In this document: one piece after another, positions 1-64,000 of the stretch
How positions within the stretch are numbered: position 1 is the stretch's first letter
Layout: the number at the start of each line of letters is the position of its first letter
Assembly (NCBI GenBank): GCA_031262985.1
Contig: JAISGQ010000021.1
Location: forward strand, 1 to 64,000
Direction of reading: 5' to 3'
DNA: 64,000 nt
Origin: Oscillospiraceae bacterium
GTDB lineage: Bacteria; Bacillota; Clostridia; Oscillospirales; Acutalibacteraceae
The notes under the pieces: model-generated
Databases searched by the model: none
The model's input: the letters and a program-made list of their open reading frames with translations, nothing else
What the model was told of the DNA's origin: nothing
Made by a program: the position numbers and the translations under genes

Positions 1-3000
1 TCCGGTCTGTTTAAGTATCCTCTCGATACTCCCGCGCCTGCTATGCACAGTTCTCCCGGCATCCCGATTCCGCACAACGTGTTCCCTTGCAGTATGTATA
101 TCTGCGTGTTTGATATTGGCGTACCCACTGTGTTTTTGATTCTGCTCTTCTCAACCTTCAATTGAGCAGACCAAACGGTCGTTTCTGCAGGACCATACAC
201 ATTGTATACTTTTTCCGCGCCGTAATCTATGAGCATATCGCAGATATTTTTCGGCACCGATTCGCCTCCCAACAGCACCGATTTCAGCCTGCTCACGTTT
301 TCTCTGAACAACCTGCTTTCCATATATGACTTAATTCTGGATGGCGTAGTTTGTATTGTGTCGATACCATTCTCGGCGATTATCTCTGCTGCAATATCTC
401 CGAAATTCAAGGCATCCCCGGCGGCAATCACCACTTTTAATCCATTGAGCATGGTTAGTATCGCTTCCGTAACAAATATGTCAAACGATACTGTTGTAAC
501 TGATATTACGGTCGCTTGCTGTGATATAGCGTTTCCAAATACATTAAAGCTGTTCTCTGCACAGTAATTAATGACATTTCGCTGTTCGACCATAACCCCC
601 TTGGGTTTGCCGGTAGTTCCCGATGTGTAAATGAGATATGCCAGACTTGACGCGTCATTAATGATTTCCGGGTTCTTTGGGATACTGTTCTTGTACTCTT
701 CTTCCTTCAGATTGATCACCGGTATCTGACACAACGCATCGTCGAGTTCTGCTCCGCACACTAACACAGCCTTAGGCTTGCAGTCATCCAGCATATATTT
801 AATTCGCTCTTCGGGATACTCCGGATCTATCGGCACATATGCTCCGCCCGCCTTGAGTATTCCGAATATTCCTACTATCATCTCTATGCTGCGCTCGCTT
901 ATGACTGCTACAAAATCATCTGCTCCGACTCCGGTATTCCGCAGCTTCATCCCTACTGTGTTTGCTCTGCCGTTCAGTTCTCTGTATGTAAGGCTTTCGT
1001 CTCCGAACACTACCGCTATGCTTTCCGGATTTGTTCTTACCTGCTCCTCGAATATCTCCGCTATCGTCTTCTCTCTCGGATATTCACACTCCGTATCGTT
1101 GAAGTTGACCAGAATTTGATTTCGTTCTCCTTCTGTTGTACAATTGTATTTTTTTATTTTACACAGACTATTTTCTGTAACTTCACGCAACGAACTAATA
1201 TAACATTCTATAAATCTTTTTATGGTACTTTGCTCAAATAAATCCGAGCAGTACTCGCAATGTACTCTATATTCACTTCCATCAGGAACTATTTCAATGG
1301 CAATATCAAACATTGAAGAATGTGTTCTTATCTTTGAACCTTTGAACGATTCGCCTGCAATTGACAACTTGTTTTCTATATTGTTTTGCAACACAAGTAT
1401 AACGTCAAACAACGGATTTCTACTAGTATCTCTTTTCACACCCAGTCTTTCCACGATAAGTTCAAGGGGGCAATCTTGATTTTCAAACGCACCAAAACAA
1501 GCTGATTTTATTTCTTCAATAAAATCATTAAATGGCTTGTCTTTTTCAGGATATCCACGAATTGGGAGTGTGTTAACAAACATACCCGTAACATTTTCTA
1601 TTTGGCTTATATTCCTTCCCGATACCGGACACCCTATAACTACATCCTCCCTGTTGCCATATCTGCTTAAGATAATCATAAGCGCTGCTAATAAAACCAT
1701 ATACTCCGTTGCATTATATTGCTCGGCAATTTTTTTAATGTTTCCCGCTAGTTGTGTATCTATACTCGAAACAAACAAATCACCATTAAAGCTCTGGATT
1801 TCTGGGCGTTTTTTATCATAGGGAAGCTCAATTGGAGATATCTCGGAATCTAATGTATTCTCCCAAAACAAGAGTTGCTTCTGCCAATCAATAGCGTTAT
1901 ACCATTCACTAAAATCTCGGAATCGTATACAGTCCGGCTCGACGGTTTTGCCTTCATATATATCTGAAAGCTGCTCCATCATTATTCCCACGCTTGTTCC
2001 ATCGCATATGGAGTGATGGAAATCAACAAACAGATATACACCATCTTTGCACCAATTAATCTGCATTCTTGACGTATTCCCGTTTTTTAAATCAAAAGGT
2101 CTTACGAAATCAGAAGATAAATCCTCAAACGACTTATCAAAATCGGTTACAACAGAAAAATCCGGATCGACAGTATCCAATATCATCTGAACCGCTTCAC
2201 CTTCATGGTCGAAAAGAGCAGTACGAAGATTTTCGTTTATCTCAATTAGCTTTCTGTATGCGCATTGCATCTTATTTGCATCAATATTATCACTTAGCTT
2301 GAAGAAAAATGGAGTATTATAAGCTATACAATCATAATCATATTGTTGAATCGTATAAATTCGCTTTTGTGCGGACGGCATCGGATAATATTTCTTTTCC
2401 TCTGCTCTTTTAATACTCTCTGATCTATCGTTTGAAAAAACCAAAGAATCAATATTCCTAACTGTCCTAGCTCTAAAAACATCCTTTACAGTGGGTCTTG
2501 ATCCACATTTTTTCTCCAAATAATTGCAAAGCATAATAGTAAGTAATGAGTTTCCGCCCAACGCAAAAAAATCATCATCTATACCAACACCTTCGCACTT
2601 GAGTATAGTTTCGAACCCTTCGCAAATTAATTTTTGAGAGCTTGTTTCAGGCGCAAAATATTCTTTGCGTCTCTCACTGCTCGCAAGTTGTTCCAGAACT
2701 CCCAAATCAATCTTACCATTAATATTCAGCGGCATTTTTTCAAGGAACATATATTCGCTGGGAATGTAACTATCCGGAAGCTGTTTTCTTAAATTCAAAT
2801 CAATATCTGAAGACGTGATTTCTGTATTAGGAACAATAAACGCAAATATTGACTCTATTCCATTTCCGGTTTTTTTCACCACTTCAGCGGCCGCGACACC
2901 ACCGTTGTTAATAATTGTGTTTTTAATTTCATCCGGTTCTATTCTGACTCCATTTATATTGAACTGTCTGTCTATTCGTCCTAAAATTTCTAACTCGCCT

Positions 3001-4199
3001 TGGTCGTTTGTTCTAACCTTATCCCCCGTACGATAGAACACTTCACCAAATTCAGACAAATATACAAATTTTTGTGTAGTCAATTCTGCTGCACCAATAT
3101 ATCCAATTGAAACAGACGGACCACCTATATATAACTCTCCCGCCTCACCTGTTTTGCATGATTTGTTGTCTTTATTTAAAACTGTAGCCCTTACCCCGCT
3201 AACAGGTTTACCTATTGGCGGATCGCCGACTTCATTTCGGAAACAACAATGAGCTGTTGCTGATCCAGTTGCTTCTGTGGTTCCGTAACAGTTAATGATA
3301 TCAGCATTTGTAATGCCTCTGATTCTTTCAACTAATTTCTCTGCCAATCTTTCGCCAGCAAGCATTAAAACTTTAAAGTTTTGAAATGCTGAGTTTACAT
3401 CGCCAGAAATCAAAACTCCTATTCTCGATGGTGATGTTAATATAGTGTCAGCGTTATATTTCGTTACAAGGCAATTGAATTTTTCGGGATTAGTACGTTC
3501 TTCTTCTGTTGTCAGTATAGATGTGTAACCGAACATTCCCAAAAACAAGTCAAATAAAGAAGCCACAAAAGAGAATGTCGAAACAGAAACAATAACGCTA
3601 CCGTTACCTTTTATCATATTAAATGAATTGATACTGCTTGCAAGAATATTTCTGTGAGTCAAGACTGCACCCTTTGGAAAACCGGTCGTTCCTGAAGTAA
3701 ACATTATAGTTGCCGTGCTATCATTGCTAATATATGGCGGGTCAAAATCAACGATTTTCTCTCGATGGATACTGTTAATGGCAATTGTATGACAATTATT
3801 ACTTTCGCAAATTTCTGCAATCTCCAAATTATCATTTTCTATTACAGCCATTACAGCATTACTTTGATTGAGCATATAACTTATTCTCTTCTTCGGGAGA
3901 CTGGGATCTATGTATACATAAGCAGCTCCTGCCTTGAGCACGCCATACATAGCTGCAACTGTTTCAATACTGCGATCGGAAATAACAGCAATTGTGTCTC
4001 CTGACTTTATTCCCCTTTCAACAAAGGTATATGCAAAATTATCGGAATATACATCAAATTCGGCATAGCTGATTTTCATATTCCTGCAAATAAACAAATC
4101 TTTTTCTGCATACAAAGAAACTGCATCTCGAAAAACCTCAGGAATTGTCTTTTCCAAAATTATGCTATCTAACTGTTTTTTTGTTAACGGATACATCAT
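1..4199 (-). CDS. Non-ribosomal peptide synthetase, A-T-C-A..., 3' end outside window
   Basis: A large multidomain NRPS that assembles a peptide on carrier-protein thioesters. Reading from the start there is an adenylation domain (about residues 1-505; core motifs MFTSGTTGFPKG and NGK), a carrier domain with the phosphopantetheine serine in FFALGGNSLL (about residue 545), a condensation domain with HHSICDG (about residue 730), and a second adenylation domain from about residue 1040 with YIYTSGTTGKPKG-like and YGPAETT motifs, which runs off the left edge. The first A domain has Val where the alpha-amino-binding Asp235 (GrsA numbering) normally sits, so its substrate may not be an ordinary alpha-amino acid. 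The second has pocket residues close to the glycine code. Two ATGs are possible; the outer one (4199) has GGAGGG 7 nt upstream. It is the last visible gene of a minus-strand operon, just after the phosphopantetheinyl transferase that would activate its carrier domain. Confidence 0.95.
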   Translation of the reverse strand, partial: MMYPLTKKQLDSIILEKTIPEVFRDAVSLYAEKDLFICRNMKISYAEFDVYSDNFAYTFVERGIKSGDTIAVISDRSIETVAAMYGVLKAGAAYVYIDPSLPKKRISYMLNQSNAVMAVIENDNLEIAEICESNNCHTIAINSIHREKIVDFDPPYISNDSTATIMFTSGTTGFPKGAVLTHRNILASSINSFNMIKGNGSVIVSVSTFSFVASLFDLFLGMFGYTSILTTEEERTNPEKFNCLVTKYNADTILTSPSRIGVLISGDVNSAFQNFKVLMLAGERLAEKLVERIRGITNADIINCYGTTEATGSATAHCCFRNEVGDPPIGKPVSGVRATVLNKDNKSCKTGEAGELYIGGPSVSIGYIGAAELTTQKFVYLSEFGEVFYRTGDKVRTNDQGELEILGRIDRQFNINGVRIEPDEIKNTIINNGGVAAAEVVKKTGNGIESIFAFIVPNTEITSSDIDLNLRKQLPDSYIPSEYMFLEKMPLNINGKIDLGVLEQLASSERRKEYFAPETSSQKLICEGFETILKCEGVGIDDDFFALGGNSLLTIMLCNYLEKKCGSRPTVKDVFRARTVRNIDSLVFSNDRSESIKRAEEKKYYPMPSAQKRIYTIQQYDYDCIAYNTPFFFKLSDNIDANKMQCAYRKLIEINENLRTALFDHEGEAVQMILDTVDPDFSVVTDFDKSFEDLSSDFVRPFDLKNGNTSRMQINWCKDGVYLFVDFHHSICDGTSVGIMMEQLSDIYEGKTVEPDCIRFRDFSEWYNAIDWQKQLLFWENTLDSEISPIELPYDKKRPEIQSFNGDLFVSSIDTQLAGNIKKIAEQYNATEYMVLLAALMIILSRYGNREDVVIGCPVSGRNISQIENVTGMFVNTLPIRGYPEKDKPFNDFIEEIKSACFGAFENQDCPLELIVERLGVKRDTSRNPLFDVILVLQNNIENKLSIAGESFKGSKIRTHSSMFDIAIEIVPDGSEYRVHCEYCSDLFEQSTIKRFIECYISSLREVTENSLCKIKKYNCTTEGERNQILVNFNDTECEYPREKTIAEIFEEQVRTNPESIAVVFGDESLTYRELNGRANTVGMKLRNTGVGADDFVAVISERSIEMIVGIFGILKAGGAYVPIDPEYPEERIKYMLDDCKPKAVLVCGAELDDALCQIPVINLKEEEYKNSIPKNPEIINDASSLAYLIYTSGTTGKPKGVMVEQRNVINYCAENSFNVFGNAISQQATVISVTTVSFDIFVTEAILTMLNGLKVVIAAGDALNFGDIAAEIIAENGIDTIQTTPSRIKSYMESRLFRENVSRLKSVLLGGESVPKNICDMLIDYGAEKVYNVYGPAETTVWSAQLKVEKSRIKNTVGTPISNTQIYILQGNTLCGIGMPGELCIAGAGVSRGYLNRP

Positions 4200-4217
4200 A
4201 GTATTTCCCTCCAAAAG

Positions 4218-4904
4218 TTATATTATATTCTGCTTGTTGCTCATATTATGTAAGTTTTCAGCAAGTTCATTAAATGTCAATGGGACATGAATAATCTTGC
4301 TATGTGAACACGAGGCAAGCATACCAAAAATCCTTTTTTCTATCTTGAAATTCATATTATACAACTCAAATTCACCTCCATCGCATGACAAGCAGATAAA
4401 CTTTGAAAAATCTATTTGTTTTAAATCACAAAGTATTCCCGTGCCTAAATATTTAGTGTAGCTTTCCTTTAAAGCCCAAAGCAATGTAAATACATCGCTT
4501 TTATTTGTTGCATTTTCCACAGCCAAAAGTTCGTTTGAAGACATAAAATAATTTGCAATCTGTGCATCATAGGATGTAATGTCCTGAATATCAACACCAA
4601 TTGGCATTCCGGATACTCCGCAGGCAACTCCTGTATCGCAATGTGTCAGATTGAAGTGGATATCTCGGTTTTTCTCCAAAATCGGTTTCTTTTCTTTTTG
4701 GTATGTAAATTCCGGCATATGTTTTATTCCAAACTCAACGTATAATGAATATCGCAAAAGACAGAAAGCAAGCAAAGACAATGTTTTATCTTTCTGAAAC
4801 TTTAACTTGTCAATTTTTTTGCGTCTTTCAATTGATGCATAAGAAAGCAAAAGATTGTATGCTTCTGAATTAATTTCATCATTCAAGTTAATATAATATA
4901 GCAT
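4218..4904 (-). CDS. Sfp-type 4'-phosphopantetheinyl transferase
   Basis: Transfers phosphopantetheine from CoA to the serine of carrier domains, here most likely the NRPS carrier and the free-standing ACP of the same operon. The family signatures are visible: a FNLTHC segment, then GVDIQ (Mg-binding Asp) and WALKESYTKYLGTG, the conserved W-x-x-K-E-S-Y-x-K block. About 228 residues is the normal size for the Sfp/Gsp class. The ATG at 4904 has a TAGGTG ribosome site 6 nt upstream and lies one base past the stop of the preceding gene; a GTG at 4913, overlapping that stop, is the alternative. Translational coupling is likely. The NRPS begins about 20 bp downstream. Confidence 0.93.
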   Translation of the reverse strand: MLYYINLNDEINSEAYNLLLSYASIERRKKIDKLKFQKDKTLSLLAFCLLRYSLYVEFGIKHMPEFTYQKEKKPILEKNRDIHFNLTHCDTGVACGVSGMPIGVDIQDITSYDAQIANYFMSSNELLAVENATNKSDVFTLLWALKESYTKYLGTGILCDLKQIDFSKFICLSCDGGEFELYNMNFKIEKRIFGMLASCSHSKIIHVPLTFNELAENLHNMSNKQNII

Positions 4905-4905
4905 A

Positions 4906-6495
4906 TCATGCACCTAAGCTCATGGCAAAAATATGCATAGAATCACAATCAGGAAGAACAACCGATACTACAGGCGCATTAGGAAGCGATATTTTGATGC
5001 AGTAAACATATGCAGTTTCAGTATCGACCACCCTATTGCCTCTCACTACCGTCTTTTGAGTTTTAATAATTGCGTTTTCCGGAATGTCAGCATTCCAGTC
5101 AAGAACACACTCGTTCAAAATAATTCGTCTTTTATGCTGTGTTTTATCGTTACAAATTAATGTGATTTCCTCAATCTGATTGTCAAAATCCGAGCACCCA
5201 AGTATCAGAAGACTTTTGTATGTCCCCTCCGGTATCGGGATTTCATGCCCTAAACACGCAATATTGTCCGCAGAACCGCAATATGTATTCGGAAGAATAA
5301 ATTTATAATTTCCAGATTCCTCCAGAACTCCCGACGGAAAACTTTCACTTTTAAAATATTCATTTTCTCTATTAAAATCAGCACTGCTGATTTCCGACCC
5401 AACTGCAGTGTTATTGCAATAAGTGTCTATATTAATACACAAAAAGTCATCTAAAATAACTTCAGTATCTATTGCCGGCTCAGAGTGCGCATTAGTATCG
5501 GCTTTAACTAATAAATCAATTGTTTCTTTTATTAAGCTTTCTTCTTCTTCTATAATTTGCTCAAGCTTTCTGCTGAAATCCTCAGCTATTCTTTCAATTC
5601 TATTGGAAAATATGCGTTTCAGAAACATTAATCTTGCAGAATTCCATTTTTTAGCAAGAATTATGAATTCTTCATGAAAACCAATTAAACCGACATATTC
5701 ATCACAAACGGAACTTATATAAGAAATAAGTAACGCAAAGCGTACCCTGTTGTGAACGATATCTTTTATTGCTCTATTAATTGCAATATTATCCTGTATC
5801 TCTTCACTAACAACGCTCTCGTTGCCTATATAATTTTTAATATCTTTTTCTATATCAAAATTACAGAGAATCTCATTAGGCATTTTTTTCATAGATACAA
5901 TATAAGAATCGGAAAGAGCAATGCGAAGATTCTCTAAAAGACGCTCGTCCGATCTAAATTTAACGTGCTCACTTTTCTCGACAATAAAATGTTCAATGTA
6001 TCCAAGAAGAAACTCCTGATAAGAAAAATATCCGCTATTTACAAAATAGTACGGATCATCGCATATCAGCACTTCCTTGTCGTCATCGAAGCCCGTAACA
6101 AACATTGTGTGACTTCCGTTATGAATTTCATGATACCGCCAATCCCACGGGCAAAAAAAGCCTGTAACACATACTAAAACAGGCTTGCCGTCAATAATAT
6201 TTTTTTTAATTTCCTCAATTATTTCCTCTGCTTTATATACGTGCAATTTAAGAGAAATACCATAGCAATCTCTAACATTATCTAAAAATTCTGTTTCGAA
6301 AATTATCTTTTCTCCAATAGAAACATTCGATTTTTCGTAATCCATTCGATTTTTAAGTGCGCCATAATAAGTATATTCATAACTTAAACCAAAATATCTG
6401 CAAATTGTAGCAATACAATCATCAAAACAAAAACCAGGTGTTGTGTTATTGTCTATTCTCGGTATCCGAACCAGATCCATATGCAGTTTTTTCAT
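4906..6495 (-). CDS. BtrH-like / C39-fold protein with C-terminal beta domain
   Basis: The N-terminal part resembles the butirosin-biosynthesis BtrH N-terminal family, a cysteine-peptidase-like fold that in butirosin synthesis transfers an acyl chain from a carrier protein to an acceptor. Visible pieces are GFCFDDCIATICRYFG (candidate Cys, about residue 22), SHTMFVTGFDDDKEVLICDDP (His and Asp of the fold, about residues 127-147), and a long helical middle with EEEE near residues 315-320. The C-terminal 150 residues look beta-rich, similar to a galactose-binding-type sandwich. An ACP lies directly upstream and a PPTase and NRPS downstream, which fits a carrier-to-acceptor acyltransferase role; that role is inference. 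The ATG at 6495 was preferred over GTGs at 6504/6507, which sit on top of the AAGGG ribosome site. Confidence 0.7.
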   Translation of the reverse strand: MKKLHMDLVRIPRIDNNTTPGFCFDDCIATICRYFGLSYEYTYYGALKNRMDYEKSNVSIGEKIIFETEFLDNVRDCYGISLKLHVYKAEEIIEEIKKNIIDGKPVLVCVTGFFCPWDWRYHEIHNGSHTMFVTGFDDDKEVLICDDPYYFVNSGYFSYQEFLLGYIEHFIVEKSEHVKFRSDERLLENLRIALSDSYIVSMKKMPNEILCNFDIEKDIKNYIGNESVVSEEIQDNIAINRAIKDIVHNRVRFALLISYISSVCDEYVGLIGFHEEFIILAKKWNSARLMFLKRIFSNRIERIAEDFSRKLEQIIEEEESLIKETIDLLVKADTNAHSEPAIDTEVILDDFLCINIDTYCNNTAVGSEISSADFNRENEYFKSESFPSGVLEESGNYKFILPNTYCGSADNIACLGHEIPIPEGTYKSLLILGCSDFDNQIEEITLICNDKTQHKRRIILNECVLDWNADIPENAIIKTQKTVVRGNRVVDTETAYVYCIKISLPNAPVVSVVLPDCDSMHIFAMSLGA

Positions 6496-6616
6496 AATTG
6501 CCACCACCCTTTCCTGTAAATAATAAATATTATCACTCTACAATAAACCCGTTTCCACGCAACAAGAGATACTATTACACCCAAATGTGCGGAGAATTAA
6601 ACACAGAGAGATTAAT

Positions 6617-6865
6617 TCATTTCACTTTTTTAAGAATATATTTTGAAATATCACTTATTTTATTATAAGATGAAGCATCTAATGCTTCATCATCAAACTC
6701 AAATTCAAACACATCTTCAAGCGCAACTATAAGTTTTATAAAATCCAATGAATTCATGCCTAAATCTGCAAATTCACTATCAGCAGTTATATCCATACCG
6801 TCCCTTGCAAGCTCTAATGTGTTGATTTTCTCAATAATTGTCTCTGTTATAGCTTCCATCATCAT
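6617..6865 (-). CDS. Acyl carrier protein, free-standing
   Basis: A small acidic carrier protein of about 82 residues with the phosphopantetheine attachment motif LGMNSLDF; the serine is around residue 38. It is followed by the typical helix IKLIVALEDVFEFEFDDE of ACPs. Three successive ATGs occur; GGAGG lies 4, 7 or 10 nt before them, so the second (6862) may be the real start. The product would carry an acyl or aminoacyl intermediate as a thioester on the arm installed by the PPTase of the same operon. Its position next to two BtrH-like proteins recalls the BtrI/BtrH pair of butirosin, but a partner for the neighbouring NRPS is equally possible. Confidence 0.93.
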   Translation of the reverse strand: MMMEAITETIIEKINTLELARDGMDITADSEFADLGMNSLDFIKLIVALEDVFEFEFDDEALDASSYNKISDISKYILKKVK

Positions 6866-6879
6866 TTTTCCTCCAAAAT

Positions 6880-7719
6880 CTATGTATTTAAAAAAAGTTT
6901 TGCATCGTCTCTTCTAACTACCATAGGAAACTCGGTCGGCAGTACACCATCGGTTTTAGGTGGGATTTTTAGTTTTAAAGAAACCCCTTTGTCGCCCCTG
7001 CCAATAAGTCTATTGGCAAACCATATTACCACCTCATTTTTACCGGAATGGAAATCAGTATCAATCAATACTTTCCTAAGCAATAGTTTTTCTTCTGATT
7101 TCATATAACCTAAATCTTTATTGTTGCACCAAATTTGCACATCACCACTTGCACCGATACTCAACGCAAGTTTTGTATCATGATGAGAAAAGAACGTAAA
7201 GCGCATTAATACAGCATTGTCGGCAGGATATGCCCGCCGCCTGTTGAGTACTCTTGGTTTTATAACATTTGCACACGTGATAAAGGGAGTAAAGGTAATT
7301 TCTTTATCCGCAGAAAAGTTATGACCCTCTACAAACCTATCAATAGAATAAAATTGAGAAATCTCTCCACAGCGTATATATGGTGAACAATCTTTGTCAT
7401 CCTCTAAATATAACTTAAAATCAGGAAGTTTGTTTCCTTCATCGTCATATATAAAACAATTGCCTTCCGTACAGTATAGTATATAGGAATCTGAAAAATT
7501 TAATAGTGCATTATATGTTGCTAATGTGTATATTCTAACCTCGTTTCCGTCTGTTCGCACACCGGAAACAGGAAATGGCTGATAATCTTCAGTAAAAAAC
7601 TGAACCCCCCCATTCTTGCCTTTTGTATGTAGCCGTCCCTTTACACCGTCCAAAAAAAGAATTATCATAAGACGCTGCCGAGTCCCATACATTGAGGTCT
7701 CAACCCTGCTCAAAACCAT
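6880..7719 (-). CDS. Unknown protein, N-terminus doubtful, possible frameshift
   Basis: Not recognised. The readable frame gives 279 residues, largely beta-strand-like, with a C-terminal part (about residues 165-270) that resembles an accessory jelly-roll domain. It lies 14 bp upstream of the ACP, so it is probably co-transcribed. The start is weak: the ATG at 7719 sits 13 nt after GGAAAGG, and the best-placed ATG (at 7730) opens a six-codon frame. Between 7605 and 7611 there are seven consecutive G residues on the coding strand. Just upstream of this tract another frame is open and protein-like (it includes YDNSFFGRCKGTATYKRQEW) and would join the long frame after a one-step slip. Either the gene is frameshifted, or expression is phase-variable, or the long frame is right as it stands. 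Confidence 0.55.
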   Translation of the reverse strand: MVLSRVETSMYGTRQRLMIILFLDGVKGRLHTKGKNGGVQFFTEDYQPFPVSGVRTDGNEVRIYTLATYNALLNFSDSYILYCTEGNCFIYDDEGNKLPDFKLYLEDDKDCSPYIRCGEISQFYSIDRFVEGHNFSADKEITFTPFITCANVIKPRVLNRRRAYPADNAVLMRFTFFSHHDTKLALSIGASGDVQIWCNNKDLGYMKSEEKLLLRKVLIDTDFHSGKNEVVIWFANRLIGRGDKGVSLKLKIPPKTDGVLPTEFPMVVRRDDAKLFLNT

Positions 7720-7774
7720 AAAAGATTCATGTCCTTTCCGAATTTTATGCCAAAAAAGACATAAAATCTTATTG

Positions 7775-7811
7775 AAAAAAGGGCGGCTTCTAACCAGCTT
7801 ACAAGCCGCCC
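7775..7811 (-). terminator. Intrinsic terminator inside the NRPS island
   Basis: On the minus strand GGGCGGCTT and AAGCCGCCC form a perfect 9-bp stem around a 13-nt loop, followed by six T. It lies after the glycosyltransferase gene at 8029-9339 and before the unknown gene, so it splits the cluster into an upstream transporter/glycosyltransferase unit and a downstream ACP/NRPS unit, or lowers read-through between them. Confidence 0.8.
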
Positions 7812-7837
7812 TTCATAGGATGCAAACTGGTTCTCAA

Positions 7838-7936
7838 GATAAATTTCCCCGCCGCAAGCAGCGGGGTATTTGCAGGATAACGGTTTTATAAGGATTCGCC
7901 CCAAGGGGCGGGGAATCAAACCCTACCTTTTATTGA
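7838..7936. repeat. Two-hairpin repeat, copy 1 (second copy at 16730)
   Basis: About 97 bp nearly identical to 16730-16826. It contains the hairpin CCCCGC-N8-GCGGGG and the hairpin CGCCCC-AA-GGGGCG, joined by a conserved stretch GGTTTTATAAGGATTCGCC. The second copy abuts the end of an IS1595-family transposase remnant, so this copy is probably a solo end or miniature derivative of that element. The differences between the copies are scattered substitutions. Confidence 0.75.
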
Positions 7937-8028
7937 AAATTTTTCAACTTCGCCAAAAAGAACAAACCAGTCTCCTCAGCAAGACAGCTGTTATTACTCC
8001 CAAGGAGCAAGGAACTTAACCTGAAAGA

Positions 8029-9339
8029 TTAAATTTCCTCCACTTGCTTGCTCAGAAGCAACCGTGCTCCATCTTTCCATTTCATTTCATAATAATTTTC
8101 ATCATACTCGTATCTATCGTACCACTGTATTATATGAGTCACGCCAAATATATTTCCGAACAAGAATATTACATCGTTGCTTGCGTTCACATCATAATAA
8201 GACGGCAACTGAATTATATTCTTAGATATCAGCACTTTCCCGCTAATTCTAATCAATTCCTGGAGTACAGAACCAAACATATTTGGCGGAATAAGAGAAT
8301 ATGCTCCCGAAACGAAAACACGCTTAAATCGTCCGTCAACAAAAGGAAGTGCATATCCAAATAATTCCACGCGCTTTCGTTCGCCATGTTCAACATATTC
8401 GACAAGCCCGTTTTCATGTTCCGGAAGGCAAAAATACACTGCGACCTCACCCTCCAGCAAAGTAATTTCCTCATATGTGTTATTCGCCTTTATATATGCG
8501 TAAATTTTGTCGTAGTAGTCTCTCATTCGTGGGTCAGTATTAACTCCCCAGCAACAAATCATTTCGGTTTCCCTGTTTCTGTATTTGTTTAACATATAAT
8601 ACAGATTTTGAAGATTACTATACGCATTTTCAAATTGATTTTTATTGTGAGGACGATGATATGACACGATTTCCGGAACAAATACTATTTTCCCTTTCGG
8701 ATTAAGTCGATAAGCAAACTCCATATCCTCTACGCCCCAACGATGGAAATTCTCGTCAAACCCTCCGATTTCCTCAAACAGTTCTCTTCTTGCCGTTGCA
8801 AACGATGTGAAGTAATTTGGCCAGTTTCTGCTTGTGTCTGCCACAAAATGCCCCCACAAAGATCTGTAATCAGCAACCAATTTATATTCCGACAAATTAG
8901 AAAAATCTTTTTTTACCATACTGTCAAAATCTTCAATACTACAATGGGTAATGAGTTCAAACTGTTCAAGAGTGTGATTGTTTCCATACACTGTACCGTT
9001 TAGACCTGCAATATTCGTGTCTTCGTGTGTCTCTCTTACAATACGCAAATTATCGGGTGCAATAATAACATCACTGTCGATAAAAACAAGTATTTCATTT
9101 ACAGCCTCCCTTGCGGCTCTGTTTCTCACAGCGGAACGATTTCCGTTAGACGAAAACTCTATTATTTTATCAATATGTCCACTGTACGACTTAATTATTT
9201 CCAAAGAATCGTCATCGGAAGAATCGTCAATAACGATAAACTGGTCTTCCTTATCCAGTTGACAAATAATAGAATTAATGCACCATTCGACACTATCCCT
9301 CCTATTTTTATTAATTAACAGAACGCTCAATTTAATCAT
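8029..9339 (-). CDS. GT2 family glycosyltransferase with methyltransferase-like C-terminus
   Basis: A GT-A fold glycosyltransferase. The N-terminus has the family start SVLLINKNR, a nucleotide-binding IDDSSDDDS stretch, the metal-binding DxD as FIDSDV (about residue 91) and the acceptor-side WGVEDMEFAYRL (about residue 220), so it looks catalytically complete. Residues about 290-436 form an extra module shared with the two neighbouring glycosyltransferases; its core ELFGYALPFVDGRFKRVF followed by LQELIRISGKVLIS resembles the second half of a class I methyltransferase but lacks the glycine-rich SAM motif. The ATG has GGAG 9 nt upstream. A terminator lies about 220 bp downstream. Probably modifies the product of the NRPS island; the sugar and acceptor cannot be told. 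Confidence 0.85.
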   Translation of the reverse strand: MIKLSVLLINKNRRDSVEWCINSIICQLDKEDQFIVIDDSSDDDSLEIIKSYSGHIDKIIEFSSNGNRSAVRNRAAREAVNEILVFIDSDVIIAPDNLRIVRETHEDTNIAGLNGTVYGNNHTLEQFELITHCSIEDFDSMVKKDFSNLSEYKLVADYRSLWGHFVADTSRNWPNYFTSFATARRELFEEIGGFDENFHRWGVEDMEFAYRLNPKGKIVFVPEIVSYHRPHNKNQFENAYSNLQNLYYMLNKYRNRETEMICCWGVNTDPRMRDYYDKIYAYIKANNTYEEITLLEGEVAVYFCLPEHENGLVEYVEHGERKRVELFGYALPFVDGRFKRVFVSGAYSLIPPNMFGSVLQELIRISGKVLISKNIIQLPSYYDVNASNDVIFLFGNIFGVTHIIQWYDRYEYDENYYEMKWKDGARLLLSKQVEEI

Positions 9340-9381
9340 TTTGTCATCTCCTTAGCCTAAAATACATTAAATAATGGGGAC

Positions 9382-10317
9382 TTATATTTCACTTGAATTT
9401 TTAATAAAATATCGCCAATAATCATATTCTTTACGCATACACCGCCAAGCCGATCTCTGTGCATCTTCATAATTGGGAACCTTGCGATTCATCCAGCTTT
9501 TCAAAAACTTCATTCTGAGCAAATTCCAGCCACGCTGAGTATCTTCGCACATAACCTTTACGTCTTCGCATAGATGTTTTCCGATTTCGCCTTGCTCATA
9601 TAACATATCCATAAGCATAATATTTGCTTTCTGTCGGTCTACAAATTTCGTTAAATCGTAGCACCTATCCTCGGTATAATCACTTTTATCACACTTCCAA
9701 AAATTGCAATAACTTATTTTAGCAATGTCGGCGCAAATACTCCTGGCATTTGCGCAAACAGTTTCCAGATTAAAAACAAAGGGCTGCCGTTTATCGGAAA
9801 TCACCAGTTCTAAAAGATCGGTATATGTTTGCAAAACAACTGATCTTTTGAAATTTTCTATTGATACCTTATTTTCTCCGTATCCTCTATCGCTATCAGC
9901 AAAACAATACAACTCATCTTTTTCGTCATCGTAGCCGCTGAAGATCCATGAGTGTATTTGATGTGTGTTGTTATAATGAAGGCTCTCCTCGATGAGAGAA
10001 AAGCTGTCAACAGCTACAACTATCAAGCGATTATCGTCTATGTATTTTTTTATCGTTGGAATCAAGTTATTGCTGTCAACTCCTTCAATACGCCTAACCT
10101 CAGAAAAACTTAAGAGAATTTCATATAAACTTTTAAAATATCTTATTTCCAAAGTTTGCCACCAAATACTGTTTCCGAAATTTATGTAATTATATCCATT
10201 GAGAAGCATTAATTTTTTATAGCTATCATCAAGTGAAGTAGCTATTGAAGCCGCCATATTTAAATTGCATTCCAACCAGTAATCTGTATAGGGTGTGTAA
10301 TTTATTTTTTTTATCAC
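9382..10317 (-). CDS. BtrH-like / C39-fold protein, second paralogue
   Basis: A 311-residue protein with the same general plan as the protein at 4906-6495 but without the C-terminal beta domain. A candidate cysteine occurs in YWLECNLNMAASIA near residue 17, and the His/Asp block is HQIHSWIFSGYDDEKDELYC (about residues 119-138), aligning with SHTMFVTGFDDDKEVLICDD of the other protein. The last 120 residues are helical and rich in Trp, Lys and Arg. Start is GTG with AAGGTG upstream. It sits between two glycosyltransferase genes, which suggests that it works on the same intermediate. Transfer of an acyl group from a carrier protein is a guess from BtrH; a proteolytic or purely structural role is possible. 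Confidence 0.6.
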   Translation of the reverse strand: MIKKINYTPYTDYWLECNLNMAASIATSLDDSYKKLMLLNGYNYINFGNSIWWQTLEIRYFKSLYEILLSFSEVRRIEGVDSNNLIPTIKKYIDDNRLIVVAVDSFSLIEESLHYNNTHQIHSWIFSGYDDEKDELYCFADSDRGYGENKVSIENFKRSVVLQTYTDLLELVISDKRQPFVFNLETVCANARSICADIAKISYCNFWKCDKSDYTEDRCYDLTKFVDRQKANIMLMDMLYEQGEIGKHLCEDVKVMCEDTQRGWNLLRMKFLKSWMNRKVPNYEDAQRSAWRCMRKEYDYWRYFIKNSSEI

Positions 10318-10342
10318 AAAATCACCTTGAATTAATTATTTT

Positions 10343-11659
10343 TTAACACAACTGTACTGACTTTTCAAAAACAACAGTAACATCGTCTGACATAGATACG
10401 AGAACATAATCTTCGTTATAATCTTCAAAAATAAAATTCTCTATAAATTGACTAATATAGCAGCAGTTTTTCATAAGGGGATTACCGTTGTAAGTGCCTG
10501 GACAATCGAACGGAGCAGCAATGGTATCAATTGTTTTTTTTGAAACCAACACTACCTCTGCATATCTAAGTGCTTCTTGAAGAACAATTGCAAGTAAAAT
10601 ATCAGAAAGCATACTGTATGCACCGGAAATATACACCTTTGATATTGACTTATCGGCAAACGGAACGGCAAATCCAAACAACTCAATATTTTCAACAACG
10701 TCATTTTTCATTACTCTAATAATTCCGTTTGGATGTTTCAGATCCGGAAAATGCAAATCCGCCTCAGAATTGCCGATATCTGCAAACTCACTATTATTAT
10801 TTTCAGCCATGTATTTGCATAGATATCTGAAATTATAAATTTTCCATGCTTCTATATCCTGCTTAAATGCACAGAAAATCTCTAAATCAAAACACCTGTG
10901 CTTATTTAATATAAAGTACATATTGGGAATATCACTTTTTGCTTGACGAAACATATTTTTTCCGTGCGGATGATGAAACGCCAAAAGTTCCTTTAGATAT
11001 ACAACTTTCCCTTTTTTGCTTAATCTATATCCTAATTCTATATCCTCGCTTCCCCATGTTGTGAAAAATTCATCAAATCCACCAAGTTTACGGTAAATCG
11101 ATGTCCTTACTGCATTGTAACAGCCGAAATAGTATCGCCAACTGCCTACTAAATCTTGGTCTGGATTATTGGCATAAAAATACCTGTAATCCAAAAATTC
11201 AGGATAATCGTAAAGTATGTCAGGATTTTCAATAAATTTTTCGTAAAAGCGACTTGGACTTAATCCTGAAAGCAACTCAAATTGAGCTTCATCATGACCG
11301 TTCCCAAACACCGTGCCTGACGCACCTACAATCTCTTTATCATCGAAAAGCTTTCTTATTATATTTATATTGCCCGAACATATTGTTGTATCTGAATCTA
11401 CAAATAAGAGCAACGGATTATTTACCGACTCAACCGCCATATTTCTAACGTATGCAAGATTCCCTTTAGAATTACACGTAATCAATGCACTTATTTTGTC
11501 TATGTACTTTGAAATTACTTCCACAGAATCATCATCCGAATTATCGTCCACAACAAAAAACTCGTCGCCATCTTCGAGCTGATTGATTATGGCTTTCAAG
11601 CTGTGTTCGATGCAAAAGCCTCTGTTTTTATTAATCATAACAACACTTACCGCGTTCAT
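10343..11659 (-). CDS. GT2 family glycosyltransferase with methyltransferase-like C-terminus
   Basis: Paralogue of the enzyme at 8029-9339. It keeps SVVMINKNRG at the N-terminus, VVDDNSDDDS, the DxD motif as FVDSDTTI and the WGSEDIELGYRL motif, so it should be active. The shared C-terminal module (about residues 300-438) contains IELFGFAVPFADKSISKVYI and LQEALRYAEVVLVSKK. The ATG at 11659 has GGAGGGG 6 nt upstream; an earlier in-frame codon at 11674 would overlap that ribosome site. The start lies 15 bp from the end of the preceding glycosyltransferase gene, so the two are translationally close. Duplication from a common GT ancestor within the cluster is likely. Confidence 0.85.
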   Translation of the reverse strand: MNAVSVVMINKNRGFCIEHSLKAIINQLEDGDEFFVVDDNSDDDSVEVISKYIDKISALITCNSKGNLAYVRNMAVESVNNPLLLFVDSDTTICSGNINIIRKLFDDKEIVGASGTVFGNGHDEAQFELLSGLSPSRFYEKFIENPDILYDYPEFLDYRYFYANNPDQDLVGSWRYYFGCYNAVRTSIYRKLGGFDEFFTTWGSEDIELGYRLSKKGKVVYLKELLAFHHPHGKNMFRQAKSDIPNMYFILNKHRCFDLEIFCAFKQDIEAWKIYNFRYLCKYMAENNNSEFADIGNSEADLHFPDLKHPNGIIRVMKNDVVENIELFGFAVPFADKSISKVYISGAYSMLSDILLAIVLQEALRYAEVVLVSKKTIDTIAAPFDCPGTYNGNPLMKNCCYISQFIENFIFEDYNEDYVLVSMSDDVTVVFEKSVQLC

Positions 11660-11674
11660 ATAAGACCCCTCCAA

Positions 11675-12931
11675 TCAGCTCTTTATAAAATCTGACGATA
11701 TATTTTTGTTGTATTTTACACTGCATCCTTCTTTCCAAACAACCAATATGAAATCTCCGTTGCGACTAAAATCAAAATAGTTAACTGTACTTACTATCGC
11801 GTGGTTTTCATTAAATTCCCACGGAATTTCAAATTTGCCGATATTTGAATGTATCCTTGCCTCTGTTTGTGCTGTGACCAAAGCTACCGTTTCTGCTATG
11901 CGTAAGCATTCCTGAAGCAACGCAGCCAAAATTCCTTCCGGCAAAAAACAGTATGAGTACGATATGACTGCTCTCTTAAAGTGACGGTTGGAAAACGGAA
12001 GCATAAACCCAAACAGTTCAATTCCTTTTTCCTTGCCATCTTCGACGTACCTGCACCAACCGTTCGGATGAGAATTATCAGGAAGCGATATGTAGATTTC
12101 GTTGTTAAAGAGTGTGAAACTGTTCAATTGCGCATCTTTGTTGTCGCAAATATATTTGCAAAGTTTTTTCATATTTTCTAATGCCTCAGGAACATTCACA
12201 GATGGAAAACTCAAAGATATTTCCATTTCTAAGCTATGCTTCTGATTCAAAAGACGATATTGATCTGAAAAAACCGGAGTTAAGTCGCCCATGAACATTT
12301 TTCTGCGTTTATCATAAAATATATATGTTTCGTTTAAAGCAATGCACTTCCAATGAGTTTTTGATCTTATAAAGAAATCATTGAATGAAGCTTTTGCTGT
12401 CTTGTATGTATCGTCAAGTCCGCCAAGCGAGACAAACGAAGCCTTTCGTATTGCACACTGTCTGGAAATGTTGAAAATACTGTTATACAGACCGCTATAA
12501 TTATCTTCTCCAAAATTCCTAATATTAAAATCCGGTACATATTTAGCAAAAATACCAAAATCTTCATACGCCAACGAAATAATATCTTCAAATGAAACTC
12601 CGATAATCTGCTTCATTCGACTCAGAGAAGACATAAAAATAATGTATCCGCTGACAGCAATTGCGATCGTACTATCTTCAAAACTTTTTCTTATATTATC
12701 CATATAATCAGAAGACGGGAAACATCCGGAATCTAAAAACACGAGAATATCGCCGGTTGACTTTGATATAATAGCATTAATAATGCCAATATACTCGACC
12801 TCGTTCTTATATTCATCCTTCTGTATATACAAAATCTCGTCATCCTGCAATAACCCTCTTCGCACATATTTTTCGCTTATAGCAGAGGCGTTTTCTTTAT
12901 CGAGAACATGATAAATTACACTTATTTTCAA
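11675..12931 (-). CDS. Degenerate GT2-like protein with the same C-terminal module
   Basis: Third member of the glycosyltransferase set, 418 residues, but the catalytic signatures are damaged. The DxD motif reads FLDSGCF instead of DSD, and the WGxED motif is replaced by FNDFFIRSKTHWKC. The C-terminal module is well kept: DNSHPNGWCRYVEDG, IELFGFMLPFSNRHFKRA and LLQECLRIAETVALV. This suggests a pseudoenzyme whose C-terminal module still matters, perhaps as a partner of one of the active glycosyltransferases; an alternative is a diverged enzyme using another metal ligand. It starts with TTG behind GAGAGGAG. It follows the ABC transporter genes by 15 bp. Confidence 0.75.
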   Translation of the reverse strand: MKISVIYHVLDKENASAISEKYVRRGLLQDDEILYIQKDEYKNEVEYIGIINAIISKSTGDILVFLDSGCFPSSDYMDNIRKSFEDSTIAIAVSGYIIFMSSLSRMKQIIGVSFEDIISLAYEDFGIFAKYVPDFNIRNFGEDNYSGLYNSIFNISRQCAIRKASFVSLGGLDDTYKTAKASFNDFFIRSKTHWKCIALNETYIFYDKRRKMFMGDLTPVFSDQYRLLNQKHSLEMEISLSFPSVNVPEALENMKKLCKYICDNKDAQLNSFTLFNNEIYISLPDNSHPNGWCRYVEDGKEKGIELFGFMLPFSNRHFKRAVISYSYCFLPEGILAALLQECLRIAETVALVTAQTEARIHSNIGKFEIPWEFNENHAIVSTVNYFDFSRNGDFILVVWKEGCSVKYNKNISSDFIKS

Positions 12932-12945
12932 TATAATACTCCTCT

Positions 12946-14736
12946 CTAATTGTAAAATTGCGCTTGATGGCTAAACATATCAGCGTATTCTCCGCCCAAG
13001 GATATAAGTGAATCGTGATTTCCGGATTCGCATATTTCTCCGTTTCTGAAAACTAATATTCGGTCGGCAAAACGTGTGCTTGATAGCCTGTGAGACACAT
13101 AAATAGCAGTTTTATCTCCTATTAGGCTGTTAAAATTTGAGTAAATTTCATTTTCTGCTATCGGGTCAAGTGCCGCTGTTGGCTCATCAAGAATTATTAT
13201 AGGAGCATCTTTGTATAATGCTCTTGCAATCGCTATCTTCTGCGCTTCGCCGCCGGAAGGTTCTATCCCGTGCTCATCAAATATTTTATATATTGTGGTA
13301 GATACACCTTCGGGAAGCTTCTCGAACTTTTTGTCAAGTCCAACTATCTCAGAAACCTCGGCAATACGAGAGTATTCATCCTCGCTTATGTCATGCTTTG
13401 TTGCAATGTTTTCGGCTATACTGTACGCAAATAGCATAAAGTCTTGAAATACTACGGAAAAAAGCTTATAACATTCCTCAACACTGTAGTAACGGATATC
13501 AATTCCGTCAATCAATATATTTCCGCTTTCCGGCTCATACATTCTGCAAAGCAATTTGCATAATGTTGTCTTACCCGCCCCGTTGCGACCGACAATTGCA
13601 ACCCGTTCTCCCGGCTTGATTAACAGAGAAACATTTTTAAGCGCATACACCTTCGACCTTGGATATTTAAAAGTTACATTTTTAAATTGTATTGTGTGTT
13701 TATCTGATATTATGTGTTCACGTTTTCCATCGCTCTCTAATGACGGCAACTCCATAAAGTTTATATAATCCTTCAAAAAGTTTCGTTGCGCTCTACTTTG
13801 CATCACTTTTTCAATACATCCGTTTATGCTGGTATCAAGAGTCAGCGCGGAGGTAATAAGCATAGTAAAGTCACCGTAACTAATAACTTTATTTATTAAG
13901 AGAATACCTAAATAAAAGAATCCGAATATTTGGGACAACGATTTGAATGCATCGCTGAAAAGAACTTTATTTTTCCTGTTTTCGGCCTGAACCTTCATTC
14001 CTTTTTCGATACATTCATTTTCATAGTTGCTGACCTTGTCCATAATGAGTTGGTTGCCGTTATACATTTTGAGATCCTTTGCATACTTTTGCGTGGTGAG
14101 GTGAGTAAAATAATATAAAAATTTTCGCTGAATAACAGATATATTTCTCTGTGCATCAACATTAATTTCGTTAATTTTGTGAATTATAACCGCTCTCAAA
14201 AATGCGGAAATCAAACAGACTATCAAAAGCGGCGGAGCATAATAGAAAATTATTGCAATTACACCTAACGCAGATACAATATCCGATATGATTCCGCATA
14301 TATTAACCATATATGCTTGTACGCCACCTGAACTATCCTCAATTCCACTTTTCGCCTTTTGCATTTTGTTCAAAATATCAGGATCTTCCAAATTAAAGTA
14401 TGGCATATTCATAACTTTTTTGCAGATAAGCCGATTAAAATATCTGTTGTACGAATCACCATATTTTTCGCACAATTGCTGGCACATTGCAATAATGTAA
14501 TTAAAAACAAATGCGGCAACACAGTATGATGCCACATATATCACAAGTGTGCGTAAATCTCTTCTGCCTGAAAGTTCTTCAACAATAAGCTTTATCGAAA
14601 ATATAGACAAAAACGGCAACACAGCAGCAACTATAGTTTTTACAAACAGCAAAAAAACCATTTGAGGAGTATGAAGAAGTGCTTTTGCGATAAGGTGAAA
14701 ATGCACTACCTTTGGTTTATGCGTGCTATTGCCCAT
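12946..14736 (-). CDS. ABC exporter half-transporter, TMD-NBD
   Basis: A fused permease-ATPase of the exporter class. Six membrane helices fill roughly residues 20-310; the nucleotide-binding domain has Walker A GRNGAGKTT, the signature PSGGEAQK (in place of LSGGQ), Walker B IIILDEPTAALD and the H-loop VSHRLSS, all intact. The ATG at 14736 is chosen because GGAGGTG lies 6 nt upstream; it overlaps the end of the companion transporter gene by 11 bp. The tight overlap and the similar size indicate that the two proteins form a heterodimer, exporting the cluster's product or providing self-resistance. A lipid or peptide cargo cannot be decided from sequence. Confidence 0.92.
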   Translation of the reverse strand: MGNSTHKPKVVHFHLIAKALLHTPQMVFLLFVKTIVAAVLPFLSIFSIKLIVEELSGRRDLRTLVIYVASYCVAAFVFNYIIAMCQQLCEKYGDSYNRYFNRLICKKVMNMPYFNLEDPDILNKMQKAKSGIEDSSGGVQAYMVNICGIISDIVSALGVIAIIFYYAPPLLIVCLISAFLRAVIIHKINEINVDAQRNISVIQRKFLYYFTHLTTQKYAKDLKMYNGNQLIMDKVSNYENECIEKGMKVQAENRKNKVLFSDAFKSLSQIFGFFYLGILLINKVISYGDFTMLITSALTLDTSINGCIEKVMQSRAQRNFLKDYINFMELPSLESDGKREHIISDKHTIQFKNVTFKYPRSKVYALKNVSLLIKPGERVAIVGRNGAGKTTLCKLLCRMYEPESGNILIDGIDIRYYSVEECYKLFSVVFQDFMLFAYSIAENIATKHDISEDEYSRIAEVSEIVGLDKKFEKLPEGVSTTIYKIFDEHGIEPSGGEAQKIAIARALYKDAPIIILDEPTAALDPIAENEIYSNFNSLIGDKTAIYVSHRLSSTRFADRILVFRNGEICESGNHDSLISLGGEYADMFSHQAQFYN

Positions 14737-16573
14737 CCTTAACACCTCCGGATTTGTAGTATTGAGCCTGTACTTCATATAATTCACTATATCTGCCTTT
14801 TTTGAGAAGCAGTTCGTCATGTGTACCGTATTCTACCAATCTGCCATTTTCAAACATAGCAACCTTATCACAAAAACGAGTAGAAGAAAGTCTGTGGGAT
14901 ATGTATATTACTGTTTTCCCTTGAACCAGCCTGTCAAAATTCATATATTGATTATACTCCGCCACCGCGTCAAGCGCGGCTGTCGGCTCATCCATGATTA
15001 CTATAGGTACATTTTTGTACAACGCCCTAGCAAACGCAAGCTTTTGTCTTTCTCCTCCCGAAAAATCAACGCCCTCACTATCAATCAATTTAAGCATGGG
15101 TGTATGAAGCCCATATTTAAGAGAGGTTAGTTTATGTGCAAGACCGGAATCAATTATACACTGTTTGACACGTTCCTCATCCGCCTCATTTTTATCGCAC
15201 ATTGCTACATTTTCAAGAAATGACAGAGCGAATATCACAACATCTTGAAACGCCGGAGCTATTATAGAATAATACTCTTCTTTTTCAATTTGTTCGATAT
15301 CAACTCCATTAAGAAATATCTTTCCTTCAGTAGGTTTGTATAACCTTAAAAGAAGCTTTATAAGAGTTGTTTTACCTGCGCCATTAAGTCCTATAATTGC
15401 CAAGCGTTCTCCTGCGGAGATTGTAAGATTAACATTTTTCAGCGCATATTCCTCGCGCCCCGGATATTTAAATGATAAATTTGACACTCCGAATCTAAAT
15501 TTATCTGTTTTGGGCAAATACTTTTTCCCTATCATACCGCGCTCCTCAGGCAAATCAACAAATGCCCTGTAGTCGTTAATCTGACGAGAATACATATTCA
15601 TATTTACCCTACAGTCAAAAACTGCATTTATACCTGCAATAAAAGCATATGTAGATTGATAGTACAACGCAAAATCGGAGATGAGCATATCTTTTGATAG
15701 TGTGCTATAAACCAAATAGCCATAAAGAAATATATCTCCCGCCATAACTAAAAATTGGTTTAAAATTGCAAATATCAACCAGTTTCTCTTTGATTTCGCA
15801 ATGAGAGCATGGGCTTCATCACTGACTTTTTCGTGCTTGCCTTTTAACCACCGATTCATATTATACGCACGAATATCTTTTGCATATTCGAAATCAGTTG
15901 TCGATTTATAAATATAGTCAACTCTGCGCCAATATGGAGACATCCTGTCCCATACGAATTTTTTATCGTTCTTTTTTGTTTTATCCATCAAAAACAACCG
16001 AATAACACAAATAAATGACATGACCACCACTAAATATATGTTCAAGTTTGACAATATTAAAAATGATGCTATTGTACTTACAAAACAAGCCAAAATTTTT
16101 AAAATTTCGGCAATCATACCTGACACTCCGCTTGCGCCGGAGGAATCCGCTTCAAGTGCCTTGCGCTGCAAATCAAGAATTTCCGGAGACTCAAACTTAT
16201 CATAACTGAGATCAAAGAATTTATTTATTCTCATCTTTTTGAAGTGTACTGCAATATATTCAAAACGCCACTGCATACCATTGTTAATCAGCGCTGAAAT
16301 GCCAATCATCAAAAGAATAGTTGTACCTAAAATCAAAAGCGTCGAAATAAGCTCATCCATATCACCGCCACGCTCAACAATTGATATAATCAGCTTGGAT
16401 GCAACAGCAGTCGCAAGCGGCAACACGCCCACCATCAAAGAAAGAATCGGAATCAAAAAACTCATTGATGGCAGTCTTTTGCATGAAAATCGCAAAACAT
16501 ACATCATATTATTGAAAAGAGAATGATTTTTCGGCCATCCTTGTTTGCCTTTTCCGGTCTGATTGCCTTGCAT
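14726..16573 (-). CDS. ABC exporter half-transporter, TMD-NBD (first gene of operon)
   Basis: Companion of the preceding transporter, 615 residues: a soluble N-terminal stretch, about six membrane helices to residue 310, then an ATPase with GLNGAGKTT, FSGGERQK, IVIMDEPTAALD and ISHRLSS. Neither half shows the degenerate site seen in asymmetric exporters, since both retain the catalytic Glu and His. It is the first gene of the minus-strand island and lies about 50 bp downstream of a good sigma-A promoter (16622-16650). No C39 protease domain is attached, so it is not a bacteriocin-processing ABC of the usual type. Confidence 0.92.
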   Translation of the reverse strand: MQGNQTGKGKQGWPKNHSLFNNMMYVLRFSCKRLPSMSFLIPILSLMVGVLPLATAVASKLIISIVERGGDMDELISTLLILGTTILLMIGISALINNGMQWRFEYIAVHFKKMRINKFFDLSYDKFESPEILDLQRKALEADSSGASGVSGMIAEILKILACFVSTIASFLILSNLNIYLVVVMSFICVIRLFLMDKTKKNDKKFVWDRMSPYWRRVDYIYKSTTDFEYAKDIRAYNMNRWLKGKHEKVSDEAHALIAKSKRNWLIFAILNQFLVMAGDIFLYGYLVYSTLSKDMLISDFALYYQSTYAFIAGINAVFDCRVNMNMYSRQINDYRAFVDLPEERGMIGKKYLPKTDKFRFGVSNLSFKYPGREEYALKNVNLTISAGERLAIIGLNGAGKTTLIKLLLRLYKPTEGKIFLNGVDIEQIEKEEYYSIIAPAFQDVVIFALSFLENVAMCDKNEADEERVKQCIIDSGLAHKLTSLKYGLHTPMLKLIDSEGVDFSGGERQKLAFARALYKNVPIVIMDEPTAALDAVAEYNQYMNFDRLVQGKTVIYISHRLSSTRFCDKVAMFENGRLVEYGTHDELLLKKGRYSELYEVQAQYYKSGGVKDGQ

Positions 16574-16621
16574 AAGTTCACTCCAATATATTTTATTATG
16601 TCGTTCTTTGCTTCTCGTTTA

Positions 16622-16650
16622 ATTATAACATACATTTATAGAGATTGCAA
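16622..16650 (-). promoter_or_regulatory. Sigma-A promoter of the NRPS-island operon
   Basis: Minus strand TTGCAA, 17-bp spacer, TATAAT. The start point would be about 35-45 bp before the ATG of the first ABC transporter gene. All genes from 16573 down to 8029, and with read-through those down to the left edge, could be served by it. Confidence 0.75.
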
Positions 16651-16729
16651 AACAATTTGTGTCAATTTAACAAGAAAACACAAGTTCCATTGAGAACAAA
16701 AACAATTAATACCAACCACTGATATAATA

Positions 16730-16826
16730 AATTTCCCCGCCGCAAGCAGCGGGGTATTTGTAGGATAGCGGTTTTATAAGGATTCGCCACAGGGGGCGGG
16801 GAATCAAACCCTATCTTTTATTAAAT
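16730..16826. repeat. Two-hairpin repeat, copy 2, abutting transposase remnant
   Basis: Near-identical partner of 7838-7936 with the same two GC hairpins. It begins directly at the 3' end of the IS1595-type transposase remnant (whose stop codon it overlaps), so it is probably the terminal non-coding part of that insertion sequence. Confidence 0.75.
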
Positions 16827-17086
16827 AATTAAAATAGATGTTAGACAATCACAAAGGTTGATTGCGGGCAATATCAACAACAATTTATATATATGAGCAC
16901 GGCGATTGTTGAATCTAAACTCAGTTCCTCGAATGTGTAATTCAAAATTATGAGTAGACACATCCTTAAACTCAGCCGGACGTGCCTTGGCAAAACTCCA
17001 AAAAGATTCAATGACGTTAATATGATTTCCATCTCCTGAGAAGAATTTATAATCACCATAGTTTACACGAAAATGCTTCTCATAAG
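16821..17086 (-). pseudogene. IS1595-family (ISXO2-like) transposase, C-terminal remnant
   Basis: The frame read from 17086 down to the TAA at 16821-16823 gives about 87 residues including NHINVIESFWSFAK, THNFELHIRGTEFRFNNR and IYKLLL. These match the C-terminal hallmark of IS1595-family DDE transposases (INGIESFWSFAK..., TFYLHLKECEFRFNHR, LYKILLK). An in-frame TGA lies immediately upstream, and neither the zinc ribbon nor the first catalytic Asp is present, so the gene is dead. It marks the right border of the AT-rich island, between the operon promoter and tRNA-Gln. Confidence 0.8.
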
Positions 17087-17175
17087 ATCAAGTGCAGAAC
17101 ACTTTACAAGCCACCTAAATTTTGCATAAAAAATTTGGAACTTTAAACTGAGAAATATAAAATACTCAGTTCAAC

Positions 17176-17212
17176 AAAAAACGGGCGCTCATAAGAAATT
17201 ATGAGCGCCCGT
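17176..17212 (-). terminator. Terminator of tRNA-Gln
   Basis: Perfect 14-bp stem (ACGGGCGCTCATAA with its complement) around a 4-nt loop, followed on the minus strand by a T run. It starts 3 nt after the encoded CCA of the tRNA. Confidence 0.95.
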
Positions 17213-17214
17213 TC

Positions 17215-17288
17215 TGGCTGCGGAACTAGGATTTGAACCCAGACAAACAGAGTCAGAGTCTGTCGTGCTACCATTACACAATTCCGCA
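17215..17288 (-). tRNA. tRNA-Gln (anticodon CTG), CCA encoded
   Basis: A 74-nt cloverleaf on the minus strand. The acceptor stem pairs TGCGGAA with TTCCGCA, the discriminator base is G and CCA is encoded (17215-17217). The D arm contains TAATGGTAGCA, the anticodon stem pairs ACAGA with TCTGT around the loop CTCTGAC, giving anticodon CTG, and the T arm has GGTTCAAATCC. It has its own promoter and terminator. Its 3' end faces the AT-rich NRPS island, the usual polarity for integration at tRNA genes. In bacteria with GatCAB and no GlnRS this tRNA is charged via Glu; gatCAB is in this window. Confidence 0.97.
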
Positions 17289-17300
17289 ACGTCAACGACT

Positions 17301-17328
17301 ATTATATACAATACGCGAGAAAAGTCAA
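17301..17328 (-). promoter_or_regulatory. Promoter of tRNA-Gln
   Basis: Minus strand TTGACT, 16-bp spacer, TATAAT; the -10 box ends 13 bp before the tRNA 5' end, as expected for a stable-RNA promoter. Confidence 0.8.
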
Positions 17329-17378
17329 GTGCTTTGGCGAGAAAATTGCAAAAAAATTTGCTTTTACAAATCCTCAAA

Positions 17379-17414
17379 ATAAGTTCCGCCGTGAACGAGG
17401 AAGCGAAACTTATT
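17379..17414 (-). terminator. Possible terminator / inverted repeat in gene-free stretch 17329-17607
   Basis: AATAAGTT and AACTTATT form an 8-bp stem with further pairing inside, and the minus strand continues TTTTG. It could end transcripts from the TIGR04086/yajC side about 190 bp after that gene. Nothing else was recognised in this interval. Confidence 0.4.
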
Positions 17415-17607
17415 CCGATGATTTGCGAATGTGAAACAATTCCAAACAAGACGTTGCTCACAATTGTTGCGTCTTTATGGAGCGCATAGTTATTTGGGCA
17501 TTATACTAATCTCTCATAAAACGGTAGGCAAAATCAGCCGTAGGAGAAGCAGCCGGCAGTACTCCTCGCCCTGCCTCTACTCTCCGCGCCTGCTCTTACT
17601 CCACCCC

Positions 17608-18033
17608 TTATCTCCGCCTTTTCCGCGCGGACTTTCCGTTAATCGCCATATACCCCGCACAGCAGCCTGAGAGGAGCAGTACGGCGAGCTTGAGTACGCT
17701 GTTTATTCCCACTCCGAAATCGGCGGAAAACAGGCTGAAAATCCAGAGGATAACAAAAAGCGAAAGCCCGATGATAACTCCCGAAAGTATTCCGCGCCGC
17801 TTTGCTATACTCACGCAGACATAGGTGCCGATATAACAGCCGACTGCACACACGATAAGACTGAGCGGGAGTATCAAAAACTGCGCGATTGATTCAATGA
17901 GTGCAAAAAGCAAGGCGCATAGGGAGAGCAAAACCAAGGTGATAACAGCCGCGACCGCCAGCCCTGCGAGGAGCGGTTTTACCTCGCACCAAATGTCTTT
18001 TCCCGCGCCGAAACGTCGTTTTGAGTGAACCAT
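17608..18033 (-). CDS. TIGR04086 family membrane protein
   Basis: A 141-residue, very hydrophobic protein with four predicted membrane helices (about residues 20-45, 50-75, 82-105 and 112-132) and basic ends (MVHSKRRFG, KSARKRRR). Size, helix pattern and position directly after yajC are those of the TIGR04086 (YrzE-like) family of Clostridia. Function is unknown; the constant neighbourhood with yajC and tgt suggests a link to the membrane insertion machinery, which is only inference. The ATG has AGGAGG 8 nt upstream. Confidence 0.75.
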   Translation of the reverse strand: MVHSKRRFGAGKDIWCEVKPLLAGLAVAAVITLVLLSLCALLFALIESIAQFLILPLSLIVCAVGCYIGTYVCVSIAKRRGILSGVIIGLSLFVILWIFSLFSADFGVGINSVLKLAVLLLSGCCAGYMAINGKSARKRRR

Positions 18034-18187
18034 AAAAAATCCTCCTATCAGTTTTGTAAGACAATAAGTTAAGACAATAAAGTCTATTCAAAACTGTAGG
18101 AGGATTATTACTGTAATATTAAATTTTGCGGACAAATTATTTCCTGCTCACATAAAAACTTCGCAGGCGAAACAATCTGCAATCAAT

Positions 18188-18589
18188 TTACTTCTTGAGG
18201 AAGCCGAAAAGTCCCTTTTTCGGAGATTCCTCAGCAGTAGCTTCCTTAATTGTTTCGTTACTGCCGATTGCCCATTTCTTTATCTTCAGCTTGCTTCTGT
18301 CAGTGCCTGTCTCGATTACGTAGGTGTCGTCGTCCTTAATGCTGACGATTCGTCCGCAAATGCCGCCGATTGTGGTAATCTCGTCGCCTACCTCGATGGA
18401 GTTGCGCATCTTCTCCTCAGCCTTCCTGCGCTTGCTCTGAGGACGGAAAAAGACGAAATACATAACGGCGAACAGACCGCCGTACACGAGAATTATCATT
18501 CCCATGCTCATTCCCTGAGGCTGTGCCGCGTCTGTTGCGCCGTCGGCAGCAGTAGTCATTACATTGGTCAAAAAGTTTAAAAAGTCCAT
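18188..18589 (-). CDS. yajC: Preprotein translocase subunit YajC
   Basis: Accessory subunit associated with the SecDF-YidC part of the Sec translocon. One membrane helix (MGMIILVYGGLFAVMYFVFF, about residues 29-48) is followed by the family motif FRPQSKRRKAEEKM, then a small soluble domain with GDEITTIGGICGRIVSI. The C-terminus is short and basic, ending KKGLFGFLKK. The ATG at 18589 (MDFLNF) is preferred because GGAGG lies 11 nt upstream; an ATG at 18613 is also in frame but overlaps that ribosome site. It belongs to the tgt-yajC block typical of many bacteria. Confidence 0.95.
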   Translation of the reverse strand: MDFLNFLTNVMTTAADGATDAAQPQGMSMGMIILVYGGLFAVMYFVFFRPQSKRRKAEEKMRNSIEVGDEITTIGGICGRIVSIKDDDTYVIETGTDRSKLKIKKWAIGSNETIKEATAEESPKKGLFGFLKK

Positions 18590-18804
18590 AGTTACAATTT
18601 CCTCCAAGTTCAATTATTACTCAGGCAGTGCAAAACAATCCGCCTAATATGAGAGCATTATATCAAATGCGAAGTGATTGTACAAGCAAAATTTACATTA
18701 TTTTGGCAGTATTACGGCAACATATAAAATATTAACACATTTCACATTAAATCCCCTTGGAAAACTGTAAACATTACTACTCCGCGCGTCTGCTCCTTCG
18801 CTTA

Positions 18805-19935
18805 TCATATCCTCGTAGCAACAGTCGGGAGGAGGGAGTGATATAGCTCCTCGAACCGATTTTCAGCTATAGCCGCGCGAATCTGCTCCATGAGGGTGTT
18901 GTAGAAGTGGAGATTGTGCATGACCGTCAGGCGCATGGCGAGCATTTCTCCCGACTTGATGAGATGGTGGATGTATGCTCTCGAAAATCTGCGGCAGGAG
19001 GGGCAGTCGCAGTTAGTGTCCATAGGCAGGTCGTCATGTATATATTTAGCGTTATTTAAGTTTCGTATTCCCTCGGAGGTAAAGACGTGTCCGTGCCGCG
19101 CGTTCCTGCTCGGCATCACGCAGTCGAAGAGGTCGATTCCCCGTTTGACCGCGTTGAGAATGTTTTCGGGAGTACCCACACCCATGAGGTAGCGCGGTTT
19201 GTCGGCGGGCATATGCGGCTCTACCGCCTCGATAATCCTGTACATATCCTCAGCCGATTCGCCCACGGCAAGCCCGCCTATAGCGTAGCCGTCGAGATTC
19301 AGCTCCCGTATCTTCTGCATATTTTCTATCCGTATATCCTCGAATGTGCTGCCCTGATTGATTCCGAAAAGCAGCTGTTTTCGGTTGAGCGTGTCGGGCA
19401 GCTCGCACAGCCGCGACATCTCCTCCTTACAGCGGTACAGCCAGCGAACGGTGCGGTCACAGCTCTCTGCCGTGTACTCGCGCGTGGAGGGGTTGGCGAT
19501 GCACTCGTCGAACGCCATGGCTATGGTGGAGGCTAAGTTCGACTGAATCCTCATACTCTCCTCCGGTCCCATGAATATTTTCCGACCGTCTATGTGGGAG
19601 GAGAAATTAACTCCCTTCTCCGTTATCTTCCGAAGGGCGGCAAGCGAAAAGACCTGAAACCCGCCGCTGTCCGTGAGGACAGGTCCGTCCCAGCGCGTAA
19701 ACTCCCTGATTCCGCCAAGGCGACGCACTGTCTCGTCTCCCGGGCGAAGATGCAGGTGGTAGGTGTTGCACAGCTGCACCTGAGTGTGAATCTCGCGCAT
19801 ATCATACGCCGATACGCCGCCCTTTATCGCGCCTGCGGTGGCTACATTCATAAAGGCAGGAGTGTGAATTACTCCGTGTACGGTCGAAAACTCCCCCAGA
19901 CGCGCCGAGTTATCCTTATTTTTTACGGTAAACAT
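18805..19935 (-). CDS. tgt: tRNA-guanine (queuine) transglycosylase
   Basis: Exchanges guanine-34 for preQ1 in GUN-anticodon tRNAs. The nucleophile/substrate region TDSGGFQVFSL is at about residues 89-99, the second active-site region FDECI and GGLAVGE follow, and the zinc site CDCPSCRRFSRAYIHHL is near residues 309-325. At 376 residues it is full length. It is followed by yajC and preceded 22 bp away by queA, the next enzyme of queuosine synthesis, so the two are a unit. No preQ1 riboswitch was recognised upstream. Confidence 0.98.
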   Translation of the reverse strand: MFTVKNKDNSARLGEFSTVHGVIHTPAFMNVATAGAIKGGVSAYDMREIHTQVQLCNTYHLHLRPGDETVRRLGGIREFTRWDGPVLTDSGGFQVFSLAALRKITEKGVNFSSHIDGRKIFMGPEESMRIQSNLASTIAMAFDECIANPSTREYTAESCDRTVRWLYRCKEEMSRLCELPDTLNRKQLLFGINQGSTFEDIRIENMQKIRELNLDGYAIGGLAVGESAEDMYRIIEAVEPHMPADKPRYLMGVGTPENILNAVKRGIDLFDCVMPSRNARHGHVFTSEGIRNLNNAKYIHDDLPMDTNCDCPSCRRFSRAYIHHLIKSGEMLAMRLTVMHNLHFYNTLMEQIRAAIAENRFEELYHSLLPTVATRI

Positions 19936-19957
19936 AGTGTGTATTGTTTCCTTTCAA

Positions 19958-20992
19958 CTACAAAATTATACAGGCATCCCCGAAGGAGAAGAAGCGGTAT
20001 CGCTCCTCCACCGCCGTCTTGTAGGCACTCATGGTGTTTTCGTACCCCGCGAGGGCGGAGACAAGCATGATGAGCGTGCTTTCGGGGAGATGGAAGTTGG
20101 TAATCAGCCCGTCAATGACGGTAAACTCATAGCCGGGGTAGATGAAAATATCCGTATCCCCCGAACACTCGCACAGCGGCTGACCGACAGGCGTGTTCCG
20201 CCCGCACGATTCGAGAGTACGGCAGCTTGTCGTTCCTACGGCGATTACGCGTCCGCCCCCGCTCTTTGTGCGGTTGATTATGTCGGCTGTCGCTTGCGGT
20301 AGCACATAATGCTCCGTGTGCATAATATGGTCTGATATGACTTCCTCCTTGACAGGGCGGAAGGTGCCAAGCCCCACGTGGAGAGTTACATAACCGACAG
20401 AAACTCCAAGCGCCTCAATCTCCGCGAGCAGCTCCTTAGTAAAGTGCAGTCCTGCGGTAGGCGCGGCGGCGGAACCCGGTTCGCGGGAGTACACCGTCTG
20501 ATACCGCTCCTTATCCGCAAGTTTTTCCTTAATGTAGGGCGGCAGTGGCATATTCCCTATCTCGTCGAGGACGGAGAAAAACTCGCGGTCGCACTCGAAC
20601 TTCACCATGCGGTTGCCGTTTTCGAGTACTTTCGTTATCTCCCCCGTCATAAGTCCGCCGCCGAAGGAGAACCGAACGCCCTCCCTCGCCCGTTTTCCGG
20701 GCTTCGTGATGGTCTCCCACTCGCCGTCGCCGCTTCTCTTGAGGAGGAGAAATTCGTTGACGCCGCCTGTCTCCTCCTTCTGACCGAATATTCTTGCGGG
20801 GATGACGCGCGAGTCATTGAGGATAAGGCAGTCGCCTTTCTTTAGGATACCGAGAATATCCCTGAACGTGCCGTGAGTGACTGCGCCGCTCCTCCTGTCA
20901 AGCCTGAGGAGGCGCGATAAGTCCCGCCGCTCTGTCGGGTGCTGTGCTATCAGCTCGGGGGGTAAGTCGTAGTAGAAATCGCTTTTTCTCAT
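19958..20992 (-). CDS. queA: S-adenosylmethionine:tRNA ribosyltransferase-isomerase
   Basis: Converts preQ1-tRNA to epoxyqueuosine-tRNA using the ribosyl part of SAM. Family blocks are present: [20 protein letters not shown] at the N-terminus, [24 protein letters not shown] and GTFRPV, and [16 protein letters not shown] near the C-terminus. The ATG at 20992 ([11 protein letters not shown]) matches the family start; an in-frame TTG at 21016 is less likely. The gene runs divergently from the lysine-riboswitch operon, leaving a short intergenic space that carries that operon's promoter. Confidence 0.98.
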
Positions 20993-21060
20993 TTGCTTTA
21001 AAACCGTACCTTTCAACTATACTGGAAACACTGGAAATTATTTTAAATCAGCCGTCTTAC

Positions 21061-21089
21061 TTGACAACAAAGGAGCATATATGTATAAT
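21061..21089 (+). promoter_or_regulatory. Promoter of the lysine-riboswitch operon
   Basis: Consensus TTGACA, 17-bp spacer, TATAAT. The spacer holds AGGAGCATA, whose inverse complement TATGCTCCT recurs at 21130-21138, giving an inverted repeat that spans the start point and could be an operator. Transcription would begin near 21096. Confidence 0.9.
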
Positions 21090-21143
21090 GAAAACAATAG
21101 GGGCGATACCGAAAAAACAGCGGTGTTGCCTATGCTCCTTGTT

Positions 21144-21350
21144 GGATAGAGGCGCGATATACAACTACTCTCTTGTATTTTCAATCGAGAGTTAGTATTC
21201 AGATTAGTAGCACGAGTGAGGTTGCCGAAAACCGCTGAACTTCTGCGAAAGGCTGTATCGCCGAAGATTGCCGCCGTGGCGGGTGTGCGTCTGGTTATGC
21301 CGTGAACAACGGTATGACTGTCATCATTGAAATATGATGGAGAGCTATTG
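21144..21350 (+). promoter_or_regulatory. Lysine riboswitch (L box)
   Basis: The leader contains the L-box core in order: GATAGAGGCGCGA, a stem with GAGAGTTAGTA, GAGGTTGCCGAA, then TATCGCCGAAGATTGCC, GTCTGGTTATGCCGTGAACAA-type segment, GACTGTCATC and GATGGAGAGCTAT. These match the conserved GAGGUGC, GUCGCCGAAG, CUGGC...GUGCAU, GGCUGUCA and GGAGGGCUAUC segments of known lysine riboswitches. It precedes asd-dapA-dapB, so lysine should repress diaminopimelate/lysine synthesis. The expression platform is unusually far away: the only clear terminator is at 21578. Confidence 0.92.
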
Positions 21351-21577
21351 ACGTTGCAGGGGAGAGCAGGAGAGATATATTTCGGAGGATTCGCAAGCAC
21401 TCGCAAGTGGTCGGTCGCAGGCGGTCGCACGCAAACGGTCGCCGAGGTCGCAAGCGGTCGAAGGCGAACAGCAGGCGGCAGGCGGCAGGCGGCAGTATCC
21501 GAAATCATCTCAACTCACCTCAACTCACTGCATCTCGTATGCGAGGTTTGTCAGCTCAACCATTATATATCACTGGT
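21351..21577 (+). repeat. GGTCGC/GGCGGCA-rich repetitive leader segment
   Basis: Between the aptamer and the terminator the leader carries irregular iterations of GGTCGCA / GCGGTCGC (about 21408-21470), then GGCGGCA three times (21475-21496), then CTCAACTCAC twice (21508-21530). No open frame of family character was recognised in it. It may be a decayed repeat or an extended expression platform. Confidence 0.5.
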
Positions 21578-21606
21578 GATCGGTATTCAAGCCGATCTTT
21601 TTCTTT
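21578..21606 (+). terminator. Terminator upstream of asd (riboswitch expression platform candidate)
   Basis: GATCGG and CCGATC form a 6-bp stem around an 8-nt loop, followed by TTTTTCTTT. It lies 48 bp before the asd start codon and could be the attenuator controlled by the lysine aptamer. Confidence 0.65.
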
Positions 21607-21654
21607 ATCATTTAGGAGTATAACTCCCCCTCACAGAAAGGATTTGACATATTT

Positions 21655-22734
21655 ATGAAAAATTACAAGGTAGGTATCATCGGTGCTACGGGTATGGTGG
21701 GTCAGCGTTTCGCGACGCTGCTCGAAAATCATCCGTGGTTCACTGTGTCCGTTCTCGCCGCAAGTCCGCGTTCGGCTGGCAAAACATACCGCGAGGCGGT
21801 GGGAGGCAGATGGGCGATGAAAACCGATATGCCAGCCTCCATGGCCGATATGATTGTCCTTGACGCCGAGGGGGATATTGAGAAGATAGCCTTAGCCGCC
21901 GACTTTGTGTTCTGCGCGGTGGATATGAAGAAGGACGAAATCAGAGAGCTTGAGGAGAAATACGCGAAACACGAGTGCCCTGTCATGTCAAACAACAGCG
22001 CACACCGATTTACTCCCGACGTGCCTATGATTATCCCTGAGATAAACCCCGAGCACGCCGAGATTATAAACGCACAGCGAAAACGGCTCGGCACAAAGAG
22101 GGGCTTTATCGCGGTAAAATCCAACTGCTCCCTCCAGAGCTACGTACCCGCGATTCACCCGCTGCTCTCATTTGGAGTAGAGAGCGTCCTCGCCTGCACA
22201 TATCAGGCAATATCAGGCGCGGGCAAGACCTTCGACACATGGCCGGAGATGATTGACAACGTGATTCCCTTTATCGGCGGCGAGGAGGAGAAATCCGAGA
22301 ACGAGCCGAAGAAAATCTGGGGAGAGGTAAAGGACGGCGCAATCGTCCTCTCCGAGGAAGTGGCGATTACATCTCAGTGTCTGCGTGTTCCCGTCTCCGA
22401 CGGACACACGGCGGCAGTGTTCGTGAAATTCAAAAACAAGCCCTCCAAACAGGAGATTTTAGACGCGTGGGCGTCCTTTAGCGGAAAGCCGCAGGAGTTG
22501 TCACTCCCGCACGCACCCAAGCAGTTCATCCACTATTTCGAGGAAGATAACCGTCCTCAGGCACGGCTCGACAGAGATTTGGAGGGCGGCATGGCTGTCT
22601 CCACGGGACGGCTTCGCGAGGACTCTCAGTACGACTACAAATTTGTGTGCCTCTCCCACAACACGCTCAGAGGAGCGGCAGGCGGAGCGGTACTCATGGC
22701 TGAACTGCTCTGCGCCGAGGGCTGGCTCGACTGA
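21655..22734 (+). CDS. asd: Aspartate-semialdehyde dehydrogenase
   Basis: Reduces aspartyl phosphate to aspartate semialdehyde with NADPH. The N-terminal nucleotide-binding motif is GIIGATGMVGQRF; the catalytic cysteine is in VKSNCSLQSYVPAIHP (about residue 160), with the active-site Gln/Arg/His region downstream. The 359-residue length and LAASPRSAGKTYREAVGGRW place it in the archaeal/fungal-like class of the enzyme rather than the short E. coli class. First gene behind the lysine riboswitch; dapA follows after 71 bp. GAAAGG lies 9-14 nt before the ATG. Confidence 0.97.
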   Translation: MKNYKVGIIGATGMVGQRFATLLENHPWFTVSVLAASPRSAGKTYREAVGGRWAMKTDMPASMADMIVLDAEGDIEKIALAADFVFCAVDMKKDEIRELEEKYAKHECPVMSNNSAHRFTPDVPMIIPEINPEHAEIINAQRKRLGTKRGFIAVKSNCSLQSYVPAIHPLLSFGVESVLACTYQAISGAGKTFDTWPEMIDNVIPFIGGEEEKSENEPKKIWGEVKDGAIVLSEEVAITSQCLRVPVSDGHTAAVFVKFKNKPSKQEILDAWASFSGKPQELSLPHAPKQFIHYFEEDNRPQARLDRDLEGGMAVSTGRLREDSQYDYKFVCLSHNTLRGAAGGAVLMAELLCAEGWLD

Positions 22735-22805
22735 CAGAAGCGGCTCGTAGGACGAAGCAGTATAACACGAAATATTACTCCCAACATAAAACAGGAGGTA
22801 AACCA

Positions 22806-23693
22806 ATGAAGAATACAGTATTTACAGGCTCGGGCGTTGCTCTTATAACTCCGTTTAACGCCGACATGAGCGTCAACTACGACGAATTTGAACGCCTTAT
22901 CGAGTTCCAGCTCGAAAACGGCACGGACGCGATTTTCGCGGCAGTAACCACAAGCGAGGCTTCCACTCTCACCCACGAGGAACACGTCAAGGTAATGCAG
23001 AGGGCTGTGGAGATAGTCCACGGCAGAGTGCCTGTAGTGGGCGGCACGGGAAGCAACGACACCGCCTACGCCATAGAACTGACGCAGGAGGCAGAGAAGC
23101 TGGGTGTGGACGCTACCTTGCAGGTCACTCCCTACTACAACAAGGCATCGCAGGCGGGGCTTATCGCTCATTTTACGCAGATAGCAAACTCCACGAAGCT
23201 GCCTGTCATCCTCTACTCCGTTCCGGGGAGAACCAACATAAACATACTCCCCGAAACGTGCAAGGCACTGAGCAAGGTGGAGAATATCGTAGCTATCAAG
23301 GAAGCGAGCGAGAACATCTCGCAGGTGTCGAAGATTGCGGCTCTTTGCGGCGACGATTTGGCTATCTACTCCGGCTGTGACGACTTGAATTTCCCCATTA
23401 TGGCACTCGGCGGCAAGGGAGTAATCTCTGTCTTGGCGAACGTAGTGCCGAAGATTGCGCACGACATACCTACTCTTTGCCTCAACGGAGACTATGAGGC
23501 GGCGAGAAAGTTACAGCTCGAGTGGCTGGACTTGTGCAACGGGCTGTTTATTGATGTAAACCCCGTACCGGCGAAGACTGCGCTCAACATGATGGGCTAC
23601 GCGGCAGGACCGTGCCGTATGCCTCTTGTGGATATGAGCGAGGAGGGCAAGGCGAAGCTGCAGGCTATACTGCAAAATCACGGCTTGGTGTAA
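22806..23693 (+). CDS. dapA: 4-hydroxy-tetrahydrodipicolinate synthase
   Basis: Condenses pyruvate with aspartate semialdehyde, the first committed step to diaminopimelate and lysine. The Schiff-base lysine is in IVAIKEASENIS (about residue 162), the catalytic tyrosine in TPYYNKASQAGL, and the N-terminal signature GTGSNDT is present. 295 residues is the usual size. GGAGG lies 7 nt before the ATG. It sits between asd and dapB in the riboswitch-controlled unit; a modular repeat lies between it and dapB. Confidence 0.98.
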   Translation: MKNTVFTGSGVALITPFNADMSVNYDEFERLIEFQLENGTDAIFAAVTTSEASTLTHEEHVKVMQRAVEIVHGRVPVVGGTGSNDTAYAIELTQEAEKLGVDATLQVTPYYNKASQAGLIAHFTQIANSTKLPVILYSVPGRTNINILPETCKALSKVENIVAIKEASENISQVSKIAALCGDDLAIYSGCDDLNFPIMALGGKGVISVLANVVPKIAHDIPTLCLNGDYEAARKLQLEWLDLCNGLFIDVNPVPAKTALNMMGYAAGPCRMPLVDMSEEGKAKLQAILQNHGLV

Positions 23694-23743
23694 GGAGAAT
23701 TATTGATTGATTAACAGATGTTAATTCAGCAATCATCTCAGTA

Positions 23744-23962
23744 ATAAGTAGGTCGCAAGGCGACCTACACAGGGGAACCCCCGACGAGGGTTCCCCTACG
23801 GAAAAAATGTCCTTAGGGACATTTTTTCCTGCCCCTCCTGCGTTTTTCTGACGATAAAAGAGTTTCGCTCTCTGCGGAGAGCGAGTCAGGGCTCTGCCCT
23901 AACGACCCGCAAGCCTTTACAAAGGCTTGACCCAAATTCTAACTCTTTGGCAACAGATTTTA
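23744..23962. repeat. Modular multi-hairpin repeat R, copy 1
   Basis: About 220 bp made of consecutive palindromes: GTAGGTCGC..GCGACCTAC, GGGGAACCC..GGGTTCCCC, AAAAAATGTCC..GGACATTTTTT, CGCTCTC..GAGAGCG, AGGGC..GCCCT and AAGCCTTT..AAAGGCTT, ending CTCTTTGGCAACAGATTT. The same series occurs inverted at 62148-62385 and, interrupted, at 59885-60285. It lies between dapA and dapB and could stabilise or end the upstream message. Confidence 0.9.
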
Positions 23963-23997
23963 ATTAGTCGATCAATCAGCCAAAAGGATGTGCAATA

Positions 23998-24759
23998 ATG
24001 ACAAAAATCATTTTAAGCGGTGCGGCGGGAAAAATGGGAAAAGCTATCTGCGCCGTAGTCGCCGAGCGTACTGACTGCGAGATAGTAGCCGGTATCGACC
24101 GCGTGACCGACACCACCGAAGGCTTCCAGATATTTGAGAAGCCCTCCGACATTACTGTGGACGCGGATGTGATAATTGATTTCTCACACCCCTCTGCCCT
24201 GCAACCGCTCCTCGCCTACGCCAAGGACAAGCAGCTCCCCGCAGTGATTGCCACTACAGGGCTGTCGGAGGAGCAGGTGCGGCTCGTAACCGAGGCATCG
24301 GAGGTTATCCCCGTCTTCTATTCGGGCAATATGTCGCTGGGAATTAACCTGCTCATCGCCCTTGCGAGGAAGGCGACGGCAGTGCTTGACGGCAGCTTCG
24401 ATATAGAGATAATCGAAAAGCACCACAACCAGAAGATTGACGCTCCGAGCGGTACTGCGCTGATGATTGCCGACGCGATACGCTCGCAGAGGAGTATCCC
24501 CTCCACATACGAATTTGACAGACACAGCGTCAGACGCAAGCGCGAGAGGAGCGAAATCGGCATACACTCCGTTCGCGGCGGTACTATTGTCGGCGAGCAT
24601 GAGGTGATATTCGCGGGGCACAACGAGGTCCTCTCCCTCACACATAAGGCAGAGGCGAAGGGCGTTTTCGCGGGAGGCGCAGTCAATGCCGCACTCTACA
24701 TCTCCAAGGTAAAGCCCGGGCTTTACGACATGAATGATTTGATAACTAACGCCGACTGA
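23998..24759 (+). CDS. dapB: 4-hydroxy-tetrahydrodipicolinate reductase
   Basis: NAD(P)H-dependent reductase of the diaminopimelate pathway. The N-terminal Rossmann motif is GAAGKMGKAI; the catalytic block EKHHNQKIDAPSGTALMIAD is near residues 138-157, with the acid/base His and Lys of the family. 253 residues is normal. It is separated from dapA by a 220-bp repeat, so it may be expressed less than asd and dapA or partly on its own. Confidence 0.98.
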   Translation: MTKIILSGAAGKMGKAICAVVAERTDCEIVAGIDRVTDTTEGFQIFEKPSDITVDADVIIDFSHPSALQPLLAYAKDKQLPAVIATTGLSEEQVRLVTEASEVIPVFYSGNMSLGINLLIALARKATAVLDGSFDIEIIEKHHNQKIDAPSGTALMIADAIRSQRSIPSTYEFDRHSVRRKRERSEIGIHSVRGGTIVGEHEVIFAGHNEVLSLTHKAEAKGVFAGGAVNAALYISKVKPGLYDMNDLITNAD

Positions 24760-24806
24760 TTATTGCTCCTGTTACGGCTCGTTACTTCTCCTGTCTCAAA
24801 AATTTG

Positions 24807-24835
24807 TTGACTTCAAAACGAATACAGGGTAAAAT
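24807..24835 (+). promoter_or_regulatory. Promoter of DUF1292 gene
   Basis: TTGACT, 17-bp spacer, TAAAAT, about 70 bp before the start codon at 24905. This supports the ATG at 24905 rather than an in-frame ATG at 24836, which would overlap the promoter. Confidence 0.7.
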
Positions 24836-24904
24836 ATGAGCGAGATAATGAGGAACGACGGAAATCATTACTCCATGCAGAGTAATAACAAAGGAGTTGT
24901 TTTT

Positions 24905-25189
24905 ATGGCAAAGGAATACAGTGCGGATATTATAACATTGCTCGACGACGACGGCAGTCAGCATGAGTTCGAGGTTCTCGACGCTATCGAGACCGACGAC
25001 GGCAGATATGTCGCCCTCCTGCCTGTGGCGGCGGATGGACAAGAACCCGACAGCGAGTACTACATCCTTCAGGTTATAGATATGCCCGACGGCACTAACG
25101 AGCTTGCGGAGATTGAGGACGAGGAGCTTCTCGACACTCTCGCGGACGTGTTCGAGGGACGGTTTGACGAACTCTACGGCGACGAGTAG
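24905..25189 (+). CDS. DUF1292 family protein
   Basis: A small very acidic protein of 94 residues. It has the DUF1292 layout: ITLLDDDGSQHEFEVLDAIE, GRYVALLPV, SEYYILQVIDM and a C-terminal helix DEELLDTLADVFEGRFDEL. Proteins of this family are cytosolic and widespread in Firmicutes, usually near mltG or the ruvX/yrrK region; the function is not known. Here it stands alone. The ATG is chosen for AAAGGAG 8 nt upstream and for the upstream promoter. Confidence 0.85.
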   Translation: MAKEYSADIITLLDDDGSQHEFEVLDAIETDDGRYVALLPVAADGQEPDSEYYILQVIDMPDGTNELAEIEDEELLDTLADVFEGRFDELYGDE

Positions 25190-25304
25190 GCTCTTGCGTG
25201 GAGTAGGATCTTGCGCGGAGTAAGGTTTCTCCTCCGGTTGTTTCCTGCGAGTGTGAAAAATGGACAACCTACTCATTTTTTCCATAAATTGGCGAAAAAA
25301 TATG

Positions 25305-25333
25305 TTGAATATTATTGGGCGCGGTGATATAAT
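25305..25333 (+). promoter_or_regulatory. Promoter of structured RNA
   Basis: TTGAAT, 17-bp spacer, TATAAT, with transcription expected from about 25340. No protein frame follows for 450 bp, so it drives an RNA. Confidence 0.8.
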
Positions 25334-25339
25334 AATAGC

Positions 25340-25606
25340 AGAGGTCAGACATTTGTCGCCTCATTAAAACTGAAATTGTGTTGTCTGCCCGGTTCGCCGA
25401 CTGACGCTTTTATAACCCTACATTTTTTTGATTTCGGGAACTCGATGCTCCGACGCAGGATTGCAGACCTCCCGCCATGCCCTTGGCGCATTCGCGCCGA
25501 CGTGCAGTTGGTGGACGATGGGAGCGAGAAACCGTCGGGCGGGTACCCACCTGCTTTTTGTGGGCAGGTTATCAAAAGCTCGATACGACCGGGCGGGCGC
25601 ATGATG
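25340..25606 (+). ncRNA. Structured non-coding RNA, possibly 6S RNA
   Basis: A gene-free stretch directly after a good promoter. GTCTGCCCGGTTCG (about 25382-25395) can pair with CGACCGGGCGGGC (about 25585-25599) to close a helix of at least 10 bp, leaving about 190 nt inside that hold further stems, among them ACCCACCTGC..GTGGGCAGGT. Segments such as CCCTACATTTTTTTGATTTC and a long rod-like shape recall clostridial 6S RNA, which binds sigma-A RNA polymerase, but I could not match it base by base. RNase P, tmRNA and SRP signatures are absent. A terminator follows at 25676. Confidence 0.5.
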
Positions 25607-25611
25607 ACAGA

Positions 25612-25660
25612 TTCAGTTGACAGTTGACAAGTGACAGTTACTACAGCTGACAGTTGTTGC
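25612..25660. repeat. TGACAGT-type short tandem repeat
   Basis: Iterations of TGACAGT/TGACAAG between the structured RNA and its terminator. The same 7-bp motif recurs at gene ends near 26530, 29824, 35252, 35988, 53040, 53117 and 62818. Confidence 0.7.
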
Positions 25661-25675
25661 AGTTAGTAATAAAAT

Positions 25676-25722
25676 CACAAGGAATGATTGGCTTTTCAGC
25701 CTGATTATTCCTTGTATTTTTT
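25676..25722 (+). terminator. Intrinsic terminator after structured RNA
   Basis: ACAAGGAAT and ATTCCTTGT form a 9-bp outer stem with inner pairing (TTGGCTTTTCAGCC-like), followed by ATTTTTTTG. It ends transcripts from the promoter at 25305. Confidence 0.85.
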
Positions 25723-25791
25723 TGTCTGAGCGGACTACAATAAATGTTGAATTATACTGTAATTTACTCTGCGAAAGGCGGAATATTCAAC

Positions 25792-26142
25792 ATGAACAGG
25801 AAGAAGAAAATACTCGGAGGAGTAGGCATAGGGCTTGCCAACGGGCTTCTCGGCTCGGGCGGCGGCATGATAGCCGTACCCGTCCTCCGGCACGAGATGG
25901 ACTCCTCGAAGGCGGTACACGCAACGTCAATTGCCGTCATAGCTCCCCTCTGCCTTTTCAGCGCGGCAATCAGCCTGTGGGGAGGTCGGGTTGCGCTCTC
26001 CGACGCGCTTCCCTACATTCCCGCAGGAGTAATCGGCGCGGTTGCCGGATGCCTTCTGATGAACAAGATTTCCGGCAATCTGCTCAGGCGGATATTCGGA
26101 GCGTTCGCAATATGGGCAGGATTGAGGCTGTTACTGCGATGA
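25792..26142 (+). CDS. TauE/SafE (TSUP) family half-transporter, first half
   Basis: 116 residues with about four membrane helices and the TSUP signature GLLGSGGGMIAVPVL near the N-terminus. Normal TSUP proteins are about 250 residues and contain two such repeats; here each repeat has its own gene. The ATG at 25792 has AAAGGCGG 10 nt upstream. The stop codon overlaps the start of the next gene as ATGA, so the two halves are translationally coupled and probably form one transporter for an organic or sulfur-containing anion. The substrate cannot be inferred. Confidence 0.8.
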   Translation: MNRKKKILGGVGIGLANGLLGSGGGMIAVPVLRHEMDSSKAVHATSIAVIAPLCLFSAAISLWGGRVALSDALPYIPAGVIGAVAGCLLMNKISGNLLRRIFGAFAIWAGLRLLLR

Positions 26143-26543
26143 ATGAATTTCTGATTATGTCGGCGGCGGGCTTTGTGGCAGGCGCGGCAAGCTCTCTCGG
26201 CTTGGGGGGAGGAGGAATCCTGCTCCTCTACCTCACGCTGTTCGCTAATGTAGAACAGCTCCGTGCGCAGGGGATAAACTTGATTTTCTTCATCCCCTGC
26301 GCCGTGGTCGCCTTAGTCATGCACGCAAAGGAGAACAGGATTGACTTCCGCGCCGCTATGTTCCTCGGCGGCTTCGGACTTATCGGAGCTGTCGGCGGCT
26401 ACTTCCTCAGTGGAGTAATCGGCGGGGAGTGGCTGAGTAAGATTTTCGGCGCGTATATGCTGCTCCTCGGCGCGAAAGAGCTGTTTTTTACTCCTAAGGC
26501 GGAGAAGAAGGCGGCGTCTGACACCTCCTCAGTTGACAGGTGA
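26139..26543 (+). CDS. TauE/SafE (TSUP) family half-transporter, second half
   Basis: 134 residues, about four membrane helices, with the second TSUP repeat signature SSLGLGGGGILLLYL near residue 20. It starts inside the stop codon of the first half (ATGA overlap). A basic tail (TPKAEKKAASDT) lies inside the cell. The chain ends at a TGACAG repeat. Together with the first half it reconstitutes a full-length TauE/SafE permease. Confidence 0.8.
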   Translation: MNEFLIMSAAGFVAGAASSLGLGGGGILLLYLTLFANVEQLRAQGINLIFFIPCAVVALVMHAKENRIDFRAAMFLGGFGLIGAVGGYFLSGVIGGEWLSKIFGAYMLLLGAKELFFTPKAEKKAASDTSSVDR

Positions 26544-26643
26544 CAGTTATCCGCCGCTACGGCGGAGTTTGATTGCTCCTAAGGCAAAGGAGCAATCAAA
26601 GGAGAAACAGGATTGAAGCAAGGTACGGTTTTCGGGAGTTTTC

Positions 26644-26669
26644 AAGTTAATTTAGTATAATTAACTATA
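26644..26669. repeat. Possible scar of hairpin element H
   Basis: AGTTAATTTAGTATA followed by ATTAACTATA equals the right end of the hairpin element fused to the inverse complement of its left end, without the centre. It may be a deletion remnant or a chance AT-rich palindrome. Apart from this, 26544-26769 contains nothing recognisable. Confidence 0.35.
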
Positions 26670-26769
26670 TAAGCTATGGAATCCTCCGTTGCGACAAGAG
26701 CAGATTTTTTGATTGAACAAGTAATTTTCTTTAAAAATCAGCTTGCCGTAAAAATTTTCTAAAACACTA

Positions 26770-26798
26770 TTGACAATGAGAAGTTCCAATGGTATATT
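26770..26798 (+). promoter_or_regulatory. Promoter of padR operon
   Basis: TTGACA, 17-bp spacer, TATATT, directly followed by a 23-bp palindrome that would cover the transcription start. Confidence 0.85.
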
Positions 26799-26821
26799 AG
26801 TATTGTTCCAAGAATAATACT
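26799..26821. promoter_or_regulatory. Palindromic operator, likely PadR autoregulatory site
   Basis: AGTATTGTTC and GAATAATACT are inverted around a 3-nt centre with one mismatch. The palindrome begins at the base after the -10 box and covers the start point, the place expected for a repressor; the first gene of the operon is a PadR-family regulator. Confidence 0.75.
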
Positions 26822-26854
26822 GTTCTAAGAAAACTAATTGGGAGGTATGCCACT

Positions 26855-27187
26855 TTGACTATTCAATTTAAAAAAGGAGTTCTGGAGCTTTGCATTTTGT
26901 CCATGTTAAGCAGAAATGACCACTACGGCTACGACGTGGCGTTCAAGCTTTCCCGCTCCATAGAGCTTGCGGACGGTTCGGTCTACCCGATACTGCGGCG
27001 GCTCAAGCAGGAGGGACGCGTGACGTCATATCTCGAGGAGGCATCGGGAGGTCCTCCTCGCAAGTACTACGCCATTACGAGAGACGGCGAGGATATGCTC
27101 TCGGAGCTGAAGGATGAATGGATCACACTGACAGAGAGTGTCAACGAGATTATAGATAACGGAGGGTATGAGGATGAACAAGAATGA
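26855..27187 (+). CDS. PadR family transcriptional regulator
   Basis: 110 residues, the short PadR class. The winged helix covers about residues 8-85 with KGVLELCILSML, HYGYDVAFKL, LADGSVYPILRRL and RKYYAITRDGEDML. The start is TTG, 9 nt after GGAGG. It overlaps the following gene. PadR-HAAS-DUF4097 trios are a common Firmicute arrangement thought to respond to cell-envelope stress, with PadR repressing its own operon; a palindrome over the promoter start supports that here. Confidence 0.93.
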   Translation: MTIQFKKGVLELCILSMLSRNDHYGYDVAFKLSRSIELADGSVYPILRRLKQEGRVTSYLEEASGGPPRKYYAITRDGEDMLSELKDEWITLTESVNEIIDNGGYEDEQE

Positions 27188-28025
27188 ATTTTTAACCGAC
27201 TTGAACAATTCCCTTATTCGCTTGTCAAAATCAGACAGAGATGATATCCTCCTTGACTACGAGGAGCATTTCAGAATCGGCTGCGAGAACGGAATGTCGG
27301 AGGAGGAGATATGCGACGGTCTCGGAAGCCCTCAGGAGCTGGCGGCAACCTATCTCGAAAACTTACCTCCCGACGCAAAGGGGAAGGCGTATGAACCTCC
27401 CTCAGAGCCTGAGCAGGAGGAGGAGAAAGCCCCCTTCGACAGCGTAAACACCGAACAGACAGCAACCTCCGATTGGGAGGCGCAGACAGCAGACACTCCT
27501 TCGGAAAGTGAGGAGCAGACAGCCCCGCCTACCGAACCAAACGGCGGCTACACCTATCCTCCGCAGGGCGGCGCGGCGAACTACTACGGCGCGGCGGACT
27601 ACAGCAAAGGCGCGGCTAACTACAGCGGCGGACAGCGGCAGACACCACCGCCTCCTCCCGCGCAGGGAGCGACGGCAGGGAGCGGCGAGTCAAGCACCTC
27701 GGGCAACTCCTCCACCGCGGTTACGCTGGTGACAATTGCACTCCTCGTTTTCGTATTTATTCCGCTTGTCTCCGCACTTGCAGGGATATGGCTGGGCATT
27801 ATCGGCACTGCGCTCGGAGTGGCAATTGTCGCGGCACTGTGCGTTATAGGCGCGTTTTTTACCTCCAACGCGGTTGTCGCGGGAGGACTGATAATTTTCG
27901 CCGTGGCGTTTGTCGCACTGACCGGAGTTTTCGGCATACTCGCCTACCAGAGCTTCATCTGGTTTAAGGATTTGTCCGTATACCTGTGGAACGCAGGAAA
28001 GAAATTCATCAAAAGCACCATTTAG
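27174..28025 (+). CDS. HAAS domain (DUF1700-like) membrane protein
   Basis: The N-terminal HAAS domain (about residues 1-65; NKNEFLTDLNNSLIRLSKSD, DYEEHFRIG, LGSPQELAATYL) is followed by a long disordered region rich in Glu, Pro and Ala with YYGAADYSKGAANYSGG repeats, then three or four membrane helices (about residues 175-265) and a short amphipathic tail. HAAS proteins are membrane partners encoded next to PadR. The ATG at 27174, 8 nt after GGAGG, is preferred to 27168; the gene overlaps the end of padR by 14 bp. Confidence 0.85.
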   Translation: MNKNEFLTDLNNSLIRLSKSDRDDILLDYEEHFRIGCENGMSEEEICDGLGSPQELAATYLENLPPDAKGKAYEPPSEPEQEEEKAPFDSVNTEQTATSDWEAQTADTPSESEEQTAPPTEPNGGYTYPPQGGAANYYGAADYSKGAANYSGGQRQTPPPPPAQGATAGSGESSTSGNSSTAVTLVTIALLVFVFIPLVSALAGIWLGIIGTALGVAIVAALCVIGAFFTSNAVVAGGLIIFAVAFVALTGVFGILAYQSFIWFKDLSVYLWNAGKKFIKSTI

Positions 28026-28094
28026 GAAGAATTTGAGTATACTATAAGTATTTATACTCCAACATATTACAATACAGAAAGGTGAGATTACAAT

Positions 28095-29030
28095 ATGAAA
28101 AAACTGGTATGGGCAATCGTGCTGTTTTTCGTCTTTATCCTCTGCGTCGTGACAGGCTCGATAATTTTCGCGTCACAGGGCAACTATCTGGCGGATGAGA
28201 TAAAGACGGCGGCGGGCAAAGCGAACTTCCCCGACATAGATATACCCGACGTGGTAGTTCCCGACATCAATATTCCCGCAATCCCCGACACAGCATCCGA
28301 CACGGCGACCGACTACAGGGAGGCGAGTGCTTCCTTCTCCGGCAAGAACATTTCCTACCTTGAAATTTCCGATGTCTCGTGCCGACTTGAGATTCTCAGC
28401 ACGGATAAGGACTACATCTACGCCGAGTATAAGGGGCAGTATCCTACCGATTCGGCGGCAGGGTCTTCCCTCCCCATCAAAATTTCCGAAAGAGGAAAAT
28501 CGGGCGAGATAGATTTGGTGTATCCGAAAGGCTACAGGATAAAGGACTACAACAAGGGAGCGGTACTCCGAGTGTACATCCCGAAGGGAAGTAAGCTTAC
28601 GGAGCTTGAGATAAGCGGCAATGTAAGCGAGACTACAATCGAGAGCGGCATGGAGTTCGGCACTCTCTCGATAAGTGAGTCGGTAGCATCGGTCAATATC
28701 AGCGGCATCACAGTTGACAGACTGGAGATAGAGGACTGCGTGGCGGCTGTGAAGCTTCAAGACTGTACTGTCAAAAAGAGCTTTGAGATAAGCGAAAACA
28801 TGACGGCTGTAGTTATTACTCTCGTAAACGTGCCTTCCGGCAACTGCTCCGTTGAGGAGAACATGGGGAGCATTGATATAACACTTCCCGCTGCCGCGAA
28901 AAACTCTCTCAGAATAGTCAAGCGGAGGAACACAGGCGCAGTCAGCAGCTACAATTATGAAGGCGCGGCGGGCAATCCCTCCATCACTATTTCGGAGAAT
29001 ATGGGAACAATAGCCATAAAGGCGAAGTAG
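28095..29030 (+). CDS. DUF4097-type beta-helix/adhesin-like membrane-anchored protein
   Basis: A membrane-anchored protein with an N-terminal helix (about residues 3-27) and an extracytoplasmic domain. From residue 90 onward short beta repeats follow one another (ISYLEISDVSCRLEIL, LTELEISGNVSETTI, LSISESVASVNISG, RLEIEDCVAAVKL), the pattern of DUF4097 putative adhesins. An odd stretch of D-I-P / V-V-P-D-I repeats lies near residues 47-62. It completes the padR-HAAS-DUF4097 operon. A 7-bp inverted repeat GAGTATA..TATACTC (28036-28057) lies in the gap before it. Confidence 0.85.
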   Translation: MKKLVWAIVLFFVFILCVVTGSIIFASQGNYLADEIKTAAGKANFPDIDIPDVVVPDINIPAIPDTASDTATDYREASASFSGKNISYLEISDVSCRLEILSTDKDYIYAEYKGQYPTDSAAGSSLPIKISERGKSGEIDLVYPKGYRIKDYNKGAVLRVYIPKGSKLTELEISGNVSETTIESGMEFGTLSISESVASVNISGITVDRLEIEDCVAAVKLQDCTVKKSFEISENMTAVVITLVNVPSGNCSVEENMGSIDITLPAAAKNSLRIVKRRNTGAVSSYNYEGAAGNPSITISENMGTIAIKAK

Positions 29031-29054
29031 TGTAAATTAATCAGCATACGTCTT

Positions 29055-29162
29055 ATATAGTTAATTAACTTAGAAAACACCAAGAAAACACGGGCGAAAA
29101 GCTTTGATTTATGTGGTTTTCGACCGTGGAGGCTTGATTGTTTTCTTGTTAATTTAGTGTAC
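29055..29162. repeat. Hairpin element H, copy a
   Basis: About 105 bp. Conserved ends TTAATTAACTTAGAAAAC and GTTTTCTTGTTAATTTAG form the outer stem; the inner stem here is ACGGGC/ ACCGT-like with the loop GAAAAGCTTTGATTT. No coding capacity. One of six copies in the window, all outside genes. Confidence 0.85.
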
Positions 29163-29178
29163 ATCCCCCAAAGGAACT

Positions 29179-29230
29179 GGAAGTGCCGCGGAAACATTGA
29201 GTTTCTGCGGCACTTCCTGCTGTTTATTTT
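29179..29230 (+). terminator. Intrinsic terminator after DUF4097 operon
   Basis: GGAAGTGCCGC-GGAAAC pairs with GTTTC-TGCGGCACTTCC, a 16-bp near-perfect stem with a 5-nt loop; TGTTTATTTTA follows. Confidence 0.8.
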
Positions 29231-29326
29231 ATGTAAATTCTTGAATTGTCAATCATTTATGATAAAATGGAATATAATGGAAGTGACATATACTACTATA
29301 CCATATTTAATTAGGAGATGATTGCT

Positions 29327-29839
29327 TTGTTTAAGGAAATAAACATATCCGATTTAGAGGTCAACCCCTTCGAGGCAGTGGGGAAGCAGTGGATGCTAAT
29401 CACTGCGGGGAACAGCGAAAAGTGCAACACAATGACGGCAAGCTGGGGAGCAATGGGAGTTATCTGGAACAAGAACACCGCTACCTGCTATGTTCGCCCG
29501 CAGAGGTATACCCGCGAGTTTATCGACAGCGAGGAGTACTTCTCCCTCAGCTTTCTGCCGGAGGACAGCAGGGCGGCTCTCTCGCTTTGCGGCTCGGTCA
29601 GCGGACGCGACTGCGACAAAATTAAGGATGCGGGGCTGACCGCCCTGTTCGACTGCGACGCGCCGTATTTCGCCGAGTCGGAGCTGATTCTTATCTGCCG
29701 CAAGCTCTACAAGGGGGAGATTGCCCCCGAGGGCTTCATTGATCCCGCGATAGACGGCAACTACGCGCAAAAGGACTACCACTACATCTATATCGGCGAG
29801 ATAGTAAAGGCGCTGGTTAAATTGACAGGTGACAAGTGA
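29327..29839 (+). CDS. Flavin reductase family protein
   Basis: About 170 residues with the FMN-binding split-barrel pattern: NPFEAVGKQWMLITAG, CNTMTASWGAMGVIW, TATCYVRPQRYTREFID, YFSLSFLP and, at the end, DYHYIYIGEIV. Such proteins bind FMN and reduce flavins or act as small oxidoreductases; the substrate is open. An ATG at 29318 is directly attached to AGGAG, so the TTG at 29327, 9 nt away and giving MFKEINISDL, is more likely. It lies just upstream of the hydrolase gene. Confidence 0.85.
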   Translation: MFKEINISDLEVNPFEAVGKQWMLITAGNSEKCNTMTASWGAMGVIWNKNTATCYVRPQRYTREFIDSEEYFSLSFLPEDSRAALSLCGSVSGRDCDKIKDAGLTALFDCDAPYFAESELILICRKLYKGEIAPEGFIDPAIDGNYAQKDYHYIYIGEIVKALVKLTGDK

Positions 29840-29894
29840 CAGTTGACAGTTAAATGAGCGGCGGGGACAAATACAAAAAAACGGAGGCACACAT

Positions 29895-30704
29895 ATGTTT
29901 TGGAGAGCTAAAAACGGATTGCTTCATCTTGAAAATTCCGATATGCACTACGTTTCCTTCGGGAAAGGCAAAAACACGCTTGTCATGCTCCCGGGACTGG
30001 CGGACGGAGTGACCACAGTCAAGGGCATGGCGATACCGCTGGCACTCCAAAACCGCATATACGCAAAGGACTACAAGGTGTATGTTTTCAGCAGGAAGAA
30101 CGACATATCGGAGGGCTACTCCACGAGAGATATGGCGAGAGACCAAGCGGCGGCAATGGCGGCTCTGGGCATAAAAAAGGCGTGCGTGCTGGGCGTTTCT
30201 CAGGGAGGAATGATTGCGCAGCACCTTGCCGCGGACTACCCTGAGTTAGTGGAAAAGCTTGTGCTCGCCGTAACTCTCTCGAGGCAGAACGATATGGTCA
30301 GAGAGGTAATCGGCGGCTGGATAGCTATGGCGGAAAGAGCCGACTACAAATCCATCATGATTGACATCTCCGAGCGGTCGTACTCCGAGAAGTACCTCTC
30401 GAGGTACAGGTTGCTCTATCCGCTTTTGGGTAGGATAGGAAAGCCCGATGATTTCAGCAGATTCATCATTCAGGCAAACTCGTGTATCTCCCACGATTCA
30501 TATGAGGAGTTGTCGAAGATAGTCTGTCCTACCTTGGTTATAGGAGGAGATTGCGACAAGATTGTCGGTCCTGAACCCTCCCGAGAACTGGCGGGAGCTA
30601 TAAAAAACTGCAAGCTTATAATGTACGAAGGGCTTGGTCACGCGGCATACGAGGAGGGCAAGGACTTCAACCAAAGAGTACTGCAATTTTTGAAAAGCGA
30701 ATAG
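29895..30704 (+). CDS. Alpha/beta hydrolase
   Basis: 269 residues with the classical fold: oxyanion region VMLPGLADG near residue 37, nucleophile elbow GVSQGGMIAQ (Ser about residue 101), the acid in IGGDCDKIVGPE and the catalytic His in GLGHAAYEEG close to the C-terminus. It could be a carboxylesterase or lactonase; the substrate is unknown. GGAGG lies upstream of the ATG. The last 61 bp plus the terminator behind it are duplicated at 31763-31883. Confidence 0.9.
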   Translation: MFWRAKNGLLHLENSDMHYVSFGKGKNTLVMLPGLADGVTTVKGMAIPLALQNRIYAKDYKVYVFSRKNDISEGYSTRDMARDQAAAMAALGIKKACVLGVSQGGMIAQHLAADYPELVEKLVLAVTLSRQNDMVREVIGGWIAMAERADYKSIMIDISERSYSEKYLSRYRLLYPLLGRIGKPDDFSRFIIQANSCISHDSYEELSKIVCPTLVIGGDCDKIVGPEPSRELAGAIKNCKLIMYEGLGHAAYEEGKDFNQRVLQFLKSE

Positions 30705-30764
30705 AGCGAACAAGAAGGTGACATCCCGATGGAAAACTCCGTCGGGATGTTTGGCTGTGGAGGG
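30644..30764 (+). repeat. 121-bp direct duplication, left copy (hydrolase 3' end plus terminator)
   Basis: The sequence from GGCATACGAGGAGGG through GGCTGTGGAGGG recurs at 31763-31883 with only a few substitutions. The two copies flank an AT-rich insertion of about 1 kb that carries the YfbU-like gene. Confidence 0.92.
30722..30753 (+). terminator. Terminator of the hydrolase gene
   Basis: CATCCCGATGGA and TCCGTCGGGATG form a 12-bp stem (one G-T pair) with an AAAC loop and TTTGG behind it. The copy at 31841-31869 has a perfect stem. Confidence 0.75.
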
Positions 30765-30901
30765 AGGAAGTGAAAGACTAAAAGAAAAGGCGCGGCGGTT
30801 AAGCCGCCAATATTTTATAATGTCGCAAAATGCCGTATTACATTTATAATTTATCACTTATCATTCATCAAATTAAATCCGACATATTCAAATATTTAGG
30901 G

Positions 30902-30931
30902 TTGAAATTGGGGCTATTTCTGTGATATAAT
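30902..30931 (+). promoter_or_regulatory. Promoter of YfbU-like gene
   Basis: TTGAAA, 18-bp spacer, TATAAT, about 50 bp before the GTG start codon. Confidence 0.7.
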
Positions 30932-30984
30932 TGCACTGGTAGTTCAGTTCAAAAACACCAATCAAAAGAAAGGAGGATGATATT

Positions 30985-31518
30985 GTGAAATTAACTCAAG
31001 TTGAAAGGCAAATTCTTTATAATCAGTATAAAATTTTAAGTATTCTTTGTCCTGATAACAAAAATTGTTATGAGGAAAAAATGAATATTCTTCACAATGG
31101 ATATACAAGTTGCTACGGAAGCGACATAGTTAATGTTGATGGAGATGAAATAGACGAAACGGAATGTCGATTTGTTGAGGATGTTTTATTTATGTATCGA
31201 AGTTTGTATGATTCGTATAAAAAACTTGCTGATAAATCTGGTATTTCTGAGGAAGCGGTTAAGTTTGACGGTTTTGATTGTAACAATGAAGGTAAGCATT
31301 ATAGCTTTGCCGCTTTTTTAACTAAAGAAAGAGATGAGTGGAGCGAATTTAAAACTTGTAATACTAATAGCCACGCACATAGAGTGGAGCTGTATGAACA
31401 AATGCTCGCTGTTTATAAAAGTTTACCCAAATCCCAGTACTTAAGTAAAGAAGACATTATAGCGATTATAAATTGTTCTAACAGAAAAATAACGGTTAAT
31501 TACCAAAGTAAAGTCTGA
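30985..31518 (+). CDS. YfbU family protein
   Basis: 177 residues whose beginning LTQVERQILYNQYKILSILC aligns with the YfbU start (T-x-AQRLILSNQYKMM); further matches are the central VLFMYRSLYDSYKKL, VKFDGFDCNNEG-HY (YfbU FLGFDAATEARY) and the end SLPKSQYLSKEDIIAIIN. YfbU is a cytosolic protein linked in E. coli to stress and cell-death phenotypes, with no settled mechanism. The gene is markedly AT-rich against its neighbours, has its own promoter, starts with GTG behind AAAGGAGG, and lies between two copies of a 121-bp duplication, so it was probably acquired by transfer. Confidence 0.8.
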   Translation: MKLTQVERQILYNQYKILSILCPDNKNCYEEKMNILHNGYTSCYGSDIVNVDGDEIDETECRFVEDVLFMYRSLYDSYKKLADKSGISEEAVKFDGFDCNNEGKHYSFAAFLTKERDEWSEFKTCNTNSHAHRVELYEQMLAVYKSLPKSQYLSKEDIIAIINCSNRKITVNYQSKV

Positions 31519-31540
31519 CTTATACGACTAATATACCGCC

Positions 31541-31756
31541 AATGGCTACCGCTTTGTCGGAAAAGATATTGAGGTGCTAAAACATTGCACCGACTTAAAA
31601 GTTCTCGACCTTGGTAACAATTAGATTACTAATATCTCAGTAATAGGAACACTGACCAATTTCGAAATTCTTATTAACGAGATAAAAGATATGACCCCCA
31701 TACCGGACTAAAGAAATTTTTGAATTTGAACTACTGCCACTACTACAATAATGATA
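31541..31756 (+). pseudogene. Leucine-rich-repeat protein remnant
   Basis: The frame from 31541 reads NGYRFVGKDIEVLKHCTDLK, then VLDLGNN, a stop, ITNISVIGTLTNFEIL, and after a shift GLKKFLNLNYCHYYNN. This is the L-x-x-L-x-L-x-x-N periodicity of leucine-rich repeats, broken by stops and frameshifts. It lies between the YfbU-like gene and the right copy of the duplication. Confidence 0.6.
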
Positions 31757-31762
31757 TGTCTT

Positions 31763-31883
31763 GGCATACGAGGAGGGCAAGGACTTCAACCAAAGAGTAC
31801 TTCAATTTTTGAAAAGCGAATAGAGCGAACAAGAAGGTGACATCCCGACGGAAAACTCCGTCGGGATGTTTGGCTGTGGAGGG
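31763..31883 (+). repeat. 121-bp direct duplication, right copy
   Basis: Second copy of the hydrolase 3' end and terminator (left copy 30644-30764). Its terminator stem CATCCCGACGGA/TCCGTCGGGATG at 31841-31868 is perfect and isolates hisS from the insertion. Confidence 0.92.
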
Positions 31884-32064
31884 GAGGAATTTAGTTGACA
31901 GGGGAGGCGGGGAGAGCGAGATGCCTGTCAACCTGCAATAAAATTTGCACGGTTTCTCTATATACTATTGCTTTTATCCTCAAAAACGTATAAAATTTAT
32001 CTTTAGGATGAGAACGGAGACGGGAGTATTTCCCCTTTCGTGAAAAATCAGAATGGAGATTAGT

Positions 32065-33459
32065 ATGAAGATTATTACTGCCGTAAAGGGAATGCAGGAT
32101 ATGCTCCCCGGAGACGCCGAAAAGTGGAAGTTTGTGGAGACAATATGCAAGAACAACGCACAGCTCCACGGATTTTCCGAAATCAGAACTCCCGTAGTCG
32201 AGAGTACGGAGCTGTTTCTGCGCGGAGTGGGCGAAACCACGGACGTTGTGCAGAAGGAGATGTACACCTTCGAGGACAGAGGCGCGAGGAGTATAACTCT
32301 CCGCCCAGAGATGACGGCGGGAGCGGTCCGCGCGGCAATCGAACACGGGCTTATCCGCGATTCGCTTCCCGTGAAGGTGTTCTACATAGCCTCCTGTTAC
32401 CGCGCGGAGAAGCCGCAGGCAGGCAGACTGCGCGAGTTCCACCAGTTCGGCGTGGAGATGTTCGGCACGTCTGCTCCTCAGGCGGACGCGGATGTAATCT
32501 CGATAGCTCGTGAGGTTATCGACGATTTGGGCATAGACAATGTGTCGCTGGAGCTTAACTCCATCGGCTGTAAGGAGTGCCGCTCGGAGTACCACGTAAA
32601 GCTCCGCGAGTACTTCAGGGCGAACGAGGACAGGCTGTGCGAAACCTGCAAGAGCCGCTTGGAGAGAAACCCCATGCGTATACTCGACTGCAAAAGCCCC
32701 GTGTGTCAGGGAATATGCGAACACGCGCCGCTGATGATAGACAGCATTTGCCCCGACTGCCGCGAGCATTTTGAGGGAGTTAAGTCATGCTTAGACGCAA
32801 TGGACATAGAGTACTCAATCAATCCTAAGATTGTTCGCGGGCTTGACTACTACACAAGGACGGTCTTTGAGTTTGTCTCAAAGGACATAGGAGCGCAGTC
32901 CACGGTGTGCGGCGGCGGTCGCTACGACGGCTTGTTCGAGGAGGTGGGAGGCCCGAAAATGCCCTCCCTCGGCTTTGCCATGGGGCTTGAGAGAATACTG
33001 CTCACCATGGAGGCGCAGGGGATTGAGTTCCCTCCGCACGACCCTCCTCTCCTATACCTCGCGCCTGTGGGCAAGGCGGCTACTGCACTCTGCGCTAAGA
33101 TTGCCCGCGAGATACGCATGAGCGGGGTGACGGCGGAGTACGACATGGTGGGACGCTCGGTCAAGGCTCAGATGAAGTACGCCGACAAAATCGGAGTGCT
33201 CTACACAGTCGTAATAGGCGACGACGAGATAGCCGCAGGCACTGCCAAGCTCAAAAATATGGAGGACGGCGAGGCGGAGGAGATACAAATTGACGCGATA
33301 GCCGACCGCGTGTGCGAGATAGGGATAGGCGGCTCGTTCGGGCGGCTGACCGAACTGCTCGAAGGATTCTCAGCTATGGGGAATTTGGCCGAGATAGCGG
33401 GAGCGGAAGAAAATCCGCTTGATTTGACTGGGCTACTGGATTTTGAGGACAAGGAATAA
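32065..33459 (+). CDS. hisS: Histidyl-tRNA synthetase
   Basis: Class II synthetase that charges tRNA-His. Motif 2 with CYRAEKPQAGRLREFHQFG, the HisRS-specific GLDYYTRTVFEF and GGGRYDGL motifs, and motif 3 SLGFAMGLERIL are in order; the C-terminal anticodon-binding domain covers about residues 330-425, followed by an unusual tail of about 35 residues. The ATG at 32065 (MKIITAVKGMQDMLP) has GGAG upstream. aspS follows 22 bp later, the usual hisS-aspS pair. No T-box was recognised before it. Confidence 0.98.
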   Translation: MKIITAVKGMQDMLPGDAEKWKFVETICKNNAQLHGFSEIRTPVVESTELFLRGVGETTDVVQKEMYTFEDRGARSITLRPEMTAGAVRAAIEHGLIRDSLPVKVFYIASCYRAEKPQAGRLREFHQFGVEMFGTSAPQADADVISIAREVIDDLGIDNVSLELNSIGCKECRSEYHVKLREYFRANEDRLCETCKSRLERNPMRILDCKSPVCQGICEHAPLMIDSICPDCREHFEGVKSCLDAMDIEYSINPKIVRGLDYYTRTVFEFVSKDIGAQSTVCGGGRYDGLFEEVGGPKMPSLGFAMGLERILLTMEAQGIEFPPHDPPLLYLAPVGKAATALCAKIAREIRMSGVTAEYDMVGRSVKAQMKYADKIGVLYTVVIGDDEIAAGTAKLKNMEDGEAEEIQIDAIADRVCEIGIGGSFGRLTELLEGFSAMGNLAEIAGAEENPLDLTGLLDFEDKE

Positions 33460-33481
33460 GTGATAAAAAGGAGATTTTAGT

Positions 33482-35266
33482 ATGGCGGAAACTATAAAAG
33501 GCATGAAGAGAACAGGCTACTGCGGCTCGTTTACCGCAAGCGACATAGGCAAAGAGGCTGTAGTGTTCGGCTGGGTGGCAAAGCAGAGAGATAAAGGCTC
33601 GCTGATTTTTATCGACCTGCGCGACCGAACAGGCATAGTACAGCTCGTTTTCGACGAGAACACAGACAAGAATATCTTGGAGACGGCGGCAAAGTGCCGC
33701 TCCGAGTTTGTTCTTGCGGCGGCGGGTACTGTACGCGAAAGAAGCGCGAAGAATCCCGACATAGCCACAGGAGATGTGGAGATTTTTGTCACAGAACTGA
33801 GGATACTCAACGCTGCGATTACTCCTCCCTTTGAGATTGTAGACGGCTGTAAAACCGCCGAGGAGATACGCCTAAAGCACAGGTATCTCGACCTTCGCAG
33901 ACCTGAGCTGATGAACAAAATCCTCCTCCGCCACAACGTCATGCAGGCGACGAGAGAGTATTTTTCCGATAACGGATTTATTGAGATAGACACTCCTATG
34001 ATGATACGCTCCACACCCGAGGGGGCGCGTGACTACGTAATCCCCAGCCGCGTACATAAGGGGAGTTTCTACGCACTGCCGCAGTCTCCGCAGATGTATA
34101 AGCAGCTGCTCATGGTGTCCGGCTTCGACCGATACTTCCAGCTCGCACGCTGCTTCAGAGACGAGGATCTGCGTGCAGACCGCCAGCCGGAGTTTACTCA
34201 GATTGATATAGAGATGTCGTTTGTGGAGATGGAGGACGTCCTCTCCATAGGCGAGGGATATGTGAAGCGGCTCTTCAAAAACGTGATGGACACCGACATC
34301 CCCATGCCGCTCCCCCGCCTCACATATAAGGATGCAATGGAGCGTTTCGGCTCTGACAAGCCCGACACGCGCTTCGGCATGGAGATTATAAATCTCTCGG
34401 AGCTTGCCGCCGGTACAGACTTCCCCGTGTTCAAAAACGCGCTGGAGGAGGGCGGCAGTGTACGCGCGATAGTCGCCGAAAACGCGGCGGCTGTCTACTC
34501 CCGCAAGGAGCTTGACAAGCTGACCGAATACGTCAGAGGAATCGGCGCGAAGGGCTTGGCGTGGGTTCGTTGGGCGGAGGAAAAGCCTGCCTGCTCCTTC
34601 GGAAAATTCATGTCGGAGGAGCAAATGGACGCGCTTATCGCTGCTACAGGAGCGAAAAAGGGCGATGTAGTGCTCATTGTCGCAGACAAAAACAGCACCG
34701 TTCTCTCCGTGCTTGGTTCACTCAGAAACACGGTGGCAAAGCGGCTTGAGATAATCCCCGAGGGGTGGAATTTCCTTTGGATTACCGAGTTCCCCTTCTT
34801 TGAGTACAACGAGGAGACGGGCGGCTACGACGCTATGCACCACCCGTTTACCTCTCCTATGGACGAGTGTATCCCCTATCTCGACAGCGACCCCGCCTCT
34901 GTGCGCGCTAAGGCGTATGACTTGGTACTCAATGGCGTGGAGCTGTCAAGCGGCTCGATACGGATTACCGACCCCGAACTACAGGCTAAGATGTTCTCCG
35001 CGCTGGGCTTCTCGGACGAGGAAGCGGAGGAGAAGTTCGGCTTCCTCACAGGGGCGTTTCGCTACGGCGCGCCTCCCCACGGAGGCTTGGGAATCGGGCT
35101 TGACCGTCTGGTCATGCTCATGAGCGGCGCGGAGTCGCTGCGCGATGTGCTTGCCTTCCCGAAAATCAAGGACGCGAGCGAGGTCATGACGCAAGCTCCC
35201 GCTGAGATTGACGCCGTCCAACTCGCGGACTTGGGCATTACGGTGACAGGTACAGTTGACAAGTGA
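33482..35266 (+). CDS. aspS: Aspartyl-tRNA synthetase (bacterial type, possibly non-discriminating)
   Basis: 594 residues, the bacterial-type AspRS: N-terminal OB domain, motif 1 around EIDTPMMIRSTPEGARDY, motif 2 FRDEDLRADRQPEFTQ, the GAD insertion domain, and motif 3 GLGIGLDRLVML. Because gatCAB with a T-box is also present, this enzyme may charge both tRNA-Asp and tRNA-Asn, the latter being amidated afterwards; that would need absence of asnS elsewhere in the genome. GGAG lies upstream of the ATG. It forms a unit with hisS. Confidence 0.97.
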   Translation: MAETIKGMKRTGYCGSFTASDIGKEAVVFGWVAKQRDKGSLIFIDLRDRTGIVQLVFDENTDKNILETAAKCRSEFVLAAAGTVRERSAKNPDIATGDVEIFVTELRILNAAITPPFEIVDGCKTAEEIRLKHRYLDLRRPELMNKILLRHNVMQATREYFSDNGFIEIDTPMMIRSTPEGARDYVIPSRVHKGSFYALPQSPQMYKQLLMVSGFDRYFQLARCFRDEDLRADRQPEFTQIDIEMSFVEMEDVLSIGEGYVKRLFKNVMDTDIPMPLPRLTYKDAMERFGSDKPDTRFGMEIINLSELAAGTDFPVFKNALEEGGSVRAIVAENAAAVYSRKELDKLTEYVRGIGAKGLAWVRWAEEKPACSFGKFMSEEQMDALIAATGAKKGDVVLIVADKNSTVLSVLGSLRNTVAKRLEIIPEGWNFLWITEFPFFEYNEETGGYDAMHHPFTSPMDECIPYLDSDPASVRAKAYDLVLNGVELSSGSIRITDPELQAKMFSALGFSDEEAEEKFGFLTGAFRYGAPPHGGLGIGLDRLVMLMSGAESLRDVLAFPKIKDASEVMTQAPAEIDAVQLADLGITVTGTVDK

Positions 35267-35283
35267 CAGTTGACAGTTGACAG
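35252..35283. repeat. TGACAGT-type short tandem repeat after aspS
   Basis: Iterations of GACAGTTGACA overlap the aspS stop codon. Confidence 0.65.
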
Positions 35284-35359
35284 GCGTTTTATCTTATTGG
35301 ATTTGTTGCATATTGTTCACTATACGGTTCTAATTTAAAATGGTACAGAGGTGGTAGTA

Positions 35360-35848
35360 ATGGGAGAGAAAAATAACAGCTTCGTTGTTAAGTCTCTGAA
35401 ATGGGAGTTTATAATTATGGCTACGTGTGCGTTTGTCTTTTTAATTTTTATAGTGTTTGGTATATTTGCCGGAGTGGGAATTATAGAAGATGATTCTGTA
35501 GGCTTAGAATACTATTTAGTCTTTTCTTCTTTCTTATTATTTTCACTGGCGGTTTGCTTGTTTTATTTACCGTTGAAAATTATAATTTCAGGAGAAAAAA
35601 TTACTGTAAATAAATTTTTAAGAACGCGCAGGGAATATGCAATAAAAGATATAACTCGGTTAAAGCTTGGTGTTGAGAATCTGTTGGTTTTTGTTGGGGA
35701 TAAAATAATTTTTCGCGTCCCGTACACTTCCACAGGATTTTCACAGCTTAGGGAGATGTTCGAAAGGAATAAAACACCTCTTTTTAACTATAAGAATGTC
35801 CGTATTGAATATGACGAAGTATTATTCGAGATAGAGGAGGATGAATAA
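35360..35848 (+). CDS. Membrane protein with PH-like domain, unknown
   Basis: 162 residues. Two membrane helices (about residues 15-40 and 55-78) are followed by a beta-rich soluble part: LKIIISGEKITVNKFLRTRR, YAIKDITRLKLG, LLVFVGDKIIFRVPY, the pattern of bacterial PH (YcxB/YdbT-like) domains. Function unknown. The gene is more AT-rich than hisS-aspS. The ATG at 35360 has AGAGGTGG upstream. A bidirectional terminator follows. Confidence 0.6.
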   Translation: MGEKNNSFVVKSLKWEFIIMATCAFVFLIFIVFGIFAGVGIIEDDSVGLEYYLVFSSFLLFSLAVCLFYLPLKIIISGEKITVNKFLRTRREYAIKDITRLKLGVENLLVFVGDKIIFRVPYTSTGFSQLREMFERNKTPLFNYKNVRIEYDEVLFEIEEDE

Positions 35849-35905
35849 ATATACAAATCCACTATAAAAGAAACGTTGCATAATATATTTATCTCCTCAA
35901 TATTT

Positions 35906-35945
35906 AACAGACGGGCTGTAGATAAAGTTACAGCCCGTCTGTTTT
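35906..35945. terminator. Bidirectional intrinsic terminator
   Basis: AACAGACGGGCTGTA pairs with TACAGCCCGTCTGTT around a short loop and is followed by T on both strands. It separates the plus-strand gene from the convergent AI-2E transporter gene. Confidence 0.88.
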
Positions 35946-36009
35946 GTCGTGTGTATGCAAGAGGAGGAGTATCCCGTCCCCCTCACCTGTCACCTGTAAA
36001 CTGTGCTTG

Positions 36010-37278
36010 TCACTTCTTCTTTTTCCCTGCAATCGAGGACTTAATCTTCTTAAGCAAACGAGCGAATACGCCGTCCTTTTTCGTTTTTGCCGCAGTAAGC
36101 TCAGCCTCGCGGGCTTTATGCGCCTCCTCTATATCGCTCTTGTCGAAGTAGAGGGTCAACGCGCCTACATCATAAAGCCGCTTGATGATAATCAGCGTGA
36201 GCGGGAGCATGAACACGCCCAAGATACCGAATATCCTACCTCCCACATAGAGGGCGACGAGGGTAATAAGCGGGTGCATACCGTATTTTTCGCCTATGAT
36301 TTTCGGCTCGAGAGTATTTCTGAGAACCGTAATAATGCCGTATAGCACAAGAATCATTATACCCAGCTTCCAATCGCCGAGGATTATGTTAATCACGCCC
36401 CACGGGAGCAGAACCGTACCTATTCCCAGCACGGGGAGTATATCGATAAGCGAGATAATCATAGCGAGAGGCACGACATACGGAATTGTGATGTCTTTGA
36501 ACAGGTTTATCAGTCCCAGACCCACCGTAAGCTCGGCAAATGTGAGGAGCATAAGAAGCGCGTAGGTTTTGAGCAGTCCGAACACTGTGTCTGTGGCGTA
36601 GTTTTTGACGCGCTGTATCTGCGGTCTGATACGCCCGGGAAAAAGGCTGAGCAGGAGGGATTTTACCCCGTCATAATCAAGCCCGATAAAGAATGTGGCG
36701 ATTATGGTTATCAGCACGACGACTATCGCGCCGGGGATATTAGAAACCAGAGCCGCGAGGAACGTGACTGAATCCGCGCCTATTGAGCTGATGGAGGAGA
36801 GTATCTCGGTGGAGAATTTATTGACAAACGACGTTATCTGCCCGGGGAGATCCTCCGCTATGCCGTCGTAGAAGTCCCTGAGCGGAGTTCCCATCCATGA
36901 GGGGAAATTGCCGAAGAACTCGTTGACCTGCTCCTCTGTGGCGTTGTCGATGCTGACGAGTGTGTTCTCCACAAAATCGGGGATGAACTTCAAAAAGCCG
37001 ATAAACTGGTCTACGAGGGAAATGCAGATGAACACAATTCCCGTTCCCAGCACCGCAAAGGTGAGTACGAGAATTATCGCCGCCCAGCCTTTTTTCGGGA
37101 TGAATTTTATCCTCTCCGACAGAATCCGTATGGGAGACTGAACCGCCGCCGCTATGGCAAAAGCTATAATAAACGGCATTATGAGGGGTACTGCATAATT
37201 AAGTGCGAGAGAAAAAATGGCTACAATCAACGCAAAAAATATCACATTGACAATAAACCGCACCTTTGAATCCTTCAT
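36010..37278 (-). CDS. AI-2E family transporter
   Basis: 422 residues with about eight membrane helices and the PF01594 features: N-terminal LALNYAVPLIMPFIIAFAIA, a long extracytoplasmic loop (about residues 95-170), IDILPVLGIGTVLLPWGV and LEPKIIGEKYGMHPLITLVALYVGGRIFG near the end. Members export diverse solutes; AI-2 export is shown only for a few. The C-terminus is a Lys-rich cytosolic tail. It has its own promoter and converges on the PH-domain gene. Confidence 0.93.
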   Translation of the reverse strand: MKDSKVRFIVNVIFFALIVAIFSLALNYAVPLIMPFIIAFAIAAAVQSPIRILSERIKFIPKKGWAAIILVLTFAVLGTGIVFICISLVDQFIGFLKFIPDFVENTLVSIDNATEEQVNEFFGNFPSWMGTPLRDFYDGIAEDLPGQITSFVNKFSTEILSSISSIGADSVTFLAALVSNIPGAIVVVLITIIATFFIGLDYDGVKSLLLSLFPGRIRPQIQRVKNYATDTVFGLLKTYALLMLLTFAELTVGLGLINLFKDITIPYVVPLAMIISLIDILPVLGIGTVLLPWGVINIILGDWKLGIMILVLYGIITVLRNTLEPKIIGEKYGMHPLITLVALYVGGRIFGILGVFMLPLTLIIIKRLYDVGALTLYFDKSDIEEAHKAREAELTAAKTKKDGVFARLLKKIKSSIAGKKKK

Positions 37279-37348
37279 GTTTAATATTACACACCTTTCG
37301 ACAATGCTGTAGTACTCAGAATTAACTTAACTGATTTTAGGTTGATTC

Positions 37349-37377
37349 AGTATATCATACTTGGAATTTTTTAACAA
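37349..37377 (-). promoter_or_regulatory. Promoter of AI-2E transporter gene
   Basis: Minus strand TTGTTA, 17-bp spacer, TATACT, about 70 bp before the start codon. Confidence 0.6.
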
Positions 37378-37483
37378 GAAGAATCGCGTCGTATAATGTA
37401 ACTCTTGTATTAATAAAAAATGTAAATTTTGTTACGTGCTGAAATTGTGCGAAAGGAGATTTTCGGACTTCGGGCAAAAAGCA

Positions 37484-37512
37484 TTGATTATCCAAACAAT
37501 ATATACTATAAT
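37484..37512 (+). promoter_or_regulatory. Promoter of small membrane protein / AEC transporter operon
   Basis: TTGATT, 17-bp spacer, TATAAT, about 40 bp before the start at 37550. Confidence 0.7.
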
Positions 37513-37549
37513 TATCCGAACACAATTGTAATAAACAAGAAGGAATGAT

Positions 37550-37945
37550 TTGACGACTATGGAAACCACTCAGATAATTTGGGTTGCGGCGTGTGTAATT
37601 GCCGCTCTGATAATGTTCTTCCGGCTCGGCAAGAGCAACAAAATTTTCATCGCAGTAGGATTTTTGTGCCTCCTTTTCGGGGCGTATCTCGTTGCGGACG
37701 CCACAATACAAAATGAGATGTTTCGTTCCGCTGCCGAATGGTCAATGCGGGGAGTAGCACTCATGGCGGCTGTCTTGATATACCTCGTCATGAGAAATGA
37801 GCGGGAGGAAAGCAAGCTTGCCTCCTCCGAGGGAGATACCGCTTCCGACACGGCAGACGGGGAACAGGTTGAAGTAGGGGAGGGGTTGTCCTCCTCGGCT
37901 TCAGATGACGATTCCTCCTTCGGCAATCGCGGGGAGGAAGAATAA
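37550..37945 (+). CDS. Small membrane protein, unknown
   Basis: Not recognised. 131 residues with three membrane helices (about residues 7-27, 33-50 and 65-82) and an acidic, Ser-rich cytosolic tail of about 45 residues. The start is probably TTG (37550), 5 nt after AAGGA; an ATG at 37559 is the alternative. Its stop codon is directly followed by the ATG of the AEC transporter gene, so the two are co-translated and it may be a small partner. Confidence 0.7.
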   Translation: MTTMETTQIIWVAACVIAALIMFFRLGKSNKIFIAVGFLCLLFGAYLVADATIQNEMFRSAAEWSMRGVALMAAVLIYLVMRNEREESKLASSEGDTASDTADGEQVEVGEGLSSSASDDDSSFGNRGEEE

Positions 37946-38881
37946 ATGCTCCAGAACATCATGACCGTAGCCTCACAGACAGGCTCGCTTTTCCTCCTGA
38001 TGATAGTGGGAATAGTGCTTTACAAAACCAAGATGGTGTCCGACACAGGCTCACAGAATATGACCAACATCCTCCTCTACGCGGTAGCTCCCTGCGTTAT
38101 GATTCACGCACTCAACCGCGAGTTTGATTCCGGAGTAGCGGCGGAGATAGCGATTTTCGCGGGAGCGTCTTCGCTTATCATCATAATATGCGGAGCTTTT
38201 GCCATGCTCCTATTTAAGAAGCAGAGCGATTTCGACCGCCCCGTCATGCGTATCTCTATCGCCATGTGCAACTGCGGATTTATGGGTATTCCGCTTGCCA
38301 AAGCGGTCTGCGGGGAGGACGGAGTGCTGTTTGCCTCCGTTTTCATGTGCGTTTACTGCTTCTTCCAGTGGACATACGGATACGCCACGGTGGTAAAGGG
38401 GAAAATCCCAATAAGCAAAATTATATTAAACCCCGGAACAATAGGCTTTACAGTGGGCATACTGGTGTTCGTGTTTTCGATTCCCATTCCCGCGCCGATA
38501 GACACCGCAATGACAATGCTCACCGAGATAAACTCCCCGCTGGCTATGCTCGTAATTGGCTTCATGCTCGCGAAAACAGATGTAAAGCTGGCGATTAAGG
38601 ACTACAGGCTGTACCTCGTGGGCTTCCTGCGCCTGATCACAGGACCGCTCGCGGCAGTAGCTGTAATCCTCCTCTTTCAGGGGGTACTCGGCAAGACGGG
38701 ACTGCTCGTTCTGCTCATAGAGGCGGCTACTCCCGTAGCGGCGGCAGTGCCGATGATGGCGGCAATCGGGAAGAAGAACACGGAGCTGGGCAGTCAGATA
38801 GTAGCCGTCTCCTCCGTTCTCTCGATACTCACCATGCCGATTGCCATATCGCTCGGCAGTGCTATGGTCAATGCGCTGTAG
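37946..38881 (+). CDS. AEC (auxin efflux carrier) family transporter
   Basis: 311 residues with about ten membrane helices in two five-helix repeats. Family-like segments include SQNMTNILLYAVAPCVMIHAL, CNCGFMGIPLAKAVCGEDGV and, in the second half, EINSPLAMLVIGFMLAKTDV. Bacterial AEC proteins carry organic acids such as malate or malonate; the substrate here is open. It begins right after the stop of the small membrane protein. Confidence 0.92.
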   Translation: MLQNIMTVASQTGSLFLLMIVGIVLYKTKMVSDTGSQNMTNILLYAVAPCVMIHALNREFDSGVAAEIAIFAGASSLIIIICGAFAMLLFKKQSDFDRPVMRISIAMCNCGFMGIPLAKAVCGEDGVLFASVFMCVYCFFQWTYGYATVVKGKIPISKIILNPGTIGFTVGILVFVFSIPIPAPIDTAMTMLTEINSPLAMLVIGFMLAKTDVKLAIKDYRLYLVGFLRLITGPLAAVAVILLFQGVLGKTGLLVLLIEAATPVAAAVPMMAAIGKKNTELGSQIVAVSSVLSILTMPIAISLGSAMVNAL

Positions 38882-38962
38882 TTATGCTCCGTAGTTGTCC
38901 TCTGTAGTTATGTACTGTAGATTTTTTCGCAAACTTCTCTCACACTTTGCCGGCGTCAGAAT

Positions 38963-39026
38963 AGTATGATATCAGAAGCACCGCAGAAGCGGCGGCGACT
39001 TCGGATATCGTGACCATACTGTTTTT
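38963..39026 (+). terminator. Terminator after AEC gene with possible alternative fold
   Basis: AGTATG-ATATC-AGAAG pairs with CTTC-GGATAT-(CGTGAC)-CATACT and is followed by GTTTTTG. A competing pairing GCACCG..AAGC with GC..CTTCGGTGC (38979-39040) would destroy the first stem. Confidence 0.6.
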
Positions 39027-39092
39027 GCGGCTTCGGTGCAATGTTCCCCCTGCATTGCATTTTAGCGAGGGAGATATAGTCACTTCAAATAC

Positions 39093-39132
39093 GACCGCCC
39101 GAGGTAATACACCCCGGGCGGTCCGATTTTTT
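39093..39132. terminator. Intrinsic terminator between convergent genes
   Basis: GACCGCCCG and CGGGCGGTC form a 9-bp stem around 13 nt, with CGATTTTTTG behind it on the plus strand. It lies between the AEC gene and the membrane protein gene at 39169. Confidence 0.8.
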
Positions 39133-39168
39133 GCGGTTTGTTTGTTTTGTGCAGGGAGAGTATTGCTC

Positions 39169-39969
39169 CTACTTCTTCACCTTTTTCATCTCCGGCTTGT
39201 AGTTGATATACTTCTTCCATATCACCACAGCAGAGGCGACAGCCAAGGCATATCCCGCATAGGTGACGATAAGTGCGACGGTTATGTGAATCTCCACTCC
39301 CACCGCCTCGAGAGCGGGGATGAGCGAAAACAGCGTCCGAAGGAGCAGTGCCGCCGCGAGTGTCCATCGGGCGCGGCTTCTGGTCACTGCGAGCCAGACT
39401 ATCACGCAGACAGCCGCGTTCGCCGCGAATAACAGCAAGGTGGAAAACAGGGTAACAATGTAGGTGTACGCGGGAATGAGTGCCAGCTCCGTCAGCGTCT
39501 TTGCGTATTCGGGGTTGAGGAGGTCGAACTCCACCTGCGACAGCTCGTTGAGCGACAGCGCGCTGAACACGTTCGCCGTGAGGGGAATCGCGGTTTGCAG
39601 CCACAGCGCGACGGCGGCAAAGCCTATGGCGAAGCCGAAGGAGTCCGCAGTAAGCCTGAGCTTATCGCGGAAGAAGTACGCAGCTAAGGCAACTCCCGCA
39701 GTAGTAATCAGAGGGTCGCAGACGAAAATCGCCGCCAGATATCCCGCAGGTGCTTGGTCGAGGGAGGGGAAAATCCCGCTGATTGCCCTCTTGAGCAGGA
39801 AGGAGAGGAGAAACGCGAACACAAAATATGCTCCTGCACCGATAATGCTCACCGAAAGCTTTATCTGATTGCTCTTTTCCAGAAGGAAGAGCAGCACAAT
39901 GGGGAGGAAGAACGCTATGACGGCTACCACCGACATGAAGATAATCGACCAAATTGATACTGAAATCAT
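39169..39969 (-). CDS. Multi-pass membrane protein, unknown (distantly YhfC-like)
   Basis: 266 residues with seven or eight membrane helices. The helix spacing and size resemble the YhfC family of putative intramembrane metalloproteases, but the Glu/His motifs expected for activity are not visible, so that name is uncertain and an inactive homologue or an unrelated protein is possible. The C-terminus is basic (WKKYINYKPEMKKVKK). It is followed downstream by a terminator and preceded by the pair of C39-like lipoprotein genes on the same strand, about 60 bp away. Confidence 0.55.
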   Translation of the reverse strand: MISVSIWSIIFMSVVAVIAFFLPIVLLFLLEKSNQIKLSVSIIGAGAYFVFAFLLSFLLKRAISGIFPSLDQAPAGYLAAIFVCDPLITTAGVALAAYFFRDKLRLTADSFGFAIGFAAVALWLQTAIPLTANVFSALSLNELSQVEFDLLNPEYAKTLTELALIPAYTYIVTLFSTLLLFAANAAVCVIVWLAVTRSRARWTLAAALLLRTLFSLIPALEAVGVEIHITVALIVTYAGYALAVASAVVIWKKYINYKPEMKKVKK

Positions 39970-40030
39970 AAATTAAAACTCCTTTTTATTGGCGTGGCAG
40001 TATTGTATTGCTCCGCCGAATTAATCCTGC

Positions 40031-41938
40031 CTACGCACCTTTCGGATACACCGCGACATACTCAGACAAGTACTCAGACAAGCTTCCGTTATAATAAGTC
40101 GATTGTCTTTCCATCGTAAAGAGGACATATCTTCCGTCAAGCCTAATAGCCTCGAGGTTGCCGCATCCGTCCGCTCGGGTAGAGGAGGAACCGGGGTCAT
40201 TGACAAGGAAGACAATCGAATCCCCCACCTTCTCATATCCGTAGATAATCTGGCAGTGACCACTATCGTTCGGTTTCGCCTCGCTCATTGTAATGAGGAG
40301 GATATTTCCGCTGTCCAAATCCTTCATCATATTTTCAAATGTTGCGTCGCGGTATTCGTGCTTAATCTTGTATTTTTCGAGGCTCGACATGACCTGCCAT
40401 ATATACCAGCCGGTCGTCTTGAAGGAATCATCAGTTATCATATCGCGGAGCTTTTGCGGGGTGACATCGGCGTTTTGTGTGTGCCACAAAATCGCCATCG
40501 CCGTCATGGTGGGCATACAGTTGACGGCGGCGTACTCGCCCGTGTCGAACTGCGAGAGGTACCAGTCGTAATCCCTTGTGTTTTTCACCGACTTGTACTG
40601 CTCTCCATCCGCCTTTGTGAAGGAGGAGAAGTAGCCCTCTACCTTATCAATTGCCGCAATCATATCGGCGAAGGAGATATAGTCGGCGTATTTAGTGTCC
40701 TCGTCGCCTCCGCTCCTGATATGCTCGAAAATCCGCCTCGACATGGTGTAGCAGTAGCCCGAAAGCTCGTAGTATCTCGGCTTGTAGCTCGGAGAAAACA
40801 TACCGCCGGAGGGGAACTCTCTGACCAAACCGAGGTTGACCGCCTTCTGCGCCTTGTGGTTGGTGGTGTCGTCTATGCCCGTGAACCTGTCGTCATTCGT
40901 AGTTTTGTAGAGGAACTTATCCACAATGTCTATGGAGGTATTGGCAAGCTCCTGCCGCGTAATTTCCTTTGAGGAGCTAAGTACGCTCTTCTTCACCGCG
41001 CTCCTTAAGTCGGCAGAGGAGGAGAAGGAGTTCCACCTCTCGGCACTTTCTATCATCGCATCGGTTAAGGCAAGCACGTCGCCGAACTTCTCCGGCGTAG
41101 ATATGGGGTTATACAGCGAAACATAAAGCTCCAGCAAATCGAAATACTGCTCAGTGGTGAAGCCCTTACTGCTCATGCCGTAGCTCTCAAAGGCAACCCA
41201 CGGCAGTATATCGGAAATCCACCGAACCAAAGCGGTACTCTCCACCTTCGCATCTGTTGATATGTCTTTTTCGGTGACAGATAGGTCGCCTTCAAAAGTT
41301 TTATAATACAATTGGGTGAAGTAGGGGTTTGCCGCGTACAGTTTTCGGACATTCGGGTCGGTTATGTCGCTGTTTTTCACCGAACTCGCATCAATCTCCC
41401 TGCCGCACGACCACTCCATGTACCGAACGAGCATCGCCCTTGCAGTCTCGGCTGTGACCATATCGGACATACTCGGCAAATCCACGTCGTAGCCTATCTC
41501 CAGCGCAGTCATCATGCTTCGGAGTACGGCGGGGTCGCTTAGGTACTCCCCTCCCGTATATTCGGGGATAGTCACGCGTCGTCTTTGGATTACTATATCG
41601 CCTAAGGCTATCCGCTTGCCGCCCTGCACCTCAAGCCACGAGGAGAGGAGGTAGCCGCCGTCAGTTTTTCCGATAGTGTAAGCCATTGATAACTCTTGGG
41701 CTGCTCCGTTGCCGCTCTTGAGGTCGTCTATTATCTGCGTGTAGTACTGCTCTATCTCCGCGTTGGTTTCGCGTTCGTTATAGATTCCGACAAGCTCGGG
41801 AATCTGATACGGAGCATCGCCTGTCAGAACGAGGCTCGGTTCTGCCATCTCACAGCCCGCAAAGCTGCCGCAAATTATGATTACCGCCAGCAGAAGCACT
41901 GCTATTCTTTTAATACTGAGTTTTATGTTAATGCCCAT
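40031..41938 (-). CDS. Lipoprotein with C-terminal C39-like peptidase domain (paralogue A)
   Basis: About 635 residues. A signal sequence (IKRIAVLLLAVIIICGSFAG) ends in a lipobox with Cys in SFAGCEM. Residues about 35-440 form a helical region of no known family. The C-terminal 190 residues have a papain-like layout: candidate Cys in VNCMPTMTAMAILW, His in GHCQIIYGYEKVGDSIVFLV and the Asn/Asp in NDPG, as in C39-like peptidases. It would act outside the membrane as a protease or bind a peptide. The ATG at 41938 follows AGGTGGAGGGG. A homologue follows upstream at 42069-43907, with a hairpin element in between. Confidence 0.8.
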   Translation of the reverse strand: MGINIKLSIKRIAVLLLAVIIICGSFAGCEMAEPSLVLTGDAPYQIPELVGIYNERETNAEIEQYYTQIIDDLKSGNGAAQELSMAYTIGKTDGGYLLSSWLEVQGGKRIALGDIVIQRRRVTIPEYTGGEYLSDPAVLRSMMTALEIGYDVDLPSMSDMVTAETARAMLVRYMEWSCGREIDASSVKNSDITDPNVRKLYAANPYFTQLYYKTFEGDLSVTEKDISTDAKVESTALVRWISDILPWVAFESYGMSSKGFTTEQYFDLLELYVSLYNPISTPEKFGDVLALTDAMIESAERWNSFSSSADLRSAVKKSVLSSSKEITRQELANTSIDIVDKFLYKTTNDDRFTGIDDTTNHKAQKAVNLGLVREFPSGGMFSPSYKPRYYELSGYCYTMSRRIFEHIRSGGDEDTKYADYISFADMIAAIDKVEGYFSSFTKADGEQYKSVKNTRDYDWYLSQFDTGEYAAVNCMPTMTAMAILWHTQNADVTPQKLRDMITDDSFKTTGWYIWQVMSSLEKYKIKHEYRDATFENMMKDLDSGNILLITMSEAKPNDSGHCQIIYGYEKVGDSIVFLVNDPGSSSTRADGCGNLEAIRLDGRYVLFTMERQSTYYNGSLSEYLSEYVAVYPKGA

Positions 41939-41954
41939 CCCCTCCACCTGTGAT

Positions 41955-42060
41955 TATAGTTAATTAACTTAGAAAACAACAAGAAAACGCGGGCGAAAAG
42001 CTTTGATTTGTGCGGTTTTTGCCCGTGGAGGCTTGATTGTTTGGGGGTTAATTTAGTATA
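41955..42060. repeat. Hairpin element H, copy b
   Basis: About 105 bp, TAGTTAATTAACTTAGAAAAC at the left and GGGGGTTAATTTAGTATA at the right; inner stem CGCGGGC/GCCCGTG. It separates the two C39-like lipoprotein genes. Confidence 0.88.
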
Positions 42061-42068
42061 GTATCTGC

Positions 42069-43907
42069 CTACGCACCTTTCGGATACACCGCGACATACT
42101 GATATGTCATTCTGTCTATCGTATAGAGGACATACTCGCTGTCGAGCCGCAGAGCCTCGCCGAAACCGCATCCGTCCTCCCGTGTCAAGGAGGAGACGCC
42201 GGGGTCGTTGACTAAGAAAACGACTGAATCCCCCACTTTCTCGTACCCGTAGATAATCTCGCAGTGACCGTCATTCTCCGGCTTCGCCTCACTCATCTGA
42301 GTGAGGATGATATTGCCGCTGTCCAAATCCTCAAGCATATTGTTGAGCTTTGCCTCGCGGTATTTGTATGTCACCTTGTATCGTTTGAGGCACGACGCCA
42401 CCTGCTCCATATACCAGCCGCCCTTGAAATCCTTGACAAACAGCCCGCGTAGCTGCGCAGGTGTGACGTCTGCGTTTTGCGTGTGCCACAAAATCGCCAT
42501 TGCCGACATGGTGGGCATACAGTTGACGTCGGAGTACTCGCCGGTACTGTACTGGTTGAGGTACCAGTCGTACTCCCTTGTGTTGTTCGCCGACTTGTAC
42601 TGCGTGCTGTCCACCTTCGTGAAGGAGGAGAAGTAGCCCTCTAACTTATCAATCGCGACAATCATATCGGCGAATGAGATGTAATCGGAGTATTCCGACC
42701 TTCTGTTGTCGTTTTCGCCTGTGACATATTCGAACATCAGCTTTGCCATATCGTAGCAGTAGTCTGACATCTCGTAGTATCTCGGCTTGTAGAGCGGCGA
42801 AAACATACCGCCTGAGGGAAACTCCTTGACTAAGCCGAGGTAGACAGACTTCTGCGCCTTGTGGTTGGTGGTGTCGTCTATATCCGTGTACCGCTCGTCA
42901 TTTGTAGTTTTGTAGAGGAACTTATCCACGATGTCTATAGAGGTGTTGGCAAGCTCCTGCCGCGTGATTGCCGTGGTGGAGTTGAGTATGCTCTCCTTCA
43001 CCGCAGTCTTTACGTCGAGAGAGGCGGTGAAGGTGTTCCACTTCTCCGCGTTTTTAATCATGGTGTCGTTGAGTTTAACCCTGTCGCCGAATTTCTCCTC
43101 AGAGGAGGTTGGACTGTACAGCGAAACATACAGCTCCAGCAAATCGAAATACTGCTGCATGGTGAAGCCCTTGCTGCTCATGCCGTAGCTCTCGAAGGCA
43201 ATCCACGGCAGAACCTCGGAAATCCACTGAACCAAGGCGCGGCTCTCCACCGCCGCTTTTGCCGATATTTCCGTGCCGTTTTCGTAGTATATGTTGCCGA
43301 AGTCGGAGTTCGCCGCAAGGAGCTTTCGGACATTTTGGTCGGTTATTTTGCTGTTTTTCACCGTACTCGAATCGATTACCCGTCCGCAGGACCACTCCAT
43401 GTACCGAACCAGCATCTCCTTCGCCGTCTCGGCAGTGACCATGTTCGGCATACGCGAAAAATTCACGTCGTAGCCTATCTTCAGCGCGGTCATCATACCG
43501 CTCAAGAGAACGGGGTCGCTTATATACTCCCCGCCCGAATATTCGGGAACTCGCCCGCTCCCGTTTTTGATTACTATGTCGCCTAAGGGTATCTGCTGAC
43601 CGTCTGCTCCCTCGAGCCACGAGGAGAGGACGTAGCCGCCGTCCGCTTTCTCGAAGCGGTACGCCATTGCCGCCTCCTCTGTCTGCGAGTTGCCGCTCTT
43701 AAGGTCGTCTATTATCGGCGTGCAGTATTTTTCTATCTCCGCGTTTATGTCTCTTGCCCTGTATATGCCGACAAGCTCGGGAATCTGATACGGAGCATCG
43801 CCTGTCAGAGCAATGCTCGGCTCTATCATCTCGCAGCCCGCAAAGCTGCCGAAAATTAAAATTACCGCCAGAAGAAACGCTGCCGTTCTTTTAATGTGGA
43901 GTATCAT
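42069..43907 (-). CDS. Lipoprotein with C-terminal C39-like peptidase domain (paralogue B)
   Basis: Tandem paralogue of the protein at 40031-41938: same signal (IKRTAAFLLAVILIFGSFAG), same lipobox SFAGCEM, same opening TGDAPYQIPELVGIYRARD, and the C-terminal triad blocks VNCMPTMSAMAILWHTQ, GHCEIIYGYEKVGDSVVFLV and NDPG. The middle differs by many substitutions and a shorter acceptor loop. The ATG at 43907 lies 9 nt after GGAGG; an ATG at 43916 is next to that site. The two genes probably arose by tandem duplication and then diverged. Confidence 0.8.
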   Translation of the reverse strand: MILHIKRTAAFLLAVILIFGSFAGCEMIEPSIALTGDAPYQIPELVGIYRARDINAEIEKYCTPIIDDLKSGNSQTEEAAMAYRFEKADGGYVLSSWLEGADGQQIPLGDIVIKNGSGRVPEYSGGEYISDPVLLSGMMTALKIGYDVNFSRMPNMVTAETAKEMLVRYMEWSCGRVIDSSTVKNSKITDQNVRKLLAANSDFGNIYYENGTEISAKAAVESRALVQWISEVLPWIAFESYGMSSKGFTMQQYFDLLELYVSLYSPTSSEEKFGDRVKLNDTMIKNAEKWNTFTASLDVKTAVKESILNSTTAITRQELANTSIDIVDKFLYKTTNDERYTDIDDTTNHKAQKSVYLGLVKEFPSGGMFSPLYKPRYYEMSDYCYDMAKLMFEYVTGENDNRRSEYSDYISFADMIVAIDKLEGYFSSFTKVDSTQYKSANNTREYDWYLNQYSTGEYSDVNCMPTMSAMAILWHTQNADVTPAQLRGLFVKDFKGGWYMEQVASCLKRYKVTYKYREAKLNNMLEDLDSGNIILTQMSEAKPENDGHCEIIYGYEKVGDSVVFLVNDPGVSSLTREDGCGFGEALRLDSEYVLYTIDRMTYQYVAVYPKGA

Positions 43908-44063
43908 GCCATCCATCCTCCCTGATACTGCTGTGTACTTAATACTACTCCGCTTTTAAGTGCACAGCGGTATGATTACTCAATTCTCCGTTAATTGTAA
44001 CACAGATATACAACAATTTAAAGTGAAATTCATGCAAAGCCCCATACTTTTTTATATTTGTTA

Positions 44064-44092
44064 TTGTTTTCAGGCAATCTTTGTGTTATAGT
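44064..44092 (+). promoter_or_regulatory. Promoter of DUF4190-like genes
   Basis: TTGTTT, 17-bp spacer, TATAGT, about 65 bp before the start at 44157. A small palindrome (ACATACTAC-AAGGTAGTATGT) lies in the leader at 44105-44125. Confidence 0.6.
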
Positions 44093-44156
44093 AGAATTGC
44101 CCGAACATACTACAAGGTAGTATGTTCTGAAAACTAAAGCTTTGGAGGGAAAATTT

Positions 44157-44570
44157 ATGAACAACGACAACAACAACTACAATCCGTATCAGAACGCACC
44201 TATCATTCCGCCGGTTATGCCGCCTGTTGCCCCTATGGGCTATCAGCCTGCCCCGAAAAAATCAAGCGGACTTGGTATCGCTTCAATCTGCCTGTCCCTT
44301 ACCGGTTGCTGCTGCTGCGGAATTACCTCGCTTATCGGACTTATCCTCGGTATTATCGGTGTCGTGAAGAACAAGAATGACGTAACCGCTATCGTAGGTA
44401 TTGTTCTTTCCGCTATCACACTTCTGTATATGATTTACTCCTTTGTGGTTACGGATTGGAACATGGCTTTAAATTTCTCCGACCAGTATCTTAAAAATTA
44501 CGAGAACTACCTGAGCAGCGGCGACATAAACGACCTCATGGAAGGTTTTGAAGAATTTGCAGCATATTAA
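44157..44570 (+). CDS. DUF4190-like membrane protein
   Basis: 137 residues. A Pro/Asn-rich cytosolic N-terminus (NNDNNNYNPYQNAPIIPPV) precedes two membrane helices (about residues 41-65 and 78-102) with the pattern SGLGIASICLSLTGCCCCG and GLILGIIGVVKNKND of DUF4190 proteins. A cluster CCCC lies in the first helix. Function unknown. The ATG is set by GGAGGG 7 nt upstream. Two longer relatives follow. Confidence 0.75.
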   Translation: MNNDNNNYNPYQNAPIIPPVMPPVAPMGYQPAPKKSSGLGIASICLSLTGCCCCGITSLIGLILGIIGVVKNKNDVTAIVGIVLSAITLLYMIYSFVVTDWNMALNFSDQYLKNYENYLSSGDINDLMEGFEEFAAY

Positions 44571-44606
44571 TAATTATCAATCATAACAGAAAGGTTTGGT
44601 AGAGTA

Positions 44607-45386
44607 ATGGATAACAATATCAATCCCACTCCCGATATGGAGAACAGCCCCGTGCCGGAGTCCGCGCCTTCTGCGGATTTTGGTTCGTCGGAAGGAGTTT
44701 CGGCTAAAACTCCTCTGTCTGAGCCTGTTCTCACTCCTTCGCCGGATTATGCGTCTGCGGCGACGACTTCTTTTGAACAGCAGCCCACCGTTTTGGAGGC
44801 TTCCGATACTCCTGCTGCTCCTGCCGCTCCCGAACAGACTGCGGCACAGCCTCAGCAGCCTACTGCGCAGTACAACCCCTACGCAGCACAGCCTCAGCAG
44901 CCCGCCGCGCAGTACAACCCCTACGCGGCACAGCCCCAGCAGCCCACCGCGCAGTACAACCCCTACGCGGCACAGCCTCAGCAGCCTACTGCGCAGTACA
45001 ACCCCTACGCGGCACAGCCTCAGCAGCCCACCGCGCAGTACAGTCCCTACGTAGCACAGCCTCAGCAGATGGCGGGGCAGTATATCGCCTATGTCGCACA
45101 GCCTCTTCAGAAGGATTCTGCAAAAGGTGCGTGGGCGTTGGGTCTCTCTATTACGAGTATATTGACGTCGTGCTGTTTCGGCATCCCCGGACTTATCCTC
45201 TCGATAATTGCTATCATTCTCGGATTTAAGGGATACAAGGAAAGTTCCGGCAGCGGAGTGGCACTGGCAGGTATTATCATCGGATTTATTGGTTTGCTTG
45301 CATCAATTGTCATGACAATTGCCTTTATTGAGGCATTTCGTGAGGAGTACATCACGGGAAGCGCGTATTATTGGTATTCGGTATAA
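44607..45386 (+). CDS. DUF4190-like membrane protein with Gln/Pro/Tyr tandem repeats
   Basis: 259 residues. The N-terminal 75 residues are acidic and Pro-rich. Then comes a 14-residue repeat QPQQPTAQYNPYAA in about six copies (residues about 80-165), encoded by a 42-bp tandem DNA repeat (about 44847-45075) that could change copy number. Two membrane helices follow with GAWALGLSITSILTSCCFG, ILGFKGYKE and SGVALAGIIIGFIG. It shares the start MDNNINP with the gene at 45551, so the two are a duplication. Confidence 0.78.
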   Translation: MDNNINPTPDMENSPVPESAPSADFGSSEGVSAKTPLSEPVLTPSPDYASAATTSFEQQPTVLEASDTPAAPAAPEQTAAQPQQPTAQYNPYAAQPQQPAAQYNPYAAQPQQPTAQYNPYAAQPQQPTAQYNPYAAQPQQPTAQYSPYVAQPQQMAGQYIAYVAQPLQKDSAKGAWALGLSITSILTSCCFGIPGLILSIIAIILGFKGYKESSGSGVALAGIIIGFIGLLASIVMTIAFIEAFREEYITGSAYYWYSV

Positions 45387-45420
45387 TCGGTTTTTGTGAA
45401 GGCGAATGGCTTCGGAAGAT

Positions 45421-45530
45421 TATAGTTAATTAGCTTAGAAAACAACAAGAAAACACGGGCGAAAAACTTTGATTTGTGTGGTTTTTTGCCCGTGGAGGCT
45501 TGATTGTTTTCTTAGTTAATTTAGCATACA
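45421..45530. repeat. Hairpin element H, copy c
   Basis: Ends TATAGTTAATTAGCTTAGAAAAC and GTTTTCTTAGTTAATTTAGC; inner stem CACGGGC/GCCCGTG. It ends 20 bp before the next start codon, so it also forms the leader of the gene at 45551. Confidence 0.88.
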
Positions 45531-45550
45531 GAAAGGCTTTGGTGAAGCAA

Positions 45551-45994
45551 ATGGACAACAACATCAATCCTATCGAGGAAAATCCAAATCCATTGCAAGA
45601 GAACGCAGAGGAGGCGGCGCAGGATACACCTCCTGCGGCGGGAGTTGGTTATTACGCACAACCTCTGCCGCTCGCGCCTGTAATGCCGCAGAATACTTAT
45701 GCGGTGCAAGCCGCCGCGAAACAGAAATCCCCAAAGGCAACGTGGTCGCTCGTCTGCGGTATTGCGGGCTTGCTCTCCTGTTGGTGCTTGTATGGTATTC
45801 CGGGTATGATTCTGTCGATAACCTCGATGGTTCTCGGCGGTAAAGCGTATAAGGAAAACCGACACAGTCCTACCGCAATGGCGGGTATGATTGTCGGATT
45901 CCTCGGCATGGCACTGTCCGCTGTCATTATGTTTGCTCTGATAGGACTTCTCCTGTCCGCGCTGGGCATAGAGTATAGGTCATACACCTCTTAA
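45551..45994 (+). CDS. DUF4190-like membrane protein
   Basis: 147 residues, a shorter relative of the gene at 44607: start MDNNINPIEENPNP, a Pro/Ala-rich linker, and two membrane helices containing TWSLVCGIAGLLSCWCLYG, MVLGGKAYKENRHSPTAMAG and IVGFLGMALSAVIMFALIG. The ATG at 45551 is chosen by comparison with that paralogue; AAAGG lies upstream. Function unknown. Confidence 0.75.
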   Translation: MDNNINPIEENPNPLQENAEEAAQDTPPAAGVGYYAQPLPLAPVMPQNTYAVQAAAKQKSPKATWSLVCGIAGLLSCWCLYGIPGMILSITSMVLGGKAYKENRHSPTAMAGMIVGFLGMALSAVIMFALIGLLLSALGIEYRSYTS

Positions 45995-46000
45995 CAACAA

Positions 46001-46031
46001 CAGAACACCTCCGTCGGAGGTGTTCTGTTCA
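46001..46031 (+). terminator. Terminator after third DUF4190-like gene
   Basis: CAGAACACCTCCG and CGGAGGTGTTCTG form a near-uninterrupted 13-bp stem, followed by TTCAATTT. Confidence 0.75.
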
Positions 46032-46120
46032 ATTTATAGTTAGTTAACCGAAATTCATCATTCATCATTAGCGTAAGCGAATATCATTTATCATTCTTCA
46101 TTTGAGTTAAAACCTCGCTT

Positions 46121-46227
46121 TTATAGTTAATTAACTTAGAAAACAACAAGAAAACACGGGCAAAAAGCCCTGATTTGTGCGGTTTTTGCCCATGGAGGCT
46201 TGATTGTTAGGGAGTTAATTTAGTATA
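46121..46227. repeat. Hairpin element H, copy d
   Basis: Ends TATAGTTAATTAACTTAGAAAAC and GGAGTTAATTTAGTATA; inner stem ACGGGCAAAAAGC / GGTTTTTGCCCAT. Confidence 0.88.
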
Positions 46228-46248
46228 TCACCTGCAGAGAAGAAAATT

Positions 46249-46282
<34 letters not shown>

Positions 46283-46294
46283 ACCGTACTCAAA

Positions 46295-46341
46295 CGAACA
46301 CCACCGTCGGACTTTCAGTCCGACGGTGGTGTTCGTTTGTC
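46295..46341. terminator. Bidirectional intrinsic terminator
   Basis: CGAACACCACCGTCGGACT and its complement form a 19-bp perfect stem with a TTC loop; AAA lies before and TTTG after, so it can work for the minus-strand gene at 46370 and for the plus side. Confidence 0.9.
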
Positions 46342-46369
46342 TTATGTTTTGTTGCCGCTGTCGCTACTG

Positions 46370-49033
46370 CTATGCCGCGTCCGACTCTCTGATAGCCGCC
46401 ACATAGTAACTGCCGTCATCCCTAACGCGAAGGACATATTCAAGCTCCTTGAAGAACTCCGTTTGACCGTTGTCGCCGTCCTCATCCTCCGCGTCGCTGA
46501 GGTAGCCGACGTAGAGCGTGATGGTGTCGCCGCTCTTGAGTATTCTCGTTATGCGCGGCTCAAGTCCGTCCATGCCCGTTACTGTGACATGGAAACTGTC
46601 GTCTATCTCGCTGTAGTAATAGAGCATATTGTCCTCTATGGAGTAGAGGGCATCCGTGTTAATCTCAAACTCCTCGCCGAACAGCTTCTGCCCTGCGGCG
46701 ACGACATCGGCACTGGGGATAATAATCCTGTTTACGCCCTCTGTCTCCTCCGTCTGGTAGGTCACGTCGTCCTCTGAGTCGGAGTTGCCGTCCATGAGCG
46801 ACACGATAGCACTCTCCACGATTTTGGGCTGCTCCGCCGCTGAAAGTGTCTCAAAAGGAGCGGGGTCGGTCAAAACGATAGGGCGTATCATCTCCTCGTA
46901 CTCAAGGTACTTGGAGTTGGTGCTGTCTGACGGAAGCCTTGAAATAAGCGCGTTGACTATCATGGCGAATCCTATAACGGCAAAAACCATCGTAACCGCG
47001 CCGATTATAGTGGACACCCTGCGCCTCTGCTGTCTGTCTTTAATAATCATTTCGTCTCCTTCTTCCAGCCACTGCTCAAAAAAGTCATCGTCGTCAAAGT
47101 CGGGTGAATGACCGCCGGCTGCGGGAATATTGAACACGGCAGTAGCTTTCTCAGAGCGTCTCTTCCTTATGAAAAGCGTGCTGTCCTGCTGAGCCTCGAT
47201 TCCGTACGCGCCAAAATCGGCGACATCTCCGCTCATTCGTGTCTCAAAATTCTTGCGTTTGCCGACTATGGCAAGGCTTTCTTCCTCTTGATTTTGGTAG
47301 TCCTCGTAATCTTCGTCCGCGGCGGGTTTGGGGGGAGGGGCTTCGTATCTGCGAACATCCTCCTCAAAAATCGGCTCATCTTCATAGTCCGCTTCTTCCT
47401 CCGCGCCGTCATCCAAATATTCTTCCTCCTCGCTGTCCGACACGGGAGGAGGAATAAATTTGTACTCCCTTATCATCTCCGACAGCGGAGCTTCGATAGG
47501 CGAATCGGTTTGATTGTCCTTTGCTTGCTCCTCCCCGGAGAATTCGTCTGAGGGTTCATCCGATTGCTCGTCCTCAGTGGGTGCTTCCTCTGCGGGAACT
47601 TCATCCGCAGGCGATTCCTCCGCAGGTTCTTCCTCTGTGGTAGATTCCTCCGCGGGAGATTCCTCCGCTGGTGTTTCCTCTGCTGGAACTTCCTCCGTAG
47701 GTGCTTCATCCGTGAGAGATTCCTCTGTGGGAACTTCATCCGCAGGAGTATCTTCCGCAAGCACTTCCTGCGTCTCCTGCACTTCCTGCGCCTCCTGCGC
47801 CTCCTGTGCTTCCTGCACATACGAAACCTCGGGGAGTTCGGGTGTGTCGGAAACCTCCGATACCTCGGAAACCTCGGGAATATCAAGCTTCTTTGCAGGT
47901 TTAGGAGGCGTCCACCTCATATTTGGCTTGAAGGTGGGCAGGTCACCTATGTCCTCCTCGGTGTCGGGAGGAGCAGCCGCAGAAGTATCCGCTAACGTAT
48001 CCGCTGAAACGACTACAGGGATAACTGGCGGAGTATCCTCCGGAATGACTATAGGAACTACTACAGGAACAACTGCCGGAGTATCTGCCGCAGGGTCTGC
48101 CGGAACAACAGCGGGAGCAGTACCTGCCGCGCCGCCGTCTGCGGGCTTTACCGCAAGCGGAATCCACGCCGCCGTAGTGTTCCCCTTAGAATCGAGGACA
48201 GAGGCGTACACCATGGGAGTGCCGTCCTCCGACAGGCGAATGAGCGGTTCTGCCGCCGTAGCCGCCTGCGCCTTAGCCGATTGCTCCTCTTCCTTCTTCT
48301 TTGCCGTCGCTGTCATCATATTTTCGAGGAGAACGGAGGTCGCCGCCTCCGCCGCCGCCGACTTCATGATGTTTTTGAGGTGTTCCTCCGTGTTGCTGTC
48401 GGGCTTGTTGATTATGGTTTTAAGTATCTCCTCGTAGTTCTGAGGGTGAGTTCCCGTGCGAACTGTCTGACGCGCCGTCTGCTTCTTCTTTTTCTTCTTG
48501 CGTCCCTCGCTCTTCGGAGCTGTAGACTGCTGTTCCTCCCTCGCTCCATCCTTCGCCGCCGTAGGCAAGGAGGATTCCTGCTCCGCTTTCGGCTGGGGAG
48601 CTTCTGCCGTCCTCTGCGGCTTCTGCTTATCCTGTGCCGCCTTGTCCGCAGCAGGTACTGCCGCCGTCACGCCGCTGTCCTTTGGAGAAGGAGAAGGAGG
48701 AGGTGGTGGTGTCTGTACTGCTTTCTTCTGCAAATCCTTCACGCTGTCCTTCCTAAGGACGCCGCCCGACTGACTCCTCACAGGTTCGGGAGGAAGATAG
48801 CCCGTGTAGGGATTGGGTCTGTTCTGATATTTTTCGCTGTAGCGCGGCGACTGCGTGCCGCTGCTCGCGGCAGGACGCGGTTGTCCTGTTCCTGTATGTG
48901 CGTTTTTGTTCCCCTGTCCGCCCTTCTTTTTCGGAGGGCTGTTAAATCCATGTGAAGGATTTCCCCCTGCTCCGCCGCTTCGGGATGCAGATGAGCCGTT
49001 ATTTTGTTTTGGTGCCTCCGGCTTATCCGGCAT
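46370..49033 (-). CDS. Large one-TM protein with disordered Pro/Glu/Ala-rich cytosolic region
   Basis: 887 residues. The N-terminal 650 residues are low complexity: a basic, Gly/Ser/Pro start (MPDKPEAPKQNNGSSASRSG), several P-rich stretches (TPPPPPSPSPKDSG), a K-rich KKKKKKQTAR patch near residue 190, and a long series of acidic repeats of the type EEVPAEETPAEESPAEES. One membrane helix (TIIGAVTMVFAVIGFAMIVN, about residue 690) is followed by a folded external domain of about 180 residues ending near DGSYYVAAIRESDAA. The layout recalls cytoskeleton-linked or envelope sensors; no family was recognised. The ATG at 49033 has AAAGGAG 8 nt upstream. Confidence 0.75.
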   Translation of the reverse strand: MPDKPEAPKQNNGSSASRSGGAGGNPSHGFNSPPKKKGGQGNKNAHTGTGQPRPAASSGTQSPRYSEKYQNRPNPYTGYLPPEPVRSQSGGVLRKDSVKDLQKKAVQTPPPPPSPSPKDSGVTAAVPAADKAAQDKQKPQRTAEAPQPKAEQESSLPTAAKDGAREEQQSTAPKSEGRKKKKKKQTARQTVRTGTHPQNYEEILKTIINKPDSNTEEHLKNIMKSAAAEAATSVLLENMMTATAKKKEEEQSAKAQAATAAEPLIRLSEDGTPMVYASVLDSKGNTTAAWIPLAVKPADGGAAGTAPAVVPADPAADTPAVVPVVVPIVIPEDTPPVIPVVVSADTLADTSAAAPPDTEEDIGDLPTFKPNMRWTPPKPAKKLDIPEVSEVSEVSDTPELPEVSYVQEAQEAQEAQEVQETQEVLAEDTPADEVPTEESLTDEAPTEEVPAEETPAEESPAEESTTEEEPAEESPADEVPAEEAPTEDEQSDEPSDEFSGEEQAKDNQTDSPIEAPLSEMIREYKFIPPPVSDSEEEEYLDDGAEEEADYEDEPIFEEDVRRYEAPPPKPAADEDYEDYQNQEEESLAIVGKRKNFETRMSGDVADFGAYGIEAQQDSTLFIRKRRSEKATAVFNIPAAGGHSPDFDDDDFFEQWLEEGDEMIIKDRQQRRRVSTIIGAVTMVFAVIGFAMIVNALISRLPSDSTNSKYLEYEEMIRPIVLTDPAPFETLSAAEQPKIVESAIVSLMDGNSDSEDDVTYQTEETEGVNRIIIPSADVVAAGQKLFGEEFEINTDALYSIEDNMLYYYSEIDDSFHVTVTGMDGLEPRITRILKSGDTITLYVGYLSDAEDEDGDNGQTEFFKELEYVLRVRDDGSYYVAAIRESDAA

Positions 49034-49137
49034 ATGTCTCACTCCTTTCTGAAACACTCAATTATATCAATATCGCTCCCGACATGAACCGTCTGTACGC
49101 ACTCGCCGTGAGCCGCTCCTCATATACTACTTTACTG

Positions 49138-50388
49138 CTATTCTCTTATCTGCCCGTTGCCGCTGATGATGTACTTTATGCTCGTGAGCTGACGCAAGCC
49201 CATAGGTCCTCTGGCGTGGAGCTTCTGCGTGGAGATACCTATCTCCGCGCCAAGCCCGAACACTCCTCCGTCGGTAAAGCGCGTGGAGGCGTTGACGTAA
49301 ACCGCCGCCGAATCGACCTCCCGCAGAAACCGCTGTGAGTTAGCGTAGTCGCTTGTGATAATGCACTCGCTGTGCTTGGTGGAGTATTTTTCAATATGCC
49401 CAAGTGCCTCGTCTATATCCGCAACCACCTTGCAGGAGATGACATAGTCGAGTGCCTCACTCACAAAGTCCTCCTCCGAGGCGGGAACTACGCTGTCGCC
49501 TAAGATACGCACGGTTTCCTCACAGCCTTTAATGACCGTGTTCTTTTCGTCGAGCCGCGCCTTTATGAGGGGAAGTGCCGTTTCTGCTATACTCCTGTGA
49601 ATTAGCATGGTTTCAAGCGCGTTGCAGACGCTCGGTCTGCTGGTTTTCGCGTTGAAGATGATATTCGCCGCCATAGTCAAATCTGCACTCTCGTCCACAA
49701 ACGCGTGGCAGTTGCCCGTACCCGTCTCGATTACGGGAACTTTCGCGTTCTCCACCACCGAACGAATCAGCCCCGCGCCGCCTCTCGGTATGAGGACGTC
49801 GAGATAGCCCGTCAGGCGCATTAACTCCTCCGCGCTCGCCCTCGTTGTGTCCTCTATCAGAGATATGCAGTCGGGAGTAAAGCCCGCCGCCTCTGCCGCG
49901 TTTCTAAGGACTGCGGCGATTGCCTTGTTCGAGTTGATTGCCTCCTTGCCGCCTCTGAGTATGCAGACGTTGCCCGACTTAAAGCACAGAGCCGCCGCGT
50001 CGGAGGTGACGTTAGGACGCGCCTCGTAGATGATTCCGATTACCCCAAGCGGAACGCGGACGCACTTTATGTCAAGCTCCTGCGTTCCGACTGCGCCGCT
50101 CACCACCTCGCCGCACGGGTCTGGGAGGGAAACTATATCCTCTATCCCCTTTGCCATGCCCTCGATTCTCCCCGCGGTCAGGCGCAGGCGGTCGAGCAGG
50201 CTCTCGCTCAGTCCATGCTCCCTGCCGTAGTCTATATCCTTGTCGTTTGCCGCTAAAATTTCATCTCTGTTATCCCTCAGAGCCGCCGCCATTAAGGCAA
50301 GCGCGTGATTCTTACGGGCGGTAGATGCCGCCGCGAGAGAAGGAGCTGCCGCCTTTGCCTTCTGCCCTAATATAACTGTAGTGGTCAT
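49138..50388 (-). CDS. proA: Gamma-glutamyl phosphate reductase
   Basis: Second step of proline synthesis, reducing glutamyl phosphate to the semialdehyde. 416 residues with the ALDH-type fold: the catalytic Cys is in VIETGTGNCHAFVDESAD (about residue 250), with GVIGIIYEARPNVT, LRGGKEAINSN and GGVFGLGAEIGISTQKLHARGP towards the C-terminus. It lies 14 bp downstream of proB, so the pair is an operon. Confidence 0.98.
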   Translation of the reverse strand: MTTTVILGQKAKAAAPSLAAASTARKNHALALMAAALRDNRDEILAANDKDIDYGREHGLSESLLDRLRLTAGRIEGMAKGIEDIVSLPDPCGEVVSGAVGTQELDIKCVRVPLGVIGIIYEARPNVTSDAAALCFKSGNVCILRGGKEAINSNKAIAAVLRNAAEAAGFTPDCISLIEDTTRASAEELMRLTGYLDVLIPRGGAGLIRSVVENAKVPVIETGTGNCHAFVDESADLTMAANIIFNAKTSRPSVCNALETMLIHRSIAETALPLIKARLDEKNTVIKGCEETVRILGDSVVPASEEDFVSEALDYVISCKVVADIDEALGHIEKYSTKHSECIITSDYANSQRFLREVDSAAVYVNASTRFTDGGVFGLGAEIGISTQKLHARGPMGLRQLTSIKYIISGNGQIRE

Positions 50389-50402
50389 TGTAACGCCCTC
50401 TT

Positions 50403-51209
50403 TTACTGCTTATTTCTCTTTGCCACAAAGTGAGTACCCGCCGATTTCCCCTCCACAATGTCGTAGAGGCAGGCGGGATTCTCCCCGCTTGCGATGTAGG
50501 TGTCAATCCCCGCCGCGCAGGCACGCTCCGCCGCCGAGAGCTTCGTTATCATGCCGCCCGTTCCGCGCGTTGAGCCTGTACCTCCCGCGAGTGCGCGGAT
50601 GCTGTCGTCTATGCTCAGTACCACGGGGAGACGAACCGCGTCGTCGTTACTGCGCGGGTCGGTGTCATACAGCCCGTCAATGTCGGTGAGCAAAATGAGC
50701 GAACCTGCTCCTGTCATCTGGGCGACAATTGCCGAGAGATTGTCGTTGTCACCAATATTGTGTCCCGCAAGCTCGTCAATAGCCACGGTGTCGTTCTCAT
50801 TGACTACAGGAATAATATTCATAGCCAAAAGCGCGTTTATGCACTCGACTACATTTGCGCGTTGCTTGTCGTTTTCGATAATATCGCCGGTGAGCAGAAC
50901 CTGCGCGGTATTTCTCCCGTACTCCGAAAAAAACTTGTCGTAGAGGAACATCAGCTCGCACTGCCCGATAGCCGCACACGCCTGCCGCTGAGGGATGGTT
51001 ACGGGGCGTTCGGGAAGCCCGAGTTTTCCCACTCCCATGCCTATCGCGCCGGAGGTGACAAAAATTATCTCACGCCCGCTGTTGCCCAAGTCGCTTATGA
51101 CGCGGCAAAGTAAATCTATCCTTCTGATGTTGGGTTTTCCGTTTTCGTGGGTAATGGTGGATGTTCCCACCTTTATGACTATTCTCTTTGACTGCTGTGC
51201 TAACGACAC
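50403..51209 (-). CDS. proB: Glutamate 5-kinase (short form, no PUA domain)
   Basis: First step of proline synthesis. 268 residues cover the amino-acid-kinase domain only: RIVIKVGTSTIT at the start, TSGAIGMGVGKL, NENDTVAIDEL, GDNDNLSAIVAQM, LLTDIDGLYDTDP and GTGGMITKL. The C-terminal PUA domain found in E. coli ProB is missing, as in several Firmicutes. Feedback inhibition by proline is expected for the family. First gene of the proBA pair. Confidence 0.97.
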   Translation of the reverse strand: MSLAQQSKRIVIKVGTSTITHENGKPNIRRIDLLCRVISDLGNSGREIIFVTSGAIGMGVGKLGLPERPVTIPQRQACAAIGQCELMFLYDKFFSEYGRNTAQVLLTGDIIENDKQRANVVECINALLAMNIIPVVNENDTVAIDELAGHNIGDNDNLSAIVAQMTGAGSLILLTDIDGLYDTDPRSNDDAVRLPVVLSIDDSIRALAGGTGSTRGTGGMITKLSAAERACAAGIDTYIASGENPACLYDIVEGKSAGTHFVAKRNKQ

Positions 51210-51247
51210 ATTTATACACTCCGTTTTTTATATATTATTTATAGCTG

Positions 51248-52537
51248 TTAGTTGTATTTTTCTATAATATCGCTGTAGTATTCAGGCTCTTTCACATTTC
51301 CCGCCGAGATGAAGGAGCATTTGCCGAAATCTATCAGCTCACGCGCAAGGGTGTTTATCTCCTCCAAGGTGATTTTCTCCGTGTCGGCAAGAATCATGTC
51401 GAGCGTTCGCACATAGGAGAGAATCGCTTCGTCGCTTGCGGCAAGGCTCGACTGCTCGTGTATTTCCTCGAGGGACAGCTCACAGCCCACCTTGTAGTGT
51501 TCCTTAGCGCGGATAAACTCCTCCTCTGACACTCCGTTTTCCGCAGTCTCCCGAAGGATTTTGACCGATTCGGAGAGGGCGATTTCCTCCTTCTCCGCGC
51601 CGACTGAGAGCGACACGCAGAACATTCCCTCCCGCTCGTGACAGCTGACATAGCAGCTTATGTCGTAGACCAGCCCAAGCTGTTCCCGTATCTTCCTGAA
51701 AAGCCGCGACGAGCTTCCTCCTCCTATGATGATGGAGAGGATGTACATAGCGTCGTACCGCGCATCGAGAAAGCTGAAGGCGGGGAAGCATAGCGTCATC
51801 TTGTTCTGCTCAAAGTCGTGCCTCTCGGTGACGAAGGCGGAGACGAATTTCGCCTCCTCAATATGTCTTTCGGGGAGCGTAATATCCGAAGGGTTCGCCG
51901 GTTCGGAGGAGAAATATCTGCAAACGGTATCTACTATCTCCTCATCATTGAAGTTGCCGCACACCGACACAATTATCTTTTCGGGAGTAAAGCGTTCGCG
52001 TGCGTACTCCTTCATCTGCGCTCCGGTAAAGCTGCCCACGGTCTCCCGTGTGCCGAGGATTTCAGCTCCCAGCATACTGCCCTCCCAAACGGCGGAGTTG
52101 GTGAGAGAGTATATAATCTCCGATGGGTCGTCCTCGCACATGGCAATTTCCTCGAGGATAACTCCCCGCTCGGTGGCTACGTCATTTTCGTCAAACGCGG
52201 AGTTTGTGACAATTTCGCACAACAGCTCCGTGATTTGGTTTATGTGCCGCGAGGCGACATTGGCGTAGGCGCATATTACCGCCTTGGAGGTGTACGCGTT
52301 GACCTGTCCTCCCACATAGTCTATGAGCTGTGCTATCTCAAGGGAGGTTCGCGTAGCCGTTCCCTTAAAGAGCATATGCTCGATAAAATGAGTGATTCCC
52401 ATCGTTTCGGGAGTTTCAAACCGTCCTCCCTCGTTAATGTATATTCCTATGGATACGCTTCGCACACGCTCCTCTTTCATAAGCAGAATCCTGATTCCGT
52501 TTCGGAGTGTAATTTTATTTAAATTTTCAAGTGACAA
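51248..52537 (-). CDS. M16 family zinc peptidase
   Basis: About 429 residues, one M16 unit. The inverted zinc motif HFIEH is at about residue 46 (ITHFIEHMLFKG), the third ligand in ERGVILEEIAMCEDDP about 75 residues later, and the second-half motif GGGSSSRLFRKIREQLGLVYD is present. Such single-unit peptidases of Firmicutes (YmxG/PqqL-like) often lie near pnp, as here. No ATG is available; TTG at 52537 lies 7 nt after GGAGG (another TTG at 52543 is too close). The catalytic residues look intact. Confidence 0.92.
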   Translation of the reverse strand: MSLENLNKITLRNGIRILLMKEERVRSVSIGIYINEGGRFETPETMGITHFIEHMLFKGTATRTSLEIAQLIDYVGGQVNAYTSKAVICAYANVASRHINQITELLCEIVTNSAFDENDVATERGVILEEIAMCEDDPSEIIYSLTNSAVWEGSMLGAEILGTRETVGSFTGAQMKEYARERFTPEKIIVSVCGNFNDEEIVDTVCRYFSSEPANPSDITLPERHIEEAKFVSAFVTERHDFEQNKMTLCFPAFSFLDARYDAMYILSIIIGGGSSSRLFRKIREQLGLVYDISCYVSCHEREGMFCVSLSVGAEKEEIALSESVKILRETAENGVSEEEFIRAKEHYKVGCELSLEEIHEQSSLAASDEAILSYVRTLDMILADTEKITLEEINTLARELIDFGKCSFISAGNVKEPEYYSDIIEKYN

Positions 52538-52627
52538 TTGCAATCCTCCAAAACTTTTCTACTTCGGCTCGCGGGCAGGTCGGCAGACTATCTCAGTTCG
52601 TAGGCAGGTCGCCGCGCCGCTACGCCG

Positions 52628-52900
52628 CTATTTCAGCTCCACTGTGAGCATCTCATTCTGTGCCGCCGCCTGCATAAACACTCCGATAATCTCGCCTGAG
52701 AGAGAAGTGCCGATTTTGTCCTTCATCGACGCCGCACCCGCGATATGAATGACCGTAGGCTCGTCTACTGCAACGAGTGCCTCCCACAGGGTAGCCGCGT
52801 TCTGCGTCCTCTGCCTGCCGAGATTGAGCTTCCTCATTACATATCTATATGCCTGCTCCTCGCCGGTCATGTATCTCGCAAAAACGATATATTCCTTCAT
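52628..52900 (-). CDS. Conserved small protein, unknown
   Basis: Not recognised. 90 residues, ATG with AAGGAGG 8 nt upstream. It starts MKEYIVFARYMTGEEQAYRY and has an alpha/beta pattern with no membrane segment, signal or zinc site. It is the gene before the M16 peptidase and after pnp on the same strand; it could be co-regulated with either. Confidence 0.65.
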   Translation of the reverse strand: MKEYIVFARYMTGEEQAYRYVMRKLNLGRQRTQNAATLWEALVAVDEPTVIHIAGAASMKDKIGTSLSGEIIGVFMQAAAQNEMLTVELK

Positions 52901-53077
52901 CCGAAAATCCTCCTTACAAACCGAACTGCTGTATGATACCGCCCGTAGGTGTCTGTAAGTATATTTATATTACAAAATTCTATTTATTATATCACTAAGT
53001 TGCAAGATTTTCCACTATTTTTTATCTTGTTACAATTTTGTGACAAGTGACAGTTAATACTGCTATGCATTTAAAGA

Positions 53078-53112
53078 CCCCCGCAAATGACACAAAGTGT
53101 CATTTGCGGGGG
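53078..53112. terminator. Intrinsic terminator after pnp
   Basis: CCCCCGCAAATGACAC pairs perfectly with GTGTCATTTGCGGGGG around AAA. On the minus strand TCTTTA follows. TGACAAG/ACTGTCA short repeats flank it on both sides (53036-53055, 53117-53134). Confidence 0.85.
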
Positions 53113-53137
53113 CTAACTGTCAACTGTCAACTGCAAA

Positions 53138-55339
53138 TCAGTACCTTCTGGGAGGTCTGCCGCCTCTGTCTCCCCTATCGCCTCTGTCGTCGCGTCTCGG
53201 CGGACGTGAGGAGCGGTCGGGCAGCGTGTTCTCGGGAACTAATCCCTCAAGCTCGATGAGAGCCTCACGCCGCGAGAGGTTGAGCCTGCCCTTGTCGTCT
53301 ATCTCCAGCACCTTGACGATAATCTCATCGCCGACATTCACGACATCGGTGACGTTCTCCGTGCGTCTGACATCGAGGTGGCTGACGTGGCACAGTCCCT
53401 CCTTGCCCGGAGCAATCTCAACAAACGCGCCGAAGTCCATAATGCGTGTGACTACGCCCTTGAAGATTGAGCCCGGCTCGGGGTCGTTTGCGATAGTCTC
53501 GACTATCTGCAATGCGCGGCGGCAGTTCTCGATATCCACTCCGCAGATAAACACCTTGCCGTCGTCCTCAATGTCAACCTTAACTCCGCACTCGGCGGCA
53601 ATCTTCTGTATGACCTTTCCGCCGCTTCCGATAACCTCGCGGATTTTATCCACAGGCACCTGTGTGGAGAGCATCTTCGGTGCGTACTTGCTCAGCTCGT
53701 CTCTCGGCTCTGCAATCGCCTTGAGCATAATCTCGTCGAGGATGTATATACGCGCCTTGTGTGTCTTTTCGAGAGCTTCCTTCACCATTTCGGGTGTAAG
53801 TCCGTCAATCTTTAAGTCCATCTGAATAGCCGTGATACCCTCGTGAGTGCCGGCTACCTTGAAGTCCATATCGCCGAAGAAGTCCTCCAGCCCCTGAATG
53901 TCGACCATAGTCATCCATCTGTCGCCCTCGGTGATAAGTCCGCAGGAGATACCCGCAACAGGAGCTTTAATGGGAACGCCCGCGTCCATAAGCGCAAGAG
54001 TTGAGCCGCAGATTGAACCCTGCGACGTTGAGCCGTTGGAGGAGACAACCTCGGAGACAAGTCTGAGTGCGTAGGGGAACTCCGTCTCCGACGGGATTAC
54101 GGGTACGAGAGCCTTCTCGGCAAGCGCGCCGTGTCCTATCTCACGTCTGCCCGGACCTCTGCTCGGTCTGGTCTCTCCCACCGAGTAGGAGGGGAAATTG
54201 TAGTGGTGCATATATCTCTTGAACGTCTCGCCGTCAATTCCGTCAAGGAGCTGGCGGTCGCTGATAGGTCCGAGTGTAGCTATGGTGAGAACCTGTGTCT
54301 GTCCTCTTGTGAAAAGTCCCGAGCCGTGTACTCTGGGGATTAAACCGACCTCGGAGGCAAGGGGACGAAGGTCGTCCATACCTCTGCCGTCTACGCGCTT
54401 TTGCTCGTCGAGAAGCCAGCGGCGTACTACGTATTTCTGTGTGCGGTAGAGGCACTCCTCTATCTTCGCCGCGCTGTCGGGGTAAACCTCGTCAAACTTG
54501 GCGTGTACAGCCTCGTATATCGGCTTGAGACGCTCGTCGCGCACTCTCTTGTCGTCTGTGTCGAGTGCGAGCTTTATGTCCTCTGTCGCGAACTCCTTGA
54601 TTGCGTCAAGCATCTCCGCGTCAGGCTCGTTCGACGGGTAGGAGAACTTAGGCTTGCCTATCTCCGCCTTGATGCCCTCGATGAACTTGATGACAGCCTG
54701 ATTCGCCTCGTGACCTGCGATAATGCCGTTATACATAATCTCATCGGAGACTATGTCCGCTCCCGCCTCAATCATTGCGATTCTATCGGCTGTGGAGGCG
54801 ACAGTAACCGACATCTTGTTGCGTTCCTTCTGCTCGGCTGTGGGATTGATTACAATCTCGCCGTCAACTAATCCTACCGAAACTGCACTAAGAGGACCTT
54901 TCCACGGAATATCCGAAATGGATATGGCGATGGATGTGCCTATCATCGCGGCAATCTCGGGGGAGCAGTCGGGGTCTACGCTCATAACAGTCGCCACTAT
55001 CGACACGTCGTTACGCATATCCTTCGGGAACAGCGGACGAACGGGGCGGTCGATTACGCGGGAGGCGAGAACCGCCTTGTCGCTGGGTCTGCCCTCTCTC
55101 TTGAGGAATGAGCCGGGAATCTTGCCTACAGAATAGAGCTTCTCCTCAAAATCGACCGATAGGGGGAAGAAGTCGATTCCGTCTCTCGGCTTTGCCGAGG
55201 CGGTGACAGCCACGTTTACCGTAGTTTCGCCGTATCTGATAAGACACGCGCCGTTTGCGAGCTGTGCGATTTTGCCTGTCTCCGCGATAAGCGGTCTGCC
55301 CGCAAGCTCCATTTCGAAAACTTTAAAATTCTCAAACAT
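53138..55339 (-). CDS. pnp: Polyribonucleotide nucleotidyltransferase
   Basis: 3'-5' phosphorolytic exoribonuclease and part of the RNA degradosome. 733 residues with two RNase PH domains (FLKREGRPSDKAVLASRVID, then ETRPSRGPGRREIGHG), a KH domain (VIGSGGKVIQKI, GxxG motif GSGG, about residues 565-625) and an S1 domain (about residues 630-700, GVVTRIMDFGAFVEIAPG). The C-terminus is an Arg/Asp/Gly-rich tail of about 25 residues that may bind RNA. It lies downstream of rpsO, the usual order. Confidence 0.98.
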   Translation of the reverse strand: MFENFKVFEMELAGRPLIAETGKIAQLANGACLIRYGETTVNVAVTASAKPRDGIDFFPLSVDFEEKLYSVGKIPGSFLKREGRPSDKAVLASRVIDRPVRPLFPKDMRNDVSIVATVMSVDPDCSPEIAAMIGTSIAISISDIPWKGPLSAVSVGLVDGEIVINPTAEQKERNKMSVTVASTADRIAMIEAGADIVSDEIMYNGIIAGHEANQAVIKFIEGIKAEIGKPKFSYPSNEPDAEMLDAIKEFATEDIKLALDTDDKRVRDERLKPIYEAVHAKFDEVYPDSAAKIEECLYRTQKYVVRRWLLDEQKRVDGRGMDDLRPLASEVGLIPRVHGSGLFTRGQTQVLTIATLGPISDRQLLDGIDGETFKRYMHHYNFPSYSVGETRPSRGPGRREIGHGALAEKALVPVIPSETEFPYALRLVSEVVSSNGSTSQGSICGSTLALMDAGVPIKAPVAGISCGLITEGDRWMTMVDIQGLEDFFGDMDFKVAGTHEGITAIQMDLKIDGLTPEMVKEALEKTHKARIYILDEIMLKAIAEPRDELSKYAPKMLSTQVPVDKIREVIGSGGKVIQKIAAECGVKVDIEDDGKVFICGVDIENCRRALQIVETIANDPEPGSIFKGVVTRIMDFGAFVEIAPGKEGLCHVSHLDVRRTENVTDVVNVGDEIIVKVLEIDDKGRLNLSRREALIELEGLVPENTLPDRSSRPPRRDDRGDRGDRGGRPPRRY

Positions 55340-55601
55340 TTTTACTCCTGCCTTTCTTTTTTACAAATTGTTTATAAAAAAGCTTTTGTGAGGCTTAGCA
55401 ATAAAACCGATTTTCAAGCAGAACAGCCCGTTTCGCACTGCTCCTTGAACGCCCGTTTTACCGCTACGCCAAGCTTTTTTACTGAGTTAATATAGGGTTC
55501 ACCATAGGGATTACACTATAGGTTCTCCGCAAGCTTGTCCGCATACTCCCGCGGCAAAACAGGCAAATTTGCCCTTCGCAGGGGAAATACGCAAGAATCC
55601 G

Positions 55602-55656
55602 CAAAAATACGAACAGGCAAACAGGACTGTTTCTCAACAGAAATGCCCTGTCTGCC
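55602..55656 (-). terminator. Hairpin between rpsO and pnp
   Basis: On the minus strand GGCAGACAGG pairs with CCTGTTTGCC, with TGTTGAGAAACA inside, then TGTTCGTATTTTTG. It could terminate rpsO transcripts or be an RNase III-type site between rpsO and pnp. Confidence 0.65.
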
Positions 55657-55671
55657 CCTATTTTCGGAAAA

Positions 55672-55935
55672 TTACTTACGGATACCAAGCTTTGCGATAA
55701 TATCGCGGTAACGTGTGATGTCAATCTTGATAAGGTAGTTGAGAAGATTCCTTCTGTGACCTACCATCTTGAGAAGTCCTCTTCTGGAGTGGTGGTCGTT
55801 CTTGTTGATTTTAAGATGTTCGGTCAGGTCGTTGATTCTCTTTGTGAGAACGGCAATCTGAACCTCAGGAGAGCCTGTATCTCCCTCATGTCTTGCGTAC
55901 TGCGCCATTATGGCGGTCTTTTCTTCCTTTAACAT
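55672..55935 (-). CDS. rpsO: 30S ribosomal protein S15
   Basis: 87 residues, full length, with the S15 motifs [48 protein letters not shown] and the end [16 protein letters not shown]. It binds the central domain of 16S rRNA. Its leader of about 120 nt holds an imperfect hairpin (TGCGAGCCGCAT..ATGCGAGCCTCGCA, 55998-56030) that may serve autoregulation. Confidence 0.98.
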
Positions 55936-56074
55936 GGTTAATTCACCTCATTTAAATATTCCGTTTTGTCACAGTATCAGGTAGCGGTGACTCCTCACAT
56001 ATGCGAGGCTCGCATTATATATGCGGCTCGCACGAGGCATACGCCTAAAACCGTGGCAATCGGTTCACTGAGCT

Positions 56075-56103
56075 ATTTTAGCACAAACATTGCGGGAGGT
56101 CAA
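56075..56103 (-). promoter_or_regulatory. Promoter of rpsO
   Basis: Minus strand TTGACC, 17-bp spacer, TAAAAT; the start point would be about 130 bp before the rpsO start codon. Confidence 0.75.
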
Positions 56104-56187
56104 CATAAATTTTGGAGGAGAGTTAGGGGATGTATCATATCATTTGACATCACAGAACCGAAATCCCTAAATTCCCCCTAATTTCAT

Positions 56188-56216
56188 TTGACATCAAAAA
56201 AATCTTGTGCTATCAT
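56188..56216 (+). promoter_or_regulatory. Promoter of gatCAB
   Basis: TTGACA, 17-bp spacer, TATCAT, immediately upstream of the T-box leader. Confidence 0.85.
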
Positions 56217-56237
56217 ATATAGAAATAAATCCTACAG

Positions 56238-56530
56238 GTTGTGACGGAGAGAGTAGGCGTAATCCTCAAGCACAGAGAGCCGCATAGTGGTGCGATTGCG
56301 GCGTTGAGTATATGCCGAAGAACACTCCCGAACCGACGGAAGAAAGCAGAGCCGCCTCCCCTGCACCATTGCGAGGAGGAGGAGTAATCTGTCAGTAGAA
56401 CCGTCCGCGTGCGAGGCGTTATTCGCGCATATAAGTGAGTTTGCCGAGGACGGCAGCTAATATGGGTGGTACCGCGGATTTTTTCCGTCCCATACCCGTA
56501 GGAGCTGTATGCCCTTCGGCTTTTTCTGTT
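56238..56530 (+). promoter_or_regulatory. T-box leader of gatCAB, probably Asn-specific
   Basis: The hallmark T-box sequence appears as GGGTGGTACCGCGG at 56464-56477, followed by a T run and CCGTCCC. Stem I runs from about 56246 to 56345; in its 3' strand AGAGTATATGCC-type S-turn and then GAAGAACACTC contain a candidate specifier AAC (Asn). Uncharged tRNA-Asn would then raise expression of the amidotransferase that makes Asn-tRNA-Asn. The specifier assignment is tentative; GAA (Glu) or CAC in another register cannot be excluded by eye. Confidence 0.85.
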
Positions 56531-56587
56531 GCAAAATTTCTACTGCAAAATTTCTACTGCAAAATTAAAGAAAGGCGGGGTTCTGTC

Positions 56588-56875
56588 ATGAAAATTACAA
56601 AGGAAACAGTTTCGTATGTAGCGGAGTTGTCGAGGATTAAGCTGGGCGAGGAGCAAACCGAGAGGATGCTAGGCGAGCTCAGCGAAATAATCGACTACAT
56701 GGATATTCTCAGCGGAGTTGACACCGAGGGAGTAGAACCTCTTTCTCATGTTTTCTCCATAAACAACGTAGTGAGGGAGGACGAGGTCAAGCCCTCGTAC
56801 AACCGAACGATTCTCATCGAAAACGCGCCTGAACACACAGAGCAGTCTGTAGTAGTTCCGAAAACAGTGGAATAA
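56588..56875 (+). CDS. gatC: Asp/Glu-tRNA(Asn/Gln) amidotransferase subunit C
   Basis: 95 residues, small subunit that stabilises GatAB. Typical blocks are VSYVAELSRIKLGEEQ, EIIDYMDILSGVDTEGVEPLSH and VREDEVKPSY. The ATG at 56588 follows GAAAGGCGGGG; upstream in-frame codons lie inside the T-box leader and are not used. gatA follows after 12 bp. Confidence 0.97.
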   Translation: MKITKETVSYVAELSRIKLGEEQTERMLGELSEIIDYMDILSGVDTEGVEPLSHVFSINNVVREDEVKPSYNRTILIENAPEHTEQSVVVPKTVE

Positions 56876-56887
56876 GGAGGGGTAAAA

Positions 56888-58372
56888 ATGCGCGATATTT
56901 TAAAAATGACCGCCATCGAGGTGGGCGAAGCTATCAGGAAGGGCGAAATAACCTCCGTGGAGGCGACCTCCGCGCTTCTTGACGCGATAGAAGCCGCCGA
57001 TTCTGAGATTAACGCCTACATCACCGTGTGCCGAGAGGCGGCACTCGAACAGGCGAAGAAGGTGCAAAAGCTCATTGAGAGCGGCGAGCTGAGCGGACCT
57101 CTTGCGGGAGTTCCCATAGCTATAAAGGACAACATCTGCACAAAGGGAGTTAAGACAAGCTGTGCATCTAAGATACTGGGCGACTTTAAGCCTCCCTACG
57201 ACGCGACTGTAATCACGCGGCTGGAGGAGGCAGGCATGGTGGTTGTGGGCAAACTCAACATGGACGAGTTCGCCATGGGTTCTACCACTGAAACCTCCTT
57301 CTACGGCGCAACAAAGAATCCGTGGGATAAAAACAAAGTTCCGGGCGGCTCTTCCGGCGGCGCGGCGGCGGCAGTTGCGGCGGGAGAGGCGTTTTGCGCC
57401 CTCGGCTCGGACACAGGCGGCAGTATTCGCCAGCCCGCCTCTTATTGCGGAGTGACAGGCTTCAAGCCTACCTACGGCACGGTGTCGCGCTACGGACTTA
57501 TCGCCTACGCCTCCTCCCTCGACCAGATAGGACCTGTCGCGAGAGATGTCCGCGACTGCGCGGCTATCATGGATATAATCAAGGGCAAGGACTGCATGGA
57601 CGGCACGTCAATCGAGCTTGAGGAGCAGAACGAATCCTACCTCCAAATGCTTAGCGGCGACGTAAGTAAGCTCAGAGTTGCCCTCCCCAAGGAGTGCTTC
57701 GGCGAGGGAGTGGACGACGAAGTTCGCAGCAGCGTCCTCCTAATGGCGGAGGAGCTTAAAAAGCAGGGTGCAGAGGTCACGGAGATAAGCCTTCCGTTTA
57801 TAAAATACGTAATACCGACCTACTACATCATGGCGACTGCTGAGGCGTCCTCGAACCTCTCGAGGTTCGACGGAGTAAAGTACGGATTTAGGGCCACAGA
57901 GTATGACGGACTGCGCGATTTATATGAAGCTACCCGAAGCGAGGGCTTCGGCGAGGAGGTAAAGAAGCGCATACTGCTCGGCACATTCGTCCTCTCCTCC
58001 GGCTACTACGACGCGTACTACAAGAAGGCGTTGCAGGTAAAGTCAATCATCAAGGAGCAGTTTGACAGCATTTTCGAGCAGTATGACGTTATCATCTGCC
58101 CGACTGCGCCGGCTACCGCTCCTACTATAGGGGAGAGCCTAAGCGATTCACTCAAGATGTACCTCTCCGATATATTCACCGTTTCGCCGAATATTGCGGG
58201 ACTGCCCGCCCTCTCCGTTCCGTGCGGATTCGACAGATCGGGTATGCCGATAGGCGCGCAGATTATAGGTCCGCGCTTAGGCGAGAGGAACGTACTCGGC
58301 GCGGGTTACGCCTACCAGCAAGTGACTGATTTTCATAAAAGAAACGCCGCTGAAAGGAGTGAGACAAAATGA
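56888..58372 (+). CDS. gatA: Asp/Glu-tRNA(Asn/Gln) amidotransferase subunit A
   Basis: 494 residues, the amidase that releases ammonia from glutamine. The Ser-cisSer-Lys triad is visible: Lys in PIAIKDNICTKG (about residue 77), Ser in KVPGGSSGGAAAAVA and the nucleophile in GSDTGGSIRQPASYCG. It overlaps gatB by 4 bp. Together with gatC and gatB it forms the ammonia-channelling complex for Gln-tRNA-Gln and Asn-tRNA-Asn. Confidence 0.99.
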   Translation: MRDILKMTAIEVGEAIRKGEITSVEATSALLDAIEAADSEINAYITVCREAALEQAKKVQKLIESGELSGPLAGVPIAIKDNICTKGVKTSCASKILGDFKPPYDATVITRLEEAGMVVVGKLNMDEFAMGSTTETSFYGATKNPWDKNKVPGGSSGGAAAAVAAGEAFCALGSDTGGSIRQPASYCGVTGFKPTYGTVSRYGLIAYASSLDQIGPVARDVRDCAAIMDIIKGKDCMDGTSIELEEQNESYLQMLSGDVSKLRVALPKECFGEGVDDEVRSSVLLMAEELKKQGAEVTEISLPFIKYVIPTYYIMATAEASSNLSRFDGVKYGFRATEYDGLRDLYEATRSEGFGEEVKKRILLGTFVLSSGYYDAYYKKALQVKSIIKEQFDSIFEQYDVIICPTAPATAPTIGESLSDSLKMYLSDIFTVSPNIAGLPALSVPCGFDRSGMPIGAQIIGPRLGERNVLGAGYAYQQVTDFHKRNAAERSETK

Positions 58373-59811
58373 CATGGGAAACCGTAATGGGGCTGGAGGT
58401 TCACGTTGAGCTTGCCACAAAGTCCAAGATATTCTGCTCCTGCACAACCGAGTTCGGCGGAGAGGCGAACACTCACTGCTGTCCGATTTGCACGGGTATG
58501 CCCGGCACGCTCCCCGTACTCAACGAGAAGGTGCTGGAGTTCGCCCTGAAGGCGGGAATCGCCCTTAACTGCGACATAACGCGGTACAACAAGTTTGACA
58601 GGAAGAACTACTTCTACCCAGATTTGCCCAAGGCATACCAGATTTCACAGCTCTACTTCCCCTTCGCGAAGAACGGCAAGGTGGAGATTACCACTAAGTC
58701 GGGAGAGAAAAAGACTATCGGCATCCACGAAATTCACATGGAGGAGGACGCGGGCAAGCTGATTCACTCCCCCTTCGGAGACGCTACCTACGCCGACTAC
58801 AACCGCTGCGGAGTGCCGCTCATCGAGATTGTCTCAGAGCCTGATTTTCGCGGCAGTGACGAGGTTATAGCATACCTCGAGCAGGTTAAGTCAACGCTTG
58901 AGTATCTGGGAGTGTCCGACTGCAAGATGCAGGAGGGCTCAATGCGTGCAGACGTCAACCTCTCCGTTCGCCCTGTGGGGTCAAAGGAGTTCGGCACTCG
59001 AACCGAGATGAAGAACATCAACTCCTTCAAAGCTATCGAACACGCCATTGAGTTCGAGACGAAGCGGCAGATTGAGCTCCTCGAGAGCGGCGGCAGGGTA
59101 GTTCAGCAGACGCGCCGCTGGGACGACAACAAGAGCAAGAGCTACGCCATGCGTTCTAAGGAGAACGCGCAGGACTACCGCTACTTCCCCGAGCCGGACA
59201 TTCCTCCTATCAGCGTGTCGGAGGAGCGTCTCGCCGCACTCAAGGCGGAGCAGCCCGAGCTTGCAGGTCCTAAGAAGCTTCGATATATCGAGCAGTTCGG
59301 TCTCTCCGACTACCACGCCTCGATAATTACGCTCAACAAGAATATCGCGCGGATATTCGAGCAGACTGCCGAGCTGTGCGGCGAGCCGAAAGAGGTGTGC
59401 AACTGGATTATCGGAAACGCCATGTACCTCATCAACGAGCGGTCGATGGAGCTGGGCGACGTGTCGCTCTCCCCTCGCGTGTTCGCGGAGTTTATTAAGG
59501 CTATCACCTCCGGCAAGATAAACAAGAGCGTGGGTAAAACTCTCTTTGAGGTTATATTTGATTCGGACGACAGCTTTGATATAGATAAGTATATTGCCGA
59601 CAATCAGCTCGCCGTAATAGACGACGACGGAGCTATCTACGAGGTTGTGCAGGCGATTATCTCGGCTAATCCGCAGTCGGTGGAGCAGTACAAGGAGGGC
59701 AAGACTAAGGTCATGGCGTTCTTTGTGGGGCAGTGCATGAGGCAGCTCAAGGGCAAGGCGAATCCGGATAAGGTCAATAAGATTATAGTCGAGGAACTGG
59801 CGAAGCAGTGA
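58369..59811 (+). CDS. gatB: Asp/Glu-tRNA(Asn/Gln) amidotransferase subunit B
   Basis: 480 residues; activates the tRNA-bound carboxylate with ATP and binds the tRNA. The start MTWETVMGLEVHVELATKSK, the zinc cysteines in FCSCTTEFGG and HCCPICTGMPG, the block YFYPDLPKAYQISQ, and KDNNSFKAIEHAIEFE-type EMKNINSFKAIEHAIEFE are all present; the C-terminal YqeY-like tail ends GQCMRQLKGKANPDKVNKII. ATGA overlap with gatA indicates coupling. Confidence 0.99.
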   Translation: MTWETVMGLEVHVELATKSKIFCSCTTEFGGEANTHCCPICTGMPGTLPVLNEKVLEFALKAGIALNCDITRYNKFDRKNYFYPDLPKAYQISQLYFPFAKNGKVEITTKSGEKKTIGIHEIHMEEDAGKLIHSPFGDATYADYNRCGVPLIEIVSEPDFRGSDEVIAYLEQVKSTLEYLGVSDCKMQEGSMRADVNLSVRPVGSKEFGTRTEMKNINSFKAIEHAIEFETKRQIELLESGGRVVQQTRRWDDNKSKSYAMRSKENAQDYRYFPEPDIPPISVSEERLAALKAEQPELAGPKKLRYIEQFGLSDYHASIITLNKNIARIFEQTAELCGEPKEVCNWIIGNAMYLINERSMELGDVSLSPRVFAEFIKAITSGKINKSVGKTLFEVIFDSDDSFDIDKYIADNQLAVIDDDGAIYEVVQAIISANPQSVEQYKEGKTKVMAFFVGQCMRQLKGKANPDKVNKIIVEELAKQ

Positions 59812-59968
59812 GTTTGAGTTATAGTGATTCGGATATAGGCATTGACTATGTATGTCAAAATTAACTACGGTAAACTTTCGGTTATAAGTAGGTCGCAAGG
59901 CGACCTACACAGGGGAACCCCCGACGAGGGTCCCATGCACCCTCACTGCGTTTTTCTGACGATAGGGG

Positions 59969-60072
59969 ATTTTAAATTAACTTAGAAAACCTCCAATCAA
60001 AGCTCGAAAAAACTTTCGTATATGGATTTTTTGGGCTTTGATTGGCTTAGGGTTTCTTAGTTAATTTTAAAT
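59969..60072. repeat. Hairpin element H, copy e (inside repeat R)
   Basis: Ends ATTTTAAATTAACTTAGAAAAC and GGTTTCTTAGTTAATTTTAAAT; inner stem CAATCAAAGC/GCTTTGATTG differs from copies a-d but is again self-complementary. Loop contains CGAAAAAACTTTCGTATATGG. Confidence 0.9.
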
Positions 60073-60115
60073 GATTCGCACCTCTGCGGAGGGCGACTTA
60101 AGACTCTGTCCGATT

Positions 60116-60213
60116 CTAAATTAACTTAGAAAACAACAAAGAAAAGCGCGAAAAAGCTTTCGCATATGGGTTTTTTGGGCTTTTCTTGCATTGTTTTGTT
60201 AGTGAATTTTGAA
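60116..60213. repeat. Hairpin element H, copy f (inside repeat R)
   Basis: Ends TAAATTAACTTAGAAAACAA and TTGTTTTGTTAGTGAATTTT; inner stem AGAAAAGC/GCTTTTCT. The loop CGAAAAAGCTTTCGCATATGG is close to that of copy e. Confidence 0.9.
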
Positions 60214-60339
60214 TGAAGAATACTGCAAGCCTTTACAAAGGCTTGACCTAAATTTTAACTCTTTGGCAACAGATTTAAGTTAAGTGTTTGACTTTTTGGC
60301 AACAGATTGTAGTTTGGTGTGGACTTGTTGGTGCGGACT

Positions 60340-61341
60340 TTACATCTTCTCCCACGCTCTCGGTATGTACAGCCGCGTGTACTCCTCCACCGCGAAGTGG
60401 TCGGTCATCGCCGCAATGTAGTCCACAGCCGCGCGTTCCGCTCCCTCATTTTCAATAATTGCCCCGTACTCACGGGGGATAAGCGAAGGATTGTCAAGGT
60501 AGGCGGCAAACAGCGTCTGCACAAGCAGAACCGCCTTCCCCTCCTCCCCCTTGGCAATGGGGTTTTTGTAGACATTCTCAAACATGAACTCGTGAAGCTC
60601 CGAAAACGCCGCGCCGACATCGGGAGCTAATTTTATCTCACGCTCCGTACTGCTCTCAATTACGGAGTGTATAAGCGTATTTATCCGCTCACTGTGACTG
60701 TTTCCGATAACACGTCGTATGTGAAGCGGAATATCCTCGTTCCTCATGATTCCCGCCCGCAGGCTGTCGTCTATATCATGGCTTATGTAGGCAATTCTGT
60801 CGGAGAGACGCACTACCTTACCCTCAAGCGTGTACGCCTCCTCACCTTTTGTGTGGTGTACAATGCTGTCGCGTACCTCGTCGGTGAGGTTCAGCCCCCT
60901 GCCGTCGTTCTCCAGCACGTCTACTACCCGAAGGCTCTGCTCGTAGTGGGTGAACCCGAAGGAGGAGACAGCCGCCAAAGCGCGTTCTCCCGCGTGTCCG
61001 AAAGGAGTGTGACCTAAGTCGTGTCCTAACGCCGCCGCCTCCGTCAAGTCCTCATTGAGGCGGAGCGAACGGGCGATGGTACGCGCAATCTGTGACGCCT
61101 CCAAGGTGTGTGTCAGGCGCGTCCTGTAGTGGTCGCCCGAGGGAGCAAGGTACACCTGCGTCTTGTGCTTTAGCCGCCGAAACGACTTGCTGTGGATAAT
61201 CCTGTCCCTGTCGCGCTGAAAATCGGTGCGTATCTCGCATTTCTTCTCCTCCCTCAGCCGACCTCTCGTGCTGTCGGCGAAGGCGGCGTAGGGAGCAAGC
61301 ACCGCGCGTTCGATTTGCTCCGTGCGTTCTCTTATATTCAA
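60340..61341 (-). CDS. dGTPase-like HD domain triphosphohydrolase
   Basis: About 333 residues, deoxyguanosinetriphosphate triphosphohydrolase-like. The metal-binding HD motifs are RTRLTHTLEASQIARTIAR, LGHDLGHTPFGHAGE and, further on, RIAYISHDIDDSL. The family start is NIRERTEQIERAVLAPYAAF, so the TTG at 61341, preceded by AGAGGTGA, is preferred over an ATG at 61485 that would overlap yigZ and add a tail without family character. Hydrolyses dNTPs to the nucleoside and triphosphate; often encoded next to dnaG in Clostridia. The C-terminus ends IPRAWEKM. Confidence 0.9.
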   Translation of the reverse strand: MNIRERTEQIERAVLAPYAAFADSTRGRLREEKKCEIRTDFQRDRDRIIHSKSFRRLKHKTQVYLAPSGDHYRTRLTHTLEASQIARTIARSLRLNEDLTEAAALGHDLGHTPFGHAGERALAAVSSFGFTHYEQSLRVVDVLENDGRGLNLTDEVRDSIVHHTKGEEAYTLEGKVVRLSDRIAYISHDIDDSLRAGIMRNEDIPLHIRRVIGNSHSERINTLIHSVIESSTEREIKLAPDVGAAFSELHEFMFENVYKNPIAKGEEGKAVLLVQTLFAAYLDNPSLIPREYGAIIENEGAERAAVDYIAAMTDHFAVEEYTRLYIPRAWEKM

Positions 61342-61468
61342 GCGGTGTTCACCTCTCTGACTGTGGGTAGGAGTAATAAGTTGCTGTAATGGCGGCGGAG
61401 TATTAGTCTCTTGTAGTACATCTACATATACGCCGTCTTTCGCCGCAATCCCTTTGTTTTTTTGAAAA

Positions 61469-62116
61469 TTATTCGGAAAATTCATAATATTCGGAGGAGA
61501 TGTAGTTCTCCTTCACCTCCGCGTTAGTTGCGTCGGCGAGCTTTTGTCTGAAATTCGGGAGGAGAGAGGGAGCTATGTGGAAGATAATCTCCACCTGCTC
61601 GAGGAACTCGGTCTTGTCGATTACTCCTCCGCAGTCGGAAATGAGGGTGCTGACGGGAGTATACCTGCCGTAGCCGCACAGTATGCTGTAGGTGTCACAC
61701 ATACGCATTACTACTGCCTCTCCGCACTCCACGGCGAGGGCGGCGGCTCGTGAGTAGGCGCGGACAAGTCCTCCTGTGCCGAGCAGCACACCGCCGAAGT
61801 AGCGGACTACGGCGACGGCGGCGTCTGTCACTTCTGATTTGGTGAGTACTCCGAGCGTGGGCATACCGGCACTGCCTGAAGGTTCGCCGTCGTCGGAGAA
61901 GCGGAAGATATTCCCCTCGCGCAGGCGGTAGGCGTAGACGCAGTGTCTCGCGTCCCAGTACTCCGAGCGGATTTCGGCTATGAAGCTAAGGGCTTCCTCC
62001 TCGGTTTTTACTGGCTTAATGAAGCCGATAAAGCGGGATTTTTTCTCTGTGAACTCGTCGTGGGCGGCGCGGCGTACAGTTTTGTACTCCGCACCGACTT
62101 GGTTTTCTCCGCTCAT
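61469..62116 (-). CDS. yigZ: YigZ/IMPACT family protein
   Basis: About 215 residues, UPF0029/IMPACT N-terminal domain followed by the DUF1949 domain. Key blocks are EFTEKKSRFIGFIKPV, SDDGEPSGSAGMPTL and VVRYFGGVLLGTGGLVRAYS. Its biochemical role is not settled; eukaryotic IMPACT controls Gcn2. The ATG at 62116 follows GAGGTG by 5 nt. The dGTPase-like gene follows on the same strand. Confidence 0.92.
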   Translation of the reverse strand: MSGENQVGAEYKTVRRAAHDEFTEKKSRFIGFIKPVKTEEEALSFIAEIRSEYWDARHCVYAYRLREGNIFRFSDDGEPSGSAGMPTLGVLTKSEVTDAAVAVVRYFGGVLLGTGGLVRAYSRAAALAVECGEAVVMRMCDTYSILCGYGRYTPVSTLISDCGGVIDKTEFLEQVEIIFHIAPSLLPNFRQKLADATNAEVKENYISSEYYEFSE

Positions 62117-62147
62117 ACACACACCTCATAACTAAAATTTGTTGCCA

Positions 62148-62385
62148 AAGAGACAAACTCCAACTGTAATCTGTTGCCAAAGACTGAGAATTTGGGTCAA
62201 GCCTTTGTAAAGGCTTGCGGGTTGTTAGGGCAGAGCCCTGACTCGCTCTCCGCAGAGAGCGAAATTCTCTTATCGTCAGAAAAACGCAGGAGGGGTAGGA
62301 AAATGTCCCCCTGGACATTTTCCTTAGGGGAACCCTCGTCGGGGGTTCCCCTGTATAGGTCGCCGAGCGACCTATAGGGCGTCCC
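62148..62385. repeat. Modular multi-hairpin repeat R, copy 3 (inverted)
   Basis: Inverse complement of the copy at 23744: CTGTTGCCAAAGA, GTCAAGCCTTTGTAAAGGCTTGC, AGGGCAGAGCCCT, CGCTCTCCGCAGAGAGCG, the GGACATTTTCC palindrome, GGGGAACCC..GGGTTCCCC and GGTCGC..GCGACC. Confidence 0.9.
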
Positions 62386-62717
62386 CGTTAGGAAAACCCG
62401 CGTTCACCTAAAGTTGCGTAGGTTACTGAAACCTCAGCGTTCGCCCCACGCGTCCCCGTCAGAAAAGCTTGCGTTCACCTAAAATTGCGTAGGTTACTGA
62501 AATCAAAGTGTTCGCCCTGCCGCCTGCTCCTCCTCCACCCGCCATTCAGAAGCTGTAGGAGCAACCCCTGCGTTCGCCCCACGCGTCCCCGTTAGGCAGA
62601 GCCTGCATCCCCCTCACATTGCGTAGGCTACTGAAATCAGAGCGTTTGCCCGCCTACTCCTCCTCCACCCGCTATTCAGGAGCTGTAGGAGCAACCCCAG
62701 CGTTCGCCCTCTGCGTC
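62379..62717. repeat. Three imperfect tandem repeats (71, 133 and 135 bp)
   Basis: Each unit starts GCGTCCCCGT(T/C)AG and contains (A/C)ATTGCGTAGG(T/C)TACTGAAA. Units start at 62379, 62450 and 62583. Units 2 and 3 carry an extra CTCCTCCTCCACCCGC-ATTCAG-AGCTGTAGGAGCAACCCC block. No coding capacity was recognised. Confidence 0.8.
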
Positions 62718-62817
62718 CTCCCCCAAGATACGACAAATAAGGCGACACATCACGGTTTTTCAAAAAATCAGAAAAACCGAACAGTGTTGCCCTATGTATA
62801 TAGCTATTATATACACT

Positions 62818-62877
62818 TTGTCAACTGTCAACTGTCACTTGTCAACTGTCAACTGTCAACTGTCAACTGTCAACTGA
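62818..62877. repeat. TGTCAAC heptamer tandem repeat
   Basis: About eight iterations of TGTCAAC (one TGTCACT variant) just after the end of rpmE. Confidence 0.9.
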
Positions 62878-62882
62878 CGTTA

Positions 62883-63086
62883 TTAGTCGTCGAGATTGAA
62901 ACGCTTCTTAAATCTGCCGACCTTTCCGCCTGTATCAACCAGCTTCTGCTTGCCTGTGAAGAACGGATGGCACTTCGAGCAAATTTCAACGCGGATGCCG
63001 CTCTTTGTCGAGCCTGTCTCAATGACATTTCCGCAAGCGCAGGTCACGGTAGTCTGATTGTAGTTAGGATGAAGATTCTCTTTCAC
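62883..63086 (-). CDS. rpmE: 50S ribosomal protein L31 (zinc-binding type)
   Basis: 67 residues with the four zinc cysteines in [13 protein letters not shown] and [16 protein letters not shown], the C+ type of L31. The start [14 protein letters not shown] and the end [11 protein letters not shown] match the family. Zur control is seen for the zinc-free paralogue in many bacteria, not for this type. It has its own promoter and lies next to the heptamer repeat. Confidence 0.98.
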
Positions 63087-63142
63087 TGTATTACACCTCT
63101 TTTAAAGTAAACTGTTTTAACTAAAACTATAATTGCCGATTC

Positions 63143-63171
63143 ATTATAAAGGCATTATGGAGAAATTGCAA
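63143..63171 (-). promoter_or_regulatory. Promoter of rpmE
   Basis: Minus strand TTGCAA, 17-bp spacer, TATAAT, about 50 bp before the start codon. Confidence 0.8.
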
Positions 63172-63231
63172 TACTTTTTTTGAGCAGAGAGCAAATTTCT
63201 CTGTTTTTGTGTAAATTTATATACTCCTTAC

Positions 63232-63260
63232 TTGATTTACTCCCTGTTTTATCGTAGAAT
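63232..63260 (+). promoter_or_regulatory. Promoter of rpe
   Basis: TTGATT, 17-bp spacer, TAGAAT, about 45 bp before the start codon. Confidence 0.65.
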
Positions 63261-63305
63261 AAATAGCAGTTGTTACCATGTACATGAAAGGGTTGATTTT
63301 ATACA

Positions 63306-63971
63306 ATGGCACACATAGCTCCGTCTATACTCTCCGCCGACTTCACCAAACTGGGCGAGGAGCTTCGGCGGCTTTCCTGCATGGGAGTAAAATATGTTCA
63401 CATAGATATTATGGACGGTAATTTTGTGCCTAACATAACCTTCGGCTACAATATGGTGTCCGCACTCGCGCCGCTCAAGGGAGATATGATTTTCGACGTT
63501 CACCTAATGATAAACAATCCCCATTTCTATATAGAGCAGTTCGCAAAGGCAGGCTCGGACTTCATCACAGTACACATTGAAGCTTGTGAGGACGTGCCGC
63601 AGTGCCTTTCTCTGATAAGGGAGAGCGGCAAGCTTGCGGGAGTTTCCATCAAGCCGAACACGGCGGCTTCGGAGCTTGCCCCCTACCTCGGGATGTTCGA
63701 TTTGTGCCTTGTTATGACAGTAGAGCCGGGGTTCGGAGGGCAAAGTATGATTGAGCCGTGCCTATCAAAGATAGAGGAGATTAAATCCATGCTGCGGGAA
63801 CGTGACCTCCCCGACATTCTCTACTCGGTGGACGGAGGAGTAACCCTCGAAAACGCGGCGAAAACCGCACAGAGCGGCGCGGATATTATAGTTGCGGGCA
63901 ACGCGCTCTACTCCTCTGCGGATATGGAGAAGCGGTTCGCGGAGCTGTCGGAAAAAGTGAAGGAGAAGTAA
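63306..63971 (+). CDS. rpe: Ribulose-phosphate 3-epimerase
   Basis: 221 residues, TIM barrel of the pentose phosphate pathway interconverting ribulose 5-phosphate and xylulose 5-phosphate. The signatures HIDIMDGNFVPNITFG, DFITVHIEAC, MTVEPGFGGQSMI and SVDGGVTLENA are present with the metal-binding His and catalytic Asp residues. Start ATG follows AAAGGG. In Clostridia rpe is often followed by thiN; the next gene begins 4 bp downstream but is cut off here. Confidence 0.98.
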   Translation: MAHIAPSILSADFTKLGEELRRLSCMGVKYVHIDIMDGNFVPNITFGYNMVSALAPLKGDMIFDVHLMINNPHFYIEQFAKAGSDFITVHIEACEDVPQCLSLIRESGKLAGVSIKPNTAASELAPYLGMFDLCLVMTVEPGFGGQSMIEPCLSKIEEIKSMLRERDLPDILYSVDGGVTLENAAKTAQSGADIIVAGNALYSSADMEKRFAELSEKVKEK

Positions 63972-63975
63972 GCTT

Positions 63976-64000
63976 ATGCAGTGGGAGTATAAAACCTTGA
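63976..64000 (+). CDS. Start of a following gene, cut by window edge
   Basis: An ATG 4 bp after the rpe stop opens a frame MQWEYKTL that reaches the window edge. Only eight codons are visible, so no family can be named; AAGGAGAAGT before it (within the end of rpe) would serve as ribosome site. Confidence 0.4.

Follow-up and report, generated by a model that had tools for sequence, protein, structure and literature searches.

A candidate biosynthetic island in an uncultured clostridial bacterium encodes an AziU3–AziU2-type fusion protein beside a carrier protein, an NRPS and glycosyltransferases

Gene content and borders of the island

We analyzed a window of 64,000 nucleotides (the whole stretch of DNA considered here) from the draft genome, 79% complete, of an uncultured Clostridia-type bacterium. 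From position 16573 down to position 3, the minus strand carries a co-directional, AT-rich run of NRPS, ACP, PPTase, glycosyltransferase and exporter genes that adjoins a tRNA-Gln gene (Table 1). An earlier note, made from the sequence alone, had listed an NRPS, an ACP, an Sfp-type PPTase, two BtrH-like proteins, three GT2-like proteins and a twin exporter in an AT-rich island. Based on the ORF list and Pfam assignments, every gene named there is an intact minus-strand frame, and GC is indeed low in the island (~0.34–0.42) compared to the remaining window (mostly 0.47–0.57). That list omitted a 279-aa frame (ORF5), for which Pfam, NCBIfam and plasmid searches gave no match and the PDB no significant one, and both copies of a 104-bp repeat.

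The second repeat copy (16727–16830) lies in the island border, and further copies in the genome are close to IS1595-type pieces. The cluster looks foreign and was probably acquired horizontally. At its upstream end, the called frames of ABC1 and ABC2 overlap by 95 bp, and a promoter-like sequence, identified by consensus match only, lies directly upstream of ABC1 (~16651–16622).

Table 1. Features of the island and its border in window coordinates
Feature	Position	Strand	Details
NRPS, 1404 aa, open at contig end	3..4214	-	Pfam: two AMP-binding, one Condensation, one PP-binding
NRPS domains	A1 ~4157-2685; T1 2627-2451; C2 2393-1110; A2 1052-12	-	Remainder missing after A2
Sfp-type phosphopantetheinyl transferase (PPTase), 231 aa	4218..4913	-	PF01648 E 4e-13, ACPS superfamily
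C39A, 533 aa	4906..6507	-	BtrH_N/C39-type domain fused to AziU2-type beta-sandwich domain
Free acyl carrier protein (ACP), 82 aa	6617..6865	-	PF00550 E 8e-11
ORF5, 279-aa orphan	6880..7719	-	No family match; start uncertain
104-bp repeat	7839..7942	-	Strong hairpin, between GT1 and ORF5
GT1, GT2-type, 436 aa	8029..9339	-	PF00535 E 4e-18, 66 bits; DSD present; orphan C-terminal domain
C39B, C39/BtrH-like, 311 aa	9382..10317	-	Cys17 and His122 conserved
GT2, GT2-type, 443 aa	10343..11674	-	PF00535 E 2e-15, 58 bits; DSD present
GT3, degenerate third paralogue, 418 aa	11675..12931	-	19 bits; DSG replaces DxD
ABC2, half of ABC exporter pair	12946..14820	-	PF00005 and PF00664
ABC1, other half of ABC exporter pair	14726..16573	-	PF00005
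Island border	16727..17110	-	Second 104-bp repeat copy and broken IS1595-like transposase tail
tRNA-Gln (CTG)	17215..17288	-	Adjoins border

The truncated NRPS and its PPTase

The NRPS, A1-T1-C2-A2 as far as it is sequenced, breaks off where the assembly contig ends, at window base 1. The truncation comes from the assembly, and no genetic break is visible. The 79% complete draft genome yielded neither the rest of the NRPS nor a further condensation domain. The starter site is unusual: A1 has Val at the Asp235 position of A domains that activate alpha-amino acids, and its substrate is probably a carboxylic acid without a free alpha-amino group. A2 resembles glycine-type A domains.

The closest NCBIfam models were AusA for the NRPS and AusB for the PPTase, that is, the aureusimine NRPS and its PPTase, the closest curated models for the two proteins and with the same A-T-C-A order. 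These matches, together with the terminator-like repeat that separates the glycosyltransferase block from the ACP/C39A block, would fit two unrelated units: an AusA/AusB-like NRPS and PPTase whose product would be a dipeptide aldehyde or a pyrazinone, next to an independent pathway formed by the glycosyltransferases, C39 proteins, ACP and exporter. We consider such a division quite improbable, as both scores fall far below their cut-offs (981 versus 2500 bits for AusA; 72 versus 225 for AusB), A1 lacks the Asp that holds the alpha-amino group, and the PPTase gene overlaps C39A by 8 bp and stops 3 bp ahead of the NRPS. Compared with the aureusimine system, the neighboring genes are very different. 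The terminal reductase was not seen; the NRPS tail is missing, and elsewhere the draft genome contained no convincing reductase domain, only unrelated NAD_binding_4 matches.

C39A resembles both subunits of an aziridine synthase

Both proteins described earlier as BtrH-like do show C39/BtrH_N signal, with the refinement that the larger one is, judging from its domains, best described as an AziU3–AziU2-type fusion. Its N-terminal BtrH_N/C39-type domain (aa 1 to ~345, including Cys27, His133 and Asp151) gave Pfam C39/BtrH_N E values of 2.4e-7 and 8.7e-6 and a BtrH_N score of 26.4 bits, slightly under the cut-off of 29.7, compared to 40.9 bits for the fused relative L080. The remainder (aa ~352–533, bases ~5454–4906) is a beta-sandwich that is, by sequence comparison, a clear homolog of AziU2. 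When applied to the 515 window frames, a Streptomyces AziU2 profile matched C39A alone (1.8e-13), and a Streptomyces AziU3 profile matched only C39A (8.9e-6) and C39B (2.6e-4). Conversely, a clostridial-only fused profile found AziU2 in the PDB (3e-21) but not AziU3, and hhalign related the fused family to AziU2 at 99.1% and to AziU3 at 96.8% (control, 0.1%). The kinship of C39A to AziU3 is thus weaker than that to AziU2, and the AziU3-type protein is itself a BtrH_N protein (83 bits). An AziU3 profile match at 2e-23 was set aside because Streptomyces AziU3 rows were inside that profile, and separate profiles were used instead.

Across an alignment of C39A and 13 other fused proteins, Cys27 and His133 are invariant (14/14) and Asp151 is nearly so (at least 90%). 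C39A keeps the Cys, His and Asp positions of AziU3/AziU2 (Azi29/Azi28; PDB 7wuw, 7wux, 8gs1), the azinomycin aziridine synthase, as well as the AziU2 motifs NN, DNI-C-GQ and LP..HIFA. AziU3 and AziU2 are products of neighboring genes in Streptomyces azinomycin-type clusters, whereas the clostridial protein is one polypeptide with the AziU3-type part first. A tree of the beta-sandwich did not resolve the branching order, and no order is claimed; the AlphaFold model of C39A, made with a two-row alignment, had a pLDDT of 38.7. No C39A relatives were found in phage and viral collections.

With both subunits represented in a single chain, and given that AziU3/U2 forms its aziridine by sulfate displacement (PMC12559475, PMC9570651), C39A could itself be an aziridine or other small-ring synthase that acts on a carrier-bound amino acid and displaces a leaving group such as sulfate, making the product of the cluster an alkylating agent. 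We think this improbable on the basis of gene neighborhoods. AziU3/AziU2 are accompanied by LysW, LysX and transketolase, and the LysW set is present at 4/4 annotated Streptomyces loci, which also carry DADH pathway genes; C39A instead neighbors ACP, PPTase, NRPS and glycosyltransferase genes. The sequenced part, which lacks the left flank, holds no sulfotransferase, LysX or transketolase gene, positions 1–17000 hold neither a LysW-type carrier nor a DADH pathway gene, and clostridial relatives accompany ACP, A-T and FkbH genes. There is a similarly slim chance that C39A and its clostridial kin as a group are single-chain aziridine-type synthases, or catalyze some other new carrier-bound cyclization, in NRPS/glycosyltransferase pathways of anaerobes.

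C39 proteins recur beside carrier proteins

C39B has weak Pfam C39/BtrH_N signal (E 6e-4 and 0.07; BtrH_N 13.9 bits versus the 29.7 cut-off) but aligned to the fused family at 96.6% with hhalign, and it has homologs at L077 (E 1.7e-27) and L097 (E 5e-33). A C39B-type protein is paired with a fused protein in another clostridial genome and adjoins an NRPS in a third. Relatives of the free ACP adjoin or sit inside other C39 clusters, and fused proteins of Clostridia often adjoin carrier-protein genes. C39 relatives were found next to an ACP, an ATP-grasp and a PLP decarboxylase (L084), next to an FkbH-ACP (L077), next to A-T didomains and ACPs (L026, L047, L080, L081) and, in L083, at the head of an NRPS directly ahead of a carrier domain. 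No carrier gene was recognized within 20 kb of the fused relatives L072, L074, L076 and L079, and the sequenced part shows no enzyme that would separately load the free ACP.

The combination of C39 protein, carrier protein, A domain or NRPS and exporter is not unique: it turns up again in the same family and elsewhere among Clostridia. The earlier reading as an NRPS/carrier-protein cluster with BtrH-like enzymes and an exporter is supported. The analysis turned up no close match to a known cluster, and among the genomes and collections searched the glycosyltransferase part lacks a confirmed relative. BtrH is an ACP:aminoglycoside acyltransferase (PMC10318531). It and related acyltransferases (PF14399, DUF4872, NF053550) share with the proteins studied here a C39-like fold signal, active-site residues and a nearby free ACP, but C39A carries an extra AziU2-type domain. 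In closthioamide-type thiotemplated assembly in Clostridia, carrier proteins and cysteine-protease-like proteins are reported to form amide bonds (PMC8868522). Compared by description only, that system uses the same kinds of protein, whereas the present cluster has a modular NRPS and no thioamide or ATP-grasp gene.

Glycosyltransferases with an orphan C-terminal domain

GT1 and GT2 are paralogs (34% identity) in which Glycos_transf_2 scores above its cut-off and the DxD is present; their N-terminal GT-A domain is shared with GT2 glycosyltransferases of the chondroitin polymerase, TarP/TarS and SpsA type. Two of the three proteins called GT2-like are therefore clear, and the third, the degenerate GT3, has lost DxD and is probably non-catalytic. 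All three share a C-terminal domain with an ELFGxxxPF motif, for which nothing was confirmed in the genome contig collection, in 391 class genomes (one weak 73-residue match) or in nine relatives (one weak match, E 0.005). Likewise, the full glycosyltransferase profile confirmed nothing in viral contigs, and a search of 394 order genomes with full-length GT1 gave no match at E 1e-15. The collection scans for this domain used two short peptide patterns, and relatives may be missed. The predicted GT1 model was weak (53.5) and its fold search returned ordinary GT-A folds only, leaving the idea that the C-terminus is a decayed methyltransferase unsupported.

The closest PDB relatives of the glycosyltransferase domain are polymerizing or wall-polysaccharide enzymes, and the C39A-type beta-sandwich also occurs C-terminal to the catalytic part of GH38-type mannosidases. 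Because BtrH acylates an aminoglycoside, the trio might build an oligosaccharide scaffold to which the NRPS, ACP and C39 enzymes add aminoacyl groups, giving an aminoacylated glycan as in butirosin instead of a glycosylated peptide. We regard this as unlikely, though worth weighing: the sequenced part has no sugar-nucleotide or aminosugar biosynthesis gene, GT3 looks inactive, and AziU2 shares the domain but does not act on a sugar.

Discussion

The reading we favor, at about even odds, is ACP-dependent acyl transfer by the C39A/C39B pair within a thiotemplated NRPS/glycosyltransferase pathway that makes an exported small molecule. We infer its chemical steps, acceptor and product as follows. 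The PPTase would arm the carriers, and the NRPS would build an acyl-aminoacyl chain, its first module loading the probable non-alpha-amino carboxylic acid, while a second acyl group would ride on the free ACP. With a papain-type Cys-His-Asp center, C39B and C39A would transfer this second acyl group from the ACP to the product, at an amine or a hydroxyl, as in BtrH; in the single-chain AziU3/AziU2 architecture of C39A, the beta-sandwich probably serves to shape the acceptor site or to cover it. Sugars would be attached by GT1 and GT2, and the twin ABC exporter would secrete the product. AziU3 has its Cys, His and Asp at the same positions and is part of an aziridine synthase, so the fold of C39A is no proof of acyl transfer.

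The fold of AziU3/U2, a functional aziridine synthase, has been called novel (PMC11168924). The sequence comparisons made here link each subunit to a broader family of fused BtrH-type proteins in Clostridia, many of them encoded next to carrier-protein genes. These relationships suggest ordinary acyltransferases of carrier proteins as the ancestors of this ring-forming enzyme, a testable origin for AziU3/U2. The cluster adds a glycosyltransferase family for which no relative was confirmed and an NRPS whose starter site is unusual, and the sequences of the fused family offer a way to look for related chemistry in anaerobes.

Cluster layout and the truncated NRPS

The cluster forms one co-directional run on the minus strand in the order ABC1, ABC2 (exporter pair), GT3, GT2 (glycosyltransferases), C39B (the second C39/BtrH-like protein), GT1, ORF5 (an orphan), ACP, C39A, PPTase and NRPS. 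The called ABC1 and ABC2 frames overlap by 95 bp, GT3 and GT2 abut, and the PPTase gene overlaps C39A by 8 bp and lies 3 bp from the NRPS. GC content is ~0.34–0.42 in the cluster versus mostly 0.47–0.57 across the remaining window, and the cluster ends close to a tRNA-Gln and a broken IS1595-like transposase tail; together, this composition and border fit horizontal acquisition. A 104-bp direct repeat (92–93% identical) with a strong hairpin occurs twice in the window and in three further genome copies, one directly after an IS1595-type transposase fragment, and is possibly an IS end or MITE. An ordinary lysine riboswitch also lies in the window, ahead of a gene resembling aspartate-semialdehyde dehydrogenase.

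Coordinates of the cluster and of compared loci
Feature	Location	Position	Description
Cluster	window	16573–3, minus	ABC1 to NRPS
C39A	window	4906–6507, minus	533 aa
104-bp repeat	window	7839–7942; 16727–16830	direct repeat
Lysine riboswitch	window	21177–21355	downstream gene at 21655
L077	G845:C2	4601–11400	weakly GT8-like protein, FkbH-ACP, C39B homologue, fused C39A homologue, SDR
L026	G154:C86	3979–18528	PPTase-like, A-T didomain, C39 protein, two radical SAM, ETF protein, hexapeptide transferase, twin exporter genes
L083	G766:C1	from 9774, into L101	BtrH_N, carrier domain directly after, C-A
L084			fused-protein neighbours: ATP-grasp, ACP, PLP decarboxylase, thioesterase, A domain
L047, L080			aaRS-like protein, ACP, A-T didomain, PPTase, transporters
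L081			A domain, ACP, exporter beside two unfused C39 proteins

The NRPS, which reads A-T-C-A in its sequenced part, is cut by the assembly, because the window begins at base 1 of contig C50. The draft genome (1.96 Mb, 79% complete) yielded no further condensation domain. Its NAD_binding_4 matches lie elsewhere, on frames 324–628 residues in length that do not resemble the reductase end of an NRPS. The nearest curated models were AusA for the NRPS and AusB for the PPTase, both with scores far under cut-offs. Adenylation-domain residues were read by hand from alignments. The first domain carries Val where alpha-amino-acid adenylation domains carry Asp (SFVAS versus SFDGS in linear gramicidin synthetase), so its substrate is probably a carboxylic acid that has no free alpha-amino group. 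The second reads DITQLGVVW, which we take, in a weak comparison, to be closest to the glycine code.

C39A combines AziU3- and AziU2-type halves

Kinship to AziU2 and AziU3, the two azinomycin aziridine synthase subunits, was assessed with separate profiles. Against 515 window frames, the Streptomyces AziU2 profile matched C39A alone (1.8e-13), and the AziU3 profile matched solely C39A (8.9e-6) and C39B (2.6e-4). In the PDB, the C-terminal 180 residues of C39A matched AziU2/Azi28, and a plasmid search with C39A reached Streptomyces azinomycin-type clusters through this same part. Conversely, a clostridial profile recovered Streptomyces AziU2 genes (5e-14 to 1e-18) and AziU2 in the PDB (3e-21). 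Because the clostridial-only profile did not recover AziU3 from the PDB, the homology of the AziU3 half is weaker than that of the AziU2 half. Using hhalign, we obtained 99.1% to AziU2, 96.8% to AziU3 and 0.1% for the control, and AziU3 is itself a BtrH_N protein (83 bits).

In all four annotated Streptomyces loci, the gene for a 'BtrH N-terminal domain-containing protein' comes immediately after one for a short 'hypothetical protein', with LysW, ArgB/ArgC-type enzymes, a LysX/RimK-type ligase and a transketolase pair as neighbours. L049, L050, L093 and L094 are Streptomyces plasmids with azinomycin-type azabicycle clusters and adjacent AziU2-type and AziU3-type genes. Since a PDB match identifies the Streptomyces BtrH protein as AziU3 (205–206 bits) and the C39A C terminus matches AziU2, C39A is, judged by homology, a single chain holding both halves, whereas in Streptomyces they are two adjacent genes. 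A tree of the beta-sandwich domain gave no clear branching order. In the part of the literature covered, no paper was found that connects BtrH-type fusions with AziU3/U2, which is not proof of novelty. In one genome (G007; L014, L018), GH38-type alpha-mannosidase proteins some 2100 residues long also have, downstream of their catalytic part, an AziU2-like domain that matches no Pfam or NCBIfam model.

The most likely role of C39A is ACP-dependent acyl transfer, favoured because a free ACP gene adjoins it; the protein would transfer an acyl group from this ACP. It is possible that C39A instead forms an aziridine, as AziU3 retains Cys, His and Asp at the corresponding positions, yet AziU3/U2 works as an aziridine synthase (PMC12559475; PMC9570651); the sequenced cluster, which stops within the NRPS and lacks its tail and everything to the left, contains no supporting genes for such chemistry.

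Related clusters in Clostridia

A two-row profile recovered fused proteins from several Clostridia, with at most four matches per genome; one further fused protein is encoded in a Lachnospiraceae genome. Across 14 aligned fused proteins, Cys27, His133, Asn365-Asn366, Asp414-Asn415, Cys418 and His525 never vary, and Asp151 almost never does. Carrier-protein genes adjoin many of them, with none recognised near those of L072, L074, L076 and L079. The closest neighbourhood found for the C39B/C39A pair is L077, where the C39B homologue directly precedes the fused protein; another C39B relative adjoins a 1495-residue NRPS (L097). Within the window's own family, C39 relatives accompany A domains, carriers, PPTases and exporters. 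At L083, a BtrH-type domain is built into the start of a 5273-residue NRPS frame. Another C39-type cluster, the single run at L026, is not known under any name.

GT1 and GT2 show a GT2 family signal and DSD; GT3 has DSG instead, and its N-terminal part is shortened. The three proteins share a C-terminal domain marked by the motif ELFGxxxPF, for which our searches found no confirmed relative; class-level and nine-genome profile searches gave two weak partial matches only. At E 0.001, GT1–GT3 had no match among the genes within 20-kb neighbourhoods around the clostridial relatives.

The earlier note had not recognised the NRPS/BtrH/GT2 set with its heterodimeric exporter from any characterised pathway. 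The C39-plus-thiotemplate part is a recurring clostridial type, given that C39 relatives stand beside carriers, A domains and NRPSs across loci, including the window's own family. The glycosyltransferase part is without counterpart in the neighbourhoods searched and is the feature distinguishing this cluster.

Follow-up and report, generated by a model that had tools for sequence, protein, structure and literature searches.

Introduction

Dead glycosyltransferases are known as subunits in a few systems, and several members of the group of GT2-family GT-A enzymes that includes K4 chondroitin synthase, the glycocin S-glycosyltransferases ThuS and SunS, and TarP and TarS have C-terminal extensions for oligomerisation. 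EryCIII is not a GT-A enzyme, and we know of no methyltransferase-like module in IRX9. With regard to non-catalytic helpers, EryCII, a degenerate enzyme homologue, is described as stabilising and activating EryCIII (PMC3391682), and the catalytic residues of IRX9, from plant xylan synthase, are described as dispensable, with a role held to be structural (PMC4132061).

Here, we describe a gene cluster at the start of a 64,000-nucleotide stretch of DNA from an Oscillospiraceae bacterium (hereafter the window; contig JAISGQ010000021.1), which encodes three paralogous GT-A (GT2-type) proteins, designated GT1, GT2 and GT3. GT1 and GT2 share with the enzymes of the above group a GT-A domain with DDxS, DxD and WGxED motifs, whereas the C-terminal module common to GT1, GT2 and GT3 matched none of them. 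The described part of the EryCIII–EryCII system likewise comprises an antibiotic-type cluster in which a degenerate homologue serves a glycosyltransferase; however, EryCII is a P450 homologue, while here the presumed helper and the enzymes are module-sharing paralogues. IRX9, as described, is also a glycosyltransferase-family protein acting as a structural, non-catalytic subunit, but it belongs to family GT43 and to a plant host. A literature search found no paper joining BtrH, a glycosyltransferase and a nonribosomal peptide, none combining two or more of DUF4872, BtrH_N and nonribosomal, and, with the terms used, none on pseudo-glycosyltransferase partners.

Results

Three paralogous glycosyltransferases in a nonribosomal peptide cluster

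The open reading frames of GT1, GT2 and GT3 were confirmed at the positions compiled in Table 1, and full-length identity to GT1 was 34% for GT2 and 24% for GT3. The PF00535 cut-off (23.3) was passed by GT1 and GT2, which carry the metal-binding DxD motif as DSD and the acidic catalytic motif WGxED as WGVED or WGSED. The likely start of GT2 is the ATG at 11659, which is preceded by GGAGGGG; the tabulated frame begins with TTG.

Table 1. Features of the cluster, numbered from the first base of the window.
Feature	Position	Strand	Evidence or remark
NRPS, A-PCP-C-A seen, cut by contig end	3..4214	-	window begins at contig base 1
Phosphopantetheinyl transferase, AusB-like	4218..4913	-	Pfam ACPS 49.7 bits; NF047349 71.9 bits (cut-off 225, not reached)
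C39a, C39/BtrH_N-like, 533 aa	4906..6507	-	Peptidase_C39_2 2.4e-7, BtrH_N 8.7e-6
Free-standing carrier protein, 82 aa	6617..6865	-	PP-binding 42.5 bits; second-cluster counterpart E 2.4e-13
Protein of unknown family, 279 aa	6880..7719	-	kept in second cluster; 34% to its pieces there
GT1, intact GT-A glycosyltransferase, 436 aa, with C-terminal module	8029..9339	-	Glycos_transf_2 66.4 bits, Glyco_transf_7C 34.9 bits
Module of GT1, residues 251-436	8032..8589	-
C39b, C39/BtrH_N-like, between GT1 and GT2	9382..10317	-	weak Peptidase_C39_2 E 5.9e-4, BtrH_N E 0.066
GT2, intact GT-A glycosyltransferase	10343..11674	-	Pfam Glycos_transf_2 57.8 bits
Module of GT2, residues 257-443 of TTG-start frame	10346..10906	-
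GT3, degenerate GT-A protein, 418 aa	11675..12931	-	DSD to DSG; DDxSDD, VRN, WGxED gone
Module of GT3, residues 229-418, kept	11678..12247	-
ABC transporter, membrane and ATPase	12946..14820	-	second-cluster counterpart 48% identical
ABC transporter, second half-transporter	14726..16573	-	second-cluster counterpart 45% identical

The counterpart of C39a has BtrH_N and DUF4872 domains, and in C39b the Cys, His and Asp positions are kept in the alignment with its counterpart. The 279-residue protein matched nothing in Pfam or NCBIfam. A search of the window's own genome for the missing part of the NRPS gave one condensation domain, and a search of both cluster-bearing genomes with NF047350 retrieved no piece reaching the last 450 positions of that model; a reductase-ended, aureusimine-like product is hence no more than possible.

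As an earlier note on this DNA had proposed, all three glycosyltransferase-related proteins end in a common module with ELFG and LQE motifs. The LQE block reads LQELIRIS, LQEALRYA and LQECLRIA in GT1, GT2 and GT3, respectively; the proposed ELFG(Y/F)-x-LPF pattern fits ELFGYALPF and ELFGFMLPF, but GT2 has ELFGFAVPF, with VPF in place of LPF. The proposed length of about 140 residues was too short, the module being nearer 185 residues.

GT3 has lost its catalytic motifs

GT3 has DSG for DSD and, at the position of WGVED/WGSED, AKASF, while its module is kept, which bears out the earlier observation on this protein. It further lacks the DDxSDD block, with the nucleotide-site DD, and the VRN block, although it retains, like its counterpart described below, the GG of GGFD and the first of the two Asp residues of DxD. 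GT3 gave no PDB match at E<=1, and every Pfam glycosyltransferase model remained under its cut-off. Since a competent GT-A enzyme requires DxD, the nucleotide-site DD and WGxED, the sequence supports the view that GT3 is non-catalytic.

A second cluster in another genus carries the same motif-less protein

Each of the eleven cluster genes, the motif-less GT3 among them, has a counterpart at a locus (L069) from a different genus within the family. Identity between counterparts was 51% for GT1 and 42% for GT2, and the second-cluster counterparts of these two carry DGD/DSD and WGVED/WGSED. In the GT3 counterpart, the same motifs are gone: DSR stands at DxD, VGGTV at WGxED, and the nucleotide-site DD is lost as well. 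The GT3 frames of the two genera are unbroken over 418 and 409 codons, and in each genome the gene immediately downstream of GT3 is GT2: in one the two overlap by 4 nt (ATGA), and in the other they are 15 nt apart, with a Shine-Dalgarno-like GGAGGGG in the gap. In the second cluster, GT3 is closely preceded by the carrier-protein gene, which has the same orientation. The two clusters, which are the only ones known and come from assemblies 79% and 82% complete, differ in G+C (0.37 vs. 0.50) and also in gene order, and therefore the dead gene has stayed open over a long time.

Divergence of GT3 is concentrated in the glycosyltransferase domain

GT3 and its counterpart formed one clade, with bootstrap values of 100 for the GT domain, 84 for the module and 100 overall; because this clade shares the same losses, the loss of the motifs is older than the split of the genera. 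The four intact enzymes share 65 invariant sites in the GT domain and 19 in the module; of these, 40 and 2, respectively, were lost in both GT3s. The distribution of kept and not kept sites differed between the GT domain and the module both for GT3 (Fisher P 0.0018) and for its counterpart (2e-5), the GT-domain alignment of the eroded GT3 being uncertain in places. With the tree fixed, the branch leading to the GT3 clade measured 1.76 for the GT domain vs. 0.47 for the module. It is thus the GT domain of GT3 that has diverged, with no special divergence of the module.

The module as such evolves fast. GT1 and GT2 are 40% and 34% identical to their counterparts over the module, and 59% and 46% identical over the GT domain; GT2 and its counterpart were not recovered as sisters in the module tree (support 51).

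The module is a separate domain with a faint methyltransferase likeness

In the GT1 model, GT-A matches were confined to residues 1-240, which places the end of the GT-A fold at about 240. The module does not form part of that fold, and together with the concentration of GT3 divergence in the GT domain this agrees with the earlier proposal of a separate, kept domain. The closest PDB sequence match was K4 chondroitin synthase, and the best structural matches listed for the GT1 model were ThuS, WrtF, TarP and K4CP (Z 11-12, 143-172 residues); this AF2 model of the whole protein has a mean pLDDT of 53.5, with poor quality over residues 374-407 and the greater part of 106-252. The module matched no Pfam or NCBIfam family, the GT1 module finding none in Pfam even at E<=10. 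Five polar residues (H308, E325, Q360, E361 and R364) are invariant in all six modules.

The earlier note had seen in the module a likeness to the latter half of class I methyltransferases, without the SAM-binding glycine motif. The absence of the motif held, with no GxGxG-like loop in any of the six modules; the likeness itself is weakly supported. An hhalign comparison of the six modules with 20 methyltransferases (those >190 aa from 30 loci; a few rows look off-frame) scored 23.0, above all 200 column shuffles (<=21.4; single-comparison P 0.01); in a small decoy control, two other families scored 17.1 and 12.0. The aligned segment spans 43 columns and places module columns 80-124 on β4-αD-β5. 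A run with three modules was marginal (19.1 vs. 18.9 for the best of 100 shuffles), and global alignment joined only 3 columns. None of the six modules matched a Pfam methyltransferase model at E<=10, and one gave the single NCBIfam match, to ArsM, at E 0.1.

With regard to structure, all Foldseek matches stayed above E 0.001 and all structural Z scores below 5. Foldseek placed the module on methyltransferase 2p8j over 38 columns at 1.0 A (E 0.31), and the best Z was 4.8, with METTL6 (rmsd 4.5 A, 135 aligned), S-adenosylhomocysteine hydrolases lying within 1 Z; the module-alone model used has a pTM of 0.64 and is poor in module residues 125-156. A viral structure library yielded nothing at E<=0.001. 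Like class I SAM-dependent methyltransferases (PF08241-like), the module has LPF followed by a strand, an E-x-x-R helix and a strand; unlike them, it has no glycine-rich SAM loop or PGG turn, and the region before β4 is modelled as a hairpin.

The module is rare

The earlier note had suggested a search for the module in other clusters. An HMM of the module recovered GT1, GT2 and GT3 and, in 397 other genomes of the family, gave strong matches to three proteins of the second-cluster genome alone (E 7e-46 to 1e-32), so that the shared module is no chance resemblance. The module was thus present in 2 of 398 sampled family genomes, in one of four genomes sampled from the genus of the second cluster, and, among 142 family genomes at 93% completeness, in the second-cluster genome only. 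The window's own genome was the sole carrier among 398 sampled phylum genomes and 391 sampled class genomes, these samples all overlapping. The same held for a full-length profile at E<=1e-25 in 295 order genomes, and for a single GT1 query at E<=1e-15 in 60 genomes, own included. A module match in one further genome (G784, E 3.4e-4) was rejected, being partial and containing in-frame stops; the open reading frame at that place reached only E 0.018. A pattern scan of genome contigs for module homologues gave 278 stretches and 3 loci, and the module profile found nothing better than E 0.019 in all frames of 12 loci.

Among plasmids, tblastn with GT1 returned 12 records, all of them short of 80% query coverage, and in the ten records listed the coverage stayed within residues 1-262; the two matches inspected, each a GT2-type glycosyltransferase of about 305 aa, lack the module. 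The module alone had no match at E<=1 in plasmids and phages, and a viral scan with GT1 gave one stretch and no relative. A search for C39a in 291 class genomes gave 7 carriers, the window's own genome being one, and in none of the six stretches read from the other six is the module present.

Discussion

We consider it probable that GT3 has been kept as a partner of GT2 that does not itself catalyse, and that the module serves for assembly or docking; binding, the role of the module and the nature of the acceptor are what we infer. GT1 and GT2 would be active GT-A enzymes decorating the product of the NRPS/BtrH-type cluster or a carrier-bound intermediate. GT3 would stem from a duplicated copy of the same kind of protein, GT domain plus module; its nucleotide-sugar binding and its catalysis would have been lost before the two host genera diverged, and it would have been retained as a non-catalytic subunit. 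It would most likely pair with GT2, perhaps also with GT1, and may stabilise GT2 or steer it to its substrate. Assembly or docking may be the function of the module, the part that GT3 retained; the core of the module resembles β4-αD-β5 of a class I methyltransferase and, having no SAM site, should not methylate. In favour of a partner role, the losses are conserved across lineages and GT3 is linked with an intact glycosyltransferase. The fast evolution of the module runs counter to what would be expected of a tight shared interface.

A different, possible but distinctly less probable role for the module is recognition of the acceptor or of a carrier protein, with GT3 as an adaptor bringing a carrier-bound peptide or sugar acceptor to GT1/GT2 or to the C39/BtrH-like acyltransferases. 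Apart from the NRPS, the cluster encodes a free-standing carrier protein and two C39/BtrH_N-like proteins in which Cys, His and Asp are conserved, the second-cluster carrier gene adjoins GT3 on the same strand, and the invariant polar residues could make a binding site; however, no known carrier-binding domain appears among the module's listed sequence and structure matches, and three module-sharing paralogues would need one common binding partner. It is rather unlikely that the module is an undescribed domain, a truncated methyltransferase-like fold purely for docking, that joins two active and one dead glycosyltransferase on carrier-bound intermediates together with the BtrH-like acyltransferases.

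That GT3 is catalytic with changed chemistry, for instance as a metal-independent transferase, appears improbable: the retained first Asp of DxD and GG of GGFD would fit it, but the 40 lost invariant sites include the nucleotide-site DD, the second Asp of DxD and the W, E and D of WGxED. Already disfavoured, and very improbable, is a dying copy with a decayed, roleless methyltransferase domain. The faint class I likeness without a SAM motif would agree with such decay, but both frames are open in two genera with the same losses, the module is kept, and so are the order and close spacing with GT2.

A non-catalytic partner of this kind, i.e., a dead glycosyltransferase paralogous to its presumed partners, with a private common domain, in two genera and in an NRPS-type cluster, constitutes a clean natural experiment on the features that such a subunit has to retain, and makes testable the question of which part of a glycosyltransferase partner function needs once catalysis is gone. 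It also draws attention to a little-charted kind of cluster, with an NRPS, a carrier protein, two BtrH-like proteins, three glycosyltransferases and two ABC half-transporters. If true, a three-part glycosyltransferase acting on carrier-bound intermediates would be a new way to join sugar transfer to a nonribosomal peptide line.

Three paralogues with a common C-terminal module

Four minus-strand genes lie within 8029-12931 (Table), among which GT1 and GT2 are, by Pfam, ordinary GT-A glycosyltransferases. The nearest solved sequence was K4 chondroitin synthase, with its alignment spanning positions 4-229 of the joint profile. The predicted GT1 model matched GT-A enzymes across residues 1-240 (Z up to 11.8), so the C-terminal part falls outside the GT-A fold. 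The observation in the earlier note was confirmed: the GT paralogues share a C-terminal module, and one of them, GT3, has lost its catalytic motifs.

Features of the window cluster and its surroundings, with counterparts on contig L069 (percentages are identities)
Feature	Window position	Strand	Annotation	L069 counterpart
NRPS	3-4214			present
279-aa protein	6880-7719			34%, split over two overlapping frames (L069:9232-10058)
Intergenic repeat, copy inside cluster	7839-7941			
GT1	8029-9339	-	glycosyltransferase; Pfam Glycos_transf_2 66.4 bits, Glyco_transf_7C 34.9 bits	51%
C39/BtrH-like protein	9382-10317	-		
Both C39/BtrH-like proteins				41% and 28%
GT2	10343-11674 (likely ATG start 11659)	-	Pfam Glycos_transf_2 57.8 bits, Glyco_transf_7C 34.5 bits	42%
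GT3	11675-12931	-	below all Pfam cut-offs	29%
Phosphopantetheinyl transferase				34%
Carrier protein				E 2.4e-13
Both ABC transporters				48% and 45%
Intergenic repeat, copy just beside cluster	16727-16830			
tRNA-Gln (ctg)	17215-17288		beside cluster end	

A second cluster in another genus

A search with the module profile recovered three proteins in G945, a genome from another genus of the same family, all on contig L069. Gene order differs from that of the window cluster: in L069 the minus strand encodes the GT3 and GT2 counterparts, upstream of which lies the carrier protein, and the remaining genes are on the plus strand. G+C is 0.50 in L069 versus 0.37 in the window cluster. The NRPS is truncated by the contig end in both clusters, and its visible part resembles an aureusimine synthetase model, far under the model's cut-off. 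The 279-aa protein, conserved in both clusters, had no Pfam or NCBIfam match.

The degenerate copy is old and has been kept

GT3 and its L069 counterpart were sisters, with bootstrap values of 100 for the GT domain, 84 for the module and 100 for both together, and in both of them DD and WGxED are missing and DxD is without its second Asp. Of the positions that do not vary among the four intact proteins (65 in the GT domain, 19 in the module), GT3 kept 15/65 and 12/19, respectively, and its counterpart 18/65 and 16/19, with 40/65 and 2/19 lost in both; comparing kept with non-kept sites between the two domains gave Fisher P 0.0018 for GT3 and 2e-5 for the counterpart. Among the three window proteins only, the ratio of the GT3 branch to the other two together was 2.3 in the GT domain (1.35-3.66; 2000 bootstraps) and 0.37 in the module (0.08-0.83; 2000 bootstraps). 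A strong reading is countered by the module's not being slow-evolving in absolute terms; that of GT1 and GT2 changes faster than their GT domain. Judged from sequence, the dead copy is old and has been kept. The interpretation in the earlier note is partly supported overall, and its main point, that GT3 is a maintained, putative non-catalytic partner, is strengthened by the same motif losses in two genera. The stop codon of GT3 and the start codon of GT2 overlap in L069 (ATGA), and in the window they are 15 nt apart, with GGAGGGG between GT3 and the ATG of GT2; this conserved order and tight spacing is compatible with a GT3-GT2 pair, but is not proof of one.

The module resembles methyltransferases in part

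The module corresponds to GT1 residues 251-436, to which those of GT2 and GT3 are 26% and 25% identical. The three window modules matched no Pfam family at E<=10; with all six, Pfam gave one chance-level match (0.18) and NCBIfam gave two, one at 0.087 and one at 0.1, each of the three in a single member; the match at 0.1 was to an arsenite methyltransferase model. Sequence comparison with solved chains returned nothing meaningful (best E 0.19 and 0.13). Modelled alone (pTM 0.64, pLDDT 64.6), the module is predicted to comprise two helices, strand, hairpin, strand, two helices, strand, helix and three strands.

When the module profile was compared with one built from 20 class I methyltransferases of relatives, the LPF, the next strand and the L-x-E-x-x-R helix aligned to the beta4-alphaD-beta5 segment. 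Three modules scored 19.1, just above the 18.9 reached by the best of 100 column shuffles; six modules scored 23.0, against 21.4 for the best of 200 shuffles and 16.8 on reversal. The register was unchanged, which is the behaviour expected of a true faint relation; two unrelated control families scored 17.1 and 12.0. Foldseek returned nothing for the module model at E<=0.001, and among the rows above that value the methyltransferases 2p8j, 2gs9 and 1vlm covered 38-43 columns at 1.0-2.4 A. With VIA-align, METTL6 ranked top (Z 4.8), S-adenosylhomocysteine hydrolases being tied. As the earlier note had observed, the SAM-binding glycine loop is absent, here from 6/6 modules. The module is therefore methyltransferase-like in part, either a Rossmann-like remnant or a look-alike, and should not bind SAM; support for the methyltransferase label proposed earlier is weak.

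Distribution and genomic setting

The module was present in 2/398 family genomes sampled, a weak match in a third being rejected, and in 1/391 class and 1/398 phylum genomes, each the window's own; three other genomes of the G945 genus had no match. These samples overlap. With 1999 of about 98,000 genomes searched in all, further clusters may exist. The window cluster is probably an acquired island, considering its G+C (0.367 at 1-16600 versus 0.509 at 16900-64000) and the adjoining tRNA-Gln (ctg) gene. The two copies of the intergenic repeat share 93% identity across 104 bases. C39/BtrH_N-like genes elsewhere in the class (L030, L031, L032) likewise lie near apparent AMP-binding or NRPS, carrier and ABC-transporter genes, as judged by eye from the ORFs.

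Proposed role of the cluster

The cluster combines an NRPS, a phosphopantetheinyl transferase, a free carrier protein and two C39/BtrH_N-like proteins, both retaining Cys, His and Asp. As BtrH is a carrier-protein:aminoglycoside acyltransferase (PMC10318531), it is reasonable to guess that an acyl or peptidyl group is passed from a carrier to an acceptor that bears a sugar. The sugar would be built or attached by GT1 and GT2, and the product would be exported by the ABC transporters. GT3 may act as a scaffold or activator, much as EryCII serves EryCIII (PMC3391682) and as is held for IRX9 in xylan synthesis (PMC4132061).
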